Shown here: positions 1 to 64,000 of the stretch, piece after piece | Layout: each line of letters starts with the position of its first letter | How positions within the stretch are numbered: the first letter of the stretch is position 1 | From: an uncultured Roseovarius sp. | GTDB taxonomy: Bacteria; Pseudomonadota; Alphaproteobacteria; Rhodobacterales; Rhodobacteraceae | Length of the DNA: 64,000 nucleotides | NCBI GenBank assembly: GCA_951812895.1 | Contig: OX638333.1 | Span: 4,196,001-4,260,000, forward strand | Direction: 5' to 3' | Program-made: the position numbers and the translations under genes | Notes under the pieces: model-generated | What the model saw: the letters and a program-made list of their open reading frames with translations, nothing else | Databases searched by the model: none | Told to the model about the DNA's origin: nothing

Positions 1-913
1 CATCTACACGAATGTCCCAAAGCCGTTCGAACAGCCTGACCACATCGTCAGCAATGGCAATCTCCCGCGCGTCTTCCTGTTTCTTCAACCTGCCGAATGT
101 GATGGTGCCTTCGTCCAGATCAACCTGATCCCAAGTCAAAGGCCGCAAGCTGTCTTCATGGCGAAAGCCTGTGTACCAAGTAATCATCCAGCACAGCCTG
201 ATATGCTCGTTTTTGACCGCCTGAATTTCGTCCCAACGATCCGACCACGGCACTGACATGTCGAGTTTGCCCGTCTGGACGCGTGAGCGAATTTTGGTGT
301 TATCGAGCAGCGACGGTATCGGCAGCGCAAGGGCGCAAAGCTTGTTGATGAACCGCACGGTGGCCCCCGCGACGCAACTCGCATGATTGGCCGCGTGCGC
401 CTTCTCAAGCTGCAAAGTGTTCAGATGCTGATTGATCTCAAGAATCGGCAATTCGTTCACTGGTACGTCGGCCCAACGCGCAAGATGGTTGGAGAACGTG
501 TTGCGGTAGTCATACGCCGTACCCGGCTTCATCTGAGCCTTCCCAGAGGCGCGCGGCTGCGTGCGGTGTTCGATGTATTGTTCCAGTGCATCACCAAACG
601 TTGGGACGCCCCGTGTAGCCTGTTTTGCTTCATGCTCATCGCGTGTCTGCACATTGCCTGTGGTTATGTCATGCGCGACTTTACCAACTTGATCCTTCGC
701 CCAACGGCAGTGTGTGGCTTTGGTTGCCCATTGGGCCAATTTGACCGACCGGGTCTTCTGCGATGTAGGGTCCCACTTGTTGACGTACCACGTTTTGACG
801 CCGCCTTTCGTCACGCAGAGGCGCAATCCTTTGACCGTTGGGTCCGTGAACCATGTTGTTTTGGTGGCCGACAACTTCTTGAGCGTCGAGTCTGTGAACT
901 TGATATGGGGCAT
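1..913 (-). CDS. Tyrosine site-specific integrase, partial (third integrase of the array)
   Basis: The minus strand is open from an ATG at 913 to the left edge with no stop, about 304 codons, so the gene is cut by the window. The N-terminus (MPHIKFTDSTLKKL) has the short basic arm-binding domain of DUF4102/P4-type integrases and matches the layout of the two integrases at 1229 and 16796. A core-binding region follows, and the first catalytic arginine is seen in WYTGFRHEDSLRPL near residue 250. The HxxR and tyrosine boxes lie beyond the edge. It reads leftward, away from the tRNA-derived repeat at 1053, so it most likely belongs to another element stacked to the left. Family assignment is secure; element membership is inferred. 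Confidence 0.88.
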   Translation of the reverse strand, partial: MPHIKFTDSTLKKLSATKTTWFTDPTVKGLRLCVTKGGVKTWYVNKWDPTSQKTRSVKLAQWATKATHCRWAKDQVGKVAHDITTGNVQTRDEHEAKQATRGVPTFGDALEQYIEHRTQPRASGKAQMKPGTAYDYRNTFSNHLARWADVPVNELPILEINQHLNTLQLEKAHAANHASCVAGATVRFINKLCALALPIPSLLDNTKIRSRVQTGKLDMSVPWSDRWDEIQAVKNEHIRLCWMITWYTGFRHEDSLRPLTWDQVDLDEGTITFGRLKKQEDAREIAIADDVVRLFERLWDIRVD

Positions 914-922
914 ATCGGTGAT

Positions 923-949
923 CCTTGTAATGACCGTCTCGTTACAAGG
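923..949. promoter_or_regulatory. Inverted repeat upstream of the left integrase
   Basis: CCTTGTAA (923-930) and TTACAAGG (942-949) form a perfect 8-bp inverted repeat with an 11-nt spacer, ten bases upstream of the integrase ATG. The position fits an operator or an excisionase/integrase binding site. Function is inferred only from symmetry and position. Confidence 0.4.
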
Positions 950-1052
950 TTCACGTTACGTTCCAACACCAATCTAACCCAACCACAAATTGGTCAAGTA
1001 CCTGATTTAACTATACATAACTGACTTGATGATGTTGAAAACTAAGCGTTTT

Positions 1053-1100
1053 AATGGTGCCCCCACACGGACTCGAACCGCGGACCTACTGATTACAAAT
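1053..1100. repeat. att site, left copy of the tRNA-Thr 3' end
   Basis: These 48 bases are identical to the 3' half of the tRNA-Thr gene at 31366-31441 (from two bases beyond the CCA to the anticodon loop). They recur at 16579-16626. Beyond 1100 the match stops (acggg instead of cag). This is the classic footprint of a tyrosine integrase that recombines into a tRNA 3' end. Confidence 0.92.
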
Positions 1101-1196
1101 ACGGGAAAATTGGGTTGCTGACGGTGGCTTATGTTGCTTTTACCTAATAAATACAGACACTTCGGTTGAGCAGACCCGGTGGTGGTTGATACGAAA

Positions 1197-1216
1197 ATTG
1201 CAAAATAATTGCAAAA
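1197..1216 (+). repeat. Paired ATTGCAAAA repeat, left end of element A
   Basis: ATTGCAAAA occurs at 1197-1205 and 1208-1216, an 11-bp period, just upstream of the integrase ribosome binding site. The same pair is found near the right end of the element (16493-16513) and downstream of the primase (5719-5740). One helical turn of spacing and the location at both ends suggest integrase arm-type sites. Confidence 0.6.
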
Positions 1217-1228
1217 ATGGAGGCCTCC

Positions 1229-2425
1229 ATGGCAACCCAACGTATCAAGTTCACCGAAGGCAGTATCGACAAACTGCCGTTTTCGAAGTCCGGCACAAAC
1301 CGTTATGCTGACCAGCGCAAAGGCGTCTTCCCAAACCTGTATTTAGACGTCGGCACAAAAACCAAAACTTGGCGTCTGGTCAAATTTGCGCATGGCAAAA
1401 CAAAATCCAAAACACTTGGAAAATGGCCTGCCATGAACCTGCACTCAGCCGCGCAGGCGGCAGACACGATGTCTGAGCGGGTCGCTGATGCGACGCACGC
1501 CTTGCCTGCCCCTGTTGTTACCCAAGCCAAGGAGATCAGCCTTAGACAGGCATTTCTCAGGCACACAACCGAACGTGTTGACCCACGCACCAAAGAGAAA
1601 ACGGCCAACACCGTCTACGACTACCTGTCCACCCTGCAAAATCATGCCGGTAAGGACGGTGAATGGCTTGATGTACCAATCGACCAGATCACGCGCGCGA
1701 TGATCAATGCCCAGATGAAAGCTATGAAGGACCGCCCTTCTCAGGCGACTAAGCTGCTTCGCATCATTTCAGCCATCTATCGCAATGAAATGTTGATCCG
1801 GGACGACATTATCGACGACCCGACTTTTCGGGTCCGGGCTTATCCGTCTAAGACAAAGGAACTTCTGTTCGATCCGTCTGGGCGTTGGCCCGCCCTTGAC
1901 GCCATCATGCAAGTTGAAGACGTGACAGCCCGCTCGGCCTGGCTGGTTATGCTGTTCACAGGCATCAGATCATCCAATGTTCGCAGCATCGAATGGGCCG
2001 ATCTCGACCTCGAACAGAATATGCTCAACATTCCACGCCTTAAGAATGGAACGAGACGCACCTTCCCGTTGTCCGAGGCCGCAACCGCCGCGTTTAAACG
2101 CGTTCCCCGCATTCATGATAAACTGGTGTTTGCCTCCAAGACCAAAGCTGGCGTTCCAATTGCTCACCAACACGCTTTGGGGACACCAAAGGTATTGCGC
2201 CAACATGATACCCGCCACTTGTTCACATCTGCCGGGTCAATGGCCGGGATTGATAGATCAAAGGTCAAATACTTGCGCGGTGACATTGTGCTGGGTGATG
2301 GGGCCGACGTTGGCTACATGCATGGCATTGCAGCCCATGAAGATGTCGAGAAAATCGGACAGCTTGTGGCCCAGAAATCATCAACACCTTATTCTGACCT
2401 TGTCAAAGCCATCACGAACCACTAA
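1229..2425 (+). CDS. int: Tyrosine site-specific integrase of element A
   Basis: This 398-aa protein would integrate and excise element A at the tRNA-Thr 3' end. It has an N-terminal arm-binding domain (first ~90 residues), a core-binding domain, and a catalytic domain. Active-site residues are visible: Arg in TGIRSSNV near 244, Lys in RLKNGTRR, HxxR in QHDTRH near 325, and Tyr in GYMHG near 361. The start at 1229 is chosen because GGAGG at 1219-1223 sits 5 nt upstream and because the related integrases begin at the same place in the alignment. An upstream in-frame ATG at 1217 would add four residues but lies in the ribosome binding site. The gene lies 130 bp inside the att copy. Confidence 0.95.
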   Translation: MATQRIKFTEGSIDKLPFSKSGTNRYADQRKGVFPNLYLDVGTKTKTWRLVKFAHGKTKSKTLGKWPAMNLHSAAQAADTMSERVADATHALPAPVVTQAKEISLRQAFLRHTTERVDPRTKEKTANTVYDYLSTLQNHAGKDGEWLDVPIDQITRAMINAQMKAMKDRPSQATKLLRIISAIYRNEMLIRDDIIDDPTFRVRAYPSKTKELLFDPSGRWPALDAIMQVEDVTARSAWLVMLFTGIRSSNVRSIEWADLDLEQNMLNIPRLKNGTRRTFPLSEAATAAFKRVPRIHDKLVFASKTKAGVPIAHQHALGTPKVLRQHDTRHLFTSAGSMAGIDRSKVKYLRGDIVLGDGADVGYMHGIAAHEDVEKIGQLVAQKSSTPYSDLVKAITNH

Positions 2426-2447
2426 CTCTCCTGTTGTTATTCGCCTC

Positions 2448-2475
2448 CATCTCACACGCGTCCTTCCGTGAGATG
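2448..2475. other. Hairpin after the integrase gene
   Basis: CATCTCAC (2448-2455) pairs with GTGAGATG (2468-2475) around a 12-nt loop, 20 bases after the integrase stop. There is no following T-run, so it is a weak terminator candidate or an operator for the next gene. Confidence 0.3.
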
Positions 2476-2587
2476 AGGCCGCGGTGCAGAATCAAGATTA
2501 ACGCCCACGACGGGCCCTAAGCAAAATGCGATCTTGAACGCGAAGGCATAAGCACCCGGTCATCTGGCTACCCAAAAGGGTGACCTT

Positions 2588-2821
2588 ATGACTAATACAC
2601 TTATTGCCGAATTGCGCTCGGCCATTGAAGCGCATCAAACTCCAGAAATCATGACGCCAGCACAGGCCGCAGAGTTTCTCGGTGTGTCCGATTACTATTT
2701 GCTCGATTTGCGAAAGCGAAAATCTGGGCCAGCATATTCACAGCCAGCATCAAAAATCGTGCGCTACATGCGCGATGATTTGATCGCTTGGATGAATGAA
2801 CATCGTGTAATCGCAGGATAA
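2588..2821 (+). CDS. AlpA/MerR-type helix-turn-helix protein (excisionase-like)
   Basis: This 77-aa protein carries one winged-helix domain of the HTH_17/AlpA kind: MTPAQAAEFLGVS, then a recognition segment and a KIVRYMRDDLIAWM tail. In P4-like satellites AlpA proteins activate or direct excision and turn on the element after helper infection. It sits between integrase and primase, as does its counterpart at 18197 in element B. It lacks the N-terminal extension of that counterpart. A role as excisionase or activator is inferred from family and position. Confidence 0.8.
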   Translation: MTNTLIAELRSAIEAHQTPEIMTPAQAAEFLGVSDYYLLDLRKRKSGPAYSQPASKIVRYMRDDLIAWMNEHRVIAG

Positions 2822-2823
2822 CC

Positions 2824-2848
2824 GGAGCGAGGGTCGAGTCCCCGCTCC
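2824..2848 (+). other. GC-rich hairpin just after the AlpA-like gene
   Basis: GGAGCG (2824-2829) and CGCTCC (2843-2848) pair, with GGG/CCC inside. Element B has a stronger hairpin at the equivalent point (18531-18556). There is no T-run. It may attenuate readthrough into the primase gene or stabilise the short mRNA. Confidence 0.4.
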
Positions 2849-2963
2849 GAGTTAGGTGTTGCACGAAGTGTTTGGAATAACTGCCTTATAGCAGTTTTCA
2901 TGCTCCGCCAAAACCATGGAATGAGGTGATGGACCCGCGCTCTCTTGAGAAAGAGAGACCATT

Positions 2964-5336
2964 ATGGCTTACGAAAAATTGTTCGCTGGCAATCAAGAAC
3001 GCTACTTAACTTTCAACCCATCATCGCTCAACGCTAGGGATGAAGACGGCAAGTTGGTACCCGACTATAAAACCATCAAACGCGAGGTATCAGAGAAAGT
3101 CTGGACTCAACATCTGAATGGTGAAATTTCACTTGGCTTGTCGCCGCTGCGAGATGGCAAAGTAAAGTGGGGTGCCGTCGATATTGACGTCTACCCATTC
3201 CTTGAAACCGATGACGAACTGGAAGCGTTCATGAGGAAGTGGGCAGACCCATGCCTTGTTTCACGTTCCAAATCTGGTGGCATTCATATCATCGCTTTTA
3301 CCCGTGATTGGGTGGATGCCGATGTTATGCGCAAATACTTGGCGGCGAAGCGTGATGCCGTTCTGGAACCTAAAATCCTATCCCATGCCGACGAAATTTT
3401 CCCAAAACAGAAGGCTGGCAACGGATCACAGATGAACTTGCCACAATGTGGTTCAGAGCGACCGGTGTTGGCGTGGAAAGCTGGCTCGACAATCCAATAC
3501 TGCGGGCGAACCAAGTATGGTGACGTGATCGCAGCAGATTGGGGGGAAATCGCGGAGCAATGCTATGTGCCTGAATCTCACATGGCTTCCGTGATCGTTT
3601 CGGCGCTGACAAAAGCCCCGAAACGCTCGTCAAAAGCACGCGAGAAAAAGAAGTATGCTGGTGGTTTCAAACGCCCTACATCCGGCAAAGCGATGGAGGG
3701 GCGCAACAGCTTCCTCTTCCATTGCGGTGCGTCTGCGCGAGCGCGCGGAGCGGATGACGATGAGATCAGCGAAATCATTCATGGCATCAATGACGAGTTC
3801 AACAACCCAGACAGCGAATTTGGCTCCAAAGGCCCAATCACTGACAGCAAACGTCTGTCCACGGTGATTGAACAGGTGCAAAAACTGCCGCAAGGCGAAG
3901 TTGCTGATCTTGCCTATGATGTTGTTGAACGGATGAATGCTGAATGGGCTTTGATGTTCGTCGATGGATCGTTCGAAGTGTTGAACACCAGAACTGACAA
4001 GCCCTATTCAATGGCGGCATTCCAACTCAAACTTCGTCCATACAAACTGCGTGGTAGAGAGGTCACGGCGTATTGGCTCGATGATCCAGATCGGCGTGAA
4101 TATGATGGCTACGTGATCGAAGCGCCGGATTACGATGGTGAAGGCTACAACATCTTTCAAGGCTGGAAAGTTGAACCTACAAACGGCGATGCCACGCTGT
4201 GGGAGACGTATGTCAAAGACATCCTTTGCTCTGGCGACACTGATCTTGCGCATTGGGTAATGTCGTTCCTAGCCGACGCTGTGCAGCGCCCGTGGTCAAA
4301 ACACCCCGGCACAGCCATCGCGCTACGCGGCGGTCAAGGCGGCGGTAAGTCATTCCTTGGCAAAGCTATGCGTGCGATCCTGCCAAAAGCTCACATCGCG
4401 GAGTTTGCCCAGTCGGACCGACTGCTTGGACAATTCAACCGGTCAATGTTTGGCGCAACATTCGTGCTGGCGGAAGAATCCTTTTTTGCTGGTTCGCGCA
4501 AAATGGCAGCAGCGGCCAAGGTGTTGGTGGAGTCGGATGAATGGACTTACGAGCAAAAATACCTTGCATCGTTCTCAGCCAAGAACGTGCACCGCGTGAT
4601 CGCCACAACCAATGAAGACCAGGCTGTTCATGTCGATTTTGATGATCGCCGTTGGACCGTGATTGAAGTGCCAACCATGTTTGACGATACCAATCGCTTG
4701 GAAGGCCGCAAATGGTGGGATCCCTATTATGCCCTGCTGCGCGACGATCCGGGTGCTGTGTTGCGATATTTGTTGGAATATGAAGTCGATCAAGATTTGA
4801 TTGCGTCGCCGTGGGTGACAGCAGCCAAAGCATCCGACAAGATTGCCTCTGATCCTGTCGTTGCACTAATGGATGATATTGCCCGCACTGGCTCATGCCC
4901 TGACGATCTGCGCGGCGATGGGCGCATCTCAACGGCTACGCTGGCGCGTGAAGCTTGGGCGCGGGGTGCATCTCGCTATGACAACCCACGGCGCTTTTCC
5001 AACCAACTGCGCGACAAGTTTGGCGGCATGACAGCGGCAAACTGCATCAACATTGAAAAGGTTGAATATCGCCAGACCCCAGATGGCATCCTGACGCCTT
5101 ACGTTATCAAGCGCACTGATCGCGCTGGCGTCCAGCTTCCGGCTTTGGCGGAGTTTCGGCGCATGGTGTCCAAAGTCACGGGTGAGACATACCCCGATGA
5201 TGGCGATTGGTTGGAGCATCGCATTGCCGATCCCGAAACAGTCAACGACATTGACCCCAACGGCGGCGATGTTGATGGCGTTTTGCAGTACGTGAAAGAT
5301 AACGGTGCCATTGTGAAGGAAGACATACCCTTCTGA
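2964..5336 (+). CDS. Replication protein: AEP-type primase fused to SF3-like helicase (DUF5906 type)
   Basis: This 790-aa protein probably primes and unwinds DNA for autonomous replication of the element. The N-terminal part has archaeo-eukaryotic primase signatures: acidic GAVDIDVY near 70 and SKSGGIHI near 102. The C-terminal half is a P-loop helicase of the phage/plasmid DUF5906 group, with GGQGGGKS near 456, an acidic FVLAEES segment, and ATTNEDQAVHVDFDDRRW near 550. A purine-rich stretch precedes the ATG. The homologue in element B (18660-21011) aligns end to end, down to the common DIPF C-terminus. It resembles P4 alpha in role though not in detail. Helicase assignment is firm, primase assignment good. 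Confidence 0.88.
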   Translation: MAYEKLFAGNQERYLTFNPSSLNARDEDGKLVPDYKTIKREVSEKVWTQHLNGEISLGLSPLRDGKVKWGAVDIDVYPFLETDDELEAFMRKWADPCLVSRSKSGGIHIIAFTRDWVDADVMRKYLAAKRDAVLEPKILSHADEIFPKQKAGNGSQMNLPQCGSERPVLAWKAGSTIQYCGRTKYGDVIAADWGEIAEQCYVPESHMASVIVSALTKAPKRSSKAREKKKYAGGFKRPTSGKAMEGRNSFLFHCGASARARGADDDEISEIIHGINDEFNNPDSEFGSKGPITDSKRLSTVIEQVQKLPQGEVADLAYDVVERMNAEWALMFVDGSFEVLNTRTDKPYSMAAFQLKLRPYKLRGREVTAYWLDDPDRREYDGYVIEAPDYDGEGYNIFQGWKVEPTNGDATLWETYVKDILCSGDTDLAHWVMSFLADAVQRPWSKHPGTAIALRGGQGGGKSFLGKAMRAILPKAHIAEFAQSDRLLGQFNRSMFGATFVLAEESFFAGSRKMAAAAKVLVESDEWTYEQKYLASFSAKNVHRVIATTNEDQAVHVDFDDRRWTVIEVPTMFDDTNRLEGRKWWDPYYALLRDDPGAVLRYLLEYEVDQDLIASPWVTAAKASDKIASDPVVALMDDIARTGSCPDDLRGDGRISTATLAREAWARGASRYDNPRRFSNQLRDKFGGMTAANCINIEKVEYRQTPDGILTPYVIKRTDRAGVQLPALAEFRRMVSKVTGETYPDDGDWLEHRIADPETVNDIDPNGGDVDGVLQYVKDNGAIVKEDIPF

Positions 5337-5367
5337 TCCCATCGTGGCGATCTTTTCGACTGACAAT

Positions 5368-5404
5368 TCCCCACGCTGGCTGGTCTTGCGTGGGGATATT
5401 TTTT
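5368..5404 (+). terminator. Rho-independent terminator after the primase-helicase gene
   Basis: TCCCCACGC (5368-5376) pairs perfectly with GCGTGGGGA (5388-5396) around an 11-nt loop, followed by TATTTTTT. It lies 31 bp after the stop codon. Confidence 0.8.
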
Positions 5405-5819
5405 GATTGCCAAACATGTTGTTAAGCGCATGTTCCCATGCAATAGACGCTGCTTTTGTGAACTCCGAGACAGATGTCAGCGGTGACGCTTTCAAGGCTC
5501 GATTTTACAGACCAAGTTTTCATATGGCTTTTTGATTTTTAGTGTGTGTAGCGTGGCAAGCATGGATTTGCGTTTCTTGCCAAAGCGTTGGCGCAGCCAC
5601 ACTGGCAGTGCTTCCATGGTCAATGTGGTTGCCTCCATGGGGACACAAACCGAAGGCACCCGACCTTCCTCAGAATTCTCCGCCTAACTGCATCGTGGCC
5701 GGGCAAATTTGGCCCAAAATTGCAAAGCCTGAATTGCAAACCGTGGATTTATCTAACGTTTCCAAGCGAAACAAACTGATTGGGAATTAGTTAGTGGGAC
5801 GATTTAAGTTCTGTGGTCA
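5405..5819. other. Gene-free regulatory/origin-like gap of element A with internal paired repeat
   Basis: No convincing gene is seen here; the ORFs present have no recognisable composition and no counterpart in element B. The stretch holds ATTGCAAA at 5719-5726 and 5733-5740 (the third pair of the element) and TTCCATGG-type words at about 5612 and 5632 that recall the CTTCCGTGG repeats of element B at the same place. It may be the replication origin or the switch between replication and packaging genes. Confidence 0.4.
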
Positions 5820-7400
5820 CTAAGGCAGCTTAGCGTTAATGACCGCAATAAGGTCTGAAAATCTCTCTGGCTTCGCCATTGCGACCAAGCGACAGACATC
5901 TTGCCGGACACGCTCCGGATCCAACTCAACGGATTCCCCAAGTTCGAAAAACTCGTCATGTTTATCAGCAAGCAGTGCTTCTCTCAGCAGGCCCAAAACT
6001 TGATCGTCGCTTTCCAGCCCCCACATGGTAGCCGTTTTGCTCGGATCACCGAGAAGATCATTCTCTAGAAAACCGACTGCTTCGGTAATCAACCATTTCT
6101 CTGGCCAAGTATCCCCAGGCAAAAAGTACACCCGCTCTCCCGCCCAAGATTTAATGGCGTCTTTCTCTTCCTGAGTGCTTGCTTCGGTCCCGTTCACCAC
6201 GCTCTTCAACCCGCCAGCCAATTCACCGGATTGATCCCCATCTAGAACGCACATGCAATTGTTGAGCCCCTCCATTGAACGGCTCGCCAATTGCCTAAGA
6301 ACTGCGCTGTGCGAGCCAATTGGCTTTATTCGACACCGCTTTCTGGTGTCGAGTGGAAGTACTTGCTGGAGGATTGATCCTGCATTCTCATCTTCCACGA
6401 AAATGTCGAGTTCCTCGGCTTCGGCTTTGCCCATTTTGCCGCAAGCAAAATCTGCCGATATACCTTTCGTTAGCACTGTAGAAACCCCATTGGTTTCTAT
6501 GAAGAACCTTGCCTCAGGGGGCAAACTTTTCAAAACTGCATAGGAATGCGTCGAACATATAATTTGGCATTTCAGCTCTTTGCACAATTTTTTTAACTCT
6601 TCGATCATTCTCACTTGGGCTTTCTCATGCAACCCAAGTTCGATTTCGTCGATAACGATCAATGTTCCTGCCCCAGCACGGAATAAGGCCGTCAATATCT
6701 CAAAAACTGCACTCTCACCCGCCCCCATGTTAAAACCTGAGTATGAGATTCCGGCAGCATTCACTATCGGAAGGGAATACTTACTATGTTCATAGCTGTC
6801 AAAATCTGCGTAAGCTTTGCCAATTACTTTTCCAGCAATCTTGGCAATCTTCTGTCGCGTTGCCTCTGGCAAATTTCCGGGTTTGAACCTAGACTTATAA
6901 GACTTGGAAACACTTCTTTCAAAGTGCGGCACAACTCGCTGAACGCCGAAGTAAATTACGTTCCGGCTTACCCTAGAGTCATAGTCGTTCCAGCGCCCGC
7001 CTTTTCCTTTGTATCTTGATTGATACCGAAGGCCCGCCCCAACCCTCTTCCAGTTATCATATCGGATGCCGTATCGTATTTTGACACCATCAACGGGAGT
7101 TTCATCAGAGGACTGAACAAAAAAATCACTGAAGGTATAGTACGGTTTTGACCTAAGCGGGGGTTTGAACCCCTTGCGGTCATTGTGAAACGCACATGCA
7201 GCAAGTGCCAACATCGTAGACTTCCCTGAGCCATTTGAGCCAGCGAATGCAGATATTGGATAGTCGAACTCAGCCTTGAATTGACCAAGACCCCGCACAT
7301 TCCCCTTGGACAGTTCAATTGATGCCAGCGTGGCGCGCGAATTGTCTTTTCCAAACCAAGAAAAGTTATTTCGATCAATGTTTGACTTGCTATAGCTCAT
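5820..7400 (-). CDS. OLD-like AAA/ABC ATPase with TOPRIM-like C-terminal domain (probable defence cargo)
   Basis: This 526-aa protein has an ABC-type ATPase split as in RecF/OLD proteins: Walker A GSNGSGKST near 55, signature NMGAGES near 225, Walker B IVIDEIE near 248, and a switch His in STHSYAVL near 285. The C-terminal third has TOPRIM-like acidic motifs, FVEDENA near 330 and LDGDQSG near 388. This is the architecture of OLD-family nucleases, several of which act in anti-phage defence, alone or with a partner. No partner gene is adjacent. It is transcribed against the flanking element genes and is absent from element B at this place, so it is probably cargo. Nuclease activity and defence role are inferred. 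Confidence 0.78.
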   Translation of the reverse strand: MSYSKSNIDRNNFSWFGKDNSRATLASIELSKGNVRGLGQFKAEFDYPISAFAGSNGSGKSTMLALAACAFHNDRKGFKPPLRSKPYYTFSDFFVQSSDETPVDGVKIRYGIRYDNWKRVGAGLRYQSRYKGKGGRWNDYDSRVSRNVIYFGVQRVVPHFERSVSKSYKSRFKPGNLPEATRQKIAKIAGKVIGKAYADFDSYEHSKYSLPIVNAAGISYSGFNMGAGESAVFEILTALFRAGAGTLIVIDEIELGLHEKAQVRMIEELKKLCKELKCQIICSTHSYAVLKSLPPEARFFIETNGVSTVLTKGISADFACGKMGKAEAEELDIFVEDENAGSILQQVLPLDTRKRCRIKPIGSHSAVLRQLASRSMEGLNNCMCVLDGDQSGELAGGLKSVVNGTEASTQEEKDAIKSWAGERVYFLPGDTWPEKWLITEAVGFLENDLLGDPSKTATMWGLESDDQVLGLLREALLADKHDEFFELGESVELDPERVRQDVCRLVAMAKPERFSDLIAVINAKLP

Positions 7401-7603
7401 GCAAATTCCGAATTTTCAGCAATAGGTTTTCGAATACGCCATACGCCGACGAGCGTGATTGGTGCATGCTTTAGCCGTATTCTATATCTTGCGCCACCTT
7501 CTGAGCCAACAACTTTATCTAGAACCTAACTTAATGACTTCGCCACCTCATTCTAGCCACATCCGCCCCGTTTCAAGGTGATACGCATCATTTGTCGAAC
7601 CGC

Positions 7604-7656
7604 TGTGATGAAACACGCGCCCAAGGCCGGTTCGACTGGCTTGGCCCTTGGGCGCG
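7604..7656 (+). promoter_or_regulatory. Leader of the packaging operon: conserved TGTGATGAAACACG plus hairpin
   Basis: The 14-mer TGTGATGAAACACG (7604-7617) is identical to 21617-21630 in element B, at the same position upstream of the first packaging-operon gene. It runs into an inverted repeat, CGCGCCCAAGG (7616-7626) with CCTTGGGCGCG (7646-7656). Element B also has a long inverted repeat here but of different sequence. A binding site for an activator, or a cos-type site, would fit. Confidence 0.5.
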
Positions 7657-7679
7657 TACCATCACCGAAAGACCGCACC

Positions 7680-7943
7680 ATGCAAATCAGCGCACATTAT
7701 GAGAACTCAAACGCCTATCTGCATTTGACCACAGTATCGAGCAGTTCAAAACTGATGATCAAGGGTGCGAAGCTCTTGGCCGATGATCTCGAACAGTTCC
7801 TGACCGACCCTGACGCTGACGCCATCGACCGTCACTATCGCGTTGTGCCATCAGACACGGGCGTCAGCGTTGAGACCAACCAAGGCAAGTTCACTTTGCC
7901 GTGGCGGCATATTTTGCCCGTTGTGAACGGCCTGCGCGGTTGA
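7680..7943 (+). CDS. Small conserved protein, first gene of the packaging operon
   Basis: This 87-aa protein has no family I recognise. Its counterpart at 21662-21928 in element B is the same length and shares a C-terminal motif of PW(R/Q)HI followed by VV(N/D)xL. The start at ATG 7680 is chosen to match that homologue; the open frame extends further upstream into the conserved leader, which is unlikely to be coding. Residues are mixed polar with no membrane segment. Because it opens the operon, a regulatory or helper-interaction role is possible but not shown. Confidence 0.65.
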   Translation: MQISAHYENSNAYLHLTTVSSSSKLMIKGAKLLADDLEQFLTDPDADAIDRHYRVVPSDTGVSVETNQGKFTLPWRHILPVVNGLRG

Positions 7944-7958
7944 TCCGGGTCATCCGTC

Positions 7959-8381
7959 GTGCTGCCCCAAGACCGCCTAGAGACGCCTGAATCTGCCTTT
8001 GTGACGGCCATTCTGATGTAGGCCTATCGCGATTTGTTCATCGCGATCAAATCCGATGGGCCAGCAACCTTCACAGCACAGTCGGAGCAAGATCAGGCCA
8101 TATCATTCCTGACCGATCAGACCGGGTCACTCGCACGCAATCGCAATGCACTCTGTTCCCTGATCGGCTGGGATGGTGATGCCCTTTCAAGCCGCGTTAA
8201 GGCGATGATGGAAGGGTCGGATTTTCCACCACCTACACCGGATCCCACCCCCGGCACGCTGGCCCGGCACGAGAAAGCTGTTATGAGCATTCGCGCACGT
8301 TGGCATTACCTTAAATCGGCCCATCCAAGACCTTCTTCTTCGGTTGAGCAGCCCCGGCGGCAGGACCGATTATGTGCATGA
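7959..8381 (+). pseudogene. Packaging-operon gene broken by an in-frame amber codon
   Basis: Reading from GTG 7959, the protein ESAFVTAILM is followed by TAG at 8019 and then AYRDLFIAIKS. The intact counterpart in element B (22160-22495) reads EGAFVVAIISQAYSDM across the same point, so a glutamine-type codon has become amber. The frame stays open to 8381 and could restart at TTG 8034. The rest of the protein still resembles its homologue (AISFLT, ALCSLIGWDGD, RWHYLK). Family unknown. It is either a recent pseudogene, a shortened protein, or depends on suppression. Confidence 0.6.
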
Positions 8382-8476
8382 GCGCAACGGTGCGTCGCTC
8401 CTTTCTGATCCAATCCAGATGAGCGCGGCATGACCCGAGATACTGCGTTCGTTTTTGGATCAAGCAGGAGCACCCT

Positions 8477-9106
8477 ATGCCCGACGACAATACAGCCGCT
8501 TTGCAAGCCCTCATGCAGCAGGTCACGAAGCTAACCGAGACCATGACAGATCAGGCCAAACGCCTTGACGATCTGCATTCCTTCAACAGCCGCATCTTGG
8601 ACGAAAAGAAGGATATGCAGCGCCAGCTTAAGGCGACGTCGACCAAGAAATCCATTCTCGAAATTGCGAACGACGAGGAATACGAGCGCAAAATGCACGC
8701 GGCCAATTTGGAGAAAGATGCTAATGGCAATTGGCATCTCAAGGGGCATCGCCCCAAACATTCAATTAGCCGCACCGATGCCCGTGATCCGGTCAAGTAT
8801 CGCGAAGCCAAGGCCGTAGCGGAAGCTGCTGGCGAGACCCTCACCGTGATTGACGAAGGAAAAGGTGATCCAACGCGGTCAGGACGGGCACAAGTAGCGG
8901 CAACCAAGACAACGGTTGTCAAAGATGATGCGGAACGCCGCGCCTATATCCGCCAAGACATGCTTGGGTCATCGGATTTTCGGCAACAATACAAACTGCT
9001 GCGCGATGACGGGTTTATCCCCGTGTCATGGTCGCAACCCGGTGATTTGCCGGATCACATGCAGACAAAACTGCGCATGATGGAGAACGCGGCCAATGCA
9101 AGCTGA
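8477..9106 (+). CDS. Coiled-coil, scaffold-like protein of the packaging operon
   Basis: This 209-aa protein has a heptad-rich N-terminal half (residues ~5-60, QVTKLTETMTDQAKRLDDL onward), a middle with NGNWHLKGHRPKHSI and ARDPVKYREAKA, and a C-terminal segment ending in DLPDHMQTKLRMME. Its counterpart at 22613-23236 keeps all three parts. Charged, helical, without membrane segments, and placed before TerS, it resembles scaffolding or capsid-size-determining proteins of phages and satellites in outline only. I do not recognise a named family, so the role is a guess. Confidence 0.6.
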   Translation: MPDDNTAALQALMQQVTKLTETMTDQAKRLDDLHSFNSRILDEKKDMQRQLKATSTKKSILEIANDEEYERKMHAANLEKDANGNWHLKGHRPKHSISRTDARDPVKYREAKAVAEAAGETLTVIDEGKGDPTRSGRAQVAATKTTVVKDDAERRAYIRQDMLGSSDFRQQYKLLRDDGFIPVSWSQPGDLPDHMQTKLRMMENAANAS

Positions 9107-9482
9107 CAACCGCGCCTGCGTTGAGTGGGCCTGCCGTGTTGTCTACGGCATCAGCCCTGAAACTGAAATATATGTGCGCCGCGACGGCGTTGTAGTCTGG
9201 GACCACCTGTTCAAAATCGCCCCAAGCAGCAACGCAACTGACGCCTCAATTGCCGCGTTGGCCCAGATGATGAAGTTGCACCTTGGCGGCACCGGCTTTG
9301 CAAAGTTGCGCAATGACCTGATCCAGTCGGGCGTCGGGGAACATTTCGCTAATCGCGTTCATGATCATTTGGTTGATGTCTCCGTTGAAGAATGGGGACG
9401 GTTGCGGGATCGCATCCGTTGGTATGGCGATGATAACGGCACACCGATCTTTGTCACAACCAAAGCATCAGGAGGATCCTGA
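9096..9482 (+). CDS. Conserved unknown protein upstream of TerS
   Basis: This 128-aa protein overlaps the end of the scaffold-like gene by 11 bp. The counterpart at 23223-23612 overlaps in the same way. The C-terminal third is strongly conserved: VHDHLVDVSVEEW then DRIRWY. The DNA encoding this part (9355-9437) is unusually conserved between the two elements even at synonymous sites, so it may contain a cis-acting packaging signal. No family recognised. Confidence 0.65.
   Translation: MQADNRACVEWACRVVYGISPETEIYVRRDGVVVWDHLFKIAPSSNATDASIAALAQMMKLHLGGTGFAKLRNDLIQSGVGEHFANRVHDHLVDVSVEEWGRLRDRIRWYGDDNGTPIFVTTKASGGS
9355..9437 (+). other. DNA segment unusually conserved between elements A and B (candidate pac/cos signal)
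   Basis: The segment begins GTTCATGATCATTTGG, shared exactly with 23487 onward. Over the first 44 bases only 3 differ between elements, and a second block CGCATCCGTTGGTAT is identical. Neighbouring genes differ at most third codon positions. It includes the palindrome ATGATCAT and lies 50-130 bp before the TerS-like gene. Confidence 0.45.
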
Positions 9483-9483
9483 T

Positions 9484-10059
9484 ATGGCCCAAGGCGGCAA
9501 CAAAAACTCTGGTCGCAAAGCGATCATCGACATGCGCCCAGACAAGAATGAGATCATCAAGGACATAGTGCTTGAACGGCGCTCCATGACTGAAATCGCT
9601 CGTCGTCTTGGCGTCGATTATTCTACGGTGCAGCGTTATCGGGATGAAAAAATCTCCGAAGAAATGCGCCGCGAGATTATGGCCGAAAACCGTATCTCTG
9701 CCATCGAAGCGGACACCGAGATCATCAACCAAGACAGGCTCGATGTGTCAGTCACATACGAGTCGTTGGCCAAGCGCGTGGAGCGGCTGATTACCAAAGC
9801 CGAGCAAAACGAAGACGATCACTTTGCCTTGGCCGCTATGGAGGGGCTTCGTCGCACCCTCCGCGACATCGCCCAGCTTCAAGGCAAACTGGCCCAGAAC
9901 CTGACCGTCAACGTGTCTCTGGCCGAAAGCAAAGAATGGGTCACGCTTCGCAATATCCTGAATGAGGTTTGCGATGAAATCCCAGCAGCACGCGAACCGC
10001 TGCTGCGCCGAATGCGCCACCATGTTCTGTCCGTAACTAAGGAGGACACGATCCTATGA
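9484..10059 (+). CDS. terS: Small terminase subunit-like HTH protein
   Basis: This 191-aa protein probably recognises the element's packaging site and loads the large terminase. It has an N-terminal helix-turn-helix (SMTEIARRLGVDYSTVQRYR, about residues 35-54), a central helical region (YESLAKRVERLITKAEQN), and a conserved C-terminus ending near HHVLSVTKE. Domain order, size and position just before the terminase ATPase fit TerS. The homologue at 23614-24201 shares the whole layout. The ATG follows the upstream stop by one base. TerS is inferred from architecture and context. Confidence 0.72.
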   Translation: MAQGGNKNSGRKAIIDMRPDKNEIIKDIVLERRSMTEIARRLGVDYSTVQRYRDEKISEEMRREIMAENRISAIEADTEIINQDRLDVSVTYESLAKRVERLITKAEQNEDDHFALAAMEGLRRTLRDIAQLQGKLAQNLTVNVSLAESKEWVTLRNILNEVCDEIPAAREPLLRRMRHHVLSVTKEDTIL

Positions 10060-10298
10060 CCCATCGTGAATTTGAAGGTTGGGAGGCCCACGCACAGCGC
10101 GTCTCTGCGGCGACAAAGGCAGGCAACCCTGACTGGGCGCAACTGCCCCACGCGAAACGCATCATGGTCGCGGAAGGCGGCAAACTGTTCTTCACAGGCA
10201 TCGCGTGTAAACGCGGACACATCTCGCCGCGCAACCAGTACGGCGATTGCACCCAATGTCACTTAATGCGCCTTGCGGAGCGTCGCGATGCCGTTTGA
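10056..10298 (+). CDS. Zinc-knuckle protein between TerS and TerL
   Basis: This 80-aa protein overlaps the TerS-like stop by ATGA. The C-terminal half has CKRGHISPRNQYGDCTQC, a CxxGH...CxxC zinc knuckle like the one that precedes HNH domains in many phage proteins, but no HNH motif follows. The counterpart at 24198-24428 keeps the knuckle. Its conserved place inside the terminase operon suggests a part in packaging or DNA cleavage, perhaps as a stripped-down HNH partner. Function unknown. Confidence 0.65.
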   Translation: MTHREFEGWEAHAQRVSAATKAGNPDWAQLPHAKRIMVAEGGKLFFTGIACKRGHISPRNQYGDCTQCHLMRLAERRDAV

Positions 10299-11082
10299 TG
10301 TACTCAATGACTGGTGTTTGGGTCTTGAGCGCGACTTAGACCCAGCTGCTGAAATGCTATATTTCCTGCGCCAAGAAATTCCAAATGCCACTGAGGTGGA
10401 CCCTTGGCAGTTGGAGGCTGTCAATTCAACTGCGGGCACAATTGCGATGCGTGTGTGTCGGCAGGCAGGGAAATCTTGTGTTCTTGCCACCCGAGCTGTC
10501 CGCCGTTTAAAGCAAGGCCATACCGTTCTATGTTTGGCCCCTGCGGATCGCCAAAGTCGCGAAATTGGCCGGAAAGTTGCGACCTACCTCCGCGCGACTG
10601 ATCTGGTTGTCGAGCGTGCAACTCAGACAGAAATCGAAACGTCAAATGGTGGGCGGTTCATCTCTGTACCAGCCAGCGGTGCAACAATCAGGGGCAATTC
10701 TGTCCACGAAATTCAAATTGACGAGGCCGCATATTTGCCCGGCATGAATGGGGGCGAAGATGTGATCGTTTCCGTTCTGCCAATGCTTCGGGATGACGTC
10801 CAAAACTCCCAAGTCGTGTTTGCCTCAACACCTGCGGGCAAAAACAACCACTTCGCGGAACTGTTCCAAGAAACGAAAGACGACGTTCACCGCATCGTGG
10901 TTAAAGGCACATCAATCCCGCGCCTTGCATCCCGCGTTGAGCGCCTGCGTTCGCAGCTTTCGGCCACGCGCTTCCGTCAGGAGGTGGAGGTCGAAATGCT
11001 TTCAGACGGGCTTTCATATTTTGATTTGGCGACAATTGAAAACGCCACCAGCATGGAGAATGCAATATGCCCTCGACTTTAA
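10288..11082 (+). CDS. terL-N: Large terminase, ATPase half (split TerL, N-terminal subunit)
   Basis: This 264-aa protein holds only the ATPase motor of a large terminase: adenine-binding WQLEAV, Walker A RQAGKS near 58, Walker B IQIDEA near 142, and coupling motif ASTPAGKNN near 179. It ends at the linker (SYFDLATIENATS) where a normal TerL continues into the nuclease. The nuclease is a separate gene that starts in another frame 16 bp before this stop. ATG 10288 is chosen because element B starts at the same MPFD sequence. It would translocate DNA into a borrowed procapsid. Confidence 0.88.
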   Translation: MPFDVLNDWCLGLERDLDPAAEMLYFLRQEIPNATEVDPWQLEAVNSTAGTIAMRVCRQAGKSCVLATRAVRRLKQGHTVLCLAPADRQSREIGRKVATYLRATDLVVERATQTEIETSNGGRFISVPASGATIRGNSVHEIQIDEAAYLPGMNGGEDVIVSVLPMLRDDVQNSQVVFASTPAGKNNHFAELFQETKDDVHRIVVKGTSIPRLASRVERLRSQLSATRFRQEVEVEMLSDGLSYFDLATIENATSMENAICPRL

Positions 11083-11783
11083 ACCTGAGCTTTTTGCCGG
11101 ATGGCCGTGTGGTCAACGAAACCAATCAAGACCCCGCCATTCCCAAAGTGACCGGATTTGTCAGATATTTTATTGGTGCGGATTTGGGTCAAGCCAATGA
11201 CTTTTCATCGGTTGTGGTGATCAAGGATCAACAGTTGCCAGTCTCCGATGGCGCGTGCGTCACTCTCGGCCCCCGTGAGCGAACCATTGTCTATGCCGAT
11301 AAGTTCAGGGGCGTCAGTTATGTGGACGTCGTGGATCACCTGATCAAGCTACGCAATGCGCCTCCTTTCGGTGGAAAGTCAGAACTTGTAATTGACGGCA
11401 CCAGCTTGGGGCGTGTCGTGTCCGACATGCTTTGGGATCAGTCTATCCCACACTCGGCAGTGCAGATGACAGGCGGCGCGGACTGGACGCGTAAAGGGCG
11501 GTATGTAAATGCGTCGAAAACGTTGATGATCGAAAACCTCGCGGTGTTGTTTGCCGCCGATGAATTGAAATTCGCCCATGACCTGCCACTTCGCTCAGAA
11601 ATTGAAGAAGACTTGGCGACATTCACCACTCAAACCACGGCAGCAGGCAACCAGATCATCACTCAGGCACGCAACGCGTCGGGCCACGGCGATCTTGGTA
11701 TCGGTCTGATCGTTGCGGCCTTCGCATCGCAGTATCTGATGCCGCAAGGCATTCAGGTAAGCAAACTGGTTGGGATGTTCTAG
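11067..11783 (+). CDS. terL-C: Large terminase, nuclease half (split TerL, C-terminal subunit)
   Basis: This 238-aa protein is the RNase H-fold nuclease domain of TerL. Acidic residues for metal binding are visible in GADLGQANDFS near 36, VIDGTSLGR near 110 and GHGDLGIG near 212. It has its own start, with GGAG eight bases upstream, inside the end of the ATPase gene. The identical arrangement in element B (25194-25931) shows the split is stable and not a sequencing error. It should cut packaged DNA in complex with the ATPase subunit. Confidence 0.88.
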   Translation: MPSTLNLSFLPDGRVVNETNQDPAIPKVTGFVRYFIGADLGQANDFSSVVVIKDQQLPVSDGACVTLGPRERTIVYADKFRGVSYVDVVDHLIKLRNAPPFGGKSELVIDGTSLGRVVSDMLWDQSIPHSAVQMTGGADWTRKGRYVNASKTLMIENLAVLFAADELKFAHDLPLRSEIEEDLATFTTQTTAAGNQIITQARNASGHGDLGIGLIVAAFASQYLMPQGIQVSKLVGMF

Positions 11784-12392
11784 AGACGCACCAAACTTAA
11801 CGCCGGTGTTCATGGCTTCTGCGTTTCTATTCCAGCGAACCGCTTAAGCGGCTTCTGTTGCCAAAATATGAGCCCCAATTTGCTCCACTGTGTCCAATGA
11901 ACGAAGACGCAATTCTTCCTGATCAGCTTGGCTTTCCAAAGCTTCGAACGCTTCATCCAAATTGGACAACTGTTTTTCCGTCACCTGAGGATCAGCCTTG
12001 CTGGGTCGTTGCAAAATCATTTCATGCTTTCGCGAAAAATCACCGCTAGGTTCCCGATCTCGTTCCACCTTCAAATCCCAAAGTCGGCGTTTTATTAGAT
12101 TGATTGATCCTGTCAGAGACCCGGCTTTCAATGTGCCGAAATTAGCGACCAGTTTTGAGCCAGAGAAATCAATTATGACTTTGTGGCTAGACCCTTTCAT
12201 GCGTCGCTGCTTTCCCTCGCGAAGGTCGGCGCTAAAGAAATTTGCAAATCCTTCTCTGTGGTTTTTGACATACTCACAGACCATAAAGGGCAGCCGGTCA
12301 CCAGCACCATCACCATTTGCAAAGGCGACGGGTAGAACAGGCTGAACAAGCGCCACCATTTCACCTAACGGTTCAATGTATAGCGGGATGGG

Positions 12393-12407
12393 GTGGATGG
12401 CTCCTGC
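12393..12407 (+). repeat. Left subterminal inverted repeat of the IS
   Basis: GTGGATGGCTCCTGC, the exact reverse complement of 13722-13736. Confidence 0.85.
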
Positions 12408-12470
12408 TCCATCGGCGTCGCAATGCGCCATAGTGCAGTTGTCATGAACTGCTAGGAGAGGAGCCACCCA

Positions 12471-13490
12471 ATGCAGGTTACAACAGTCGGCCTCGATTTG
12501 GCCAAGAACGTTTTCCATATTCACGGTGTCATGGAGGATGGATCTGTAGGGTTCAGCCGGTCTTTGCGGCGCAGTCAGATGTTTGCATTTTTCGAACGTC
12601 TGGAGCCATGTCTGATCGGCATGGAAGCGTGCGGTGCGAGCCACTACTGGGCGCGGGAACTGACCAGGCTGGGTCATGAAGTCAGGTTGATAGCACCTGT
12701 CTATGTGAAGCCCTATGTCAAGCGCGGCAAGTCCGATGCGGCTGACGCAGAGGCGATCTGCGAGGCTGTCACCCGCCCGACCATGCGGTTCGTTGAGGTA
12801 AAGTCGCCTGAACAGCAGGCCATTCTTTCATTGCACCGAGCGCGTAGCCTAGTCGTTCGACAGAGAACCCAGACGATCAACATGCTGCGTGGTCTGTTGG
12901 CGGAGTTCGGCATCGTCTTTGCTCAGGGCGTCGGTCACGCCGTCCGGTTTGCAAAGCGTACCACCCAAGAGCAGGCTCTGGACCTACCGCCCGTTGCGCT
13001 GGACACCATCATCGACCTTAGCGAACAGATATTGGCCCTGCATGGGCGGGTGCTCTGGTATGGCCGCAAGCTGACACAAGCTGCGAAATCCGAGCCCCGG
13101 ATCGACTTGCTTCAGACAATCCCCGGCATTGGGCCGATCACGGCGTCGGCCATTGTCGCGACGGTTGGCAGTGCCGCACAGTTTAAGTGCGGCAGAGACT
13201 TCTCGGCCTGGTTGGGGCTGACGCCGATCAACCGGTCGACCGGAGGCAAAGAGAGGCTGGGCCGCATATCGAAGATGGGCGACCGCTACATACGCCACCT
13301 GATGGTCGTCGGCATGACCTCCCGCATGAAACAGATCAAAAGCGCACCTGAGCGATTTGATCCCTGGTTTGCGGACCTGCTGGAGCGCAAACCCGCAAAG
13401 CTCGCGGCAGTGGCCATGGCGAACAAGACAGCGCGGATAATCTGGGCGGTGCTCACACGAAATGAGCCCTACAGGATCAGGACCGTCTGA
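12471..13490 (+). CDS. IS110/IS1111-family transposase
   Basis: This 339-aa RNA-guided recombinase has the N-terminal RuvC-like DEDD domain (VGLDLAKNVFHIHG with the first Asp, GMEACGASHYWA, KSDAADAEAI) and the C-terminal Tnp20 domain (LLQTIPGIGPITASAI, then RDFSAWLGLTP, with a Ser nucleophile region). Length is normal for the family and the frame is intact, so the element may be active. It reads opposite to the interrupted host gene. Confidence 0.95.
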   Translation: MQVTTVGLDLAKNVFHIHGVMEDGSVGFSRSLRRSQMFAFFERLEPCLIGMEACGASHYWARELTRLGHEVRLIAPVYVKPYVKRGKSDAADAEAICEAVTRPTMRFVEVKSPEQQAILSLHRARSLVVRQRTQTINMLRGLLAEFGIVFAQGVGHAVRFAKRTTQEQALDLPPVALDTIIDLSEQILALHGRVLWYGRKLTQAAKSEPRIDLLQTIPGIGPITASAIVATVGSAAQFKCGRDFSAWLGLTPINRSTGGKERLGRISKMGDRYIRHLMVVGMTSRMKQIKSAPERFDPWFADLLERKPAKLAAVAMANKTARIIWAVLTRNEPYRIRTV

Positions 13491-13721
13491 TACCGGAAAG
13501 GAATGAAACAGAGACAGCAAGACCAAAGAAGTGATGGCAATGAGTCAGCCGCAATCTCAAGACACCCCGGGCTTTGTCCAGGACGACATCTGTCCGCTTG
13601 CGAGGATGGGGACTTGGGTCGCGGAAACCATCAGGGCCAGCGGTCAAGTGCACCGCGCAAACAGGCCGAACACAAGACCGCTTCTGACAAAATGTCGATC
13701 ACCTCAAAAATGTCTTGCTTT

Positions 13722-13736
13722 GCAGGAGCCATCCAC
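13722..13736 (-). repeat. Right subterminal inverted repeat of the IS
   Basis: GCAGGAGCCATCCAC, the exact reverse complement of 12393-12407; about 4 bp from the right end of the IS. Confidence 0.85.
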
Positions 13737-14123
13737 ACAAGGACAATGCAGCCATCCAGCTTTTGGCCACGCTCTCAAGGCTGCTACCTTCAGCCTCGCG
13801 AAGTTCGCCAAATCCAATACCCGTAACAGCAGGATCAGGCGATGACAGAGCCTCACTAGCGCGTTTCGCTAAGTCATCCTTCAAGTATTCACCGGCTATC
13901 TGGATTGCACTGACTGCACCGACTGCGTCCGTACCGTAAAAGCAGGTCAAACGATCCAGTTGGTTAGCCCACTCCAAGTGGAAACCTTGGTCGTTGATTG
14001 CGGCGACGCCTACAACGAACCGCTCGTATGAGCCAGATATCGGTTCGAAAAACACAGGTGCCCAGCGTGCACGAACACCGTCGTGCAATTGAGGAAACAT
14101 GTTCGTATCGAGTGAAATATCTA

Positions 14124-14921
14124 TCATACCATCGTTGGCACACCTAGTGCTTTGCTTGCATCAATCGGGACTCTAGCCGTTCTTTTCTCAAGAAATCCTT
14201 TCAGAGCATCCACATTTCTTAACGGTAACAGATCGGATATGCGACTGTTTTTCGAGGTTTGGGTCGCATCGAACCCATTGATCCCCACGCCAAACTCGCG
14301 AACTTCTGTGGCCCGTTGCCGCTTCTGGTCTAAAGACAAATGACCTGTCAACCACTCGCTAAGGCGATTATTGTACTCTACGTCTGGATCAAGCTGGTCG
14401 GCTTGCCAGTTTGGGCCGGTGAAACAATGCCCGTGGTCGATCAACCAAAATTCACTGTCGCCCCCGAACAGCAGATTGCCCATGTGGCGGTCTATGTTGG
14501 CTATCCATGCATCATAAGCATACAGATGACCAAGATCACCCCACTTTGATATCTCGGAGAGCAGCGCTAGCTTTCCGGCTGTATCCGTCCCCTGCCAGCG
14601 GTAAGTCACATTGGGCACCTTGACGTCAACGCTGACGAATACAAGTTTCGAGCCGTCTGTAGTTGCGGGGGCCTTAGTTACGTTTAAAATACCCGGCCGA
14701 ACCAAGCCAAGGTAGCAATCGGGGATGGGTAACCCAACTTCGCGCGCTAAACACTGAGCCACCAACTCGTTGCAAAGCTGAACGAGATTCAAATCCTTGA
14801 TAATTGCTTGTCGAGTTCGGCCATCCGAGGTCAAAACTTGACCTCGGAATGTGTCGTTCACATTGTTTTCATTGAAACCGGTCGCCCCGAGCAGAACGGT
14901 AGCAAGTTGAATTTCGGACAC
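14124..14921 (-). CDS. HipA-like kinase
   Basis: This 265-aa protein has the kinase fold of HipA-type proteins: a conserved lysine in QAIIKDLN near 40, LCNELVAQCLAREVGLPIP, the catalytic loop NIDRHMGNLLF near 145, and the metal-binding DHG in FWLIDHGHCF near 160. It starts at GTG (14921). It lacks the N-terminal HipA_N domain, as in the short HipA_2 kinases that often travel with a small partner gene. The next gene overlaps by ATGA and is cut by an IS. A toxin or abortive-infection role is possible; the substrate is unknown. Confidence 0.75.
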   Translation of the reverse strand: MSEIQLATVLLGATGFNENNVNDTFRGQVLTSDGRTRQAIIKDLNLVQLCNELVAQCLAREVGLPIPDCYLGLVRPGILNVTKAPATTDGSKLVFVSVDVKVPNVTYRWQGTDTAGKLALLSEISKWGDLGHLYAYDAWIANIDRHMGNLLFGGDSEFWLIDHGHCFTGPNWQADQLDPDVEYNNRLSEWLTGHLSLDQKRQRATEVREFGVGINGFDATQTSKNSRISDLLPLRNVDALKGFLEKRTARVPIDASKALGVPTMV

Positions 14922-15020
14922 TTATTTCCCGATATTGTAAGTAAGAAATAGAAAATTGGCATTTCAGTTAAACAATTTTGACGCGAACAGACAAGCTCGA
15001 ATAACCGGAAGCTCTCGCTG

Positions 15021-15767
15021 TCAAACGGCTGTTTTTCTGCTTTGGTGTTTCCAAATCGCGTGATCTAGGCTCAACGGTGTCCATCCATACCCTCGCTGGA
15101 GAAGCTCGCCCGCGGCCAATCGCACAAGAATTGCCGCTTGGCGAGGTTGAGGCACGCTGTCCAGTTCCAACGCATGACAAACATAACGCTGCACCATCCG
15201 GTCGGGTTTAATAAGGTTGTCATCCCCTGCCAACATCATGAAATAGTCAAACGCGATGCCACTGGACTGGCCGGGCAGGCCCAAAATGATTGCTTCTGCG
15301 TATTCTCGCCGCTCAACATCCAAATCTGAGAAATCATTGATGCCCGCATCGGTCAATGCTCGGCAATATAGCAGGACGGCCTCGGCTTTGAGGACGCCAG
15401 ATCGAGAGGAAGTGCGCTGTCTATTCTGGAAAGCTCTTTCGACCATCCCTTCAACGCCAAACTTATCGAACATTGAGGTCAGGTCGCTTATCCCGTACTC
15501 ACCAGCCCCACGAGCTTCCCGCGATGTAGCAAAGCGCGTCCATCCAGCAAACTCACACAAGTTAGAAACGACTTTCTGCGTGCTTGTGTATCGGACCCCA
15601 ATCGAAAAAACCGCATCGACAACGCACAATGGTAGCGACGCATAGCGGTATTCATCCGCCAATTTCGGAACGTTTAACTCCGTTTGCTCTATGTAGTCAG
15701 CCAATCTCGAAACTGGCGGTGCACTGGTCAAATTCAATCTCACGATAATGTAGTCAATGAGTGACAT
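15021..15767 (-). CDS. Protein resembling HhH-GPD DNA glycosylases (uncertain)
   Basis: This 248-aa protein has an all-helical look. Around residue 170 it reads IILGLPGQSSGIAFDYFMMLAGD followed by KPDRMVQRYVCHAL, which resembles the hairpin-(G/P-rich)-aspartate segment of helix-hairpin-helix glycosylases, where PG.G..TA is followed by a D within the next helix. I would not call catalysis. It lies between the HipA-like kinase and a divergent XRE regulator at the right end of element A, a usual place for accessory or defence genes. The annotation could equally be 'conserved hypothetical'. Confidence 0.5.
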   Translation of the reverse strand: MSLIDYIIVRLNLTSAPPVSRLADYIEQTELNVPKLADEYRYASLPLCVVDAVFSIGVRYTSTQKVVSNLCEFAGWTRFATSREARGAGEYGISDLTSMFDKFGVEGMVERAFQNRQRTSSRSGVLKAEAVLLYCRALTDAGINDFSDLDVERREYAEAIILGLPGQSSGIAFDYFMMLAGDDNLIKPDRMVQRYVCHALELDSVPQPRQAAILVRLAAGELLQRGYGWTPLSLDHAIWKHQSRKTAV

Positions 15768-15853
15768 AGAAAGTCACCCGTCCCCCAATTAGTCAAGAAT
15801 TATATCACTGATCGTCTGTAGACTGATTGACGACAAATTTGCCCATTTGCGGC

Positions 15854-16072
15854 ATGGAAATTCGTGCTCGCTTAAGTTTAAACATGCGCCGATTGCGCCA
15901 GTCGAAAGGCTGGTCGCAGGAGGAGTTTGCGCATGAAGCGGGCTTACATCGGACCTATGTGAGCGATCTGGAACGCGGTGCACGCAACCCAACCATCAGC
16001 GTAGTGGATAAGCTGGCCGTTGCTTTGGGCGTGAATGTCGGAGCGCTACTAGACGCTCCAGAAGTGACCTAA
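15854..16072 (+). CDS. XRE-family helix-turn-helix regulator
   Basis: This 72-aa protein is a single HTH_3 domain: NMRRLRQSKGWSQEEFAHEAGLHRTYVSDLERGARNPTI. The ATG at 15854 is preferred, with TTG 15827 as an alternative that adds nine residues. It diverges from the gene at 15767, leaving 86 bp of shared promoter region that it may control. Small XRE proteins of this kind keep cargo or immunity genes of mobile elements in check. Confidence 0.85.
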   Translation: MEIRARLSLNMRRLRQSKGWSQEEFAHEAGLHRTYVSDLERGARNPTISVVDKLAVALGVNVGALLDAPEVT

Positions 16073-16074
16073 GC

Positions 16075-16449
16075 ATGGCATACAAAAGACGCAAAACCAT
16101 AGTTGACTTGCGGGAGTTCCCAGCCGCACTGGATCTTGCACGGTCATTGTATCGCGACAACAATGGGCATCTACGGCAAGACAATGAGTGCCGTGAAATC
16201 GCTGACTTGCTTGGCGTGTCCAACATTGCTGTTTGGCACGCTTACCATCGCGGCGATCTAGGCGTCCCCTCACCGAACTCAGCTAGAGCAGAAGCTTGGG
16301 CTACAGGTCAGCCGACCTACGAAGCTGTCGATAAACCATGCCGACGCTGTTCCAGTACAATCAGACAGCCCGGTGACGATTTTTGCGTGAACTGCGAAGC
16401 CAAGTATCGTGATGCCACCAAGGCGGCGCGTTTGGCGAATGAACAGTAG
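16075..16449 (+). CDS. HTH plus zinc-ribbon-like protein of unknown function
   Basis: This 124-aa protein starts 2 bp after the XRE stop, so the two are probably co-transcribed. The N-terminal half contains a probable HTH (ECREIADLLGVSNIAVWHAYHRG). The C-terminal half has CRRCSSTIRQPGDDFCVNC, a CxxC...CxxC zinc ribbon. It is the last gene before the right end of element A. No named family recognised; DNA binding is likely. Confidence 0.65.
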   Translation: MAYKRRKTIVDLREFPAALDLARSLYRDNNGHLRQDNECREIADLLGVSNIAVWHAYHRGDLGVPSPNSARAEAWATGQPTYEAVDKPCRRCSSTIRQPGDDFCVNCEAKYRDATKAARLANEQ

Positions 16450-16492
16450 AGACTGAACGAGTCGGAAAGCTTCAAATCGCGCCTACGATCCA

Positions 16493-16513
16493 ATTGCAAA
16501 AATAATTGCAAAA
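16493..16513 (+). repeat. Paired ATTGCAAAA repeat, right end of element A
   Basis: ATTGCAAAA at 16493-16501 and 16505-16513, a 12-bp period, 65 bp before the middle att copy. It matches the pair at 1197-1216 in sequence and orientation. Confidence 0.6.
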
Positions 16514-16577
16514 CATCTCAACCATAACAGCAAGACGAGCGCCAAAACGCTAATTTCCCGTTCATTTTCAATGATTT

Positions 16578-16629
16578 AAATGGTGCCCCCACACGGACTC
16601 GAACCGCGGACCTACTGATTACAAATCAG
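16578..16629. repeat. att site, middle copy of the tRNA-Thr 3' end (junction of A and B)
   Basis: These 52 bases equal 31363-31414 of the intact tRNA-Thr gene. The copy is three bases longer into the anticodon stem than the left copy, then diverges. It ends element A and begins element B. Confidence 0.92.
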
Positions 16630-16754
16630 CCCCCGATATTTATTCAACAACTGAGGGTTGGTGCGGTTAATGAACAAAAACAAAGGAATAACTCATTTTT
16701 CAAACGATAGTCAGTCGGTTGAAAGTGAGTGTTGCTGCGTGTAAGTGTTGTCGT

Positions 16755-16777
16755 GCGTTTGAAAAAGCGTTTGAAAA
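16755..16777 (+). repeat. Paired GCGTTTGAAAA repeat, left end of element B
   Basis: GCGTTTGAAAA at 16755-16765 and 16767-16777, a 12-bp period, just before the integrase. An inverted single copy TTTTCAAAC lies at 16697-16705. The GTTTGAAAA core pair recurs at 31287-31306 and, inverted, at 21463-21483. Confidence 0.6.
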
Positions 16778-16795
16778 TGGCAACGGAGACCGCCC

Positions 16796-18013
16796 ATGAC
16801 CGCGACCATCAATTTCGATAGTGTGCCGAAGGTGCGCAAGGCAGCAGCAGGCAAACCCGACGCGGGTACAACTTGGTATTCGCACGACGGAGACAAATAC
16901 CCATGCCTCTATCTCGGCGTCGGCAAGCGCGCCGCGTCTTGGTATTTCAAAGGTCGTTTAAACGGGCGCTCCCAACAGAAGGCGCTCAAGGCCAAGTTTC
17001 CCGAAACGACAGCCGCGCAGGCTTTTGAAAAGATTGCGACACTGACTGAGTACCACACAGGTGTTGTCTCCGCAGACATCAAGACGGTGCGCGACGCGTG
17101 GCAGCATCATTGCACGACCAAGCAGTCGGAAGGCAAAATGTCGGACAAGCACAGGTTCGACATGACCACCAAGCTTGAGCGTTGGGCATCGTCGATTTTG
17201 GATGCTGCACCGACCGACGTTTCCACTGTCATGATACAGAACGCGGTCAATGCAATCGACACGGGACGCGGTAAGAATTCAGCAGCGACCAAAAGGCATG
17301 TCCGCGTGGCATTGTCGTCAGCGTTCAAACGCCTACCCGGCGACAACCCAGTAGACAACGTTTCTGTCCCTGATGCGAACGAACGGCAACCCATTTGGTA
17401 TGACTTATGCAACGACAATCGCGATCTTGATCCCGAAGACTTATCCACCATTTGGAACGCTATATGGAAAAAGCGGGAGCAAAACGTGATCATGGGCACG
17501 GCTTGGATCGTAATGCTGTTTACGGGCATCCGCGTCAGCAACGTTTGTTCGCTGCGCTGGGACCGTGACGGTGTGCATGGGTTCGTTGACCTGCAACGGC
17601 GGTCGATCACATTCCCAAAACTCAAGTCGGGGTTGCGTAACGTCGAATTGCCCGTTTGTGATACGGTGATTAGGTCGTTGGCGGCGATACGGGCGACGGA
17701 ATCCGAATGGGTATTCCCAGCCAACTCAAAGACAGGATACATCGGCGGGACTTTCGGCCTCGACACATTGGAGATTGAGGTGGCAGGAAAGTTTGTTCCC
17801 GTGATCCGCCCGCACGACACACGCGCCTACTTCCAAGAGGCGTGCAACGAGGCATTGCTGCCCGAACAGGTCAACAGGTTCCTACGCGGTGATAAAGGCG
17901 GCGACGGCTCGATGCTTTCGAAGTACACAAAGCGCGTTGGACGGTCAGCGCCCGCAATGGCGGAGACAGTGATTTTCGAACGAATAAAGGTAGAACCTTC
18001 TTTCGAGGATTGA
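16796..18013 (+). CDS. int: Tyrosine site-specific integrase of element B
   Basis: This 405-aa protein should integrate and excise element B at the same tRNA-Thr. The three-domain layout matches the integrase at 1229. Catalytic residues: Arg in TGIRVSNV near 244, Lys in PKLKSGLRN, HxxR in PHDTRAYF near 339, Tyr in SKYTK near 375. CGGAGA lies 7 bp upstream of the ATG. Its presumed arm sites (GTTTGAAAA pairs) differ from those of element A (ATTGCAAAA pairs), while the core att is identical. Divergent arm specificity with shared core would allow both to sit at one tRNA. Confidence 0.95.
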   Translation: MTATINFDSVPKVRKAAAGKPDAGTTWYSHDGDKYPCLYLGVGKRAASWYFKGRLNGRSQQKALKAKFPETTAAQAFEKIATLTEYHTGVVSADIKTVRDAWQHHCTTKQSEGKMSDKHRFDMTTKLERWASSILDAAPTDVSTVMIQNAVNAIDTGRGKNSAATKRHVRVALSSAFKRLPGDNPVDNVSVPDANERQPIWYDLCNDNRDLDPEDLSTIWNAIWKKREQNVIMGTAWIVMLFTGIRVSNVCSLRWDRDGVHGFVDLQRRSITFPKLKSGLRNVELPVCDTVIRSLAAIRATESEWVFPANSKTGYIGGTFGLDTLEIEVAGKFVPVIRPHDTRAYFQEACNEALLPEQVNRFLRGDKGGDGSMLSKYTKRVGRSAPAMAETVIFERIKVEPSFED

Positions 18014-18196
18014 ATATTTTGGTTTACCGCACTACATTGAAGTCGCACCTGCCCGTCGTGAGACGTGTTGCCGTTCTGGCAGTGCACAACGTTTCCCAAA
18101 CGTCGCGACGCAAGCGTGCGGGATAAAAATGAGCTCGCCCGTCGCATATCAACAGAGAGCGTTTGTCTGGTTAAAGACTGACGAAAGGATCTGTTG

Positions 18197-18544
18197 ATGG
18201 ATTCCACAGTACAAATACGTGCGCTCGAAGAGCGCATTGATGCCCGCTTCACTTCGGAGTTAGAGCGCTACAACCAGCTTTGGGACGCGCATATCGACCA
18301 CCTGCAAAGCGAGAAGGCTCTCAAAAAGCAGGTCGCTGAACTGCTCGAAAAGCAAACCCTCCCCAAACTCATGACACCTCGCCAAGTGGCCGATTTCGTC
18401 GGCATCTCGGAAGGGCAATTCTACGCGTGGAAACGCGCAGGCGATGTGCCTCCCGCAATGTATTGGAGCGAGCGCACGGTGCGGTATGATCGCGACGATG
18501 TGATTGCTTGGGCAGAGTCGCACAAAGTAGGAGGGGCAGGATAA
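18197..18544 (+). CDS. AlpA/MerR-type HTH protein with coiled-coil N-terminus
   Basis: This 115-aa protein has a helical N-terminal extension (residues ~1-58, heptads such as ALEERIDARF and ALKKQVAELLEKQ) followed by the HTH_17 domain (MTPRQVADFVGISEGQFYAWKR) and a VRYDRDDVIAWAES tail. ATG 18197 is preferred over the adjoining TTG 18194. It is the positional counterpart of 2588-2821, which has little more than the HTH. It is likely the excisionase or activator of element B. Confidence 0.8.
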   Translation: MDSTVQIRALEERIDARFTSELERYNQLWDAHIDHLQSEKALKKQVAELLEKQTLPKLMTPRQVADFVGISEGQFYAWKRAGDVPPAMYWSERTVRYDRDDVIAWAESHKVGGAG

Positions 18545-18556
18545 GACCTGCCCCTC
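18531..18556 (+). other. Strong hairpin overlapping the stop of the AlpA-like gene
   Basis: GAGGGGCAGG (18531-18540) and CCTGCCCCTC (18547-18556) form a perfect 10-bp stem with a 6-nt loop that contains the stop codon. No T-run follows. Element A has a weaker hairpin at the same place. Attenuation between the AlpA-like gene and the primase gene is plausible. Confidence 0.5.
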
Positions 18557-18659
18557 ACTGGTCGCATATCGGGTATGGAAGCGTTGTGCGCTATAACTCG
18601 TTTATAGACGGCGACGCGACGACGCGCGACCAGCGAAGCAGGTCCATCCTGAAAATGGT

Positions 18660-21011
18660 ATGGATCAAGAAAATACATTCCTCCGCCTATTCGATGGCAA
18701 CCAAGATCGACACCTCGTTCTCAGCGGTAAACCGTCGAAGAACGATAGAGGCAAAGTAGAAGGCAAGACACGCCTCGACGACGGCCCATTGACCGCCGAA
18801 ATGGTGCGCGCGCATTTGGAGGGCGATGCCTCTTATGGCATTTCGCCTGTGCGCGCAGACAGCACGTGTCTCTACGGTGTGCTAGACATTGACTGGTATG
18901 ACATGCCCGAGGACGACGTTCGCCGCGTGGCTGATCAACTGCGCACCCGATGCGCTGCTTTCCGCACGAAATCACGTGGGCTGCACGTCTATATCTTCGC
19001 GTCTGAGCCTGTATCGGCACGCGTGATGCACGACTACTTAGTTGCCCTGCGCAAGCGTCTTCCGAAAGCGTGCTTCGACAAGAAGCAAAAGCGAGATGTC
19101 GAAATATTCCCGAAGGAGACGCAGACATTCGTTAATCCCGACGACAAACCAACTTCTGTCAATCTACCAATGAAAGGTCAGCAGCGTGAATTGGCATGGC
19201 TGATCGACGAGAGCGCGAGTCCGAAATGGGCACTCGACGAAATGAGCGCGGCCAGCATACTTTCGCACATCGACGAACATTGCCGCGTCGATGCCGCGAC
19301 CATGATTGCCATTACGAACGAGCAGCCTACACTCGACACGTCCGACATTGGCTACAAGGTGCCCGACAGTCCCGCAGGTCGAAACAACCTGTTACTCAGT
19401 GTTGCGGCATCCATGCAATCGCGGGGTTGGCCTGACTCCGAATTGGAAGCGGAAATTCGTCGCCTGAATGGTGACGAAAAATTCCACGAACTGTTCACAG
19501 CAGGCGCGTTGACGGAAAACGAGATCAAGAACATCCTCAAGCGGACGAAAAAGCTCGACAAAGGCGCACCCACGCCCCTGCACTATCGTCAGATCGAAAA
19601 GTTCAATCGGGATTGGGCGGTAATGGCGGTCAATGGGCAGGTCGAATTCCTGAACATTGAAGAAGACCAATGCTATTCCAAAAACGCGTTCATGGACATG
19701 ACTGCGCCTCAGGTTGTTCAGCTCGGCAAATATCGCTTCCCTGTTGCCAAATTGTGGCTGTCCGATCCCGACCGCACAGAATATCGCGGCATTGTTATGG
19801 AAGGCCCCGACTACGAAGGCCCCGGGTACAATATGTTCCAAGGCTGGGTATGTTCGCGGGAAAAAGGTGACGCGTCGCTTTGGGTTCAGTATATCGAAGA
19901 CGTGTTATGCGGCGGTGATAAGCCGCTTGCCCATTGGGTCATGACGTATCTCGCCGACGCCATTCAACGCCCTTGGTCATTGCATCCCGGCTCAGCACTC
20001 GCGCTGCGAGGCGGCCAAGGCGCAGGTAAATCATTCTTGGGGCGTGCCATGCAAAAACTCGTTGGCAAGGCACACGCTCAGGCAATCGCGGAATCCGACC
20101 GAATGTTCTCGCGCTTCAATCGCGGCCTGTTCGGCTCGACCTTCGTCCTTTGCGAAGAATCGTTGTTTGCGGGATCGCCAAAGCAGGCGAACGTGACCAA
20201 GTCGTTTATCTCCCAAGACACATGGTCCTACGAAGGCAAATACCTCGCGCAATTCGATGGCAAGAATGTACACCGCATCATTGCGACGACAAACGAAGAT
20301 CAAGCGGTTCATATCGACCACGATGATAGACGTTGGACAGTCGTTGAGGTGGCAACGCGTTTCGATGATCACGGACCCGAGGCACGGACATGGTGGGAAC
20401 CTTATTACCGCCTTGTCGATGATCATCCTGGAATCATCCTCGACTACCTCATGGACTTCGAGGTGGATCGTGGGTTGATCCAATACGGTCACATCACTCA
20501 AGCCAAAGCGGTCGACAAGGTTGCGTCCGATCCGTTGCTTGCCTTGATGGACGAGATTGCCGAGACAGGTGTTTGTCCCGACGATCTGACGGGACGCGGG
20601 CGCATGTCAGCCGCGACACTTTCCCGAGAATGCCTTTCGCGCGGCGCAAACCGCATGACCCAATCCCGTCGTTTCACCAATCAGGTTCGAGCCAAATTCG
20701 GCGGCACGTCACGACCCAATTGCCATCACGTCGAATCCGTGCATCGGGCGATGGACAGCAATGGGATTTTATCAGTCACGCCTATCTATCGCACTGACCG
20801 TTCAGGCGTCGAATTGCCGCCTTTGCCCGACTTTCGAGCATTGGTGTCGCGTATCACGGGGCGGACGTACCCAGAAAGGGGTGATTGGCAGGCGTTCACC
20901 GTGGCAGGACCTGGGTTCGATAACGACCCGAATGGAGGCGATGCCGATGCCGTCGAACAGCACGCGCAATCGCAACAGAGATGGGTCAAAGACGACGATA
21001 TACCGTTTTAA
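18660..21011 (+). CDS. Replication protein: AEP-type primase fused to SF3-like helicase (DUF5906 type)
   Basis: This 783-aa protein is the homologue of 2964-5336. Primase-like motifs are GVLDIDWY near 73 and TKSRGLHVY near 103. The helicase half has GGQGAGKS near 450, FVLCEES, and ATTNEDQAVHIDHDDRRW near 545. The C-terminus DDDIPF matches. The ATG at 18660 has no clear ribosome binding site, yet the homologue begins equivalently (GNQ-RHL versus GNQERYL). A repeat-rich gap follows directly, which could be its origin. Confidence 0.88.
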   Translation: MDQENTFLRLFDGNQDRHLVLSGKPSKNDRGKVEGKTRLDDGPLTAEMVRAHLEGDASYGISPVRADSTCLYGVLDIDWYDMPEDDVRRVADQLRTRCAAFRTKSRGLHVYIFASEPVSARVMHDYLVALRKRLPKACFDKKQKRDVEIFPKETQTFVNPDDKPTSVNLPMKGQQRELAWLIDESASPKWALDEMSAASILSHIDEHCRVDAATMIAITNEQPTLDTSDIGYKVPDSPAGRNNLLLSVAASMQSRGWPDSELEAEIRRLNGDEKFHELFTAGALTENEIKNILKRTKKLDKGAPTPLHYRQIEKFNRDWAVMAVNGQVEFLNIEEDQCYSKNAFMDMTAPQVVQLGKYRFPVAKLWLSDPDRTEYRGIVMEGPDYEGPGYNMFQGWVCSREKGDASLWVQYIEDVLCGGDKPLAHWVMTYLADAIQRPWSLHPGSALALRGGQGAGKSFLGRAMQKLVGKAHAQAIAESDRMFSRFNRGLFGSTFVLCEESLFAGSPKQANVTKSFISQDTWSYEGKYLAQFDGKNVHRIIATTNEDQAVHIDHDDRRWTVVEVATRFDDHGPEARTWWEPYYRLVDDHPGIILDYLMDFEVDRGLIQYGHITQAKAVDKVASDPLLALMDEIAETGVCPDDLTGRGRMSAATLSRECLSRGANRMTQSRRFTNQVRAKFGGTSRPNCHHVESVHRAMDSNGILSVTPIYRTDRSGVELPPLPDFRALVSRITGRTYPERGDWQAFTVAGPGFDNDPNGGDADAVEQHAQSQQRWVKDDDIPF

Positions 21012-21027
21012 GTCCCACGTAACCGTG

Positions 21028-21272
21028 CTTCCGTGGGTAACGTGGGAAATTATGTCTTTGATTTTAAAGCGTTTCCCACAAACCCACGCAACCACGGAAG
21101 ATTTTGAAAAGTTTCGTCAGGCCGTTGCGTGTTCAAGCGCAGCAGTTTTTGCGTCGCTGACAGTATTTTATAAATTTTATAATGGTTATGATGGGTATGG
21201 TGGGAAACGCTTTGGTTTCAACGCCTTGGATCAACCACGGAAGAATTCGTTGCGTGGCTTCCGTGGGTTGCG
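21028..21272. repeat. Iteron-like CTTCCGTGG(G)TTGCG repeats
   Basis: Copies are at 21028-21042 (+), 21086-21100 (-), 21231-21243 (-, partial) and 21258-21272 (+). Interspersed GTGGGAAA words occur at 21042 (+), 21072 (-) and 21200 (+). The alternating orientation and AT-rich stretch between the second and third copies (21160-21195) are typical of initiator-bound origins. Confidence 0.55.
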
Positions 21273-21462
21273 TGTTTTGGGTCATTCGATCCCGCGAGGT
21301 GACCTACCACCTCTTTCTCCGACCCATACGTCACAGATGCTGACATACCGGCCAACTACGTCACCATCTATGACGTGGTTTCGTGACCAACTGATAATAC
21401 ATCAGTCACTTAGCTTGCTTTTGCCAAAGGTTTATCAAGCGGTTGCACACATCAATCGTTAG

Positions 21463-21483
21463 TTTTCAAACGGCTTTTCAAAC
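21463..21483 (-). repeat. Internal paired GTTTGAAAA repeat of element B (inverted)
   Basis: TTTTCAAAC at 21463-21471 and 21475-21483, a 12-bp period: the same pair as at both element ends but on the other strand. Its position matches the internal ATTGCAAA pair of element A. Confidence 0.6.
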
Positions 21484-21576
21484 ATGCGCCCAAATTACCC
21501 GCAATTATCCTGCACTCCACCTTTATCTACCCGCACAACCCCAAGCTGACTTGATATGCATATTTCGCCCCGGCAT

Positions 21577-21638
21577 GTGCGCACCGTGGCACGCCCGGGC
21601 AAAGCAACTCCTTAGTTGTGATGAAACACGGTGCGCAC
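21577..21638 (+). promoter_or_regulatory. Leader of the packaging operon with inverted repeat and conserved 14-mer
   Basis: GTGCGCACCGTG (21577-21588) and CACGGTGCGCAC (21627-21638) form a perfect 12-bp inverted repeat. The 14-mer TGTGATGAAACACG (21617-21630), identical to 7604-7617 of element A, overlaps the right arm. It lies 24 bp before the first ATG of the operon. Confidence 0.5.
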
Positions 21639-21661
21639 GTCAGACTTGGAAAGGATCTGCA

Positions 21662-21928
21662 ATGACCATCACCGCAACAATCGACGAGCACGAAGCCGTC
21701 ACGCTCACTTACACCCGCATGAACACCACGTCGAACCTTGGTGTGCCCGATGCGGCAGCTTTCGCTGACGACCTGCTATCGACCTTCAAGCCCGACCAAG
21801 GCGACATCTACCGCAACGCCTACAACGTCTTGGTGAAACCCGATGGCGTGACCATCGAAGTGCATCCCCATTCGTTCCCGATCCCGTGGCAGCACATCGC
21901 CTCTGTGGTCGATCAGCTCAATGCCTGA
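21662..21928 (+). CDS. Small conserved protein, first gene of the packaging operon
   Basis: This 88-aa protein is the counterpart of 7680-7943, sharing the PWQHIASVVDQL ending. GGATCTGC precedes the ATG. No recognised family, no membrane segment. The next gene overlaps by 8 bp. Confidence 0.65.
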   Translation: MTITATIDEHEAVTLTYTRMNTTSNLGVPDAAAFADDLLSTFKPDQGDIYRNAYNVLVKPDGVTIEVHPHSFPIPWQHIASVVDQLNA

Positions 21929-22163
21929 CACGGTGCGGCCCCTATGGCGTGAATTGCCCCTGACGCGCGGCACGCTCCTTGAACGCGGCCTGCGCATCCA
22001 CGGCGTGTGGACCATGCACATTGGTCTCGACACCCCACCGCGCGTCTATGTCGATTGGCAGGATGCCCCGAACAAGCACGAGATCGACGTTGCCGAACAC
22101 CTCGTCGTTGCCCGCAAAATCATCCACATCGAACCCGGCGGCAGAAAGCCGTGGATGGAATGA
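21921..22163 (+). CDS. Small unknown protein, present only in element B
   Basis: This 80-aa protein overlaps the genes on both sides (8 bp upstream, ATGA downstream), which supports real coupling of translation. Element A has no equivalent: there the first and second genes are only 15 bp apart. No recognisable motif; it has alternating hydrophobic segments such as VWTMHIGLD and RVYVDW that suggest a small beta-rich fold. Confidence 0.55.
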   Translation: MPDTVRPLWRELPLTRGTLLERGLRIHGVWTMHIGLDTPPRVYVDWQDAPNKHEIDVAEHLVVARKIIHIEPGGRKPWME

Positions 22164-22495
22164 CAGGCACGTCAGAGGGTGCGTTCGTCGTGGCCATCAT
22201 CTCGCAAGCGTATTCCGACATGCTTGGACCGAATGACGAACACGCATACGCGGCGATAACCTTCCTGACCGCCCCCAATGGCCGACACGCCCGCTGGCGT
22301 GGTCAATTGTTCGGTCTATTGGGTCTCGATGGTGACATTGCCGCCCAACGTATCGTCGATGGCCTCGAAGGCAACGCCGATCTGCACCCCTTTACTCTGG
22401 AAACCAGTGAGCAGCACGCCGCGCAGGTCGAGCTTGCCCGCAGACGTTGGCAACACCTTAAACATCCCCACGCGCTACCTGCTTCTTCGGTGTAA
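22160..22495 (+). CDS. Unknown packaging-operon protein (intact homologue of the amber-broken gene in A)
   Basis: This 111-aa protein starts at ATG 22160 overlapping the preceding stop. Motifs shared with the broken copy at 7959-8381 are AFVVAIISQAYSD, AITFLTAPNG and LLGLDGD. The C-terminus RRRWQHLKHPH matches ARWHYLKSAHP. The sequence is helical with no membrane segment. Family unknown. Confidence 0.6.
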   Translation: MTGTSEGAFVVAIISQAYSDMLGPNDEHAYAAITFLTAPNGRHARWRGQLFGLLGLDGDIAAQRIVDGLEGNADLHPFTLETSEQHAAQVELARRRWQHLKHPHALPASSV

Positions 22496-22612
22496 CCATT
22501 CAGCCTTGGATTGTATTTTACTTTCGACGGATTGGTGAATTTGTCGTCCTTAACCAGCTTAACGGACGCGGCCCACCAGTCGCGTTCGCTTTGGTTACGA
22601 AAGGACGATAAA

Positions 22613-23236
22613 ATGGCCGATGAAACGACCGCCGCAATTCAGGCGCTGATTAAACAGGTGGGTGCGCTCACCGAGACCGTCGTTAAACAGAACACCCAAA
22701 TCGACGATCAAAACACCCGACTCGACAAACTGCACGAGTTCAACGGGCGTGTGCTGGATCAAAAAAAGGATTTGGAACGTAAAGCAAGCTCGCAACCTAC
22801 GCCCGAGAAAATCGCCGAGATGGCCAATGCCGGACTCGTTCCCGGTGACGATGGCAATTGGTATATGCGCGGAACGAAACCCACACACAGTCTGACACGC
22901 GAAGAAGCACGCGATCCCGTCAAATACCGCGCGGCGAAAGCAGCAGCAGAGAAAGCAGGCGCAACACTGACCATCGTTGATCCAACTGCCGACGACGACA
23001 CGCACCGCCGCTCATCCCGCACGACAACTGACACATCACTCAACACTTCGCTCATTCGCGACGACGACCAAAAGATCGCCTACATGCGCCGCGATGTGAT
23101 GGGATCAGACACGCGTCAATACCGCCAACTTCGTGCTGATGGGTTCAACGTGCAGTCGTGGGACAACGCCGACGATCTGCCGCAGCACATGCAAACAATG
23201 CTTGCTCTGATGGAAAAAGCCAATGCGCCCGATTGA
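22613..23236 (+). CDS. Coiled-coil, scaffold-like protein of the packaging operon
   Basis: This 207-aa protein is the homologue of 8477-9106: heptad-rich N-terminus (IQALIKQVGALTETVVKQNT), the DGNWYMRGTKPTHSL and ARDPVKYRAAKA motifs, and a C-terminal DLPQHMQTMLALME. AAAGGA precedes the ATG by about 7 bp. A capsid-scaffold or capsid-remodelling role is a guess from shape and position. The downstream gene overlaps by 14 bp. Confidence 0.6.
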   Translation: MADETTAAIQALIKQVGALTETVVKQNTQIDDQNTRLDKLHEFNGRVLDQKKDLERKASSQPTPEKIAEMANAGLVPGDDGNWYMRGTKPTHSLTREEARDPVKYRAAKAAAEKAGATLTIVDPTADDDTHRRSSRTTTDTSLNTSLIRDDDQKIAYMRRDVMGSDTRQYRQLRADGFNVQSWDNADDLPQHMQTMLALMEKANAPD

Positions 23237-23612
23237 TCGAGCCACGTTGGAATGGGCATTTCGCATCACCGTCGGTTATTCGGCGGAGGATGAGGTTTTG
23301 GTGATGCGCGACCTTGCAATCGTAACGGCCCACGACCGCATAGTTTTGGACCCGTCAAACGAACCCCGTGACGCCTTAGTTGTCGCCCTCGCGCAGGCGA
23401 TGAAACTCCACGTCGGCGGTATCCAATTTGGCGAGTTGCGCAGCGATCTCATCGCGGCAGGCTTGCGGGAAAAGGTGGCAAATTGCGTTCATGATCATTT
23501 GGTCGACGTCTCCGTTGAGGAATGGGATCGGCTTAGTGACCGCATCCGTTGGTATCGCGATGATAAGTGCGACCCCATAACCGTCTCAACCGCAGTTCGA
23601 GGAGACACCTAA
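23223..23612 (+). CDS. Conserved unknown protein upstream of TerS
   Basis: This 129-aa protein is the homologue of 9096-9482. The conserved C-terminal block VHDHLVDVSVEEWDRLSDRI is encoded by DNA (23486-23567) almost identical to that in element A. Probably part of the packaging machinery; family unknown. Confidence 0.65.
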   Translation: MRPIDRATLEWAFRITVGYSAEDEVLVMRDLAIVTAHDRIVLDPSNEPRDALVVALAQAMKLHVGGIQFGELRSDLIAAGLREKVANCVHDHLVDVSVEEWDRLSDRIRWYRDDKCDPITVSTAVRGDT

Positions 23613-23613
23613 T

Positions 23614-24201
23614 ATGGCTGGAAACAAAGGATCGGGACGTCCTTCAATCATTGCAGTGCATCCCGAACGGAAAGACATTGAGCGGCGGATCATTGAACGC
23701 GAATTGAACGCGCCGGGAGCGAAATCGTATGCGAAAATTGCCGCGCGTGTTGGGGCGCAGGTCGATACGATCCACCGCTATCGTAAATCGCACATCACCG
23801 AAGATATGCGCCGCATCGTTGCATCGAAACTCAAACTCGAACCTATCGACGGTGCGACCGAGATGTTGAATGACGAACGGCTGGATATCGGCCGGACGTA
23901 TGAAAGCCTCGCACAACGCGTCGAAAAGCTGATCACGAAAGCCGAAGAAGCGGGCGACGATGGCTTTGCCTTGGCCGCGATGGACGGCTTGCGGAAGGTG
24001 CTGAAAGACATTGCGACGATGCACGGCAAGATGGCAACAAATCTGTCCGTTTCGGTCACGCTCGCGGAATCGCCCGAATGGGTCACGATGAAAAGTATCC
24101 TCCGCGCGGTCTGCGACGAGGTTCCCGAGGCTCAACCCATTCTTCTCAAGCACATGCGCCATCACGTTCTCAGCGTCACAAAAGAGGAGTCGGTGCTATG
24201 A
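23614..24201 (+). CDS. terS: Small terminase subunit-like HTH protein
   Basis: This 195-aa protein has an N-terminal HTH (SYAKIAARVGAQVDTIHRYRK, about residues 37-57), a central helical segment (YESLAQRVEKLITKAEEA), and the C-terminal HHVLSVTKEES shared with 9484-10059. It starts one base after the previous stop. It should bind the packaging site. The recognition helix differs from that of element A, so the two elements may recognise different sites. Confidence 0.72.
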   Translation: MAGNKGSGRPSIIAVHPERKDIERRIIERELNAPGAKSYAKIAARVGAQVDTIHRYRKSHITEDMRRIVASKLKLEPIDGATEMLNDERLDIGRTYESLAQRVEKLITKAEEAGDDGFALAAMDGLRKVLKDIATMHGKMATNLSVSVTLAESPEWVTMKSILRAVCDEVPEAQPILLKHMRHHVLSVTKEESVL

Positions 24202-24428
24202 AGTCGCCCCATTCAGAATTCCTCGGCTGGGATCACTATGCTCGCGACCATGCAAGGCGTCTTGAGGCGGCAAATTTAGTCGGGCATCCCGAATGGGTTG
24301 AATTGCCCGCGTCCCGACGCGAGGCAAAAGGCGAAGGCAAATACTTCACAGGCAAGCCATGCAAGAATGGGCACATCTCCCCGCGATATTCGATGGGTTG
24401 TTGCCGCGCCTGTCAGATGGGGCAGTAA
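24198..24428 (+). CDS. Zinc-knuckle protein between TerS and TerL
   Basis: This 76-aa protein overlaps the TerS-like stop by ATGA. CKNGHISPRYSMGCCRAC is the CxxGH...CxxC knuckle also present at 10056-10298. No HNH motif follows. It ends 1 bp before the terminase ATPase start. Unknown role in packaging. Confidence 0.65.
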   Translation: MKSPHSEFLGWDHYARDHARRLEAANLVGHPEWVELPASRREAKGEGKYFTGKPCKNGHISPRYSMGCCRACQMGQ

Positions 24429-24429
24429 C

Positions 24430-25209
24430 ATGCCTTTTGACGCCCTCATACCGTGGTGCGCAGAACTTGAACGCTCGCTCGATCCCGCCGCGCGTCTGCG
24501 CCACTGGATCGGCCATGAGCCTGATCCTTGGCAGATCGACGCTTTCACGACGGAGGCGACGGAAGTCGCTTTGCGCGTTGGTCGTCAGGCGGGCAAGACC
24601 AGTGTGCTCGCCGCGCGGGCAGTCGAAGAACTGCACATCCCAGAATCGCTGACCATCTGCGTTGCGCCAGCGGAGCGTCAGGCGAAGATCATCGCGCGAG
24701 AAATCGGACGGCAGTTGAAGCGCACGGAATTGGTAATCACGCGCTCGACGCTGACGGAACTCGAAATGTCAAACGGTGCCCGCGTCGTCGCGCTGCCGTC
24801 CACTTCGGACACCATTCGCGGTTATCCATCGGTGTCGTGCCTGATTATCGACGAGTGCGCGTTCTTGCAGGGCGAAGGCGGCGGCGAAGACCTGATTGCG
24901 GGCGTGCTGCCGATGCTCACATCGCAGGGGCAGGTCTATTTTAGCTCAACTCCTGCGGGCAAAAACAACTACTTCGCGCGACTGTTCCTCGACGCAAAGC
25001 CGGGTGACGGTGTTCACCGCATTGTCGTCAAAGGCACGGACATCCCGCGACTGAAAGACAAAGTGGAGCGGATGCGTCGCACGCTGTCCGCGACCAAATT
25101 CCGCCAAGAGATCGAATGCGAACTGCTCTCAGACGGCACCAGCTATTTCGACCTCTCAATCATCGAAAACGCAACGAGCACGGAGGGCGCGATATGTCCC
25201 AAGATGTGA
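24430..25209 (+). CDS. terL-N: Large terminase, ATPase half (split TerL, N-terminal subunit)
   Basis: This 259-aa motor domain has DPWQIDAF, Walker A RQAGKT near 57, Walker B IIDECAFL near 140, and coupling motif SSTPAGKNN near 176. It stops at the linker SYFDLSIIENATS as in element A. The nuclease gene begins in another frame 16 bp before its stop. It begins two bases after the zinc-knuckle stop codon. Confidence 0.88.
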   Translation: MPFDALIPWCAELERSLDPAARLRHWIGHEPDPWQIDAFTTEATEVALRVGRQAGKTSVLAARAVEELHIPESLTICVAPAERQAKIIAREIGRQLKRTELVITRSTLTELEMSNGARVVALPSTSDTIRGYPSVSCLIIDECAFLQGEGGGEDLIAGVLPMLTSQGQVYFSSTPAGKNNYFARLFLDAKPGDGVHRIVVKGTDIPRLKDKVERMRRTLSATKFRQEIECELLSDGTSYFDLSIIENATSTEGAICPKM

Positions 25210-25931
25210 ACTACGAAACCCAACTTAACCTCGTTTATCTGCCTGACGGGCGGGTAGTGAACGAAACTAACCAAGACCCGGCCATCGAGCGCGTCACAGG
25301 GCACCAAAACTATTGGGTGGCCGCTGATCTCGGACAGGCAAATGACTACACTGCCGTTGTCGTGATCAAAGACGAGGCGCTGCCCATCGTTGACGGCTCG
25401 AAAGTGATTGTCGGTCCGCGTCACCGATCAATCGTCTATGCCGACCGCTTCCGTGGCGTGTCTTATGTCGATGTCTGCGATCACCTGATCCGCCTGCGCA
25501 ACGCGCCGCCGTTCGGTGGCAAGTCGGAATTGGTCATTGATGGAACGAGCCTTGGGCGCGTTGTGTCGGACATGCTATGGGATCAATCAGTTGATCACCA
25601 CGCCGTGCAAATGACAGGCGGCCAATCTTGGCGCAAGGAAGGCTCGCGGTATGTGAACGCGGGCAAAACGTTCATGATCGAAAACCTGTCCGTGCTGTTC
25701 GCCTCCGACGACCTCAAGTTTGCCCACGACCTGCCGCTTCGTGACGAGATCGAATCCGACCTTGCCTCCTTCTCATTGCAAACGACAGCGGCAGGCAATC
25801 AGATCATTACCCAATCGCGATCAGCAGGCGGTCACGGGGATTTGGGGATCGCGGTCATCGTCGGCGCGTTCGCTTCGCAGTATCTGCGCCCACAGATGAT
25901 CACGACTCACACGCTGCGCGGGTGGTATTGA
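25194..25931 (+). CDS. terL-C: Large terminase, nuclease half (split TerL, C-terminal subunit)
   Basis: This 245-aa RNase H-fold nuclease has acidic motifs AADLGQANDYT near 44, VIDGTSLGR near 118 and GHGDLGIA near 221. GGAGG lies seven bases before ATG 25194, giving it an independent start within the ATPase gene. The overlap length (16 bp) is the same as in element A, although the sequence differs. Confidence 0.88.
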   Translation: MSQDVNYETQLNLVYLPDGRVVNETNQDPAIERVTGHQNYWVAADLGQANDYTAVVVIKDEALPIVDGSKVIVGPRHRSIVYADRFRGVSYVDVCDHLIRLRNAPPFGGKSELVIDGTSLGRVVSDMLWDQSVDHHAVQMTGGQSWRKEGSRYVNAGKTFMIENLSVLFASDDLKFAHDLPLRDEIESDLASFSLQTTAAGNQIITQSRSAGGHGDLGIAVIVGAFASQYLRPQMITTHTLRGWY

Positions 25932-25990
25932 CGTCTCTCGTCGCGCTCTTGGCAAACGCGTGAGTCGTAACACCATGAACTCGACGAGCG

Positions 25991-26028
25991 ACCGCGAAAA
26001 ATCGCGCAGCGCTGCGGTATTGCGCGGT
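25991..26028. terminator. Possible terminator after the terminase operon
   Basis: ACCGCG (25991-25996) can pair with CGCGGT (26023-26028), followed by TTT, with the palindrome GCAGCGCTGC inside. It lies between two converging genes. The stem is short, so support is modest. Confidence 0.35.
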
Positions 26029-26093
26029 TTTGGGCATAACCTTGGGGCAGAGACTATTACCGTCTTCGCTGACGCGCTTTGTAGGCACCTTGT

Positions 26094-26573
26094 TTAATCG
26101 CCTCGTTCGGCCAGCAGTTGGTCTAGCTTCACTCCGGCCTCCATTCGGTTGGCATGGCGCTTGCGAGCCTTTTCGTAGGCTTTGCGCAAGCCCCCCGGCG
26201 CGCTGTTGGGCATTCCGTTTTCGTCTAGGTATTCGCGAGAGGTGCGAGAAATGCTGATCTTCTTACCGTCCTGAACGTCCTTCATCATCCGGTCGGTGAA
26301 CCAATCAAAAATGTGATCAAGGTCGTAACTCCCACCGGGGCGCTCAACGGGTTCAAAATAGAAACCTAGCTCATGCGCGAGCGTCGCTTGATCGCCGTTG
26401 CCCATGTCGTAATCGGCCACAACGTTTGCCGATTTCTTCACGTAGGATTTCACCCAAGCGGGCAAGTCAGTTTCTTCGACGTGGGAGGCCAACATTCGCC
26501 AAGCTTTCTTCGCGTCGCCGGGTTCCCGTTCAGCGGCATTCGCGATTTCATTCATGTTGGAGTTTTCAGCCAT
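26094..26573 (-). CDS. Unknown cargo protein
   Basis: This 159-aa protein is mostly helical and charged, with PAWVKSYVKKSANVV, SYDLDHIFDWFTDRMM and a basic C-terminal helix (YEKARKRHANRMEAG). No recognised family and no membrane segment. It converges on the terminase operon and diverges from the small-gene operon at 26666. As the first cargo gene of element B it may be a helper-interference or immunity factor, but nothing in the sequence shows this. Confidence 0.6.
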   Translation of the reverse strand: MAENSNMNEIANAAEREPGDAKKAWRMLASHVEETDLPAWVKSYVKKSANVVADYDMGNGDQATLAHELGFYFEPVERPGGSYDLDHIFDWFTDRMMKDVQDGKKISISRTSREYLDENGMPNSAPGGLRKAYEKARKRHANRMEAGVKLDQLLAERGD

Positions 26574-26665
26574 GTTCGCGGCTCCAGCTTTTCATATTCG
26601 TTTGTGTCCAAATCAGCGTGCACCGCACATTCGCGGGCAGCAACGTCCAAGAAAGGACATCTAAG

Positions 26666-26851
26666 ATGAAAATACTTAATCCTACAGCACTCAATCGCGC
26701 TGATCTACAACGTCTCGGGAAATATCTTGCGGTTAACGGCGTTCAAGAAATCACGCTCACTCGCAACGACAGTTTGCAGACAATCAAGCGGCTGGCTGGC
26801 GGCTGGCGCGTCGAAGAAGTGAATAGCACTCAGCAAGAGGTAGCGGCATGA
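26666..26851 (+). CDS. Small unknown cargo protein 1
   Basis: This 61-aa protein opens a run of three tiny overlapping genes. AAAGGA lies 9 bp before the ATG. The sequence (LQRLGKYLAVNGVQEITLTRN, then GGWRVEEV) suggests a small alpha/beta domain. Family unknown. Confidence 0.55.
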   Translation: MKILNPTALNRADLQRLGKYLAVNGVQEITLTRNDSLQTIKRLAGGWRVEEVNSTQQEVAA

Positions 26852-27126
26852 ATGTGAAACCTGAAAACCTCACTCGTGCGCTTGCGATTCTGAGAACCGA
26901 GCCTGACGAGTTTGATGTAATGCTCTATGCTGGGATCATTTACGTGGCAGGGCAAAAGCTCACTCTTGGCGAACCAGATGACGCCGAAGTTCTTTCGGTT
27001 CTGATGGCGGACAAAGAGTTCGGTTTCGCTGTAAGCGGCTTTGAAAACGCTTCCAACACATTGCGCAAGATGCAAATGGTCTGGTGTGATGCAGCCACAG
27101 CGATGAAGAAGGAGGCTGCGGCATGA
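26848..27126 (+). CDS. Small unknown cargo protein 2
   Basis: This 92-aa protein overlaps the previous stop by ATGA. It shows a helical, acidic sequence with DDAEVLSVLMADKEFGFAV and a C-terminal helix (ATAMKKEAA). Family unknown. Confidence 0.55.
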   Translation: MNVKPENLTRALAILRTEPDEFDVMLYAGIIYVAGQKLTLGEPDDAEVLSVLMADKEFGFAVSGFENASNTLRKMQMVWCDAATAMKKEAAA

Positions 27127-27260
27127 GTCCGAACGTGCGCGAACGGCTGCGCATCATCAGCCGTGGCTTAGACCGCAGCAGCTACGTTCGCTTCACACAC
27201 CGTAAACGCACTTATATCTTCATGGAAGGTCGATGGTGGACAGCACCAAACAATTTATGA
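27123..27260 (+). CDS. Very small basic unknown protein 3
   Basis: This 45-aa protein overlaps the previous stop by ATGA. It is strongly basic (NVRERLRIISRGLDRSS, then RFTHRKRTYIFMEGRWW). The tight overlap in a three-gene run supports translation. Its end overlaps a hairpin formed by GTCGATGGTG (27229) and CACCATCGAC (27262). Confidence 0.45.
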   Translation: MSPNVRERLRIISRGLDRSSYVRFTHRKRTYIFMEGRWWTAPNNL

Positions 27261-27298
27261 GCACCATCGACGGTCCATCGACGGTATTGAAACAACAA

Positions 27299-27321
27299 CG
27301 GCTCGCCAATCGGCGAGCCGT
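27299..27321 (+). terminator. Terminator of the small-gene operon
   Basis: ACGGCTCGCC (27299-27308) and GGCGAGCCGT (27312-27321) form a perfect 10-bp stem with a 3-nt loop, 39 bp after the last small gene. The following T-run is weak (ATTCGTTT). Confidence 0.6.
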
Positions 27322-27459
27322 ATTCGTTTGCGTCTGCCGTCGCGCGACACGTTCAACAAAACGTCGGCAAACACCCCCGAAAAATCGCGCGCTAACGGGC
27401 GTCTCGGTATTTTGGTTACAATGTGCGCCTGCAAACCGCACACTGCCTTAGACGCGCGC

Positions 27460-27948
27460 TTACATTGTGCTGTTCGATGCGACTTGTTGAAGTCTTGCCG
27501 TCACATCCACAACACCGCCGGCGTTCCAAATATCATCGCGCAGCATAAAACGGTGACTATTGGTGTGTTTGGTAAATTTGGAACGATCTCGGACGACTGC
27601 AGACGGGATCAACGCCGCGCGCGAAACGACAAAGGCAGCATCAAAAAGGACACCTGCCAAAACGTCAAACCCGTCCATGTCTCGAATGGCCGACAACTGC
27701 CTCGATGTGTTAAGCTGGTGCAGCCGCCTTCCTTTGATTTGATAGCGGATGCCTTCGGCGTCTGTGGCGTCGAACCCTTTCACGGAATTCGCAGCCAGAT
27801 CCCATCCGAATGTTTGGCAGAACAACCACTCGGCGTAATCGCCTGTCGGGTTGTTTGCAGTTCGTAGGATTTCGCGATCCCGCAATTCGTTTAGCACGGC
27901 GGTGTGCGTTTCAAGCAATTCTGTAACGGTGTATTTCTTCAAATCCAT
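27460..27948 (-). CDS. PD-(D/E)XK-like nuclease-fold protein (DUF6998-like)
   Basis: This 162-aa protein has an N-terminal helix pair, then GDYAEWLFCQTFGWDLAANS, KGFDATDAEGIRYQIKGRRL. The order E...GfDA...YQIKGR fits a restriction-endonuclease-like core with the E, D and QxK residues in place. The central part LSAIRDMDGFDVLAGVLFD supplies the next strands. It could be a stand-alone restriction-like nuclease. It reads toward the small-gene operon. Fold assignment is by eye; family naming is tentative. Confidence 0.55.
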   Translation of the reverse strand: MDLKKYTVTELLETHTAVLNELRDREILRTANNPTGDYAEWLFCQTFGWDLAANSVKGFDATDAEGIRYQIKGRRLHQLNTSRQLSAIRDMDGFDVLAGVLFDAAFVVSRAALIPSAVVRDRSKFTKHTNSHRFMLRDDIWNAGGVVDVTARLQQVASNSTM

Positions 27949-28392
27949 ATCCTGATCCTAATTGTCACTAATCAGTTTGTCATTCTTCCTTGCGATTCCA
28001 TGAGGCGTTTTCCGCCACATTGATGGCGCAACGATCAACTCGACAACTGCAATCGCAAGCGCGACGACGTGTAGGCAGCTTTAGGCGGGAGGGGCGGACA
28101 GCGATAAGCGCGTGCCTTCGCCCTGCACGACCTCATTCGGCACAGTTCAGCGCCGCCTGATGGCTACGCCCGTCAATCAGCTGGTTGGAAATCATGTTTT
28201 GCCCTCAAGGCATCGGTTGATGGAGGCATGTTTCATAAGTGCCGAGTAGGTGATCCGGTCAACTGGAAATTGCATTCGACTCCTGCGAGCCCGCGCAGTA
28301 GGCTGATTAGAATTTCAACTTATGCAAAATTCGCTCTCACTGATTGGTGTATATCAGATAGCTGCGAACCGCTAACTATTCGGAATGATTGA
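27949..28392. other. Gene-free gap between two cargo nucleases
   Basis: No gene, repeat or strong hairpin is seen in these 444 bp. It should hold divergent promoters for 27948 (-) and 28393 (+). Confidence 0.4.
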
Positions 28393-29532
28393 ATGAAGCG
28401 TTTTTTATTACAAGCTGTAAACGACGAAGATCACCTCGCTCCCGCGCGCGAAGTATTTGGCCTTGGCGAATTGCAGACCGCAACGATAAGCACCGCGTTC
28501 ATGACGGCTTCGGGCCTGTCGCTTTTGCAAAGTGTATTGGAACCAATCGCAGATCGAGCGCGCATTTTTGTAGGTATTCGAAATGGAATTACTACCGTCC
28601 AATCCATACAAAAGGCGCTGGAAATCGGTTGCGAGACATACATGGTGGATACCGGTAGTCGGCAGCGCATTTTCCACCCAAAGATGTACTATTCCCGCTC
28701 GGCCACCCGCGCTAAACTTCTGCTGGGCAGCGCTAACCTGACGATGGGTGGCTTGCGCACTAACATCGAAGCCAGTGTTTTGCAGGAGTTTGACCCAACC
28801 GAGGACGCGGCGTTCCTTGATGACCTGGAGGGCAAACTTGACGCAATGATCATTGATTACCCAAATCACGTGATCCGCTTGGTTGATGCCGCCCAACTGG
28901 CCGATCTACAACGCGCAGGCCGACTGTTAGACGAGCGCAAGGGGCGACCACCCGAACCTGCTGGAAGCTCATCTGACCGCAATCTAGACACCGTGCCAAA
29001 AATGGCATTGCATACTAACCCTTTGAAGGTGGCGAGGCCTATCGCACCTCCGGTGCCACCGGTTGCGCCTGCAGCACCTGTGGCTCGCGAACGCCTTGCG
29101 CTGGTGTGGGAAAGCAATGGTCTGACCCGTCGCCACTTGAACATTCCCACTGGCGCGAACACCAGCCCCACTGGCTCTATGCTTCTAGGTGTTGGCGCAA
29201 TGGAAGGTATCGACCAACGACACTATTTCCGAGACGAAGTGTTTGCGGCGTTGGACTGGGAACCTGACGCTGCTCCCGCACGGGCCCACATTGAACGGGC
29301 AGAGGCGCAGATTCGACTAATCGTGAAAGACGTGGATTACGGAGTCCACACTATGCACCTCTCGCACAATACGCGGACTGACACAGCTTCCTACCGGCAG
29401 CGCAACAGCATGACCGGCTTACACTGGGGCGATGCCAAACCGCTCGTTGCTAAAGAGGATTTGCTGGATCGCGTGCTGAAACTGTTCCGCGAAAACGAAG
29501 ATCCTTCGCGCTTCACTTTGGAAATCGACTAA
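28393..29532 (+). CDS. PLD-family nuclease, probable restriction endonuclease
   Basis: This 379-aa protein has a phospholipase-D-type active site: FHPKMYYS near 97 supplies HxK and LLGSANLTMGG near 115 supplies the GSxN element. The C-terminal region (after a proline-rich linker PPVPPVAPAAP near 220) has a separate fold with AEAQIRLIVKD. Single-HKD PLD nucleases dimerise and include type II restriction enzymes of the NgoFVII/BfiI kind. It converges with an adenine methyltransferase with a 4-bp overlap at the 3' ends, supporting a restriction-modification pair. Confidence 0.75.
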   Translation: MKRFLLQAVNDEDHLAPAREVFGLGELQTATISTAFMTASGLSLLQSVLEPIADRARIFVGIRNGITTVQSIQKALEIGCETYMVDTGSRQRIFHPKMYYSRSATRAKLLLGSANLTMGGLRTNIEASVLQEFDPTEDAAFLDDLEGKLDAMIIDYPNHVIRLVDAAQLADLQRAGRLLDERKGRPPEPAGSSSDRNLDTVPKMALHTNPLKVARPIAPPVPPVAPAAPVARERLALVWESNGLTRRHLNIPTGANTSPTGSMLLGVGAMEGIDQRHYFRDEVFAALDWEPDAAPARAHIERAEAQIRLIVKDVDYGVHTMHLSHNTRTDTASYRQRNSMTGLHWGDAKPLVAKEDLLDRVLKLFRENEDPSRFTLEID

Positions 29533-31118
29533 GAAGGAATTCGGTGGCGGCGGTCGCGTAGAGTAGCCCAAGCGGCAAGCAGGTCCATCTGTTCAGCCTT
29601 AGTCAGAGCACCAAGCACATCTTCTGATTGCACTTCCAGCGTGTCCGCCACAGAATCTTCGCGCACCATACGGTCCAATTTCTCAACATTTGGGGAGATG
29701 CCTTCGGGTGCAGGTAACAGCAGCTTCTCAATTTCGCTGGGCACCAGCTCTAAAACACCACCGCCATAGTGACGCCCTTCCAGTTCCGCGCTGAGGGCGG
29801 TCAGGCTGTTGTAGAAGCCATAAACCAAAGCATCCGCTGTACCGCGAAGGGCACGAATGCGATAGGCGGTATCGGTTGTGTAGGCCCCGACACGATTATG
29901 AATTAGGCGGGGCGTGTTGTGGCTGCGCTTGAGCATTCCAACCTCGGTAGCGTGCACCGAAGGCACCGTGTACCACGGCTTTCGGATACGGCATTTATAT
30001 CGCTCGTGGAGCTTTTCGTGTTCGCCCGAAGCGATGTAAGCGCGACCTTTGGCACTATCCATAACCGAACTGTCGAGCCACAGGAAGTTCGTAGGCTTGC
30101 CTGTAGCCGCATTGCGGGCGTGCTGCGCGTTATCATAGATCACTCCGGGGCAATGGTCGCTGCGCCCAAACATTGGATGCGCCCACTTTTCCAGTCCGTT
30201 CTGTCGCACAACGTCGTCTGTGACGAGGAAAAACTTGTTGGCACCCGTGACTATGCCCACGTCCACTTTAGCGGCATCGTCGAAGCGGCAGAATCTGGAA
30301 TCTTCTTCTAAGGCTTCGAGGGTGGATAGAGTCGCGGTGGGCACCAGTGCGCGTGTCCACTTGCCTTGAACAGTCTTTCCGTTGATCGCTCGGGGTGTGT
30401 TGAAAACTGCTTCTGGGTCTTCGCGTAGGAAGTCGCGACCGGCTACGCGGTGAATGCCTAGCCCTTCGCCGTGGACATCAGGCGCAGCCTTCTTCTCGGC
30501 CATCAGCAGGACCGCGCCCTGCAAGGTGCCTTCGAACCAGATTTCTTGAGGGTCTACGATCACTATGCGGCGACATTGCTGTCCGAGATAGGTTCGCAAG
30601 GATTGCGCGTGCATAACGTGCACGATCTCGGACGGAACCACCATCGCTAGCCGCCCACCGGGGCGCAGCAGGTCCATCGACGCGAGAATGAAAGGAACCC
30701 ATGCATTAGTGTGTTTCGTGAATTTGCAGCCGAGACGCGCAAACACACGTTCAGCGTTGGCTTGGAAGTCCGCCGGGAGATACTGGTACTTGACAAACGG
30801 TGGGTTGCCGATGACCGCATCGAACTGGCCGCGTTCCGCTGCCAGCGCCCAACTTAAGAAATCTCGATTGTGAACGGTACAATCCGGCAGACCACGCGCC
30901 GAAGCCTTTGCAGCTTCTTCTGGCGATAGTTCGAATGCCGTAACTGTTGCGTCAGATCCCTCAAGCGTTGGGAAAAATGCGCCATCTCCGCAGCTTGGTT
31001 CAAGCACGCGGGTTCCGGCGCTCGGAGCTATCCATCGGGTTAAGAAATTAGCGAGGTCGGCAGGCGTGTAGTATCCACCGCGTAGCTTCTGTTCTGATTC
31101 TAACGCGATGAAGTTCAT
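29529..31118 (-). CDS. N6-adenine DNA methyltransferase (TaqI/Eco57I-like)
   Basis: This 529-aa protein methylates adenine in a specific DNA site, most likely to protect it from the convergent PLD nuclease. It has GGYYTPADLANFL near 15, the SAM-binding motif VLEPSCGDGAFF near 40, and catalytic NPPFVKYQYLP near 105. The C-terminal half (from residue ~270, FRRCFDD-type to YGGGVLELVPSEIEKLLLP) looks like a target recognition domain. It is the rightmost gene of element B, 250 bp from the tRNA. Confidence 0.88.
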   Translation of the reverse strand: MNFIALESEQKLRGGYYTPADLANFLTRWIAPSAGTRVLEPSCGDGAFFPTLEGSDATVTAFELSPEEAAKASARGLPDCTVHNRDFLSWALAAERGQFDAVIGNPPFVKYQYLPADFQANAERVFARLGCKFTKHTNAWVPFILASMDLLRPGGRLAMVVPSEIVHVMHAQSLRTYLGQQCRRIVIVDPQEIWFEGTLQGAVLLMAEKKAAPDVHGEGLGIHRVAGRDFLREDPEAVFNTPRAINGKTVQGKWTRALVPTATLSTLEALEEDSRFCRFDDAAKVDVGIVTGANKFFLVTDDVVRQNGLEKWAHPMFGRSDHCPGVIYDNAQHARNAATGKPTNFLWLDSSVMDSAKGRAYIASGEHEKLHERYKCRIRKPWYTVPSVHATEVGMLKRSHNTPRLIHNRVGAYTTDTAYRIRALRGTADALVYGFYNSLTALSAELEGRHYGGGVLELVPSEIEKLLLPAPEGISPNVEKLDRMVREDSVADTLEVQSEDVLGALTKAEQMDLLAAWATLRDRRHRIPS

Positions 31119-31286
31119 TATACCCGCCTCTGTTTCGTCTTCTTATTACGTTCCCAAGTTTGTTAGTGGTGAACTATCTGCGTTTTAGCGCAAACCAACC
31201 CAATTCACCAACCATATTTAGTGGCCATTCCTTTGAACGATGCGGAATATCGCTAAACATGGTACCATTATTCGATTCTTCGGTGT

Positions 31287-31306
31287 GTTTGAAAAACGTT
31301 TGAAAA
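31287..31306 (+). repeat. Paired GTTTGAAAA repeat, right end of element B
   Basis: GTTTGAAAA at 31287-31295 and 31298-31306, an 11-bp period, 60 bp before the tRNA gene. Same orientation as the left-end pair at 16755-16777. Confidence 0.6.
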
Positions 31307-31365
31307 TACACACTAATGCGAACGGCTGAGCGCTCACTTTGTCATTTAATATCAATCGGTTGAAA

Positions 31366-31441
31366 TGGTGCCCCCACACGGACTCGAACCGCGGACCTAC
31401 TGATTACAAATCAGTTGCTCTACCAGCTGAGCTATAGGGGC
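31366..31441 (-). tRNA. tRNA-Thr (anticodon TGT), integration target
   Basis: The 76-nt gene includes an encoded CCA. It folds normally: 7-bp acceptor (GCCCCTA with TGGGGGC), D arm GCTC/GAGC, anticodon stem ACTGA/TCAGT with loop TTTGTAA, and T arm with TTCGAGT. Its 3' part is duplicated at 1053 and 16578. Integration restores a full gene, so it remains functional. Confidence 0.96.
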
Positions 31442-31576
31442 TTGGGCGCTTCAATACGCATTTCGCACCGGCACATCAAGATGGAATTTTCACTTCTTTG
31501 CAAAGATGTAAAACCGGTTTAACTGACCCGAATTTCCACTATATTGGCGCAATACATTACCCGCTTCGGAGGCCCT

Positions 31577-32452
31577 ATGCAGGTCGTATTACACGCTGGT
31601 GCCCACATGACAGACGAGGACAGGCTAATCCGCTGTCTTGCAGGCAATGCGGAAATGCTCTCCGAAATTGGCACGAACGTTCCAAGCGTATCTGCGTATC
31701 GTAAATTGTTGCGCGATATCGTTAATTCCTCTGCCAGTGGATCGGTCGGGGCTGATACGCGCGATATTTTCCTGGATGCTGTTGTCAGGCAAGGTGCAGT
31801 TGACCGGTTGGTCTTGTCCAACTTTGGCTTCTTCGGCACGCCGAAAATGGCGATCCGGAATGGAATTTTTTATCCTTCGGCCCCCGCCCGTATTGAAGCG
31901 ATGCGCCAGATGTTTCCGAATGATGAGATCGAGCTCTTTCTGGCCATTCGCAATCCGGCGACCTTCATTCCGGCCCTGATGAAGCAAACCAACTTTAACA
32001 CGGTTGACGATCTGTTGAACGGAACGCCACCTGCCAGCCTGATGTGGTCAGAACTGATCACCCGGCTGCGCACGCATTTTCCGGATATGCCAATGACAAT
32101 CTGGTGCAACGAAGATACGCCGTTGATCTGGGGACAGGTTGTGCGGGAGATGGGTGGACTGGATCCGACTTCGTCCTTTGAGGGAGAATTCTCTCTTTTG
32201 TCAGAAATCATGACCCAAGTCGGAATGCAGCGGTTTGAAAGCTATCTCGAAGCGCATCCGGGGATGACGGAAATTCAGAAACGACGGGTCATATCCGCTT
32301 TTCTCGATAAGTTTGCCAAAGAGGACGAAGTTGAGGAAGAGCTTGACCTGCCCGGTTGGACCGAAGCGTTGATTGATGACCTGAGCGAGCTTTATGACGA
32401 AGATGTTTACACAATTCCGCGTCTGCCCGGGGTGAATGTAATCACCCCGTGA
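31577..32452 (+). CDS. Conserved protein of unknown function
   Basis: This 291-aa protein starts at ATG 31577 (GGAGGC 8 bp upstream). It begins QVVLHAGAHMTDEDRLIRCL, like the nucleotide-binding start of sulfotransferase-fold proteins, and has an alpha/beta pattern (IELFLAIRNPATFIPALM, PMTIWCNEDTPLIWG). I would not assign activity. It is the first chromosomal gene next to the tRNA. Confidence 0.65.
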   Translation: MQVVLHAGAHMTDEDRLIRCLAGNAEMLSEIGTNVPSVSAYRKLLRDIVNSSASGSVGADTRDIFLDAVVRQGAVDRLVLSNFGFFGTPKMAIRNGIFYPSAPARIEAMRQMFPNDEIELFLAIRNPATFIPALMKQTNFNTVDDLLNGTPPASLMWSELITRLRTHFPDMPMTIWCNEDTPLIWGQVVREMGGLDPTSSFEGEFSLLSEIMTQVGMQRFESYLEAHPGMTEIQKRRVISAFLDKFAKEDEVEEELDLPGWTEALIDDLSELYDEDVYTIPRLPGVNVITP

Positions 32453-32458
32453 AAGTGC

Positions 32459-32716
32459 TTACATTCCAAGCGCTTCTTTATACATTTCAAGCACGGCTTC
32501 TTCTTCGGCGATATCATCGCGGTCGCGTTTGCGAAGGGCAATCACTTTGCGCATGACCTTGGTGTCATATCCCCGTGCTTTGGCCTCGGCCATCACCTCT
32601 TTCTGCTGATCAGCGATGTCCTTTTTCTCGGCCTCCAGCCGCTCAAATCTTTCAATGAACTGACGCAATTCATCTGCGGTAACACGGTAACTGGTATCGG
32701 AATTCGTCTCGTTCAT
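32459..32716 (-). CDS. gapR: DUF2312 / GapR-like DNA-binding protein
   Basis: This 85-aa protein matches the GapR family of alphaproteobacteria, which binds overtwisted AT-rich DNA and helps replication and chromosome organisation. Visible features are ADELRQFIERFERLEAEKKDIADQQ (long coiled-coil helix), AKARGYDTKVMRKVIALRK, and the C-terminal EEAVLEMYKEALGM. Size is normal. It converges with the upstream gene, 6 bp apart. Confidence 0.92.
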   Translation of the reverse strand: MNETNSDTSYRVTADELRQFIERFERLEAEKKDIADQQKEVMAEAKARGYDTKVMRKVIALRKRDRDDIAEEEAVLEMYKEALGM

Positions 32717-32987
32717 TTTGCACCCTCTGATCTGCCGGAGCTATTTCCTACCTGCCGAGGCGCGGCGCATCAAGACTGATTAAAGCGTTTCGCGATAAAC
32801 TTGAGGCATCAAGTTTTCGGGAAACGGCGCAACATCAATGTCATGTCGGGACGTATTTCGCCAAACATGATTCAGGTTTAACGAAAACCGCATTAGCATT
32901 CTAAGTTTACGCCGCAGAGACGCAAAACTTGCGCCTTTAATCCAGCTGAGATAGGCGCAGTACCGTATATTCAATAGGGATGGGCCA

Positions 32988-33203
32988 ATGGAAATTCTTA
33001 TCTGGCTGGGTGCATGCATTACCCTGATCGGGCTTGCCGGTCTGGTCTGGTGTGGCACGCGGGTCTGGCGCGCCCATCGATCCGGATTGGCAGGGGAAGA
33101 GCTGCATAAAGTTCTGCAAAAAGTATTGCCAATCAAAACAGGCGTCTTCTTTTTGTCGATGATTGGTCTGATGATGGTGGTAATCGGTATTCTGCTTAGT
33201 TGA
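32988..33203 (+). CDS. Small membrane protein, unknown
   Basis: This 71-aa protein has two hydrophobic segments: residues ~2-22 (ILIWLGACITLIGLAGLVWC) and ~50-70 (GVFFLSMIGLMMVVIGILLS), joined by a basic loop. It overlaps the 3' end of the convergent FadB-like gene by 8 bp. Function unknown. Confidence 0.6.
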   Translation: MEILIWLGACITLIGLAGLVWCGTRVWRAHRSGLAGEELHKVLQKVLPIKTGVFFLSMIGLMMVVIGILLS

Positions 33204-35256
33204 AAAACCGCTCTCCGTTCTGAACCTTACGGGTCAGCAACGGGTGACAGGACCACAGTGTTTCATCTAGTTCTGACAGCTGTTTCATTGCCCTTACCAA
33301 GGGCAGCAACCCGTTAATATCTGCCTGCAACAGCGGCCCACCGCGTGATCGGGAAAAACCATATCCGCGGACCATCGCAACGTCGATATCCGTAGGCCGC
33401 AACAATGCCCGGCGGTCGATAAGGCGGGCAGCCTCGTTAACGATGGCGGCGTGCAACGCAGTGACCAAGGGAACGTCCGGCAGTTTTGGCAGGACACTGC
33501 CCTGTTTCATCCGCCATGTAGCAAGCCAGACCAGTTCTCTTTTGTGGGCACGTAATTTTTGCCCTTCTAACTCATAAAACCCGTGAGTGTTTACGTCTTG
33601 TCCCGTGTTAGCGTTGTGACGGTCAGTCAGCAGGGCGTGATATTCAAATGGCCTTAGATTGCGTGCCTTGAGCAAAGTTTCTAGCCGGGCCTGAACACGC
33701 GCAAACCCTTCGTGTTGCATCATAATGAAAGGACCGCTTTTGAAACCCAGTTTTCGCGCGGCATCATCCACCAGGAAAGGTGAGGCACCTGCTGCTGTCA
33801 AAGCTATGGCGGCACGCATCAGTGCAGCGGTCAGGTTTTCACCCATCATTCCAGGGATTTCAACGCTGCGCAGCACTACCTTGCCCTGGTCCGAAAAATA
33901 TTTCCGCACTGTCGCGACTACATCGGCGCTTGTTTCCTGAGGTACGGCAAGTTCCATCAATTCAGCGCGCGAAACACCCCGCTGCACCCGAAGAACCACG
34001 ATATGCCCCTGCAATGCGGCACGGCTTGGGAAGTTTTTTGGAGGTACAACGCCGGGCAGGTTTATCATCACCCAACATACATTCGGTTTGACATTAAGGT
34101 TGTTTTGATCAAGCGGCATTTCGCCCCGCTCAAGCACAAGATCGGCCTGCCCCAGCGCGCTTTCATTTGGGATGGATTGCAATCTTGCCAATCTTTCATC
34201 CTGATCGCTTTGGTCCAGCTCACCGGCTTCTGACATCCGATCGTACACTTCGCGCACACGGCTCATCAGTTTTTCTGTTCCTGCGTCGTCAGCGGCAAGA
34301 ACCAGAACCTTTTGCCCTGCATTCAGGCACAAGACCGCAAGTTCTGCCAGAATCGGGGCACTGCCAACAAGAGCGACAGTTGCAACCTCACTTGCTTTTC
34401 CGCTGGCCAATTCGGGCATGTTGTCGGCACGACGTTCAGCTGTGTAGAGGTGTCGGATGGCACGGGATTCAGCGCTATTCAAACGGTCTTCGTAGCGCGC
34501 GCGCTCAAACGCGATCCCTTGATCGAATGGCAGTAACTGGGACGCTTCGATGCACTTGACCATGTCATTTTCCGCGCTGTTGGTTTTTTTAACCCGCCCA
34601 GAGATCGCAGCAACCGATTTGGCAAACACCTGAGGGTCTGAAAACCCTCTGCGTTGATCACTGGATTTCTCCCACCTTCCACCGGCTGCCAGGGTTTTAA
34701 CCAGTATCCGGGCTGCACGCAGTGGATGGTCGTCAATTATGGCGTCAAAAACGCGGACAAATTTTGCGTCGGACACATCAACCGGCCGTCCGGAAAGCAT
34801 GAACTCAAGCGATGCCTGCGCCCCGATCAACCGAGGCAGGCGCTGTGTGGCGCCGCCACAAGGAACAAGGTCGAGTGCGATATCAGGCAGGGAAACCTTG
34901 GTCCCTTTTTGGGCAACGCGTCCGTGTGCGGCGAGCACCAGCTCGAACCCTGCCCCCATCGCGACCCCGTGGACCGCCGTAACTACAGGCTTTGGTGCGT
35001 CTTCGATCAGTGCACAGATGTCACGGATAAGCGGGCCGATTGCCGGTCGGTCCAGCTCTGCCACATCCGCACCGGCGGAAAAGCAGCCCCCTGCGCCGCA
35101 CACAACCACACCCTTGGCAGAATCGTCCTCAAAGGCACGCTCAAGAGCCTCGGCCAGATCCTGTCGTGTTGATTGAACAAGTGCGTTTGCTCCTGGACGG
35201 TTCAACGAAAGAACCGCAACCCCGTCCTGCAACTCATACTGCACCTGCCCAGACAC
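33196..35256 (-). CDS. fadB: Bifunctional enoyl-CoA hydratase / 3-hydroxyacyl-CoA dehydrogenase
   Basis: This 686-aa enzyme carries out two steps of fatty acid beta-oxidation. The N-terminal crotonase domain has CGAGGCFSAGADVAEL and HGVAMGAGFELVLA. The central NAD-binding domain starts at VATVALVGSAPILAELAVL near 290; the glycine pattern is unusual (GSAPI rather than GxGxxG). C-terminal 3HCDH domains include MMQHEGFARVQARLE and RGYGFSRSRGGPL. Length is normal for FadJ/FadB types of Rhodobacterales. The weakened NAD motif deserves a check. Confidence 0.85.
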   Translation of the reverse strand: MSGQVQYELQDGVAVLSLNRPGANALVQSTRQDLAEALERAFEDDSAKGVVVCGAGGCFSAGADVAELDRPAIGPLIRDICALIEDAPKPVVTAVHGVAMGAGFELVLAAHGRVAQKGTKVSLPDIALDLVPCGGATQRLPRLIGAQASLEFMLSGRPVDVSDAKFVRVFDAIIDDHPLRAARILVKTLAAGGRWEKSSDQRRGFSDPQVFAKSVAAISGRVKKTNSAENDMVKCIEASQLLPFDQGIAFERARYEDRLNSAESRAIRHLYTAERRADNMPELASGKASEVATVALVGSAPILAELAVLCLNAGQKVLVLAADDAGTEKLMSRVREVYDRMSEAGELDQSDQDERLARLQSIPNESALGQADLVLERGEMPLDQNNLNVKPNVCWVMINLPGVVPPKNFPSRAALQGHIVVLRVQRGVSRAELMELAVPQETSADVVATVRKYFSDQGKVVLRSVEIPGMMGENLTAALMRAAIALTAAGASPFLVDDAARKLGFKSGPFIMMQHEGFARVQARLETLLKARNLRPFEYHALLTDRHNANTGQDVNTHGFYELEGQKLRAHKRELVWLATWRMKQGSVLPKLPDVPLVTALHAAIVNEAARLIDRRALLRPTDIDVAMVRGYGFSRSRGGPLLQADINGLLPLVRAMKQLSELDETLWSCHPLLTRKVQNGERFFN

Positions 35257-35350
35257 TTTTACCCCCGCGCTTACCTTTGATCACTCAATGGGGCGATTAC
35301 ACCCAAGTTAGAGCAACAGCGCAAGGAATTGCTCATCCTTGATGGCCCGT

Positions 35351-35560
35351 TCAGACCGGAAAGTTGTCAAACCGCGCCTCAATTGCGTCATTCAGCAATT
35401 CTTCGTTCAGGTTTTTCGCCCTTGCAGGAACATGTTCCCCGGCCGCGGTCAATTCTTCGATCAGTTTCGAAAGTTGCGGTTGATGCAGGCGACGGGCATC
35501 CGGGTGAGCGCTTTCAATCTTGCGCATCAATTCGTTTAGCTCGTTCATCCGCTGCGTCAT
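35351..35560 (-). CDS. Small conserved helical protein, unknown
   Basis: This 69-aa protein starts at ATG 35560, where the helical region MTQRMNELNELMRKIESAHPD begins; longer in-frame starts exist. It has two amphipathic helices and a C-terminal EARFDNFPV. No recognised family. Confidence 0.5.
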   Translation of the reverse strand: MTQRMNELNELMRKIESAHPDARRLHQPQLSKLIEELTAAGEHVPARAKNLNEELLNDAIEARFDNFPV

Positions 35561-36787
35561 TTTCGAATACCTCCGATACATGGGCGTCAACTTTGCCCGA
35601 TACGAGTATCTGGATTTTGTTAGGTTCTGACTTTGACCCACGTCAAAACTCTTCCCAAAATTTCAGTTGACTGGTTTCACACAAAATCGCGCTTCAATCG
35701 CGGTGCGGCTAAACTGCCTGACCGGCTGCTAAGATGAAAACTCCCCGACCTGCAGGTGTTCTTGGTCATCTGAATTTCCTGGCTCAATTAAATTTTTCGT
35801 TGCTGCTTGAGGCAGAGAAACCAATTCTTCTTCTGACCGGGGCAGATCGGTTGCTGTGTCTTCTTCAATGAAACTCTGATCTGCAAATACCTGCTCTGCC
35901 GATGGACTACTTATTGATTGCCAATCCGTCGATAAACCACCTACTGGTTTAACCACTTCCGTTTCACCAGGATTGCCCGGGCCCAATTCGGTTTTATTGG
36001 ATGCGTGCGGGTGTGGAGCACATAGCCTAACAGCCCGGAATCCGTTTAGCTGGCCGAGCTTGACCTTGGCAACCTTGTGACCTTTCGACGCCAAAAGCAA
36101 AGTATCTTCCAAGCTTCCTTTGCCCACCGGAAGTGTCATTCCGACGGCGAACGCACTGACCTCATGCAACGGCAATGTCAGACGTGCCACGACCACGTCC
36201 AGCGTGACAGGTGCGGTCAACGCCATATCCTCTAAAGTGAAGCGCGGAGCGCCATCATTATGGTCATCCGTTGAACCGAGCGCAGTCAGTACCTCTTGGG
36301 GAAAAGCCAGCACAACGAGACCGTCTCTGGTGCCGTTCTCGATGTCCAGATTGATCCGAAACAGTTCGTATTCCGGGGCCTCCATTGCCAGAGATAGTAA
36401 CCTTGCCCCCTCGATACGATCACCAAACCGGTAGTCTGGTACAATTTGGTTGGGCGCTGCCGCCGCCATCTGCTCAGCAAACCCGGAGAGAACAGCGTCA
36501 ATCATCGGAGCAATGATCGCGGCATCTGTCTGTGTTGCAGGCCTGGATTCCGCGTCACCGGACCGAACGTGGCCGGTTGTCTGCACCTCTATCAACGCGG
36601 TCATCAAACCCGGGTCAAGCCTGACCCCCGCGCGAAGGCCGCTGTTCCCGTCGAGCAATACCAACAGGCCGTCTTCGCCGACCTCTTGTTGAAGGTCGGA
36701 GTGTGGAACTGTACGTTGTTCGACGGTCAAAACGGTCAGCGCCATTGCATATAACCGATCCGCCGCTTTGGCCAAAGAAAGCCTTCT

Positions 36788-38151
36788 CTAATTGGGTGTT
36801 TGGGTCAAGCTCATTTTCCTTTTTAGTTTTGGGTTTTGTCGCTCATCCGGGTCACGCTTCTCTTCGCAGTCTGATTGATGCTCAGGTGGCACCGCTGCAC
36901 GCATATGTCGGATCGGTTGTGGAGAGCCCCGCTAAGAGACGCGCTTCACGTGGCGCAGCAGTCATTTTCGGCTTCATCCACGAACCTCGTCCGGTGAGGG
37001 ACGACCCCGCTCGGTTTGGTGGTGGGTGGTTCAGATCATGCCGTACCCTCCACCATTTCCGGACGGAATTCAGTGCCATCTGCCCACATGCGGTGTAGCA
37101 AAACAGCCAGTTTACGTGCGACGGCGACGACAGCGCGACGTCTGCCTTTGGTCCGCATCAGGCGCGTCCCCCAGGTTTTGATCTGTGACCCGGCCATCGT
37201 GCGCATGAGCAGTGCATTTGCCGCCGCGTATAAAGTTGCGCGAACGTCTCTGTCACCCGCCTTTGATATTCGGCCGGGATTGTCATGTTCACCCGACTGG
37301 AAACGGCGCGGTGTCAGCCCAAAATGTGCGGCCACCGTGCGGGATCGCTTGAAGCGGTCAGGATCATCGACAGCCGCCTTGAAGGTCAGCGCTGCGATCG
37401 GCCCGACACCCGGCACAGTCATCATCCGCATGCAGACCTCATCGTGACTTGCAGCGCGTTTGACGCGCCGGTCCAGTTCCAGGAAGTGCTGATACAGAAC
37501 AAGGCGTGCATCTAGCAGCGGAAGCATAGCATGTGCCAGAACATCATCCATCTCGATCATCGGGCGGACAACACCGTCAAAGCTGCCATGCTTCACGGTC
37601 TTGGGCAGGCGGATGCCGAAGATTTTCAGCAACCCGCGAACTTCATTGGCCAGATCAATCGTTTTGTTAAGTAGGGCTTTACGGGTGCTGAGCAATGCAC
37701 GATAGCCATGGGCCTTCCGGCTCTTCATGTGCACAGGGCTGAACCATCCGGTGCGCAGGATCTGCGCAATTCCTCGGGCGTCATTCTTGTCGGTCTTGTT
37801 GCGCATCGCAGACAGCGCCGCATTCACCTGACGCGCTTCCATGCACACGACGTCGAAGCCCTCATTGGTCAAGCCAAAGAAAAGGTGCTGGCTCATCGTG
37901 CCCGCCTCGAAGCCAACTCGCTCAATCGGATAAGCAAAATCCGTCAAGCACTCCGCAATGTCGCCAACCTCGCACAGCAGATCGCGCTCAAGCATCACCT
38001 TGCCCTTGCTATCAACGATGCAAAGCGCGCACGACCGCAGCGACACATCCAGTCCGGCAAAATATTCCATCATCAGTCTCCCTTGTTCACAGCTATCCTG
38101 TGATCCTACCGGGAGCTCAACCTCAGATCAGGGTCAGCCCAATTACACATG
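36788..38151 (-). mobile_element. IS110-family element (IS1111-like) in the flagellar gene
   Basis: The element is about 1.36 kb with ends defined by in-frame repair of the interrupted gene. Short inverted repeats TAATTGGG (36789-36796) and CCCAATTA (38138-38145) lie near the ends. About 250 bp of noncoding DNA follows the transposase (36788-37035), as in bridge-RNA-bearing IS1111 types. It is distinct from the IS at 12390. Confidence 0.85.
37036..38073 (-). CDS. IS110-family transposase
   Basis: This 345-aa RNA-guided recombinase has the N-terminal RuvC-like domain (FAGLDVSLRSCALCIVD, VGFEAGTMSQHLF, NKTDKNDARGIA) and the C-terminal Tnp20 domain (MTVPGVGPIAALTFKAAVDD then SRTVAAHFGLTP). Intact and normal in length. 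It is only distantly similar to the transposase at 12471. Confidence 0.95.
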   Translation of the reverse strand: MMEYFAGLDVSLRSCALCIVDSKGKVMLERDLLCEVGDIAECLTDFAYPIERVGFEAGTMSQHLFFGLTNEGFDVVCMEARQVNAALSAMRNKTDKNDARGIAQILRTGWFSPVHMKSRKAHGYRALLSTRKALLNKTIDLANEVRGLLKIFGIRLPKTVKHGSFDGVVRPMIEMDDVLAHAMLPLLDARLVLYQHFLELDRRVKRAASHDEVCMRMMTVPGVGPIAALTFKAAVDDPDRFKRSRTVAAHFGLTPRRFQSGEHDNPGRISKAGDRDVRATLYAAANALLMRTMAGSQIKTWGTRLMRTKGRRRAVVAVARKLAVLLHRMWADGTEFRPEMVEGTA

Positions 38152-38329
38152 CTAAGTGCCTTTGCAGGCGACATGGCACGCGCATCAATTTCGTGACGCG
38201 CGCCTTTAGCCTTTCGATGGATAACCGAAGATTGTTCCTGCGTTGTCATACGCCCTGCCGCTGCCCGGTGCCGGTACTGATTGCGCCCAAATTACACGCC
38301 AGATGGTTACCAATGCCTTTACTGGCACA

Positions 38330-41023
38330 TCATTGCGCTGCTTGGTCTGACATTTCGGCATTCAAGGGCAAGGTCGCGCGAAAGGCAGCGCCCGTTTGAC
38401 CCGGTAGATAGGCGATATCCCCGCCAAGGCGCGCCATGATCTCTTTGCAAATCGCCAGCCCCAGGCCAGCGCCACCCGCTTTGGTATCGCCAATACGGGA
38501 AAACTTTTCAAAGATTACAGATTGCAGATCAGTCGGGATACCGCGGCCATTGTCAACAAAATCAATCACCAACAGGTGGTCCTTGCGTTCCACTTTGATC
38601 TGCAACTCTGGCTTGCTGGCATCGCAATATTTACGCGCGTTGCTGATCAGGTTGATGAACACCTGGGCCAGACGATCAAGGTCTGTCACCAGCTGCACAT
38701 TCTCTGTGTCCGGGTCTCGTTTGATTTGCATAGCCGTCGATGTGCCACCAGCGGCAGAAACGGCCCTGTCGATCATATCATGCAAATTACCACTTTGCGT
38801 GTTCAGCACCACCTGCCCGTTTTCCAACACGCTGAGATCCAGCAGGTCATCCAGCAGGCGGGTGAGCCGAATAGCTTCGTCCAGAATGATCGACGCGTAT
38901 TTGTTCTTTTCCGTCTCTGTAAACCCTTCGGTGTCACGCAGGATTTCGGAAAACGCTCGGATCGACGTCATAGGCGTGCGCAATTCGTGGCTGATCTGCG
39001 ACAGGAAGCCATCCTTTTGCACTGATATCTGGGTCAACTTTTCATTGGCTTCTCGCAGCTGTCTGGCGGTTCGCGCCTGTTCTTCGGTTTTGGCCTCCAG
39101 CTTGCTGGAATATTCCATGATTTGTGCAGTTTCATCCGCAACAGCCATCAGGTCTTCCACCGATACCGAAGCACGTCCCACAATCTGGGAAATCATCGCA
39201 TGCGCTGTTGCAACGCCAACCGACCCTGACAGGTTGCGTTCCAGCTGTTGCAGGAAATCCGGTGTTGGTTCGGGCAAATATCCAGCCAATCCTTGCGATT
39301 CTGCCGCTCCTGCAAACAGTCTTTGTGCCTCTGCCGCACCCATGATCCGCTGCGCCATGATCAGCAAATCTTCACTCTGTGCCAATCCGCCTGACCACCC
39401 CCCCGCGGTGGCCGAATGCTGGAAAACATTAACAAACTGCGCGCCCTGCAACCGTTCGACCGGCGTAGGGAAACTCACCAGTGACACAAGAACAAACACC
39501 ACTGTGTTAAGAGACATGCTCCACATCACCGCATGGACCAGCGGGTCCATGCCCTCTGCCCCGAACAGCGCCTGTGGCCGCAGCCAGCTCAGCCCAAACA
39601 GGCCATTGTCGATCACAGCTTGTGGCAAAATCACAGTTGGCCCGAAACTGGGCAAGAAGAGGCAAAACAGCCAGACAGCGAACCCGACGCCAAGTCCCGC
39701 CAAAGCGCCGGATTTGTTGGCACCGCGCCAGAACAGGCCACCCATCAGTGCCGGCAAAAACTGCGCGACACCAGCGAACGAGATCAACCCGATTGCAGCC
39801 AACGCCGTTCCGCCGCCGGAAATTCTGAAATAGAGGTAGCCCAGGAACAGAATGATAGCGATCGACAACCTTCGGGTCAGCAACGCAACACTGCGCACGT
39901 CGCCAGACATCATCACGTTTGCCCCAGTCAGCCAAAGCCAAATCGGCATCACCACATGGTTCGACACCATCGTCGACAACGCAATCGCGGCCACAATGAC
40001 CATAGAGGTGGCGGAACTGAACCCGCCAAGGAACGACAGGATCGCCAAACCATCACGCCCATCCATCAGTGGCAATGTCAGCACAAACAGATCTGGATTT
40101 GACCCAGCCGGCAATTCCTGCAACCCAACCACAGCAATCGGAACGACGAACAGGCTGATCAACATTAAATAAATCGGAAACGCCCAGGATGCCGTGCGCA
40201 GGTGGCCTTCGTCCTCGATTTCCACCACCATCACCTGAAACATGCGCGGCAAACACATGAACGCCGCCGCAGACAGCAGAATCAGCCCGACCCAACGACT
40301 TCCCGGAACCTGCCACATCGCAATTGGCGATGTTTCGATCCGGGTCAGTGTTTCGCTTACACCGCCGGCCAACCCCCAAACCACAAATACGCCAACCGCC
40401 AGCAGGGCAAAAAGCTTTACAACCGCCTCAAGTGCGATGGCCATAACCACACCGTGGTGCCGTTCATTTGCATCCAGGTTTCGCGTACCAAACAAAATCG
40501 TAAACAGCGCAAGACCAGCGGCCACCCAAAACGCCGTACTGCCTTGGTCGGGTAAAGAACCCGCGCCTGAATCGGCTTCGGCAAATGCGGCAAAAGACAG
40601 GGTAACAGATTGAAGCTGCAACGCGATGTATGGCGTGCTTCCAATCACCGCAAGCACAGTAACAAACACAGCCAGAGAGTTCGACTTGCCATACCGTGAT
40701 GAAATCATGTCGGCAATTGAGGTGATCCGCTGGCTCCGCCCAAGGCGCACCATCTTGCGCAGGGTCCACCACCATCCGATCATCACCAGTGTCGGGCCAA
40801 GGTAAATCGTCAGATACTCCAGCCCCGACCGCGCGGCAAAACCGACCGCGCCATAGAAGGTCCAGGCGGTACAGTAAATGGAGAGCGACAAGGTGTAGAC
40901 CAAAGGCGAACGAAGCCAGGTTCCGCGACCATGAAGTGCCGCGCGATCAGCGCCAAATGCGATCGCAAACAGAAATATCACGTACAGCAGGCAAACAACT
41001 ACAAGGACATTGAGCGTCGCCAT
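38330..41023 (-). CDS. SSS-transporter-like sensor histidine kinase (CrbS/CbrA type)
   Basis: This 897-aa inner-membrane sensor has about 13 predicted membrane segments of the sodium/solute symporter family (residues ~1-500), a linker, a coiled-coil, and a kinase core: H-box FLSQISHELRTPM near 680, N-box INLISNARKYCD, DNGRGIP, and GGAGLGLAIC. It starts directly after the stop of the small membrane gene. In other proteobacteria such kinases respond to acetate or related nutrients and control acsA. The nearby acsA and transporter support the same role here; the ligand is inferred. Confidence 0.88.
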   Translation of the reverse strand: MATLNVLVVVCLLYVIFLFAIAFGADRAALHGRGTWLRSPLVYTLSLSIYCTAWTFYGAVGFAARSGLEYLTIYLGPTLVMIGWWWTLRKMVRLGRSQRITSIADMISSRYGKSNSLAVFVTVLAVIGSTPYIALQLQSVTLSFAAFAEADSGAGSLPDQGSTAFWVAAGLALFTILFGTRNLDANERHHGVVMAIALEAVVKLFALLAVGVFVVWGLAGGVSETLTRIETSPIAMWQVPGSRWVGLILLSAAAFMCLPRMFQVMVVEIEDEGHLRTASWAFPIYLMLISLFVVPIAVVGLQELPAGSNPDLFVLTLPLMDGRDGLAILSFLGGFSSATSMVIVAAIALSTMVSNHVVMPIWLWLTGANVMMSGDVRSVALLTRRLSIAIILFLGYLYFRISGGGTALAAIGLISFAGVAQFLPALMGGLFWRGANKSGALAGLGVGFAVWLFCLFLPSFGPTVILPQAVIDNGLFGLSWLRPQALFGAEGMDPLVHAVMWSMSLNTVVFVLVSLVSFPTPVERLQGAQFVNVFQHSATAGGWSGGLAQSEDLLIMAQRIMGAAEAQRLFAGAAESQGLAGYLPEPTPDFLQQLERNLSGSVGVATAHAMISQIVGRASVSVEDLMAVADETAQIMEYSSKLEAKTEEQARTARQLREANEKLTQISVQKDGFLSQISHELRTPMTSIRAFSEILRDTEGFTETEKNKYASIILDEAIRLTRLLDDLLDLSVLENGQVVLNTQSGNLHDMIDRAVSAAGGTSTAMQIKRDPDTENVQLVTDLDRLAQVFINLISNARKYCDASKPELQIKVERKDHLLVIDFVDNGRGIPTDLQSVIFEKFSRIGDTKAGGAGLGLAICKEIMARLGGDIAYLPGQTGAAFRATLPLNAEMSDQAAQ

Positions 41024-41293
41024 TCAGCCGTCCTCGTGCCGCCGTTGCGCGCCTTCATTCGGGCCCAAAAAGACAGAGATCAGCGCCGCTATAATTGCCA
41101 ACAAGCCCCAGATCAGAAACAGGTAGAACATAACGCCCGCAGTCCCCATCCCCTCATCCGCACTACCCGTCCATAAAAGCGGGATCAGGATCAGCGCTGC
41201 GCCAAACACAGGCAACAATCGCGCTGCATCTGCCATTCTGCGGCGGCGGTAGGTTCGTCTTTCAACAAAGACAGGGCCGCGATCATCGCTCAT
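41024..41293 (-). CDS. Small two-helix membrane protein in the sensor operon
   Basis: This 89-aa protein has a basic N-terminus (VERRTYRRRRMADAARLL) and two membrane segments (LLPVFGAALILIPLLW and VMFYLFLIWGLLAIIAALIS). The start overlaps the response regulator stop by ATGA and its stop abuts the kinase ATG. Tight coupling suggests an accessory of the sensor. Function unknown. Confidence 0.7.
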   Translation of the reverse strand: MSDDRGPVFVERRTYRRRRMADAARLLPVFGAALILIPLLWTGSADEGMGTAGVMFYLFLIWGLLAIIAALISVFLGPNEGAQRRHEDG

Positions 41294-41658
41294 GTGATCA
41301 CCAGGGATCGCACGGATTCAAGAATTTCGGCGTTTGAAAAGGGCTTTGTCATGTACTGGTCAGCACCGGCGCGTTCGGCCATTTCCCGGTCCTTTTTCTG
41401 ACCCCGGGCCGTCAGCATCAGTACCGGAATGCCTGAAATTTCGGTGTCTTTGCGTATATCCTGCAGAATATCAAAACCGCTTCGCCCAGGTAACATTACG
41501 TCCAGAATGATAACATCCGGCATTCTTTCGCGAATGGCATCCAAAGCGTCATGCCCGTTGGAATGGGTTTTTACCTCCCACCCGTCACGCGACAGAATGA
41601 AACTAATCGCTTCAATTATGTTCCGCTCATCCTCGATAAGCATGACTTTCCTGCCCAT
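41290..41658 (-). CDS. Single-domain response regulator
   Basis: This 122-aa protein is a receiver domain with no output domain: acidic pocket in LIEDERN, phospho-acceptor Asp in VIILDVMLPGRSGF near 53, and Lys in MTKPFSN near 105. ATG 41658 has GGGGGAGG upstream. It is the first gene of the operon with the membrane protein and kinase, and would take phosphate from the kinase or pass it on. Confidence 0.9.
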   Translation of the reverse strand: MGRKVMLIEDERNIIEAISFILSRDGWEVKTHSNGHDALDAIRERMPDVIILDVMLPGRSGFDILQDIRKDTEISGIPVLMLTARGQKKDREMAERAGADQYMTKPFSNAEILESVRSLVIT

Positions 41659-41720
41659 TTGGCCTCCCCCGCGGAATTTCATGCGCGCCCGCTACACTAT
41701 CGTCAAACTCGAACCGGCTG

Positions 41721-43010
41721 TCAAAACCCGGTAGAAAGGATTGAGGGTTCTCGCCGTGCGGGGCAATCAGGCACCTCGCAAATCGGGCAATTTGTGCCTA
41801 CCTGACGAGCTACTGTAGCAGTCTCTCCATCCGGCAATAATAGCATATGCGGCCGGATCAGCGCAGGCAGGTCAAATCCTGCAGGACGAGCAGTTTCAGC
41901 AGCCGCAAACACCAGAACGTTAACTTCACCCTGCCGAAGCCTTTGACGCAGAGGCATGCCAGGTTGGGCAAGGACCTGATAAAGCGGCCACAAGGCACAA
42001 GCGCCGGGCGAACGCGGCACCTCAAACCCCAAAGCGGGCTTGCGTAGGGTAATCATCCCCGTGCCATCACAAATGACCAACCCCACCGGCCCGACCAGAT
42101 CTTCGGGCAGCATGGCCAACCTGCGGAACACCACTGGCAGATCACAACCGGTCATGTTGGCGAGTTGCTCCGGATCGATTCCATATTGGTCGAAATGATC
42201 CTTTAACATTTGCAGTGGCAACGCCCGGGCGTCAGCCACATACTGCTCTAACATTGCTTGCGCTAACCAATGTGCAGGAGGTGTTTCAATAGCCTCTGAC
42301 TGACCTAGGATGTCTTTGATCTGACCTTCCCCGTCAAATTCTTCGAGCATCGGAAAGTGGAAACCGTTGGCGGTCAGAAAGGCGTTCAATTCATCTTGTG
42401 GCGACTTAATTTCAGTTTCCGTATCCGGTGCTCCTTCCAGATAACGAACCAGCCCTTCGGCGGCCTCAGCAAGACGCCTGCCGTCTTCATTGATGTTGCG
42501 GTGAAACCTTTGCTGCCACTCTGGTTCAATCGATTGACTACCTGCTAGAATTGACGCGGTCGACCGGATCGCGGTCACCGTCGATATCACTTCATGCAAT
42601 GCATCGGCCAGATGGGGATCATGCGTCAGCCTGTCAGTCAGTGTCTTGACGGTTCCTTCAAGCCCCTCTCTCTGAACGCTCAGATCTGACAGCAGCCGGG
42701 CCCATCCAGGAAACCGACCAGCAAACTCTTCGGTTCGGTCGAGCTCTGACACCCCTTTCGACCGCGCTGCGGCCTGCCGTAACCCATTGATCAGCGCGGC
42801 CTCGGCCCCATCGGAGAGTACAGAAGCCTCCACTTCCAGAACCTCTGCCAATTTCAGCAAAGTCCGTCCGCCGATTCTACGCCGGTTGTGTTCAATCAGG
42901 TTAAGGTATGATGCCGAAATACCAGCACGACGAGCCAGCTCTGCCTGCCGCAGGCCACTCATCATCCGCCTTTCGCGGATACGGGTGCCAACCATCAGTG
43001 ATTCAGCCAT
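41721..43010 (-). CDS. XRE-type short-chain fatty acid regulator (ScfR/RamB-like)
   Basis: This 429-aa protein has an N-terminal HTH (MSGLRQAELARRAGISASYLNLIEHNRRR), a middle region, and a C-terminal DUF2083-type end (TARPAGFDLPALIRPHMLLLPDG, then GTNCPICEVPDCPARREPS with a cysteine cluster). This is the layout of RamB/ScfR/MccR regulators, which bind acyl-CoA and control acetate or propionate genes. ATG 43010 is chosen to start at MAESLMVGTRIRERR. It diverges from the ABC transporter operon at 43229 and probably controls it and itself. Confidence 0.85.
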   Translation of the reverse strand: MAESLMVGTRIRERRMMSGLRQAELARRAGISASYLNLIEHNRRRIGGRTLLKLAEVLEVEASVLSDGAEAALINGLRQAAARSKGVSELDRTEEFAGRFPGWARLLSDLSVQREGLEGTVKTLTDRLTHDPHLADALHEVISTVTAIRSTASILAGSQSIEPEWQQRFHRNINEDGRRLAEAAEGLVRYLEGAPDTETEIKSPQDELNAFLTANGFHFPMLEEFDGEGQIKDILGQSEAIETPPAHWLAQAMLEQYVADARALPLQMLKDHFDQYGIDPEQLANMTGCDLPVVFRRLAMLPEDLVGPVGLVICDGTGMITLRKPALGFEVPRSPGACALWPLYQVLAQPGMPLRQRLRQGEVNVLVFAAAETARPAGFDLPALIRPHMLLLPDGETATVARQVGTNCPICEVPDCPARREPSILSTGF

Positions 43011-43160
43011 CGCAAATTTTCCCGTAAATTGCGGGGCTTCGCCCGCATCATACAAATAAATTTACAACATCCCGCTCATCATTGTCCACAAATTTACAAA
43101 AAAATTGTTTTATAAAAAGGAGTTGTTGCGAAATTTTCTTTCTCTTTGCGATAATCCGTT
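43009..43160. promoter_or_regulatory. Divergent regulatory region with repeated AAATTT/TTGCG words
   Basis: GCAAATTT (43012-43019) and AAATTGCG (43026-43033) face each other across the regulator start. Similar words recur at about 43062, 43088 and 43128 (TTGCGAAATTTTC). Members of this regulator family bind TTTGCAA-like sites, so these are candidate operators. A purine-rich GGAGG precedes the transporter ATG. Confidence 0.45.
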
Positions 43161-43228
43161 TGCACACTTGTGCCATACGGATGCGTTGAGGAGGCGCATC
43201 CGGTCATGTATTTAACGGGAGGATATCC

Positions 43229-44575
43229 ATGTCCAAATCGAACCTAACGCGCCGTGGCTTGCTGAAAACCAGCGCCGTCGCCGGTGCTGGCGTTGCATTG
43301 CCAACGATCTTTACGGCCTCGTCCGCTGCGGCCTACATGAACGAGCCAACCGGCGGTTCTGTCACTTTAGGCTTTAACGTACCTCAGACCGGTCCTTATG
43401 CAGATGAGGGTAATGACGAGCTGCTGGCGCAAAAACTGGCGGTCGAACATCTGAACGGCGAAGGCGACGGCGGTTGCCTGAAAACGTTCACGTCGAATGC
43501 CCTTCAAGGCAACGGTATTCTGGGTAAGAAGGTCGAATTCGTAACCGGCGACACCCAAACCAAATCTGACGCGGCACGCGCATCAGCCAAGTCGATGATC
43601 GAAAAAGACGGCGCGATCATGATCAATGGCGGTTCGTCTTCGGGCGTGGCTATCGCGGTTCAGGGCCTCTGCCAAGAGGCCGGCGTTATCTTTATGGCGG
43701 GTCTCACCCACTCAAACGACACCACTGGTAAAGACAAGAAAGCCAATGGTTTCCGCCACTTCTTTAACGGTTACATGTCAGGCGCTGCTCTGGCTCCTGT
43801 GCTTGAAAAAGAATACGGCAAAGATCGCCGCGCCTATCACCTGACCGCAGACTACACCTGGGGCTGGACACAGCAGGAATCGATTGCAGCCGCTACAGAA
43901 GCTGTTGGCTGGGAAACTGTAAACAACGTGCTGACACCGTTGGCATCTACAGACTTCTCAAGCTACATCACGCCGGTTCTGAACTCCGGTGCTGACGTGC
44001 TGGTTCTGAACCACTACGGTGGCAACATGGTCAACTCTCTGACCAACGCGATCCAGTTCGGCCTTCTGGACAAAGAAGTGAACGGCAAAGACTTTAAAAT
44101 CGTCGTTCCGCTTTATTCAGAACTGATGGCTGCGGGTGCGGGTGCAAACATCAAAGGTGTGTTTGGTTCCATGAATTGGAACTGGCAGCTGCAGGATGAA
44201 GGCACCAAGGCCTTTGTTCAGTCCTTTGGCGAAAAATACGGCAAACCACCGTCCAATTCGGCCCAGACCTGCTATGCGCAGACCCTGCTTTATGCGGATG
44301 CATGTGAGCGTGCAGGCACGTTCAACCCATGCGGCGTATCCGAAGCATTGGAAGGCTTCGAGTTCGACGGATTGGGCAATGGTCCGACCCTCTACCGTGC
44401 CGACGATCACCAATGCTTCAAAGACGTGCTGGTTGTGAAAGGTGCAGAGAACCCGACCAACGCCTATGACACGCTTGAAATCGTTGAGATAACACCGCGT
44501 GCACAGGTCGAATACGCACCTGATCACCCGATGTTTGCCGGCGGTGATCTGGGAACCTGTAACCCAGGCGCATAA
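43229..44575 (+). CDS. ABC transporter substrate-binding protein (HAAT family)
   Basis: This 448-aa periplasmic protein captures the transporter's substrate. It starts with a Tat-type signal (NLTRRGLLKTSAVAGAGVAL, cleavage after about residue 36). The mature part has the Peripla_BP_6 fold with VTLGFNVPQTGPYADEG and INGGSSSGVAIAVQG. Cysteines (four or more) are unusual for the family and may form disulfides. It is followed by a double hairpin before the permease gene. Its place beside the acetate regulators and acsA suggests short-chain carboxylates rather than amino acids. Confidence 0.88.
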   Translation: MSKSNLTRRGLLKTSAVAGAGVALPTIFTASSAAAYMNEPTGGSVTLGFNVPQTGPYADEGNDELLAQKLAVEHLNGEGDGGCLKTFTSNALQGNGILGKKVEFVTGDTQTKSDAARASAKSMIEKDGAIMINGGSSSGVAIAVQGLCQEAGVIFMAGLTHSNDTTGKDKKANGFRHFFNGYMSGAALAPVLEKEYGKDRRAYHLTADYTWGWTQQESIAAATEAVGWETVNNVLTPLASTDFSSYITPVLNSGADVLVLNHYGGNMVNSLTNAIQFGLLDKEVNGKDFKIVVPLYSELMAAGAGANIKGVFGSMNWNWQLQDEGTKAFVQSFGEKYGKPPSNSAQTCYAQTLLYADACERAGTFNPCGVSEALEGFEFDGLGNGPTLYRADDHQCFKDVLVVKGAENPTNAYDTLEIVEITPRAQVEYAPDHPMFAGGDLGTCNPGA

Positions 44576-44591
44576 GCAAAACTTCAACAAC

Positions 44592-44650
44592 GTCCGGCGC
44601 GTGTCTTGCGCGCCGGACAGAATTACCAGACAGCAGGCAAACGCCTGCTG
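44592..44650 (+). other. Two consecutive hairpins between binding protein and permease genes
   Basis: GTCCGGCGCG (44592-44601) pairs with CGCGCCGGAC (44609-44618), and CAGCAGGC (44631-44638) with GCCTGCTG (44643-44650). Neither has a T-run. Such structures commonly stabilise binding-protein mRNA and reduce downstream expression. Confidence 0.65.
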
Positions 44651-44676
44651 ATGAATAACCTTCACGGGGTGGGACA

Positions 44677-45699
44677 ATGGACGCCTTTTTAATTCAGATC
44701 TTGAATGGCTTGGACAAGGGTAGCGCTTACGCCCTGATCGCCCTTGGTCTGACGCTTATTTTCGGCACACTTGGAGTTGTGAACTTTGCACATGGTGCTT
44801 TGTTCATGATCGGCGCATTTTGTGCGGTCACACTTCAGCGCATTTTCAAACTGAGCTTTGTCACGGAAGACCCCACTCAACAGGACTTTCTCGGCAACCC
44901 TCTCAAGGTCGAAACACCCTATGTGATGGATTGGTTTGGTCCCGAGGTTGGGGCCGGCATCATAGAATGGTCCGTCCCGCTTGCGATCTTGTTCTGCATT
45001 CCGGTTATGATCGGCGTCGGCTTTGCAATGGAACGCGGGCTGATCAAGCATTTTTACAAACGCCCGCATGCCGACCAGATCCTTGTTACTTTTGGGCTGG
45101 CGATCGTGCTTCAGGAAATCATCAAGTATTTCTTTGGTGCAAACCCAATCCCAACCCCTGCCCCGGCATCACTGAACGGTGTTGTCAATCTGGGCGCAAT
45201 CATCGGAATGGATATCGTGTATCCACTCTGGCGTGTCATTTACTTCTGTTTCTCAGCACTGATCATCGGTGGTATCTTTGCCTTCCTGCAATTCACCACC
45301 TTCGGAATGGTGGTGCGCGCCGGCATGGCGGATCGAGAAACCGTTGGCTTGCTCGGAATTAACATCGACCGGAAGTTCACGATCATGTTCGGCATCGCCG
45401 CCGCGGTCGCAGGGCTTGCCGGTGTGATGTACACCCCCATCAATCCGCCAAACTATCACATGGGCATGGATTTTCTGGTCCTCAGCTTCGTCGTGGTGGT
45501 TGTTGGCGGCATGGGCAGCCTGCCGGGTGCTGTTCTGGCCGGTTTCCTGCTGGGCATCCTGGAAAGCTTTGCGTCCACCACCTGGGCCACAACCACAATT
45601 CCGGGCATTAACCAGGTGATCATCTACCTTGTCGCAATCATTGTCCTTCTGACCCGTCCGCGTGGTCTGTTGGGACGCAAAGGCGTGATGGAGGATTAA
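44677..45699 (+). CDS. Branched-chain-type ABC permease, LivH-like
   Basis: This 340-aa inner-membrane permease has about eight to nine membrane segments. It shows the family motif GLTLIFGTLGVVNFAHGALFMIGAF near 20 and the EAA-like GINIDRKFTIMFGIAAAVAGLAG near 235, where it contacts the ATPase. An insertion near residues 60-90 is longer than in typical LivH. Pairs with the LivM-like protein 3 bp downstream. Confidence 0.9.
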   Translation: MDAFLIQILNGLDKGSAYALIALGLTLIFGTLGVVNFAHGALFMIGAFCAVTLQRIFKLSFVTEDPTQQDFLGNPLKVETPYVMDWFGPEVGAGIIEWSVPLAILFCIPVMIGVGFAMERGLIKHFYKRPHADQILVTFGLAIVLQEIIKYFFGANPIPTPAPASLNGVVNLGAIIGMDIVYPLWRVIYFCFSALIIGGIFAFLQFTTFGMVVRAGMADRETVGLLGINIDRKFTIMFGIAAAVAGLAGVMYTPINPPNYHMGMDFLVLSFVVVVVGGMGSLPGAVLAGFLLGILESFASTTWATTTIPGINQVIIYLVAIIVLLTRPRGLLGRKGVMED

Positions 45700-45702
45700 C
45701 TC

Positions 45703-46911
45703 ATGCTGGGTCTCAACAAACAAGATACGACACTGTTCCTGATCGTCGTTGCACTCACGGCGCTGGCTCCGTTCATCCTGAACCCGTTCCCAACTGAAAG
45801 CGCGATGGCCCAGTTCAATGCTGGCTATCCCGACCTGATGCAGCGCTTTGTAATCTTTGGGATATTCGCCATCGGCTTTAACATCCTGTTTGGCCTGACT
45901 GGATATCTCTCATTTGGTCACGCCGCCTTTCTTGGTGTCGGCTCTTATGCCGCGGTCTGGATGTTCAAGCTGTTCTCATACAACGTGTTCCCGGCAATTT
46001 TCCTGAGCGTTGTCATAGCGGGCCTGTTCTCGCTGCTGATCGGGTATATCAGCCTGCGACGCTCCGGAATTTACTTTTCGATCCTGACGCTGGCCTTTGC
46101 ACAGATGTCATTTGCGCTGGCCTACTCGGTCCTTTCAAACCCCAAATTCAATCTGACCAACGGGGAAACCGGGCTGCAGGTCTATACGGACGACCTGCAG
46201 ATGTTCCATGGCGATCACCTGCCGGATCTGCCGCATATCTTTGGCCTGCTGACGATGCGCGACAATTTCGTGTTGACGGTCGGGGGCTGGGATTTCAACT
46301 TCAACGTCGGTTACTACTTCTGTGCATTGATCATGCTGCTTGCGTTCTACTTCTCAGTCCGCATTTTCCGTTCACCTTTCGGCACCATGCTGCGCGCGGT
46401 TAAGTCGAACCAGACCCGGATGTACTATACCGGCCTGAATGCACGGCCCTATACATTGGCCGCCTTCGTGATTTCGGGCATGTATGCCGGTCTCGCCGGT
46501 GGCCTGATGGCCGCGGTTGACCCATTGGCAGGCGCTGAGCGGATGCAATGGACAGCCTCAGGCGAAGTGGTCCTGATGACCATCCTTGGTGGCGCCGGAA
46601 CGCTGATCGGTCCAATTCTTGGCGCAGGCTTTATCAAGTATTTCGAGAACATCTTCTCAAAGATCAACGACACCGTGCTGCACAGCTGGTTCTCGTTCTT
46701 GCCAGACGGGATGGAGGATTTCATGGTCGCGATCGTGCACCCCTTCATCGGCAAAGGCTGGCACCTGACCCTTGGCCTGCTGTTCATGATGGTTGTGATC
46801 TTCCTGCCGGGTGGACTGGTCGAAGGTGGACAACGCATCATGCGTCTCTTCCGCGGCAAAAAAGCTGCGAAAGAGGCGGATGAAGCCACACAATCCACAC
46901 CTGCAGAATAA
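45703..46911 (+). CDS. Branched-chain-type ABC permease, LivM-like
   Basis: This 402-aa permease has the motif [25 protein letters not shown] near 70, [18 protein letters not shown], and the coupling segment [25 protein letters not shown] near 245. The C-terminus has a cytoplasmic basic/acidic tail. It forms the second half of the pore. Confidence 0.9.
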
Positions 46912-46923
46912 GGAAACGAACCA

Positions 46924-47679
46924 ATGGGTATTTTGGAGGTCAAAAACGTCAACAAGCGCTTCGGCGGTCTGCAGGCGTTAGGGGATGTAAACCTGAGCGT
47001 GGCAGAAAACACTGTCCATGCGATCATCGGGCCCAACGGTGCTGGCAAATCCACGCTGCTGAACGTTCTTGTCGGGAAACTGGTCCCTGACACTGGTTCG
47101 GTTTTGTTCGATGGTCAATCCGTGTTGGGGCGCAAACCCTATGAGATCAACCAGATGGGCATTTCCCGCGTCTTTCAGACACCGGAAATATTTGGCGATC
47201 TTAGCGTTATCGAAAACATGATGATTCCGATTTTCGCCAAACGCGACGGCGCCTTTCGGATGCATGCTTTTGAGAATGCTGACAACGAAAAGGGCATCAT
47301 TGAGCAGGCAGAGCAGATGCTCGAAAGCTTGAATCTGGCGGACCAGCGGAACATGCATTCCGCCGCCATGTCACGCGGCAACAAACGGCGGCTCGAAATC
47401 GGCATGTGTCTGGCTCAGGAACCTCGCCTGTTGCTTCTGGACGAACCCACTGCCGGCATGGCCCGGGCCGATACCAACAACACCATCGACCTGCTGAAAC
47501 AAATCAGTGATGAGCGTGATATCACCATCGCAATCATCGAACATGACATGCATGTGGTGTTTTCTCTGGCCGAACGGATTACCGTTCTGGCGCAGGGCAC
47601 ACCACTGGTCGAAGACACACCTGACAATATCAAAGGCCACCCCAAGGTACGCGAAGCGTATCTCGGTGAATCGGCTTGA
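46924..47679 (+). CDS. ABC transporter ATPase, LivG-like
   Basis: This 251-aa ATPase has Walker A GPNGAGKST near 37, Q-loop, a signature AMSRGNKRRLEIGM (SRGNKR in place of the usual SGGQ-type), Walker B LLLLDEPTAGM, and EHDMHVVF. The altered signature is typical of this LivG subgroup. GGAAAC precedes the ATG. It powers uptake with the LivF-like partner. Confidence 0.9.
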   Translation: MGILEVKNVNKRFGGLQALGDVNLSVAENTVHAIIGPNGAGKSTLLNVLVGKLVPDTGSVLFDGQSVLGRKPYEINQMGISRVFQTPEIFGDLSVIENMMIPIFAKRDGAFRMHAFENADNEKGIIEQAEQMLESLNLADQRNMHSAAMSRGNKRRLEIGMCLAQEPRLLLLDEPTAGMARADTNNTIDLLKQISDERDITIAIIEHDMHVVFSLAERITVLAQGTPLVEDTPDNIKGHPKVREAYLGESA

Positions 47680-47692
47680 GGGAGCGAATGAA

Positions 47693-48448
47693 ATGAACGC
47701 GAAATCAGACTTCTCCAAGGGCCGCAGCGCCGCCGAAACCGCTCCTGCTTTCCTGTCAATCTGGGGGATGAAATCCTATTACGGGGAAAGCTATATCGTT
47801 CAGGATATCTCGTTCAACGTACACGAAGGTGAAATTCTGGCCCTTCTGGGCCGCAATGGTGCAGGTAAAACCACTACTCTGCGGTCGATTGCACGAATGG
47901 ACAACCCGCAGGTCATGCACGGTGAAATCTGGCTGGACCATGATCCTTTGCACAAAATGAACAGCCATCAGGCATCCGTCGCAGGTATCGGTCTTGTGCC
48001 CGAAGACCGCCGCATAATTCCCGGCCTGACGGTCGAAGAAAACCTGCAGCTGGCCCAAATCGCACCGCCTGTCGGTTGGTCACTGGACCGACTCTACGAC
48101 CTGTTCCCACGCCTCAGAGAACGCCGCAAGCAAGAGGGTGTAACCCTTTCCGGTGGCGAGCAGCAAATGCTTGCCGTGGCCCGCGCGCTTGCCCGAGACA
48201 TCAAGGTGCTGTTGCTCGATGAACCATACGAGGGCCTTGCCCCCGTGATCGTGGATGAGATCGAGAAAACACTGCGCGTGATCAAGGAACAGGGCATCAC
48301 AACGATTATTGTCGAACAGAATGCCGTGCGTGCGCTTGAACTGGCAGATCGCGCGGTGATTCTTGACACTGGCGGCATCGTATTCGATGGGACCGCCGAA
48401 GAAGTGCTCGAAAATGAAACTCTTCGCGCCGAGTATCTGGCCATCTGA
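47693..48448 (+). CDS. ABC transporter ATPase, LivF-like
   Basis: This 251-aa ATPase has Walker A GRNGAGKTT near 55, signature LSGGEQQMLAVARAL, Walker B VLLLDEPYEGLAP, and EQNAVRAL. ATG 47693 is chosen over longer in-frame starts that lie inside the upstream gene. The N-terminus has a 20-residue extension before LSIWGMKSYYGES. Confidence 0.9.
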   Translation: MNAKSDFSKGRSAAETAPAFLSIWGMKSYYGESYIVQDISFNVHEGEILALLGRNGAGKTTTLRSIARMDNPQVMHGEIWLDHDPLHKMNSHQASVAGIGLVPEDRRIIPGLTVEENLQLAQIAPPVGWSLDRLYDLFPRLRERRKQEGVTLSGGEQQMLAVARALARDIKVLLLDEPYEGLAPVIVDEIEKTLRVIKEQGITTIIVEQNAVRALELADRAVILDTGGIVFDGTAEEVLENETLRAEYLAI

Positions 48449-48545
48449 TCGTTTTGCGCCGATAAGTTCATAGTAATATCTGATGTGACAGCCTTTGGCG
48501 CACCCATTAGGCTGTTCTCAACTGCAATAAGGGACGACCTTACAT

Positions 48546-50489
48546 ATGACTGACAACACTTATCCTCCCTCAGCCGAATTCGCGGCAAACGCCCATATCA
48601 ACGCAGCCAAATACGATGCGATGTATGCCGATTCTGTCGCCGATCCTGACAGTTTCTGGGCTGAACAGGGCAAACGGGTCGACTGGATCACACCGTTCAG
48701 CAAAGTCAAAGATGTAAGCTATGAGTTTGGCAATGTTTCAATCAAATGGTTTGAAGATGGGCAACTGAACATCGCGGCCAACTGCGTCGATCGTCACCTT
48801 GCAACCCGCGGCAATCAGACGGCAATCATCTGGGAACCGGATGATCCGAACGCGGACGCCAAGCACATCACCTATGCCGAGCTAAGTGAGAACGTGAACC
48901 GACTCTCCAATGTCTACAAGGGGCTTGGCGTAGGCAAAGGCGACCGCGTCGTTCTTTATATGCCGATGATCCCCGAGGCGGCCTATGCCATGCTGGCTTG
49001 TGCCCGCATCGGTGCGATCCACTCCATCGTCTTTGGCGGGTTCAGCCCGGAAGCGCTTGCCGCGCGGGTTAGCGGGTGCAACGCCGCCCTCGTGGTCACC
49101 GCTGACCAGGCTCCCCGCGGTGGCAAAAACACACCGCTCAAGGCAAATGTCGACAAGGCGCTCGCCATCTCTGGAGATGTAAAAACACTGGTTGTCGAAC
49201 GCACAGGTGCGGACCTGCCAATGGTCGACGGACGCGACTTTTCTTACGCCGCATTGATGGCCGATGCCTCAGCCGAATGTGCACCCGAAGTGATGAATGC
49301 CGAGGAACCGCTTTTCATCCTCTACACCTCCGGCTCTACTGGTGCGCCCAAAGGTGTGGTGCACACCACCGGTGGCTATCTCGTATGGGCGTCGATGACA
49401 CACGAATACGTCTTTGATTATCATGATGGCGATGTCTACTGGTGTACCGCTGATGTGGGCTGGGTCACGGGCCACAGCTATATCGTTTACGGACCTCTCG
49501 CCAACGGCGCCACCACGTTGATGTTCGAGGGTGTGCCAACCTACCCCGACGCGTCCCGCTTTTGGCAGGTTTGCGATAAACACCAGGTCAATCAGTTCTA
49601 CACCGCCCCTACCGCGATCCGCGCATTGATGGGCCAAGGCGAAGAGTTTGTTACGAAATGCGATCTTTCATCGCTCAAACTTCTGGGCACCGTCGGTGAA
49701 CCGATCAACCCCGAGGCCTGGAACTGGTACAATGACGTGGTTGGTAAGGGTAATTGCCCGATCGTGGACACATGGTGGCAAACCGAAACCGGCGGCCATC
49801 TGATGACCCCCCTGCCCGGCGCGACCACAACCAAACCCGGCTCCTGCACCAATCCGTTTTTTGGCGTCGAACCGGTTATTCTGGAACCGCAGACCGGCGC
49901 GGAAATTTCCGAAACCGAAGCCGAAGGCGTGCTTTGCATCCGCGACAGCTGGCCCGGCCAGATGCGCACCGTCTGGGGTGATCACGAGCGCTTCGAAAAG
50001 ACATATTTCTCCGATTACAAAGGCTACTACTTCACCGGTGACGGCTGCCGCCGTGATGCGGATGGCTATTACTGGATAACGGGCCGTGTGGATGACGTGA
50101 TCAACGTCTCCGGCCACCGCATGGGCACGGCAGAGGTGGAATCTTCCCTTGTCGCACATCCCAAAGTGTCCGAGGCCGCCGTTGTCGGCTATCCGCATGA
50201 CATCAAAGGGCAAGGCATATATTGCTACGTGACCCTGATGGCAGGCGAGGAATATACGGATGATCTGCGGACCGAACTGCGCAATCACGTCCGCCAGGAA
50301 ATCGGCCCGATTGCCTCGCCCGACCTGATTCAATGGGCACCGGGCCTGCCCAAAACCCGTTCAGGAAAGATCATGCGCCGCATCCTGCGTAAGATCGCTG
50401 AAAACGATTACGGCGCTCTTGGGGACACCTCCACATTGGCCGAACCAGCAGTGGTGGATGATCTGATCGAGAATCGGATGAACCGCTAA
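48546..50489 (+). CDS. acsA: Acetyl-CoA synthetase
   Basis: This 647-aa enzyme activates acetate to acetyl-CoA with ATP. It has the ACS N-terminus ([20 protein letters not shown]), the P-loop [11 protein letters not shown] near 262, [24 protein letters not shown] near 410, and the C-terminal catalytic lysine in [15 protein letters not shown] near 608, which is the site regulated by acetylation in this family. It ends the transporter operon, which suggests uptake and activation of acetate or a similar acid are co-controlled. Confidence 0.96.
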
Positions 50490-50511
50490 AATTCTTGAAA
50501 TTAGAACACTT

Positions 50512-50538
50512 AACCCCGCCAGTCTTGGCGGGGTTTTT
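50512..50538 (+). terminator. Rho-independent terminator after acsA
   Basis: AACCCCGCC (50512-50520) pairs with GGCGGGGTT (50527-50535) around a 6-nt loop, followed by TTTC. Twenty-two bases after the acsA stop. Confidence 0.92.
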
Positions 50539-50759
50539 CTTTGCACATGCGTTGGAGCGAGATCTTTATTTTCTCCTGACAGATGCAAAGACTTTCTGCC
50601 ATTGCCACCTGAAATACACCTTGAGAGAATGGTCAGCAACGTAGCTGCACTATTCCATTCCCGACACGCTGTCGCAAACAAGCGAGACCAAAAGACATTT
50701 CCACCTAACCTTGCTCAGGTGGTCTGGCACATGCCAGCCACGGAAACGCGGAATTCATT

Positions 50760-51791
50760 ATGTCTACGGTATCCTCAAACACAGTAACCGCGCGTTCGAC
50801 CGCGATCACGGGAATTCTGTGCATTGAGGTGGCGATGCTATTTTTCGTCACTCAGGACATGTTCATGAAATCGTTGCTCCAAACCTATCCGATTTGGATG
50901 CTGATTTTTGTGCGCTCCTGCATCGCGATCCTTTTGCTGGTTCCGACAATTGCCATTCTTGGCGCCCCACATCGGTTATGGACCCCTCTCTGGCCACTGC
51001 ACTTGCTGCGTGCCGCGTTGTTTGCGGTCGGGTTCAGCCTGTTCTATTCCGCCTTTCCCCTGATGGGACTGGCCGAGGTCACAACCATATTCTTCTCTGC
51101 CCCGCTGATGACCGTTCTTCTTGCGGTGGTCTGGCTCAGGGAACCCATTGGCAAACACCGGGCCGGCGCATTGGTGGTGGGTTTCGCAGGGGTCATTATC
51201 GCAATGAACCCGACGTCAGATGCATTTCAATGGACCGCCATTCTGCCCCTGATCTGCGCGTTCACTTATGCGATATCGCAGGTGCTTGTCCGGCAGATCG
51301 GAGATCGCGAAACCTCTCTCACCGTCGGGCTCTATACACTGACATTTGCAGGCATCCTCATTCTGCCCATGGGCTGGCTGTTCAACCAGATCGTCACCAT
51401 TCCACCGGAATTTGACCACCTTCGCTGGGAGTTTCCGGCTGAGACATTTGGCGATCTGCCCCGTCTTTGCCTGCTGGGCGCCACCGGGATGATGGCCTGG
51501 CTTTTCCTGAACCGCGCTTATCAGATCGCCCCGGTCAGCGTCGTTGCACCGTTCGACTATACGTATCTGCCCCTCGCCGCAGTCGTCGCCTATTTCTTGT
51601 GGAACGAGGTTCCCCCAATGAACACAATCATAGGCATGGGTCTGATCGTTGCTGGTGGACTTTATCTCGGAATTCGTGAATTGCGCACAGCCCCGGCCAA
51701 TGACGAAGAACCGATCGTGACTGATACCCCATTTGTAACAGGCGAAGCGCAACCTGCTTCGCTCGTCGCCGAAGACGACCACCGCCCATGA
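50760..51791 (+). CDS. DMT-superfamily (EamA) transporter 1
   Basis: This 343-aa protein has ten membrane segments in two EamA repeats (for example FIRAFMKSLLQTYPIWML-type start, MGLAEVTTIFFSAPLMTVLLAVVWL, and VSVVAPFDYTYLPLAAVVAYFLW). DMT exporters move amino acids, metabolites or drugs; the substrate cannot be read. The C-terminal 35 residues are a soluble tail. The next transporter gene overlaps its end by 4 bp. Confidence 0.88.
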   Translation: MSTVSSNTVTARSTAITGILCIEVAMLFFVTQDMFMKSLLQTYPIWMLIFVRSCIAILLLVPTIAILGAPHRLWTPLWPLHLLRAALFAVGFSLFYSAFPLMGLAEVTTIFFSAPLMTVLLAVVWLREPIGKHRAGALVVGFAGVIIAMNPTSDAFQWTAILPLICAFTYAISQVLVRQIGDRETSLTVGLYTLTFAGILILPMGWLFNQIVTIPPEFDHLRWEFPAETFGDLPRLCLLGATGMMAWLFLNRAYQIAPVSVVAPFDYTYLPLAAVVAYFLWNEVPPMNTIIGMGLIVAGGLYLGIRELRTAPANDEEPIVTDTPFVTGEAQPASLVAEDDHRP

Positions 51792-52705
51792 CCTTTGCAA
51801 TGGACACCCAACCCGCTGACACCGGTCGGGCCCGCGGCGTAATGCTGGTGTTCATGGCAGGCGTGCTCTGGTCCACGGTCGGGCTTGGCATCCGGTTGAT
51901 CGAAGACGCGCTGGTTTGGCAAATCCTGTTTTATCGATCTTTTAGCCTCAGCCTTCTGCTGTACATCGTGATCCGCCTGCGCACCGGGCAGGACCCGTTT
52001 CGACTTGCTTATCGCGCAGGATGGCCGGTGACGATTGGCGCGCTATCACTCGTAGCCGCCTACGCCGGAGGAATTTACGCGGTTCAAACCACTTCCGTTG
52101 CAAAGGCCATGCTCATCTTTGCCAGCGCGCCGTTTATGGCGGCAATCCTCGGCCTGCTGATCCTGCGCGAAGCGGTCCGCATCCACACATGGCTTGCCAT
52201 CTTGCTTGCTTGTGCTGGTATCGGGGTGATGTTCTGGGACCAGACAGGCGGCGGCGGTTCAATGGCGGGTAATCTGGCAGCACTCGGCTCGGCCTTTGGA
52301 TTTGCCGTCTTTACCATCACCCTTCGCTGGGGCCGGTCGGGCGACATGATGCCCGCCGTCTTTGTATCCGGCCTTTTTGCCATCGTGATCATGGGCGCGA
52401 TATGCCTCGCACTTGACCTGCCCTTCACGCTCAGCCAGCGCGACGGTGGCATCGCTCTTAGCATGGGTGTTTTTCAGGTGGGGGCCGGGCTGATACTGTT
52501 TACTATCGGCTCCAAGCACGTGCCCGCCGCCGAGCTGATCCTGCTATCGCTGGCCGAAGTGGTTCTGGGGCCGCTATGGGTCTGGCTGTTTCTGGGCGAA
52601 ACCGCATCGATCTATACCCTGGCAGGTGGTGCTATCCTTTTGCTGGCTATCATTGGCAACGCCCTTTCAGGCGCGCGACGAAAACCTCCGGCCACACCTC
52701 TTTAA
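51788..52705 (+). CDS. DMT-superfamily (EamA) transporter 2
   Basis: This 305-aa protein has ten membrane segments in two EamA repeats (GVMLVFMAGVLWSTVGLGIRL, MLIFASAPFMAAILGLLIL, ELILLSLAEVVLGPLWVWLFLGE). The ATG overlaps the upstream stop (ATGA). Two different DMT proteins in an operon could work as a pair or separately. Substrate unknown. Confidence 0.88.
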   Translation: MTFAMDTQPADTGRARGVMLVFMAGVLWSTVGLGIRLIEDALVWQILFYRSFSLSLLLYIVIRLRTGQDPFRLAYRAGWPVTIGALSLVAAYAGGIYAVQTTSVAKAMLIFASAPFMAAILGLLILREAVRIHTWLAILLACAGIGVMFWDQTGGGGSMAGNLAALGSAFGFAVFTITLRWGRSGDMMPAVFVSGLFAIVIMGAICLALDLPFTLSQRDGGIALSMGVFQVGAGLILFTIGSKHVPAAELILLSLAEVVLGPLWVWLFLGETASIYTLAGGAILLLAIIGNALSGARRKPPATPL

Positions 52706-52766
52706 ACGGCTGAGTTTTCCGGCGATTAACCTTGAGTCCGCGCCACTCAAAATCAAGTAATAACAC

Positions 52767-53933
52767 CTAACCCCTGATCACCGGCTCTTTCGGCGCATGG
52801 GTGATGATCTCAGGCGCGCCACTTGTGATAATGGCCTGTTCACCGACAGCCATGGACAATCCGGTTTCACGATCATTCAGGATCATGTGATTAAAGAATG
52901 TCATATTCTCCACCAGAACCGTCGGGTTCCCTGCAAAAATCTGTGGCTGCTCCATCCAGGTTGGCGGCCACATCGCCCCCATCGTGTACCCGGCCACCGT
53001 CAGAACCGCGTCATGTTCGCCGTGGTCTTCCAGCGTTGTCTTGTACGCATCGAACAGCTCTCCAACGGTCGTTCCCGGCCGCAAAATGGCCTGTGTCGCC
53101 TCCAGTGCCGCAACGCTGGCTGCGTGCATCTTCAGATGCCTGTCACTGATCTTGGGGCCGGTAAGTGCCACACACATACAAGCAACGTGATAGCGCCGAT
53201 AGGCGAGGCCAAGTTCCAGCGTCACCTGATCGTTTTCCTGAACATGTTTGCGTGCGGTCGTATAGCGCAGGTTAAGTGCGGATTCACCACAACCAAAGGG
53301 CGGAATATGCGCCGGCAGATCCGCATCCATCCGGAACAGCGTGTCATAAAAAGTTGCGTAAATGTCGCCTTCAAAGGCACCGGGATATGTCGCCTCGATC
53401 ACTTTATCCATGACCGTGCCCATGATGTCGCCGGCCTTGCGAAAATAGGACAGCTCCTGCTGACTTTTGACCATCCGCAATTCTCGGGTGAAATCGGGTG
53501 CTATCTGCAGCTCACACCACCCCTGCAACGCCTCCTGTATTTCCAGAAACAAACGCGGGGTCAGGCCCATCGTATCGACCTGAATGCCGATCTTTTTACC
53601 TTCCATTCCCAGCGAATGAAGCATGTCTTTGATATGATCGGCCCGAGATGACCCTTGGGTATCGGGTGAGATGCGCACATCGGTGCAAATCGACGAATAG
53701 GATACATTGCCCAGATCAGCCGGCCGTGCCAGATGGGTCAGCGCGCCATCGGTGCCAATGAACATGCACCCGAAAATGCAAAACCCGTCGCTTTCATACC
53801 CGGTCAGCCAATACATGTCCTCGATTTTGAACAGCAACAGGCCGTCATAGCCAAGCTCCTGCAGACGGGCTCGCGATTTTTGCTGACGTTCTGAAAATTC
53901 TTCCGGGCTGAAATGCAGGAATGGTTTTGGCAT
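52767..53933 (-). CDS. M24 (creatinase/aminopeptidase-fold) protein lacking most metal ligands
   Basis: This 388-aa protein has the N-terminal creatinase domain (DGLLLFKIEDMYWLTGYESDG) and a C-terminal pita-bread domain (RMVKSQQELSYFRKAGDIM). Where metallopeptidases have D-(10)-D-H-E-E, it has ELGLAYRRYHVA (D to E, D to A), GYTMG (H lost) and ENMTFFNH (E lost); only the final Glu in GEQAIIT is kept. This resembles creatinase-type hydrolases that act without metal. A C-N hydrolase on a small molecule is likely; substrate unknown. Confidence 0.75.
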   Translation of the reverse strand: MPKPFLHFSPEEFSERQQKSRARLQELGYDGLLLFKIEDMYWLTGYESDGFCIFGCMFIGTDGALTHLARPADLGNVSYSSICTDVRISPDTQGSSRADHIKDMLHSLGMEGKKIGIQVDTMGLTPRLFLEIQEALQGWCELQIAPDFTRELRMVKSQQELSYFRKAGDIMGTVMDKVIEATYPGAFEGDIYATFYDTLFRMDADLPAHIPPFGCGESALNLRYTTARKHVQENDQVTLELGLAYRRYHVACMCVALTGPKISDRHLKMHAASVAALEATQAILRPGTTVGELFDAYKTTLEDHGEHDAVLTVAGYTMGAMWPPTWMEQPQIFAGNPTVLVENMTFFNHMILNDRETGLSMAVGEQAIITSGAPEIITHAPKEPVIRG

Positions 53934-54032
53934 TTGTCACGGCCCCCTATATGCCCGCCAATGCGGTGCGATACTCCGGAGACGTTAGACGGGATCAGAT
54001 CTTCGCGAAAGTTACATTTCCGCAGGTGGCCC

Positions 54033-54500
54033 CTACCCCCTGCCCCGATAAGGTGGCACGCCCTGATCCGGAATCCACACATCCCCCGGCATCGGACCCG
54101 TCTGATAAAACACATCAATCGGAATACCGCCACGCGGATACCAATACCCGCCGATACGAAGCCACTGTGGCTCCAGAAACTCGGTCAGCCTGCGCGCGAT
54201 CGACACCGTGCAGTCCTCATGAAACGCACCGTGATTGCGAAATGAACCCAGATACAGTTTGAGTGACTTGCTTTCCACCAGCCACTGACCCGGCACATAA
54301 TCAATCACCAGATGGGCAAAATCCGGCTGACCGGTCATCGGACAAAGCGACGTAAATTCCGGTGCAGTAAAACGGACATTATAGGCGACATCACCCTGCG
54401 GGTTCGGCACCCGTTCAAGTTCTGCCTCATCCGGGTTTGCCGGCATCACGGTGGCACCGCCCAGCTGTTTGAGGTTTTGATAAATGTTGTCGTCGCTCAT
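54033..54500 (-). CDS. queF: NADPH-dependent preQ0 reductase
   Basis: This 155-aa enzyme reduces 7-cyano-7-deazaguanine to preQ1 in queuosine synthesis. It has the catalytic cysteine in [15 protein letters not shown], the family motif [21 protein letters not shown], and the C-terminal [16 protein letters not shown] 54500 is chosen because upstream residues are not conserved in type. It is the last gene of the que cluster. Confidence 0.95.
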
Positions 54501-54516
54501 CCCGGTCTCTCCAATC

Positions 54517-55263
54517 TTAAACGCCGCGCTTGTTGCCCCAAAGCATGACATGTAACTGCGGCAACACCCGTGCAGCATACCAGTGATCTTTGGCCGCCCG
54601 CGCAATCAGCCAATCCATTCGCGCATCAATCCCGGCCTGATCAACCGTCGCGCTGTCATCATCGGGTGGCGGCGGCGTATGATTACCCGGTTGCAAAAAA
54701 ACCGGCAGATCCGGAAACCGGGCCGCCGCGTCCCGTGCATAGGCATAATCTGCCTCATCAAACACCACCAGTTTGAGCACGGTCTCGGCCTCTTTGGCGG
54801 CATCCACACAGGCGGCGACCATATCCCAATCTGTTTCCATCCCGCTTGATGGCGGTTTCGGGCTCAGCACCAGCATATCAAGATCGGCAAACCAACTCCG
54901 CGACCGCGATCCTTGGGTTTCCATCGCAAACTGATAGCCCTTCGCATGGCCCAGCGCGATCAAGGCCCCGAGCGGTTGGATCGCCGGGTTCCCGCCTGAC
55001 AAGGTCACCATCAGCGGCGCACCGCCTGACAGGCGTTCAACTTCGGCAATCACCGCCTCGGGCGTCATCGGCACCCATGTATCGCGGTATTCGGCATCAA
55101 CTGCATGCAGACTGTCGCACCAGCTACAGCGAAAATCACACCCGCCGGTGCGCACAAAAACCGTGGGCACTCCAATCAATGCGCCCTCGCCCTGAATGGT
55201 CGGCCCGAAAACCTCTGACACACGAATGCGGGTCTCGCTGCTCACGGCCGGTATTCCGCCCAT
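54517..55263 (-). CDS. queE: 7-carboxy-7-deazaguanine synthase
   Basis: This 248-aa radical SAM enzyme has [16 protein letters not shown], then CDFRCSWC (CxxxCxxC cluster motif), and [12 protein letters not shown]. It converts carboxy-tetrahydropterin to CDG. The start at ATG 55263 overlaps the end of queD. Loop [16 protein letters not shown] near 200 is a proline-acid insertion. Confidence 0.95.
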
Positions 55264-55601
55264 GTTTTGGGTGTCTCGCTGACACGTAGCGCAGCAGTTT
55301 CCGGCCAGCGCTCGTGGCACCAGTCAAAAAAATGCTTGGCCAGCTTTTCCGCGGTGACCATATCGTCGTCCAGAACATCATTCAGATGCCGGTGGTCGAA
55401 CACCTCGTCAATATAGGTTTTGAGGGGCGTCAACTCGTTATAATCGCGAACAAACCCGTACTGATTCAAACCGACAGCAGCCAACTCAACCTCGATCACG
55501 TAGTTATGCCCATGCAGCCGTCCGCATTGATGGGTTTCGGGCAATTGCATCAGCTGATGAGAGGCTGAGAAATGAAATTCCTTGGTGATCCGATACATCA
55601 C
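55242..55601 (-). CDS. queD: 6-carboxy-tetrahydropterin synthase
   Basis: This 119-aa enzyme has zinc-binding histidines in FHFSASHQL and [15 protein letters not shown], and the catalytic region VFDHRHLND. It makes CPH4 from dihydroneopterin triphosphate. It overlaps queC by ATGA and queE by 22 bp, so translation is coupled. Confidence 0.95.
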
Positions 55602-56296
55602 GCGCCCTCCTGTCCAGTGGCAGCTTTCCAGAACTCCGGATCGGCATAAAGCGTGGGATCATTAACACCCGCGATATGAAATGCCTCACGCCGTTCCACA
55701 CAGGTACCGCAGCGCCCGCAATGCACCTCTCCGCCCTTGTAACAGGACCAGGTCTCAGCAAAGGGCGTACCGTGTTTGGCGCCATCCGTCACAATGCCCG
55801 ATTTCGGAATATCCACGTAAGGCGCGTAAAGCTGCACCTGCGCCACCCCATCCAGCGCCTGATCCTGCATCGCCTGAAACGCCCCGATGAAACCGGGGCG
55901 GCAATCGGGATAGATAAAGTGATCCCCGCCATGCACAGCCACAGCCACCGCATCCAGCTTTTCCGCCGCCGCCATGCCAAACCCTACGGCCAGCATGATC
56001 GCATTGCGATTGGGCACGATGGTCAGCTTCATCGTTTCTTCCGCATAGTGTCCGTCAGGCACATCAATATCATCGGTCAGGGCCGAGCCGCTTAACGCAG
56101 CCCCCACACCGCTGATATCCACCACCTTATGCGGCACCCCCAGCCGCTCGGCACAGGCCGCGGCACTTTCCACTTCCTTCACATGGCGCTGGCCGTAATC
56201 AAACGACAGCAAACCACATAATGTGTGTTCCGCCGCAACCTTATGCGCCAGTGAAACGGAATCGAGCCCGCCTGAGCAGATGACTAACGTCTTCAT
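55598..56296 (-). CDS. queC: 7-cyano-7-deazaguanine (preQ0) synthase
   Basis: This 232-aa enzyme turns CDG into preQ0 with ATP and ammonia. It has the PP-loop ICSGGLDSVSLAHKV near 10, and a C-terminal zinc site in CYKGGEVHCGRCGTCVERREAF. ATG 56296 gives the usual N-terminus MKTLVICSGG. First gene of the cluster; no riboswitch could be recognised upstream. Confidence 0.95.
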   Translation of the reverse strand: MKTLVICSGGLDSVSLAHKVAAEHTLCGLLSFDYGQRHVKEVESAAACAERLGVPHKVVDISGVGAALSGSALTDDIDVPDGHYAEETMKLTIVPNRNAIMLAVGFGMAAAEKLDAVAVAVHGGDHFIYPDCRPGFIGAFQAMQDQALDGVAQVQLYAPYVDIPKSGIVTDGAKHGTPFAETWSCYKGGEVHCGRCGTCVERREAFHIAGVNDPTLYADPEFWKAATGQEGA

Positions 56297-56427
56297 GAAT
56301 TTCACCCTTGTTTTGTTGGCGCGGGTAGGCTGCGACCGCGTATCGGGGGTCTCTATCCCCATCTGCCGGAATTGACAAGAATTTGCTGTGGTCCAGACGA
56401 GTGGCTGCGCCACACCGGTTTTGTTGA

Positions 56428-56476
56428 ATGGGGGCGCTGCCCCCAAACCCCCGGGATATTTCCGGCAAAAAGAAAG
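56428..56476 (+). repeat. Rhodobacterales-type intergenic repeat, copy 1
   Basis: GGGGGCGCTGCCCCC hairpin followed by ACCCCCGGGATATTTCCGGC and an A-rich purine tail. This type of unit is common between genes of this group. A related copy is at 60764-60835. Confidence 0.5.
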
Positions 56477-56492
56477 ATTGTATTTCAGCGGC

Positions 56493-58010
56493 TTATTGCT
56501 TTTTCTTCGATGCCTTTAACATGGTCCGCAATTCCGTCTTCAGGATTTTCCCGTAATTGTTTTTCGGCAATTCAGATAATTCATAATAGTCCTTGGGCCG
56601 CTTGAACCGGGCAATATGCTCCAGGCAATGCGCGCCGAGCGCATCTGCGTCCATGCCACCACCCCCGGCTGGCACGACAAAGGCCACGACATCCTCACCC
56701 CAATCGGCGTTTCCCCGACCCACCACCGACACTTCGCTGACCGATGGATGCAGCAGCAAAACCTCTTCCACCTCGCGCGGGTAGATGTTTGACCCGCCCG
56801 AGATGATCGTATCCTTGGAACGATCCTGCAGGGTCAGATAGCCATCCTCGTCCATGCTGCCCACATCACCGGTCATCAGCCAGCCGTCTTTAACGGTTTT
56901 CGCCGTGCCTTCCGGGTTCTGCCAGTATCCCGGCATAACCGTATCGCCATGCACCATAATCTCCCCGGTTTCTCCGCGGGGCAATTCACGACCCTCGGCA
57001 TCTCCCACGATCACCTCGACAATCGATTGTGCCCGACCAACTGAGCCCAACCGCTGACGCCAGCGCGGATGGCTACGGTCCGCCACATCGTGGCGCGACA
57101 GGGCCGTGATTGACATCGGGCATTCGCCCTGCCCGTAAACCTGAATGAAAATCGGTCCAAAATAATCCACCGCCTCGACGATATCGGCAACATACATCGG
57201 CCCACCGGCATAAATCACACTGCGCAGCCCTTCTCCGGTCAGCCCGGAAGCCTTGGCCACCTGCGTCATCCGTTTGACCATTGTTGGCGCCGCAAAAAGA
57301 TGCGCCTCGCCAAAATGGCGCGACAGGGCAAAGATTTCATCCGGATCAAACCCGCCCGAGAGCGGACAGACATGGCGCGCGCCCACCAGAACATGCATGA
57401 GAATGTACAGCCCCGCCGCATGGCTCATAGGTGCCGCGTAAAGGGCCGCATGCCCCGGCTCGACCGCATCCACGTCCGCCAGATAACTCAGGCTCATCCC
57501 CACCAGCATTCGGTGCGTGATCATAACCCCCTTGGGCCGCCCTGTGGTGCCGGAAGTGTAAAACAACCAGGCCAGATCATCCGGATCCCGCCGCACCGGG
57601 TGTTCAATTGGATCGGCCGCCAGTGCCGGTTCAAGCGAAGTTGTGATTGGTGTTTCCACCCCCACCGCGCGCAGCCCATCGCTCAATCCTGGTGAGGCAA
57701 AGGTAATCTTGGTCCCGGAATTGCCAATGATCCACGCGGCCTCTTTGGCGTGCAGCTTGGCATTGATCGGAACAACCGCCGCCCCGGCATACCAACCGGC
57801 ATACATCGCAACCAGATAATCAGGGCTGTTCTTCATGAAAATCGCCACGCGATCTCCGGGCACCACACCCTGAGCCTGCAGCCACCCGGCAACCCGTGCC
57901 GCGCGATCATGAAACCCGGCATAATCCGTGATCAGCTCCTCGCCATGAAACAGGGCGGGCGCATCCGGGCGCGCATGGGCCGCGCGCATCAACCAAAGTC
58001 CGATATTCAT
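56493..58010 (-). CDS. Acyl-CoA synthetase (AMP-forming)
   Basis: This 505-aa AMP-binding enzyme activates a carboxylic acid to its CoA ester. It has FYTSGTTGRPKGVM near 170, the VYGQGECPM motif near 305, TGDVGSMDEDGYL near 380, and the C-terminal lysine in PKNNYGKILKTELR near 490. Typical for long/medium-chain or aryl-CoA ligases of this group. It ends with a lysine tail (KASKKKQ). A PAS-LuxR regulator diverges from it. Exact substrate unknown. Confidence 0.88.
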   Translation of the reverse strand: MNIGLWLMRAAHARPDAPALFHGEELITDYAGFHDRAARVAGWLQAQGVVPGDRVAIFMKNSPDYLVAMYAGWYAGAAVVPINAKLHAKEAAWIIGNSGTKITFASPGLSDGLRAVGVETPITTSLEPALAADPIEHPVRRDPDDLAWLFYTSGTTGRPKGVMITHRMLVGMSLSYLADVDAVEPGHAALYAAPMSHAAGLYILMHVLVGARHVCPLSGGFDPDEIFALSRHFGEAHLFAAPTMVKRMTQVAKASGLTGEGLRSVIYAGGPMYVADIVEAVDYFGPIFIQVYGQGECPMSITALSRHDVADRSHPRWRQRLGSVGRAQSIVEVIVGDAEGRELPRGETGEIMVHGDTVMPGYWQNPEGTAKTVKDGWLMTGDVGSMDEDGYLTLQDRSKDTIISGGSNIYPREVEEVLLLHPSVSEVSVVGRGNADWGEDVVAFVVPAGGGGMDADALGAHCLEHIARFKRPKDYYELSELPKNNYGKILKTELRTMLKASKKKQ

Positions 58011-58129
58011 GCTTCTCTCTCCGAATCACAGTGCTGCATCGGTGTATGATGCGCGATCAGCGCCCGATCAATTCCGTAGAACCACGCAAATCGCTTGGAT
58101 CGCACCGTCCTTGGGGCCATAGTTCCCCC

Positions 58130-58672
58130 ATGTCGATCAAAGAGATTGCCTTTGACCATGCGCCCATCGGGCTGGCCGTGTTGGAAAACCGGATCATCCG
58201 CCAGTGCAACCTGCAATTTGCCGGAATGTTCGGTGATACACCCAGCCATTACACTGATGTGCCACTGGCCCTCTTTTACCCCTCAATCGAGGATTACCGC
58301 CGCATCGGTGAACGCGGGCTAAGCGCGATGCAGCAAACCGGCCGCTATGACGACGAACGCATCATGAAACGCCGCGATGGCACCTTGTTCTGGTGCCGGG
58401 TACGCGGCCGTTCGCTCACCCCTGACGATCCGTTTCGCCGGGGCATCTGGTCCTTTGCAGATCTCTCAGAAGAACGCCCGCTGGTGTCATTGACCCGCCG
58501 CGAGCGCGAAGTCGCAATATTCACCTGCCGTGGTCTGACATCCAAAGAAATCGGCCTAGAGCTCGGCCTCAGCTACCGCACGATAGAGGTGTACCGCGCC
58601 CGCCTGCTTGAGAAATTTCAGGCCCGCAAACTGGCCGAACTGGTGGCAAAACTTTCCGGCATGCCACTCTGA
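58130..58672 (+). CDS. PAS domain LuxR-type transcriptional regulator
   Basis: This 180-aa protein has a PAS domain (residues ~5-115; FDHAPIGLAVLENRIIRQCN and RRDGTLFWCRVRGR) and a C-terminal LuxR HTH (LTRREREVAIFTCRGLTSKEIGL...). ATG 58130 is chosen because the PAS begins at once; longer starts lie in the divergent promoter. It is likely to sense a small aromatic or acyl compound and control the divergent acyl-CoA synthetase. Confidence 0.85.
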   Translation: MSIKEIAFDHAPIGLAVLENRIIRQCNLQFAGMFGDTPSHYTDVPLALFYPSIEDYRRIGERGLSAMQQTGRYDDERIMKRRDGTLFWCRVRGRSLTPDDPFRRGIWSFADLSEERPLVSLTRREREVAIFTCRGLTSKEIGLELGLSYRTIEVYRARLLEKFQARKLAELVAKLSGMPL

Positions 58673-58845
58673 TCCACACCCAAGTGCGTTTTTTTGCCAA
58701 ACCCTCTCGCAATTTCCAACATTTTACCCCAATTTGGTACACAAATGCCCGCTTTCCCAACGGTCAGCCATGACCTATAAGCAGCGAAACTAAAAAAGTG
58801 GCAACGCGCGGCAGATGCGAGCGCCACAACTGGTCGAGGACACGC

Positions 58846-59346
58846 ATGCCGAACAAATCCCATGATACCGATGTTGCTTTCATAAAAGCCCTGGCTGAGC
58901 TTTTGAACGACAATGATCTCACCGAACTACAGGTCAAACGCGAATATGGTGATCACGACAGCCTGAATGTACGCGTCAGCCGCAAACAGGAAGTGATCGG
59001 ACAGGTGGCTATGGCCCCGGCAGCGGCCCCCGTCGCAGCGCCGGCAGCAGCAGCCCCACCAGCCGCCCCCGCCGCGGCGGGGGCAGGTACGGGCGATGAT
59101 CCGGCCGACCACCCCGGCGCTGTAACCTCGCCAATGGTTGGAACGGTCTATATGCAGGCCGAACCGGGCGCGCCCAATTTTGTGTCTGTCGGCGATCAGG
59201 TGAAAGAAGGTTATACGCTTTTGATCATCGAAGCGATGAAAACCATGAACCACATCCCGGCCTCCCGCTCTGGCACAGTCAAGCGTATCATGGTCGAAGA
59301 TGGCGCAGCGGTCGAATACGGCGCACCGCTGATGATCATCGAATAG
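58846..59346 (+). CDS. accB: Acetyl-CoA carboxylase biotin carboxyl carrier protein
   Basis: This 166-aa carrier protein holds the biotin for fatty acid synthesis. It has an N-terminal helix region, an Ala/Pro linker (residues ~60-95), and a biotinyl domain with the modified lysine in EAMKTMNHIPA. ATG 58846 fits the usual N-terminus. accC follows after 13 bp. Confidence 0.95.
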   Translation: MPNKSHDTDVAFIKALAELLNDNDLTELQVKREYGDHDSLNVRVSRKQEVIGQVAMAPAAAPVAAPAAAAPPAAPAAAGAGTGDDPADHPGAVTSPMVGTVYMQAEPGAPNFVSVGDQVKEGYTLLIIEAMKTMNHIPASRSGTVKRIMVEDGAAVEYGAPLMIIE

Positions 59347-59359
59347 GGCGCGCGAACCA

Positions 59360-60709
59360 ATGTTCGAAAAAATCCTTGTCGCCAACCGGGGCGAAATAGC
59401 CCTTCGTGTCATCCGCGCCGCTCGCGAGATGGGAATTCAATCCGTCGCGGTGCATTCAACCGCAGACGCCGATGCCATGCATGTGCGCATGGCCGACGAA
59501 TCCGTTTGCATCGGCCCTCCGGCCAGCACCGACAGCTACCTTTCGATCCCGGCGATTATCGCCGCCTGCGAAGTGACCGGGGCACAAGCCATCCACCCGG
59601 GCTATGGTTTTCTCAGCGAAAATGCCAATTTTGTTCAGATCGTCGAAGACCACGATCTGACCTTTATCGGCCCCACTGCCGAACATATTCGTATCATGGG
59701 TGACAAGATCACCGCCAAAGACACGATGAAAAAGCTGGGCGTGCCCTGCGTACCCGGGTCTGACGGCGGCGTTCCCAATCTGCAAGAGGCGAAAAGACTG
59801 GGGGCCGAAATGGGTTACCCGGTGATCGTCAAAGCCACAGCAGGCGGCGGCGGTCGGGGTATGAAAGTGGCCGGCAGCGCAGAAGAAATGGAAAGCGCCT
59901 TTTTAACGGCCCGCGCCGAAGGCAAATCCAACTTTGGCAATGACGAAGTCTATATCGAAAAATACCTGACCACACCGCGCCATATCGAAATTCAGGTCTT
60001 TGGCGATGGCAAAGGCAACGCAGTTCATTTGGGCGAGCGTGACTGTTCACTCCAGCGTCGCCACCAAAAGGTGTTTGAAGAGGCCCCCGGCCCCTGTATT
60101 TCCCCGGAAGAACGTGCCGCCATCGGCAAGGTTTGCGCAGACGCAGTCGCGCGGATCAACTATATCGGCGCAGGCACAATCGAGTTCCTCTATGAAAACG
60201 GCGAATTTTACTTCATCGAAATGAATACCCGCCTTCAGGTCGAACACCCGGTGACAGAGGCGATCTTTGGTGTCGATCTTGTGCGTGAACAAATCCGCGT
60301 CGCCGAAGGCCTGCCAATGTCCTTCACCCAGGATGATCTGGAAATTAACGGCCACGCAATCGAAGTACGGATCACGGCTGAGAAACTGCCTGAATTCGCC
60401 CCTCGTCCCGGTCGTATCACGCAATTCCACGCCCCCGGCGGGCTGGGTGTTCGGATGGATTCAGCGCTCTATGACGGCTATTCAATCCCGCCCTATTACG
60501 ACAGCCTGATTGCCAAGCTGATCGTACATGGCCGCGACCGTGCCAGCGCTCTTTCACGTCTGAATCGTGCATTAGGCGAACTGATCGTCGATGGCATCGA
60601 CACCACTGTGCCGCTCTTTCACGCGCTCCTGCAGGAACCGGACATACACTCCGGCGAATACAATATCCACTGGCTGGAAAAATGGCTGGAGACCAATCTT
60701 CAGGGCTAA
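59360..60709 (+). CDS. accC: Acetyl-CoA carboxylase biotin carboxylase subunit
   Basis: This 449-aa enzyme carboxylates the biotin of AccB. It starts FEKILVANRGEIALRVIRAA, has the ATP-grasp glycine loop AGGGGRGMK near 165, HIEIQVFGDG, and the catalytic EMNTRLQVEHPVTE near 290. Full length. Confidence 0.97.
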   Translation: MFEKILVANRGEIALRVIRAAREMGIQSVAVHSTADADAMHVRMADESVCIGPPASTDSYLSIPAIIAACEVTGAQAIHPGYGFLSENANFVQIVEDHDLTFIGPTAEHIRIMGDKITAKDTMKKLGVPCVPGSDGGVPNLQEAKRLGAEMGYPVIVKATAGGGGRGMKVAGSAEEMESAFLTARAEGKSNFGNDEVYIEKYLTTPRHIEIQVFGDGKGNAVHLGERDCSLQRRHQKVFEEAPGPCISPEERAAIGKVCADAVARINYIGAGTIEFLYENGEFYFIEMNTRLQVEHPVTEAIFGVDLVREQIRVAEGLPMSFTQDDLEINGHAIEVRITAEKLPEFAPRPGRITQFHAPGGLGVRMDSALYDGYSIPPYYDSLIAKLIVHGRDRASALSRLNRALGELIVDGIDTTVPLFHALLQEPDIHSGEYNIHWLEKWLETNLQG

Positions 60710-60763
60710 GCCCACTACACATTGAATTTCCGCAGGTTTTCTGCAGGAACCCCGCACCTTGTG

Positions 60764-60835
60764 CTTCATCTTGCCTGAAATACTCCGGGGGAGGCATTGA
60801 ATTCCAATTGGAATTCATCGTTGGGGGCAGCGCTC
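60764..60835 (-). repeat. Rhodobacterales-type intergenic repeat, copy 2, with a 20-bp palindrome
   Basis: On the minus strand it reads GCGCTGCCCCCAA, then a perfect 20-bp palindrome TGAATTCCAATTGGAATTCA (60798-60817), then CCCCCGGAGTATTTCAGGC and AAGATGAAG. The arms match copy 1 at 56428-56476. It lies in the accC-aat gap. Confidence 0.5.
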
Positions 60836-60863
60836 TCTCATTCTCCCGGATAACCAGCCACAC

Positions 60864-61514
60864 ATGACAGTTTCTGACCCGCCTCTCACCTCGCAGATGT
60901 TGCTGCGTGCTTATATGGCGGGCATTTTCCCAATGGCCGAATCCCGCGATGATCCCGAGATTTTCTGGGTCGAGCCCAAACGCCGCGGAATCCTGCCTCT
61001 GGATGGCTTTCACATTTCCCGCTCGCTCGCCCGTCAAATGCGCAAAGGTGGCTACAAGGTTGCGCTCAACACTCGTTTCGCTCAGGTGGTCAATGCCTGT
61101 GCAGACCGCAAAGAAACCTGGATAAACAGTGAAATATTCCAGCTTTACAACGAATTACATACCACAGGTCACGCCCATTCATTCGAAGTTTGGCAAGATG
61201 AAACACTTATCGGCGGCGTTTACGGCGTTGCCATCTGTGGGGCTTTTTTCGGCGAAAGCATGTTCTCACACCGCCCGAACGCGTCGAAAATCGCCCTCGC
61301 TCACCTCACAGACCATTTGGCACAGTGCGGGTTTACGCTCTTTGATACACAGTTCATCACGCCGCATCTGACCACATTAGGCGCTGTCGAAATCAGCCGG
61401 GACAATTATCGCGACCGCCTTCGTGACGCCTTGCGGACAGAGGCCTCAATCCTGTCTCAACCCGTAACCCAGAACGTTCACTCGGTCTTGCAGCGCAACA
61501 CCCAAACGTCATAA
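60864..61514 (+). CDS. aat: Leucyl/phenylalanyl-tRNA-protein transferase
   Basis: This 216-aa enzyme adds Leu or Phe to proteins with N-terminal Arg or Lys in the N-degron pathway. It has LLRAYMAGIFPMAE, FWVEPKRRGILPLDGFHISRS, HSFEVW, GGVYGVAICGAFFGESMFSH and LFDTQFITPHLTTLGAVEI. Normal size. It converges with the DUF2155 gene, with a 37-bp overlap of coding ends. Confidence 0.95.
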   Translation: MTVSDPPLTSQMLLRAYMAGIFPMAESRDDPEIFWVEPKRRGILPLDGFHISRSLARQMRKGGYKVALNTRFAQVVNACADRKETWINSEIFQLYNELHTTGHAHSFEVWQDETLIGGVYGVAICGAFFGESMFSHRPNASKIALAHLTDHLAQCGFTLFDTQFITPHLTTLGAVEISRDNYRDRLRDALRTEASILSQPVTQNVHSVLQRNTQTS

Positions 61515-61843
61515 CGCGAATGCTCCATCGCGTTCAAAGCGGGGGAAGAGGCCAGCATCCAACCGGCAAAAACCTCTCTGCCATCCGCCTCATTTATCCG
61601 CAAAAACGCATAGGCATCGCCAGCCGCATCACCGACAGGAAACCGGCATTCCTGCAGGCTGACCGTCAGGCGGCCAAATTTCGCACTCTCACCATTTGAC
61701 AGTTCGATATCCGTGACATGTCCGTTCACCTTGTCCAGACCACGCAGCATCGCACCGGTGCCTGTTTCGGCCTCTTCCTGTGCAAAACCGGCTCCCGCCG
61801 CAGTCAGGCCAAAACCCAAAGCCGCGATCAGGGCAATTTTCAT
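61478..61843 (-). CDS. DUF2155 periplasmic protein
   Basis: This 121-aa secreted protein has a signal peptide (residues 1-21, IALIAALGFGLTAAGAGFA). The mature part matches DUF2155: ATMLRGLDKVNGHVTDIELS-type region, CRFPVGDAAGDAYAFLRI, and AGWMLASSPALNAMEHSRYDVWVLRC. It has a pair of cysteines that may bond. Function unknown; conserved next to mlaD and NDUFA12 in this group. Overlaps aat. Confidence 0.85.
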   Translation of the reverse strand: MKIALIAALGFGLTAAGAGFAQEEAETGTGAMLRGLDKVNGHVTDIELSNGESAKFGRLTVSLQECRFPVGDAAGDAYAFLRINEADGREVFAGWMLASSPALNAMEHSRYDVWVLRCKTE

Positions 61844-62325
61844 TCTTCTGTACTGCTTTCTTCAGTGCCGCTGTCTTCGCCGTCATCGCCCGCGACAAAT
61901 TTCATCAGCAGCCCAACCAGACTGACCGACCCTTGGGTAAATTCAATTTCATCTCCGGGTGTAAAATAGAACGGCGATCCACCGGGCAGGATTTCCACAT
62001 AATTCCCGCCCAGCAACCCTTCGGATGAAATGGCGATCGCGCTGTCATCCGGCACTTCAATGCCATTCCGTACGCTAAAAGTTGTTTGTGCTCGGTATGT
62101 TGCGACGTCTAGTTCAAGTTCTGTAACCCGGCCCACTTTGACCCCGGCCAGCCGCACATCGGTTCCCACACTCACGCCGTCTGCACTGCGAAAGCTCGCG
62201 GTCAGTTCATATTCCGACTGCCCGCCGGATATCCCGGCAACCTGTCCGGCATAGATCAGGAATCCGATAGCAACGGCCAGAACTCCGCCGCCTACCAAAA
62301 CCTCGGTGGTATTTTCCGCTGACAT
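61840..62325 (-). CDS. mlaD: MlaD family lipid-transport protein
   Basis: This 161-aa protein has an N-terminal membrane anchor (residues ~8-28, VLVGGGVLAVAIGFLIYAG) and one MCE domain (SADGVSVGTDVRLAGVKVGRV, SSEGLLGGNYVEILPGG). It helps phospholipid transport between membranes. The usual mla partners are not adjacent. It overlaps DUF2155 by ATGA. Confidence 0.9.
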   Translation of the reverse strand: MSAENTTEVLVGGGVLAVAIGFLIYAGQVAGISGGQSEYELTASFRSADGVSVGTDVRLAGVKVGRVTELELDVATYRAQTTFSVRNGIEVPDDSAIAISSEGLLGGNYVEILPGGSPFYFTPGDEIEFTQGSVSLVGLLMKFVAGDDGEDSGTEESSTEE

Positions 62326-62337
62326 GTTGATCGCGCC

Positions 62338-62721
62338 TTATTCTGGGCTCCAGGCCTCGTAATCGCTCCGCCCGGCTGGTGCCTGACGCCGAATAGATCC
62401 CGCGGGCGCATAGGCCATCGCGGTCCCGGTGAGGTTCTCCTCGTGCGGTTTTTCCCAGGACTTGTGATCCAATGGTTTTTCCGTCGGTGGCTCTTCATAG
62501 GTGTGATGCAGCCAGCCATGCCAATCCGGGCTCACCCGGCTTGCTTCGCATTCGCCGTTGAACATCACCCACCGCCGCTTACCATCGCGCGAGCGGTAGA
62601 AAACATTGCCCTGTTCATCCTCACCAACCCGGACACCTTTGCGCCAGGTGTGGATCTGCGTGTTAATGGTCGATCCATCCCACCAGGTGACTGCGCGCAG
62701 TAGCGTTCTGAGAATGCCCAT
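62338..62721 (-). CDS. NDUFA12-family complex I accessory subunit
   Basis: This 127-aa protein is the bacterial NDUFA12/B17.2 homologue found in alphaproteobacterial complex I. It has [47 protein letters not shown] and ending [12 protein letters not shown] 62721 starts at [11 protein letters not shown]. Supernumerary complex I subunits of this kind are typical of the class. Confidence 0.93.
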
Positions 62722-62957
62722 GAAGTACTCCTGAATCTCTTGCCTTTCGTGATAAGCCAATGTCGACCCAAGGTCCAGTGGCGCACCGGCCCATAGCCCA
62801 TCAAATCAATCGCAATCGGAACGCCGGTACCGCCGACCCGGAGGCAATAAAGAAATTTAGGGAACACATAGATTGCCGCTCAGCACATGTTTCCTGATGA
62901 CCTTTGCCAAAATCTTCTTATAAAGGCGCCATATCAAGCTTAGTATAAGTTGCCTTC

Positions 62958-64000
62958 ATGAATCCTCTTGGAATATTTCTGATCACAGCCACTGCGCTGT
63001 TTCCCGCTTACCAGCTGTTTTCGCTGCCGAATGTCGCGGATAAAGTAGCGCTGTTTTCGCAATATCTCGGGCTGGCAGCACTCATTCTGATGGCATGGGG
63101 GCAAATCCTCGCGACACGTTTTCGTGGTGTCGAAACCATTTTTGGCGGGCTCGACCGCGTCTATGTCCTGCACAAATGGACCGGCATCGTCGTAATGGCC
63201 GCAATTTTGCTACACGATACGATTGATGCGGACATGGACGGGTTGGGGCGTGAAACAGCACTGAACGAACTCGCCGAAACCCTGGGCGAGCTTAGCCTTT
63301 ATGGCTTGCTGATCCTTGTTGTGATCTCTGTGGCAACCTTCATCCCCTACCATTTATGGAAATGGACACACAAAGCCATGGGCGCGCTCTTTGCCGCTGG
63401 TACTTTCCATTTCTTCTTTATTATGAAGCCCTTCGCGATGGGCGATCCGGCCGGCCTTTACACCGGGGCATTCTGCGCTGCGGGAATACTGGCCTATCTC
63501 TGGACATTGCTGCCAGAGCGGATGCGCCCGTCGCGTGCTTATAATATCTCAAAGCTGGAGCAAACGGGCGGCGCGCTTGCCATCACAATGGCTCCCAAGT
63601 CACGCGGCCTGCGACCCCATCCGGGTCAGTTCGGCATATTGCGCTTCACCGGGGCCAGAAAAAGCGAACCGCATCCTTTCAGCTTTTCCCAAATTGCACC
63701 CGACGGAACATTGCGGGTCACAGCAAAGGCTCTCGGTGATTTCACCTCTGGCCTAAGCGGCGCGCTGAAAGTCGGGCAAGAGGTGCGCATTCAGGGCCCC
63801 TTTGGCCGTTTCCGCCTGTCTGGAAAAGGCCCGGAAGTCTGGATCGCCGGTGGCATTGGCATTACGCCGTTCCTTGCCTGGGCAGAGGCGCTTGAGGCAA
63901 ATGCTGACCCCGCGCATTTGTTTTACTGTGTGCGCTCACAAAACGACGCACCGCATCTGGCCGAAATTCAGGCCATTGCCGATGGCAAGCCGAACCTGTC
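62958..64000 (+). CDS. Ferric-reductase-like flavocytochrome, partial
   Basis: The frame from ATG 62958 stays open to the right edge, about 347 codons. The first ~195 residues form the ferric reductase transmembrane domain with six membrane segments and heme-ligand histidines in VLHKWTGIVVMAAILLHD and HKAMGALFAAGTFHFFF. An FAD-binding region follows (EPHPFSFSQIAP) and an NAD-binding region begins at VWIAGGIGITPFLAWAEAL. It would pass electrons from NAD(P)H via flavin and heme. The C-terminus is missing. Confidence 0.9.
   Translation, partial: MNPLGIFLITATALFPAYQLFSLPNVADKVALFSQYLGLAALILMAWGQILATRFRGVETIFGGLDRVYVLHKWTGIVVMAAILLHDTIDADMDGLGRETALNELAETLGELSLYGLLILVVISVATFIPYHLWKWTHKAMGALFAAGTFHFFFIMKPFAMGDPAGLYTGAFCAAGILAYLWTLLPERMRPSRAYNISKLEQTGGALAITMAPKSRGLRPHPGQFGILRFTGARKSEPHPFSFSQIAPDGTLRVTAKALGDFTSGLSGALKVGQEVRIQGPFGRFRLSGKGPEVWIAGGIGITPFLAWAEALEANADPAHLFYCVRSQNDAPHLAEIQAIADGKPNL

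Follow-up and report, generated by a model that had tools for sequence, protein, structure and literature searches.

We consider it likely, from sequence comparison, that E1, E2 and E3, three elements at a tRNA-Thr gene of an uncultured Roseovarius sp., and their relatives are satellites of Nanhaivirus-like siphophages. They would use the helper coat and tail but bring their own scaffold, their own motor and sometimes their own portal. The elements thus point to an unusual way of taking another phage's particles.

Array at the tRNA-Thr gene

In the window (the whole 64,000-nt stretch analyzed), we found identical copies of a 48-bp tRNA-Thr core at 1053, 16579 and 31364, and a fourth copy with one mismatch at −13576, beyond the left edge. 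As the preliminary description had claimed, these cores flank two elements of about 15 kb with the same gene order, E1 (1053-16579, 15.5 kb) and E2 (16579-31364, 14.8 kb). The common order is int, alpA, primase, gA, gB, gC, gD, gE, gF, TerL-ATPase and TerL-nuclease (Table 1). The core proteins of E1 and E2 are about 26-74% identical, indicating that the pair did not arise by recent duplication, and their cargo genes differ. The third integrase noticed earlier at the left edge is real and is part of E3 (−13576 to 1053), which is inverted and lies mostly outside the window.

The E1 and E2 genes were called by a simple script. All but six E2 genes were searched in one or more of Pfam, PHROGs and PADLOC; the six (integrase, alpA, primase, gE, TLN and TLC) were assigned by homology to the screened E1 genes. 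E1 and E2 carry their own integrase and replication gene and no recognized coat or tail gene, a combination expected of phage satellites. The initial view of satellite-like integrative elements with a full-looking terminase is borne out.

Table 1. Positions of genes and att cores in the array
Feature	Position	Strand	Evidence or remark
E3 integrase (whole ORF −322..913)	1..913 in window	-	clusters with E1/E2 integrases
att core common to E3 and E1 (48 bp, tRNA-Thr 3' part)	1053..1100	.	core comparison
E1 tyrosine integrase	1217..2425	+	Pfam Phage_integrase 2.4e-15
E1 AlpA-like HTH regulator/excisionase	2588..2821	+	HTH_17 4.9e-9; phrog_66 2.3e-7
E1 primase-helicase (AEP/DUF5906)	2964..5336	+	Pfam, PHROGs
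E1 cargo: AAA ATPase, HEC-04-like defence gene	5820..7400	-	PADLOC 1.3e-48
E1 gA, small conserved protein	7578..7943	+	E1/E2 comparison
E1 gB, conserved protein	8034..8381	+	E1/E2 comparison
E1 gC, putative scaffold mimic, ~70 aa extension	8477..9106	+	homologous to C-terminus of Nanhaivirus head scaffolding protein
E1 gD, present in group I loci	9096..9482	+	E1/E2 comparison
E1 gE, TerS-like	9484..10059	+	HTH and long helices
E1 gF, small, Cys/His (zinc-like) motif read by eye	10056..10298	+	phrog_1081 1.7e-6
E1 TerL ATPase (TLN)	10288..11082	+	phrog_7579 5.5e-28
E1 TerL nuclease (TLC), separate gene	11067..11783	+	5tge E 2.7e-8
E1 cargo: IS110-type transposase	12471..13490	+	
E1 cargo: HipA-like kinase	14124..14921	-	
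att core separating E1 and E2	16579..16626	.	core comparison
E2 integrase	16796..18013	+	homolog of E1 integrase
E2 AlpA-like regulator	18197..18544	+	homolog of E1 gene
E2 primase-helicase	18660..21011	+	homolog of E1 gene
E2 gA	21662..21928	+	E1/E2 comparison
E2 gB	22007..22495	+	E1/E2 comparison
E2 gC, putative scaffold mimic	22613..23236	+	scaffold homology
E2 gD	23223..23612	+	E1/E2 comparison
E2 gE, TerS-like	23614..24201	+	homolog of E1 gE
E2 TerL ATPase	24430..25209	+	
E2 TerL nuclease	25194..25931	+	
E2 cargo: type II methyl-directed restriction enzyme	27460..27948	-	2.2e-61
E2 cargo: PLD-like protein	28393..29532	+	3.5e-5, just under Pfam cut-off
E2 cargo: Eco57I-like methyltransferase	29529..31118	-	
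att core in intact tRNA-Thr	31364..31411	.	core comparison
tRNA-Thr(TGT), intact, integration target	31366..31441	-	

Terminase

TerL is split into an ATPase gene (TLN) and a nuclease gene (TLC), which overlap by 16 nt in E1. TLN keeps Walker A, the catalytic Glu and the TP coupling motif, TLC has the fold of a TerL nuclease (5tge), and catalytic residues are present in both halves. All 42 copies with a readable pair encode TerL as two genes, unusual material for motor biochemistry, and the lineage differs from that of the R5C terminase. The position of gE, its HTH domain and its homology to a gene that directly precedes TerL in each of two phages of Thermus/Meiothermus weakly suggest that it is TerS. 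We found neither a cos nor a pac site.

gC and the phage scaffold

Upstream of the TerS-like gene, gC shares homology with the head scaffolding protein that lytic Nanhaivirus-like phages such as Dinoroseobacter phage R5C encode, and this homology is present in both branches of the family. It retains the last ~33 residues of the phage scaffold, and this segment should bind the coat, by analogy with CpmB of SaPIs; CpmB and the 80alpha scaffold are described as having a C-terminal coat-binding motif in common (PMC5644958).

No significant match to gC was found in Pfam or PHROGs. Profiles built solely from satellite gC were run against 4,260 ORFs and retrieved 18, all of them phage scaffolds (several nearly identical to one another), with best E values, scaled to a million sequences, of 7.5e-10 for group I and 1.8e-7 for group II. 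Single sequences reached less far: BLAST from the R5C scaffold found only 12 of the 57 satellite sources, the E1 gC segment alone matched the R26L scaffold at E 0.1 (the best of five matches in the phage collection), and one gC (L045) aligned poorly. Among contigs fetched by their portal alone, the scaffold domain was present in 8/8 with an R5C-type coat and in 0/3 with a distant coat plus a scaffold; for all phage contigs the counts were 28/28 and 0/3, but 20 of the 28 are either reference phages or contigs retrieved through similarity to a scaffold or gC. By these sequence criteria, the putative coat-side domain of gC follows the R5C-type coat lineage.

Virion genes and the portal-bearing branch

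The preliminary description had claimed that capsid, portal, tail and lysis genes are absent. Indeed, no E1 or E2 gene matched a coat, portal, tail or lysis gene, but gC is a capsid-assembly gene. When 17 virion, lysis and packaging proteins of R5C were compared by BLAST with the 57 satellite sources, only the scaffold and portal had relatives there, and no R5C-type coat or tail gene was found; the same comparison yielded no R5C-type virion gene besides these two in L005, L007 and L030-L083. For 129 of 131 other genes (at least 80 aa, inside 23 bounded elements), no head or tail family appeared among the best 25 of 71 plus the best 25 of 36 PHROG families. R5C is described as lytic, with no integrase or repressor found (PMC5454422). 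An R5C-type coat occurs in 2/292 Rhodobacterales genomes and not in the array's own genome.

A second branch (group II), which includes E3, carries a DUF4055 portal gene, 51% identical to the R5C portal in group II and interrupted by a stop codon in E3. In the portal tree the satellite sequences are not grouped in a single clade, and some branches are long. Capsid or portal genes belonging to the elements had been named as a possible refutation; since related elements, E3 included, own portal genes, this applies to the wider family and not to E1 and E2.

Spread of the family

The gene set had been proposed for a search in Rhodobacterales genomes, where we found it across many genera, in 42 copies with adjacent TerL genes. 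One carrier of a family locus (L061) is Rhodobacter capsulatus DSM 1710, a laboratory strain. Near-full-length TLC occurs in 15/292 sampled Rhodobacterales genomes, or 24/292 counting fragments. Att-bounded elements measure 13.1-16.0 kb; among 26 with both ends, 19 without a portal average 14.55 ± 0.63 kb and seven with a portal 15.16 ± 0.45 kb. Median dN/dS, for pairs with at least 60% identity, is 0.071 for TLN (43 pairs), 0.096 for TLC (46), 0.134 for gE (46) and 0.180 for gC (22). Scans of IMG/VR returned a single family contig, which may be an integrated copy.

Proposed mechanism and alternatives

In the sequence, E1, E2 and E3 reside at the tRNA gene, flanked by att repeats, and each brings an integrase and an AlpA-like regulator; E1 and E2 also have a primase-helicase. 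Helper infection would set off excision and replication. Through the C-terminal domain in common with the helper scaffold, gC would bind the helper coat and steer assembly to satellite procapsids, perhaps smaller ones. The portal-bearing branch would insert its own helper-type portal at the vertex, and E1 and E2 would use the helper portal. The satellite TerS and split TerL, of a lineage unlike the helper's, may then load ~14.5-15 kb of satellite DNA per element, and helper tails and lysis would complete and release the particles. Several points weigh against this reading: the foreign terminase of portal-less elements would have to dock on the helper portal, the search for cos or pac was negative, the TerS assignment is weak, the E3 portal is interrupted, the satellite portals are scattered in their tree, matches from single gC or scaffold sequences are limited, and IMG/VR yielded a single family contig.

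We give even chances to a stronger version, in which the family puts its own parts in place of everything at the vertex through which a lytic phage loads its DNA (scaffold mimic, unrelated TerS and split TerL, in one branch a helper-type portal) and takes only coat and tail. If so, a changed coat would be no easy way out for the helper, since the coat site used by gC is also required by the helper's own scaffold, and there would be no competition between the satellite motor and the helper over packaging signals of the latter. The strategy first proposed, supplying motor and nuclease and borrowing the shell, agrees with an own terminase and no coat but omits the helper-type scaffold homolog found in both branches.

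It is very improbable that the elements are what is left of prophages after decay of the coat, tail and lysis genes. In favor of this view, the genes for terminase, portal and scaffold come from phages, some loci are fragmentary (e.g. L041, L044, L046, L060, L071, L073, L079-L081), the TLC match is no more than partial in 9 of 24 genomes, and the E3 portal is interrupted. However, across many genera the elements have the same core order, lack the same genes, fall within a narrow range of sizes and end in att sites, dN/dS is low, and the screens of the 57 sources and of the 129 further genes, within their scope, speak against remnants. The recurrence of the core across Rhodobacterales, the low dN/dS and the att-bounded size of 13.1-16.0 kb argue that E1 and E2 are not decayed prophages. 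Nor did the homologous loci examined include any complete prophage, so the suspicion that all of them might be complete prophages did not hold.

The scaffold and terminase might instead poison helper assembly, with the elements spreading by another route or as concatemers packaged by the helper. We regard this as unlikely, even though the elements carry defence-like cargo, PICMI concatemers are described as packaged without identifiable packaging genes (PMC10803314), and phage genomes of 72-80 kb equal about five element lengths: the catalytic residues of each TerL half, together with low dN/dS, are in keeping with use as enzymes, and a full TerS-TerL set exceeds what interference needs. Quite unlikely, too, is another helper, or several, outside the Nanhaivirus-like phages, with scaffold and portal similarity reflecting only common ancestry. 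The scattered and partly long satellite branches in the portal tree would suit it, as would the extra ~70 aa domain of group I gC, absent from Nanhaivirus scaffolds; yet the coat-side domain goes with coats of the R5C-type lineage, and a search of 50,697 phage records with the C-terminal 45 aa of the R5C scaffold returned R5C and R26L and no other phage.

On the preferred reading, satellites of Nanhaivirus-like phages, the likely helper group includes a cultured member, R5C (host Dinoroseobacter shibae), which opens the hijack to experiment. Given near-full-length TLC in 15/292 genomes and the restriction, methylation and defence-like cargo, the elements may influence gene flow and resistance to phages in Rhodobacterales.

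Comparison with known satellites

What known satellites contribute is TerS, a scaffold or a complete capsid. P4, like E1 and E2, carries AlpA and a large primase. P4 also has a scaffold of its own, the capsid size-determining Sid (PMC10690885, PMC6893505), comparable to the putative scaffold gC; unlike Sid, gC is similar to the internal scaffold of the helper. Packaging of P4 depends on the terminase of P2 (PMC10690885), whereas these elements have their own. PICMIs of Vibrionaceae have in common with them the int, alpA and prim core, a marine origin and virulent helpers (a putative helper here), but are described as having no identifiable packaging or capsid-remodelling genes (PMC10803314), in contrast to the terminase found here.

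SaPI1-type PICIs, which encode TerS, are chromosomal islands of similar size (SaPIs ~14 kb; PMC6893505), and their CpmB, like the putative scaffold gC, is a small protein with the C-terminal motif of the helper scaffold (PMC5644958). For gC, homology suggests such scaffold-based redirection through its helper-type scaffold C-terminus, with a presumed helper. Unlike these PICIs, the E1/E2 family adds TerL and in some members a portal, lives in another host clade and probably has a lytic helper. TerS and TerL are also both encoded by cf-PICIs (here TerL firmly, TerS weakly), which are described as encoding coat, protease, portal and connectors (PMC10690885); no coat or connector was found here, neither a coat in the E1/E2 screen nor an R5C-type coat in the 57 sources. 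Among titles and abstracts, we found no satellite with terminase and scaffold but no coat and no link of R5C or Nanhaivirus to satellites; the family may have been described earlier among VEIMEs or tycheposons, marine elements proposed to be phage satellites (PMC11389934). Among satellites, the gene set is intermediate: coat-less, with a motor, a scaffold and, optionally, a portal.

Three elements stand in tandem at tRNA-Thr

The window comprises bases 4196001-4260000 of a single-contig genome of 4.54 Mb. Four copies of a 48-bp tRNA-Thr core delimit three bounded elements, E3, E1 and E2, listed below with the other located features. The preliminary description reported two elements of identical gene order and a third integrase at the left edge; E1 and E2 indeed share their core order, and the integrase is part of the inverted E3. 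Since E1 and E2 proteins are only ~26-74% identical, the two were separate arrivals. A fourth family member in the same genome carries integrase, alpA, prim (primase-helicase), gA, portal, gB, gC, gE and both TerL genes; we looked for its att repeat and found none, and a tRNA-Gly gene lies nearby.

Located features (window positions unless a locus is given; negative positions lie left of the window)
Feature	Position	Description
tRNA-Thr core, 48 bp	1053; 16579; 31364; -13576	copy at -13576 with 1 mismatch, outside window
E3	-13576..1053	inverted; 14.6 kb, core-bounded
E1	1053..16579	15.5 kb, core-bounded
E2	16579..31364	14.8 kb, core-bounded
E1 cargo	5820-7400	HEC-04-like AAA gene
E2 cargo	27460-31118	methyl-directed restriction enzyme and methyltransferase
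E3 cargo	L005:6642-9628	two type II methyltransferases
E2 inverted repeat	18054-18065	CGTC-TCAC-GACG, int-alpA gap
Fourth element	~667,000-677,000 of the genome (G000:C1; L007, L111)	portal branch
R5C scaffold	L086:25387-26154	head scaffolding protein
gB-like ORF	L121:14548-14793 (-)	9.8e-13
Plasmid element	L149:2808-12054 (CP049029.1)	portal-bearing

The inverted repeat between int and alpA of E2 is a candidate operator; an 11-mer from it occupies the corresponding position in 11 of the 19 elements of group I (the branch of E1 and E2). Several group I elements have TTGCAAAA-type repeats at both ends, ~115-187 bp in from attL and within the last ~120 bp before attR; these are likely integrase arm sites.

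Related elements recur across the order

The preliminary description proposed seeking the same gene set in Rhodobacterales, and family matches were found: the profile of the TerL nuclease gene (TLC) matched in 24 of the 292 genomes sampled from the order, representing 17 of 112 genera, and 15 matches were near full length. Among 84,980 species genomes, a group I alignment found 35 loci, mostly titled Rhodobacterales, the exceptions being Anderseniella and Parvularcula MAGs and a few unplaced MAGs.

A tRNA-repeat search on 55 loci, 51 with a family gene, flagged 24 as flanked (shortest repeat 17 nt, in L039). Leaving out L031 (the same record as L051) and L041 (a 5-kb fragment), and counting E1-E3 and L054, whose repeat went unflagged owing to an adjacent integrase, we obtained 26 bounded elements of 13.1-16.0 kb, targeting tRNA-Asn, Thr, Lys, Ala or Arg. 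Median dN/dS was 0.071 for the TerL ATPase gene (TLN), 0.096 for TLC, 0.134 for gE, 0.180 for gC and 0.085 for int (pairs of at least 60% identity). The alternative that such loci are decayed prophages can point to fragmentary family loci, which also occur; the bounded sizes and low dN/dS speak against it. In a PHROG scan of 129 of the 131 non-core genes of at least 80 aa from 23 bounded elements, two lists, giving 25 out of 71 and 25 out of 36 families, contained mostly methyltransferases, helicases, regulators and unknowns, with no head or tail family among those listed. Outside E1-E3, too, methyltransferases come first in the cargo. Judged from these sequences, the elements are not prophage remnants. 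The cargo itself varies element by element.

The elements encode their own split terminase

TLN, the first TerL gene, matched PHROG terminase families (5.5e-28), and in an alignment of 16 copies its Walker A, catalytic Glu and TP coupling motif are all retained. TLC, the second, matched a PHROG family of unknown function (1.3e-33); an alignment of 17 copies shows four invariant Asp residues, and its predicted model (pLDDT 85.0) has TerL nuclease domains as top PDB matches (5tge, E 2.7e-8). The two genes overlap by 1-17 nt, mostly 16, in the 42 copies with both readable. No fused TerL was seen, as every TLN or TLC call is at most 285 aa. The gE product, encoded 5' of the pair, has an N-terminal HTH and long helices. 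Its homologues in Thermus phage Riverbug (1.4e-13) and in Meiothermus phage MMP17 (1.1e-9) are encoded directly 5' of TerL, in line with a TerS-like protein. The satellite ATPase profile is likewise close to the TerLs of Riverbug (3e-55) and MMP17 (4e-52), and only weakly matches that of Dinoroseobacter phage vB_DshS-R5C (R5C; 0.006), the presumed helper type. The packaging motor of the satellites thus differs in origin from that of the presumed helper.

Two branches, one of them portal-bearing

The preliminary description stated that the elements lack a portal. This holds for group I (E1, E2, L030 and most of L049-L078), as none was found among 9,936 ORFs of E1/E2, L030 and L048-L083, but not for group II (E3, the fourth element and ten further loci). 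The latter encode a DUF4055 portal (phrog_145, 3.5e-57 to 8.2e-113 in three tested) between the integrase-proximal genes and gB; that of E3 is split by a stop codon into two pieces that share a reading frame. In the TLN tree, which has long branches and an unfixed root, all 30 group I rows group together (100/99). L048, a portal-less IMG/VR contig, lies across the divide from group I, so having or lacking a portal does not strictly follow the clades. A portal-bearing element also occurs in the 391-kb Rhodobacteraceae plasmid pSC52_1.

gC is related to the scaffold of Nanhaivirus-like phages

The portal of L034 (group II) is 51% identical to that of R5C and 46-48% to those of two other Nanhaivirus members. 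The C-terminal segment of the R5C scaffold aligns with gC of the 21 satellites compared (poorly only in L045). Group II gC ends near the phage scaffold end at about half its length (118-136 vs 255 aa), whereas group I gC extends ~70 aa past it. In a set of 4,260 ORFs, profiles built from satellites only (30 group I, 12 group II) matched 18 ORFs, every one a phage scaffold, the 18 including R5C again (L089), near-copies (L091/L092/L101, L097/L098, L103/L104) and L107 counted twice. Against 9,203 phage-contig ORFs, all 28 matches were scaffolds. The domain was present in 28/28 contigs with an R5C-like coat (E <=8e-88), a partly selected set, since 20 are reference phages or were retrieved via scaffold/gC similarity; for those retrieved through the portal alone it was 8/8. 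It was present in 0/3 contigs with a distant coat (~1e-33) and a scaffold, two probably near-copies. Two distant coat matches had no scaffold match, and 11 contigs, some truncated by contig ends, had a scaffold match with neither coat match nor domain. The C-terminal tail of the R5C scaffold matched only R5C and R26L among 50,697 phage records, and the E1 gC segment alone had the R26L scaffold as its best, weak phage match (E 0.1). The gB-like ORF within a Nanhaivirus-like viral contig hints that gB may be phage-derived as well.

The helper would usually be external

We compared 17 R5C proteins, for virion, lysis and packaging, with 57 satellite sources by BLAST (E 0.01). Relatives were confined to scaffold and portal (12 sources each), and none turned up for coat, head morphogenesis, connectors, tail, endolysin or TerL. 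R5C is described as lytic, with no integrase or repressor found (PMC5454422). An R5C-type coat is absent from the host genome and was found in 2 of the order's 292 genomes, once almost full length at 35% identity and once as a fragment; in most cases, then, the helper would have to arrive from elsewhere.

SaPI1 CpmB has a C-terminal coat-binding motif in common with the 80alpha scaffold, and it redirects capsid size by competing for coat (PMC5644958). By analogy, gC is expected to bind coat of the Nanhaivirus type and to redirect assembly. The narrow range of element sizes fits a single copy in a small head or about five in a head of helper size (phages 72-80 kb). Group II, bringing its own portal, would own the whole loading vertex; E1 and E2 would need the helper's, and the model is weakest where an unrelated motor has to dock on that portal.

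Comparison with other elements

The Salinibacter ruber plasmids pSR11 (L150, NC_014026.1, 11.2 kb) and pSR14 (L148, NZ_CP030359.1, 14.9 kb) carry a P4-type or primase-helicase gene and a split TerL of the same kind (pSR11: PHROG 7579, 4e-96; 27743, 1e-118); pSR11 also encodes a long protein with weak tape-measure matches. They may be plasmid-borne counterparts of the satellites in a different phylum. A terminase gene is also present on three plasmids (H73-H75; 16.3, 16.3 and 15.9 kb) from Streptomyces and Rhodococcus.

No description of the E1-E3 gene combination was found in the literature covered, to which the founding papers on VEIMEs and tycheposons do not belong. According to PMC10690885, cf-PICIs combine TerS and TerL with genes for coat, protease, portal and connectors, and P4 relies on its helper's terminase; PICMIs lack identifiable packaging genes (PMC10803314). 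The present elements resemble cf-PICIs in having TerS-like and TerL genes, but R5C-type coat and connectors were not found in the 57 sources. Unlike P4, they have a TerS-like gene and TerL of their own, and unlike PICMIs, they carry identifiable packaging genes, namely the TerL pair and gE.
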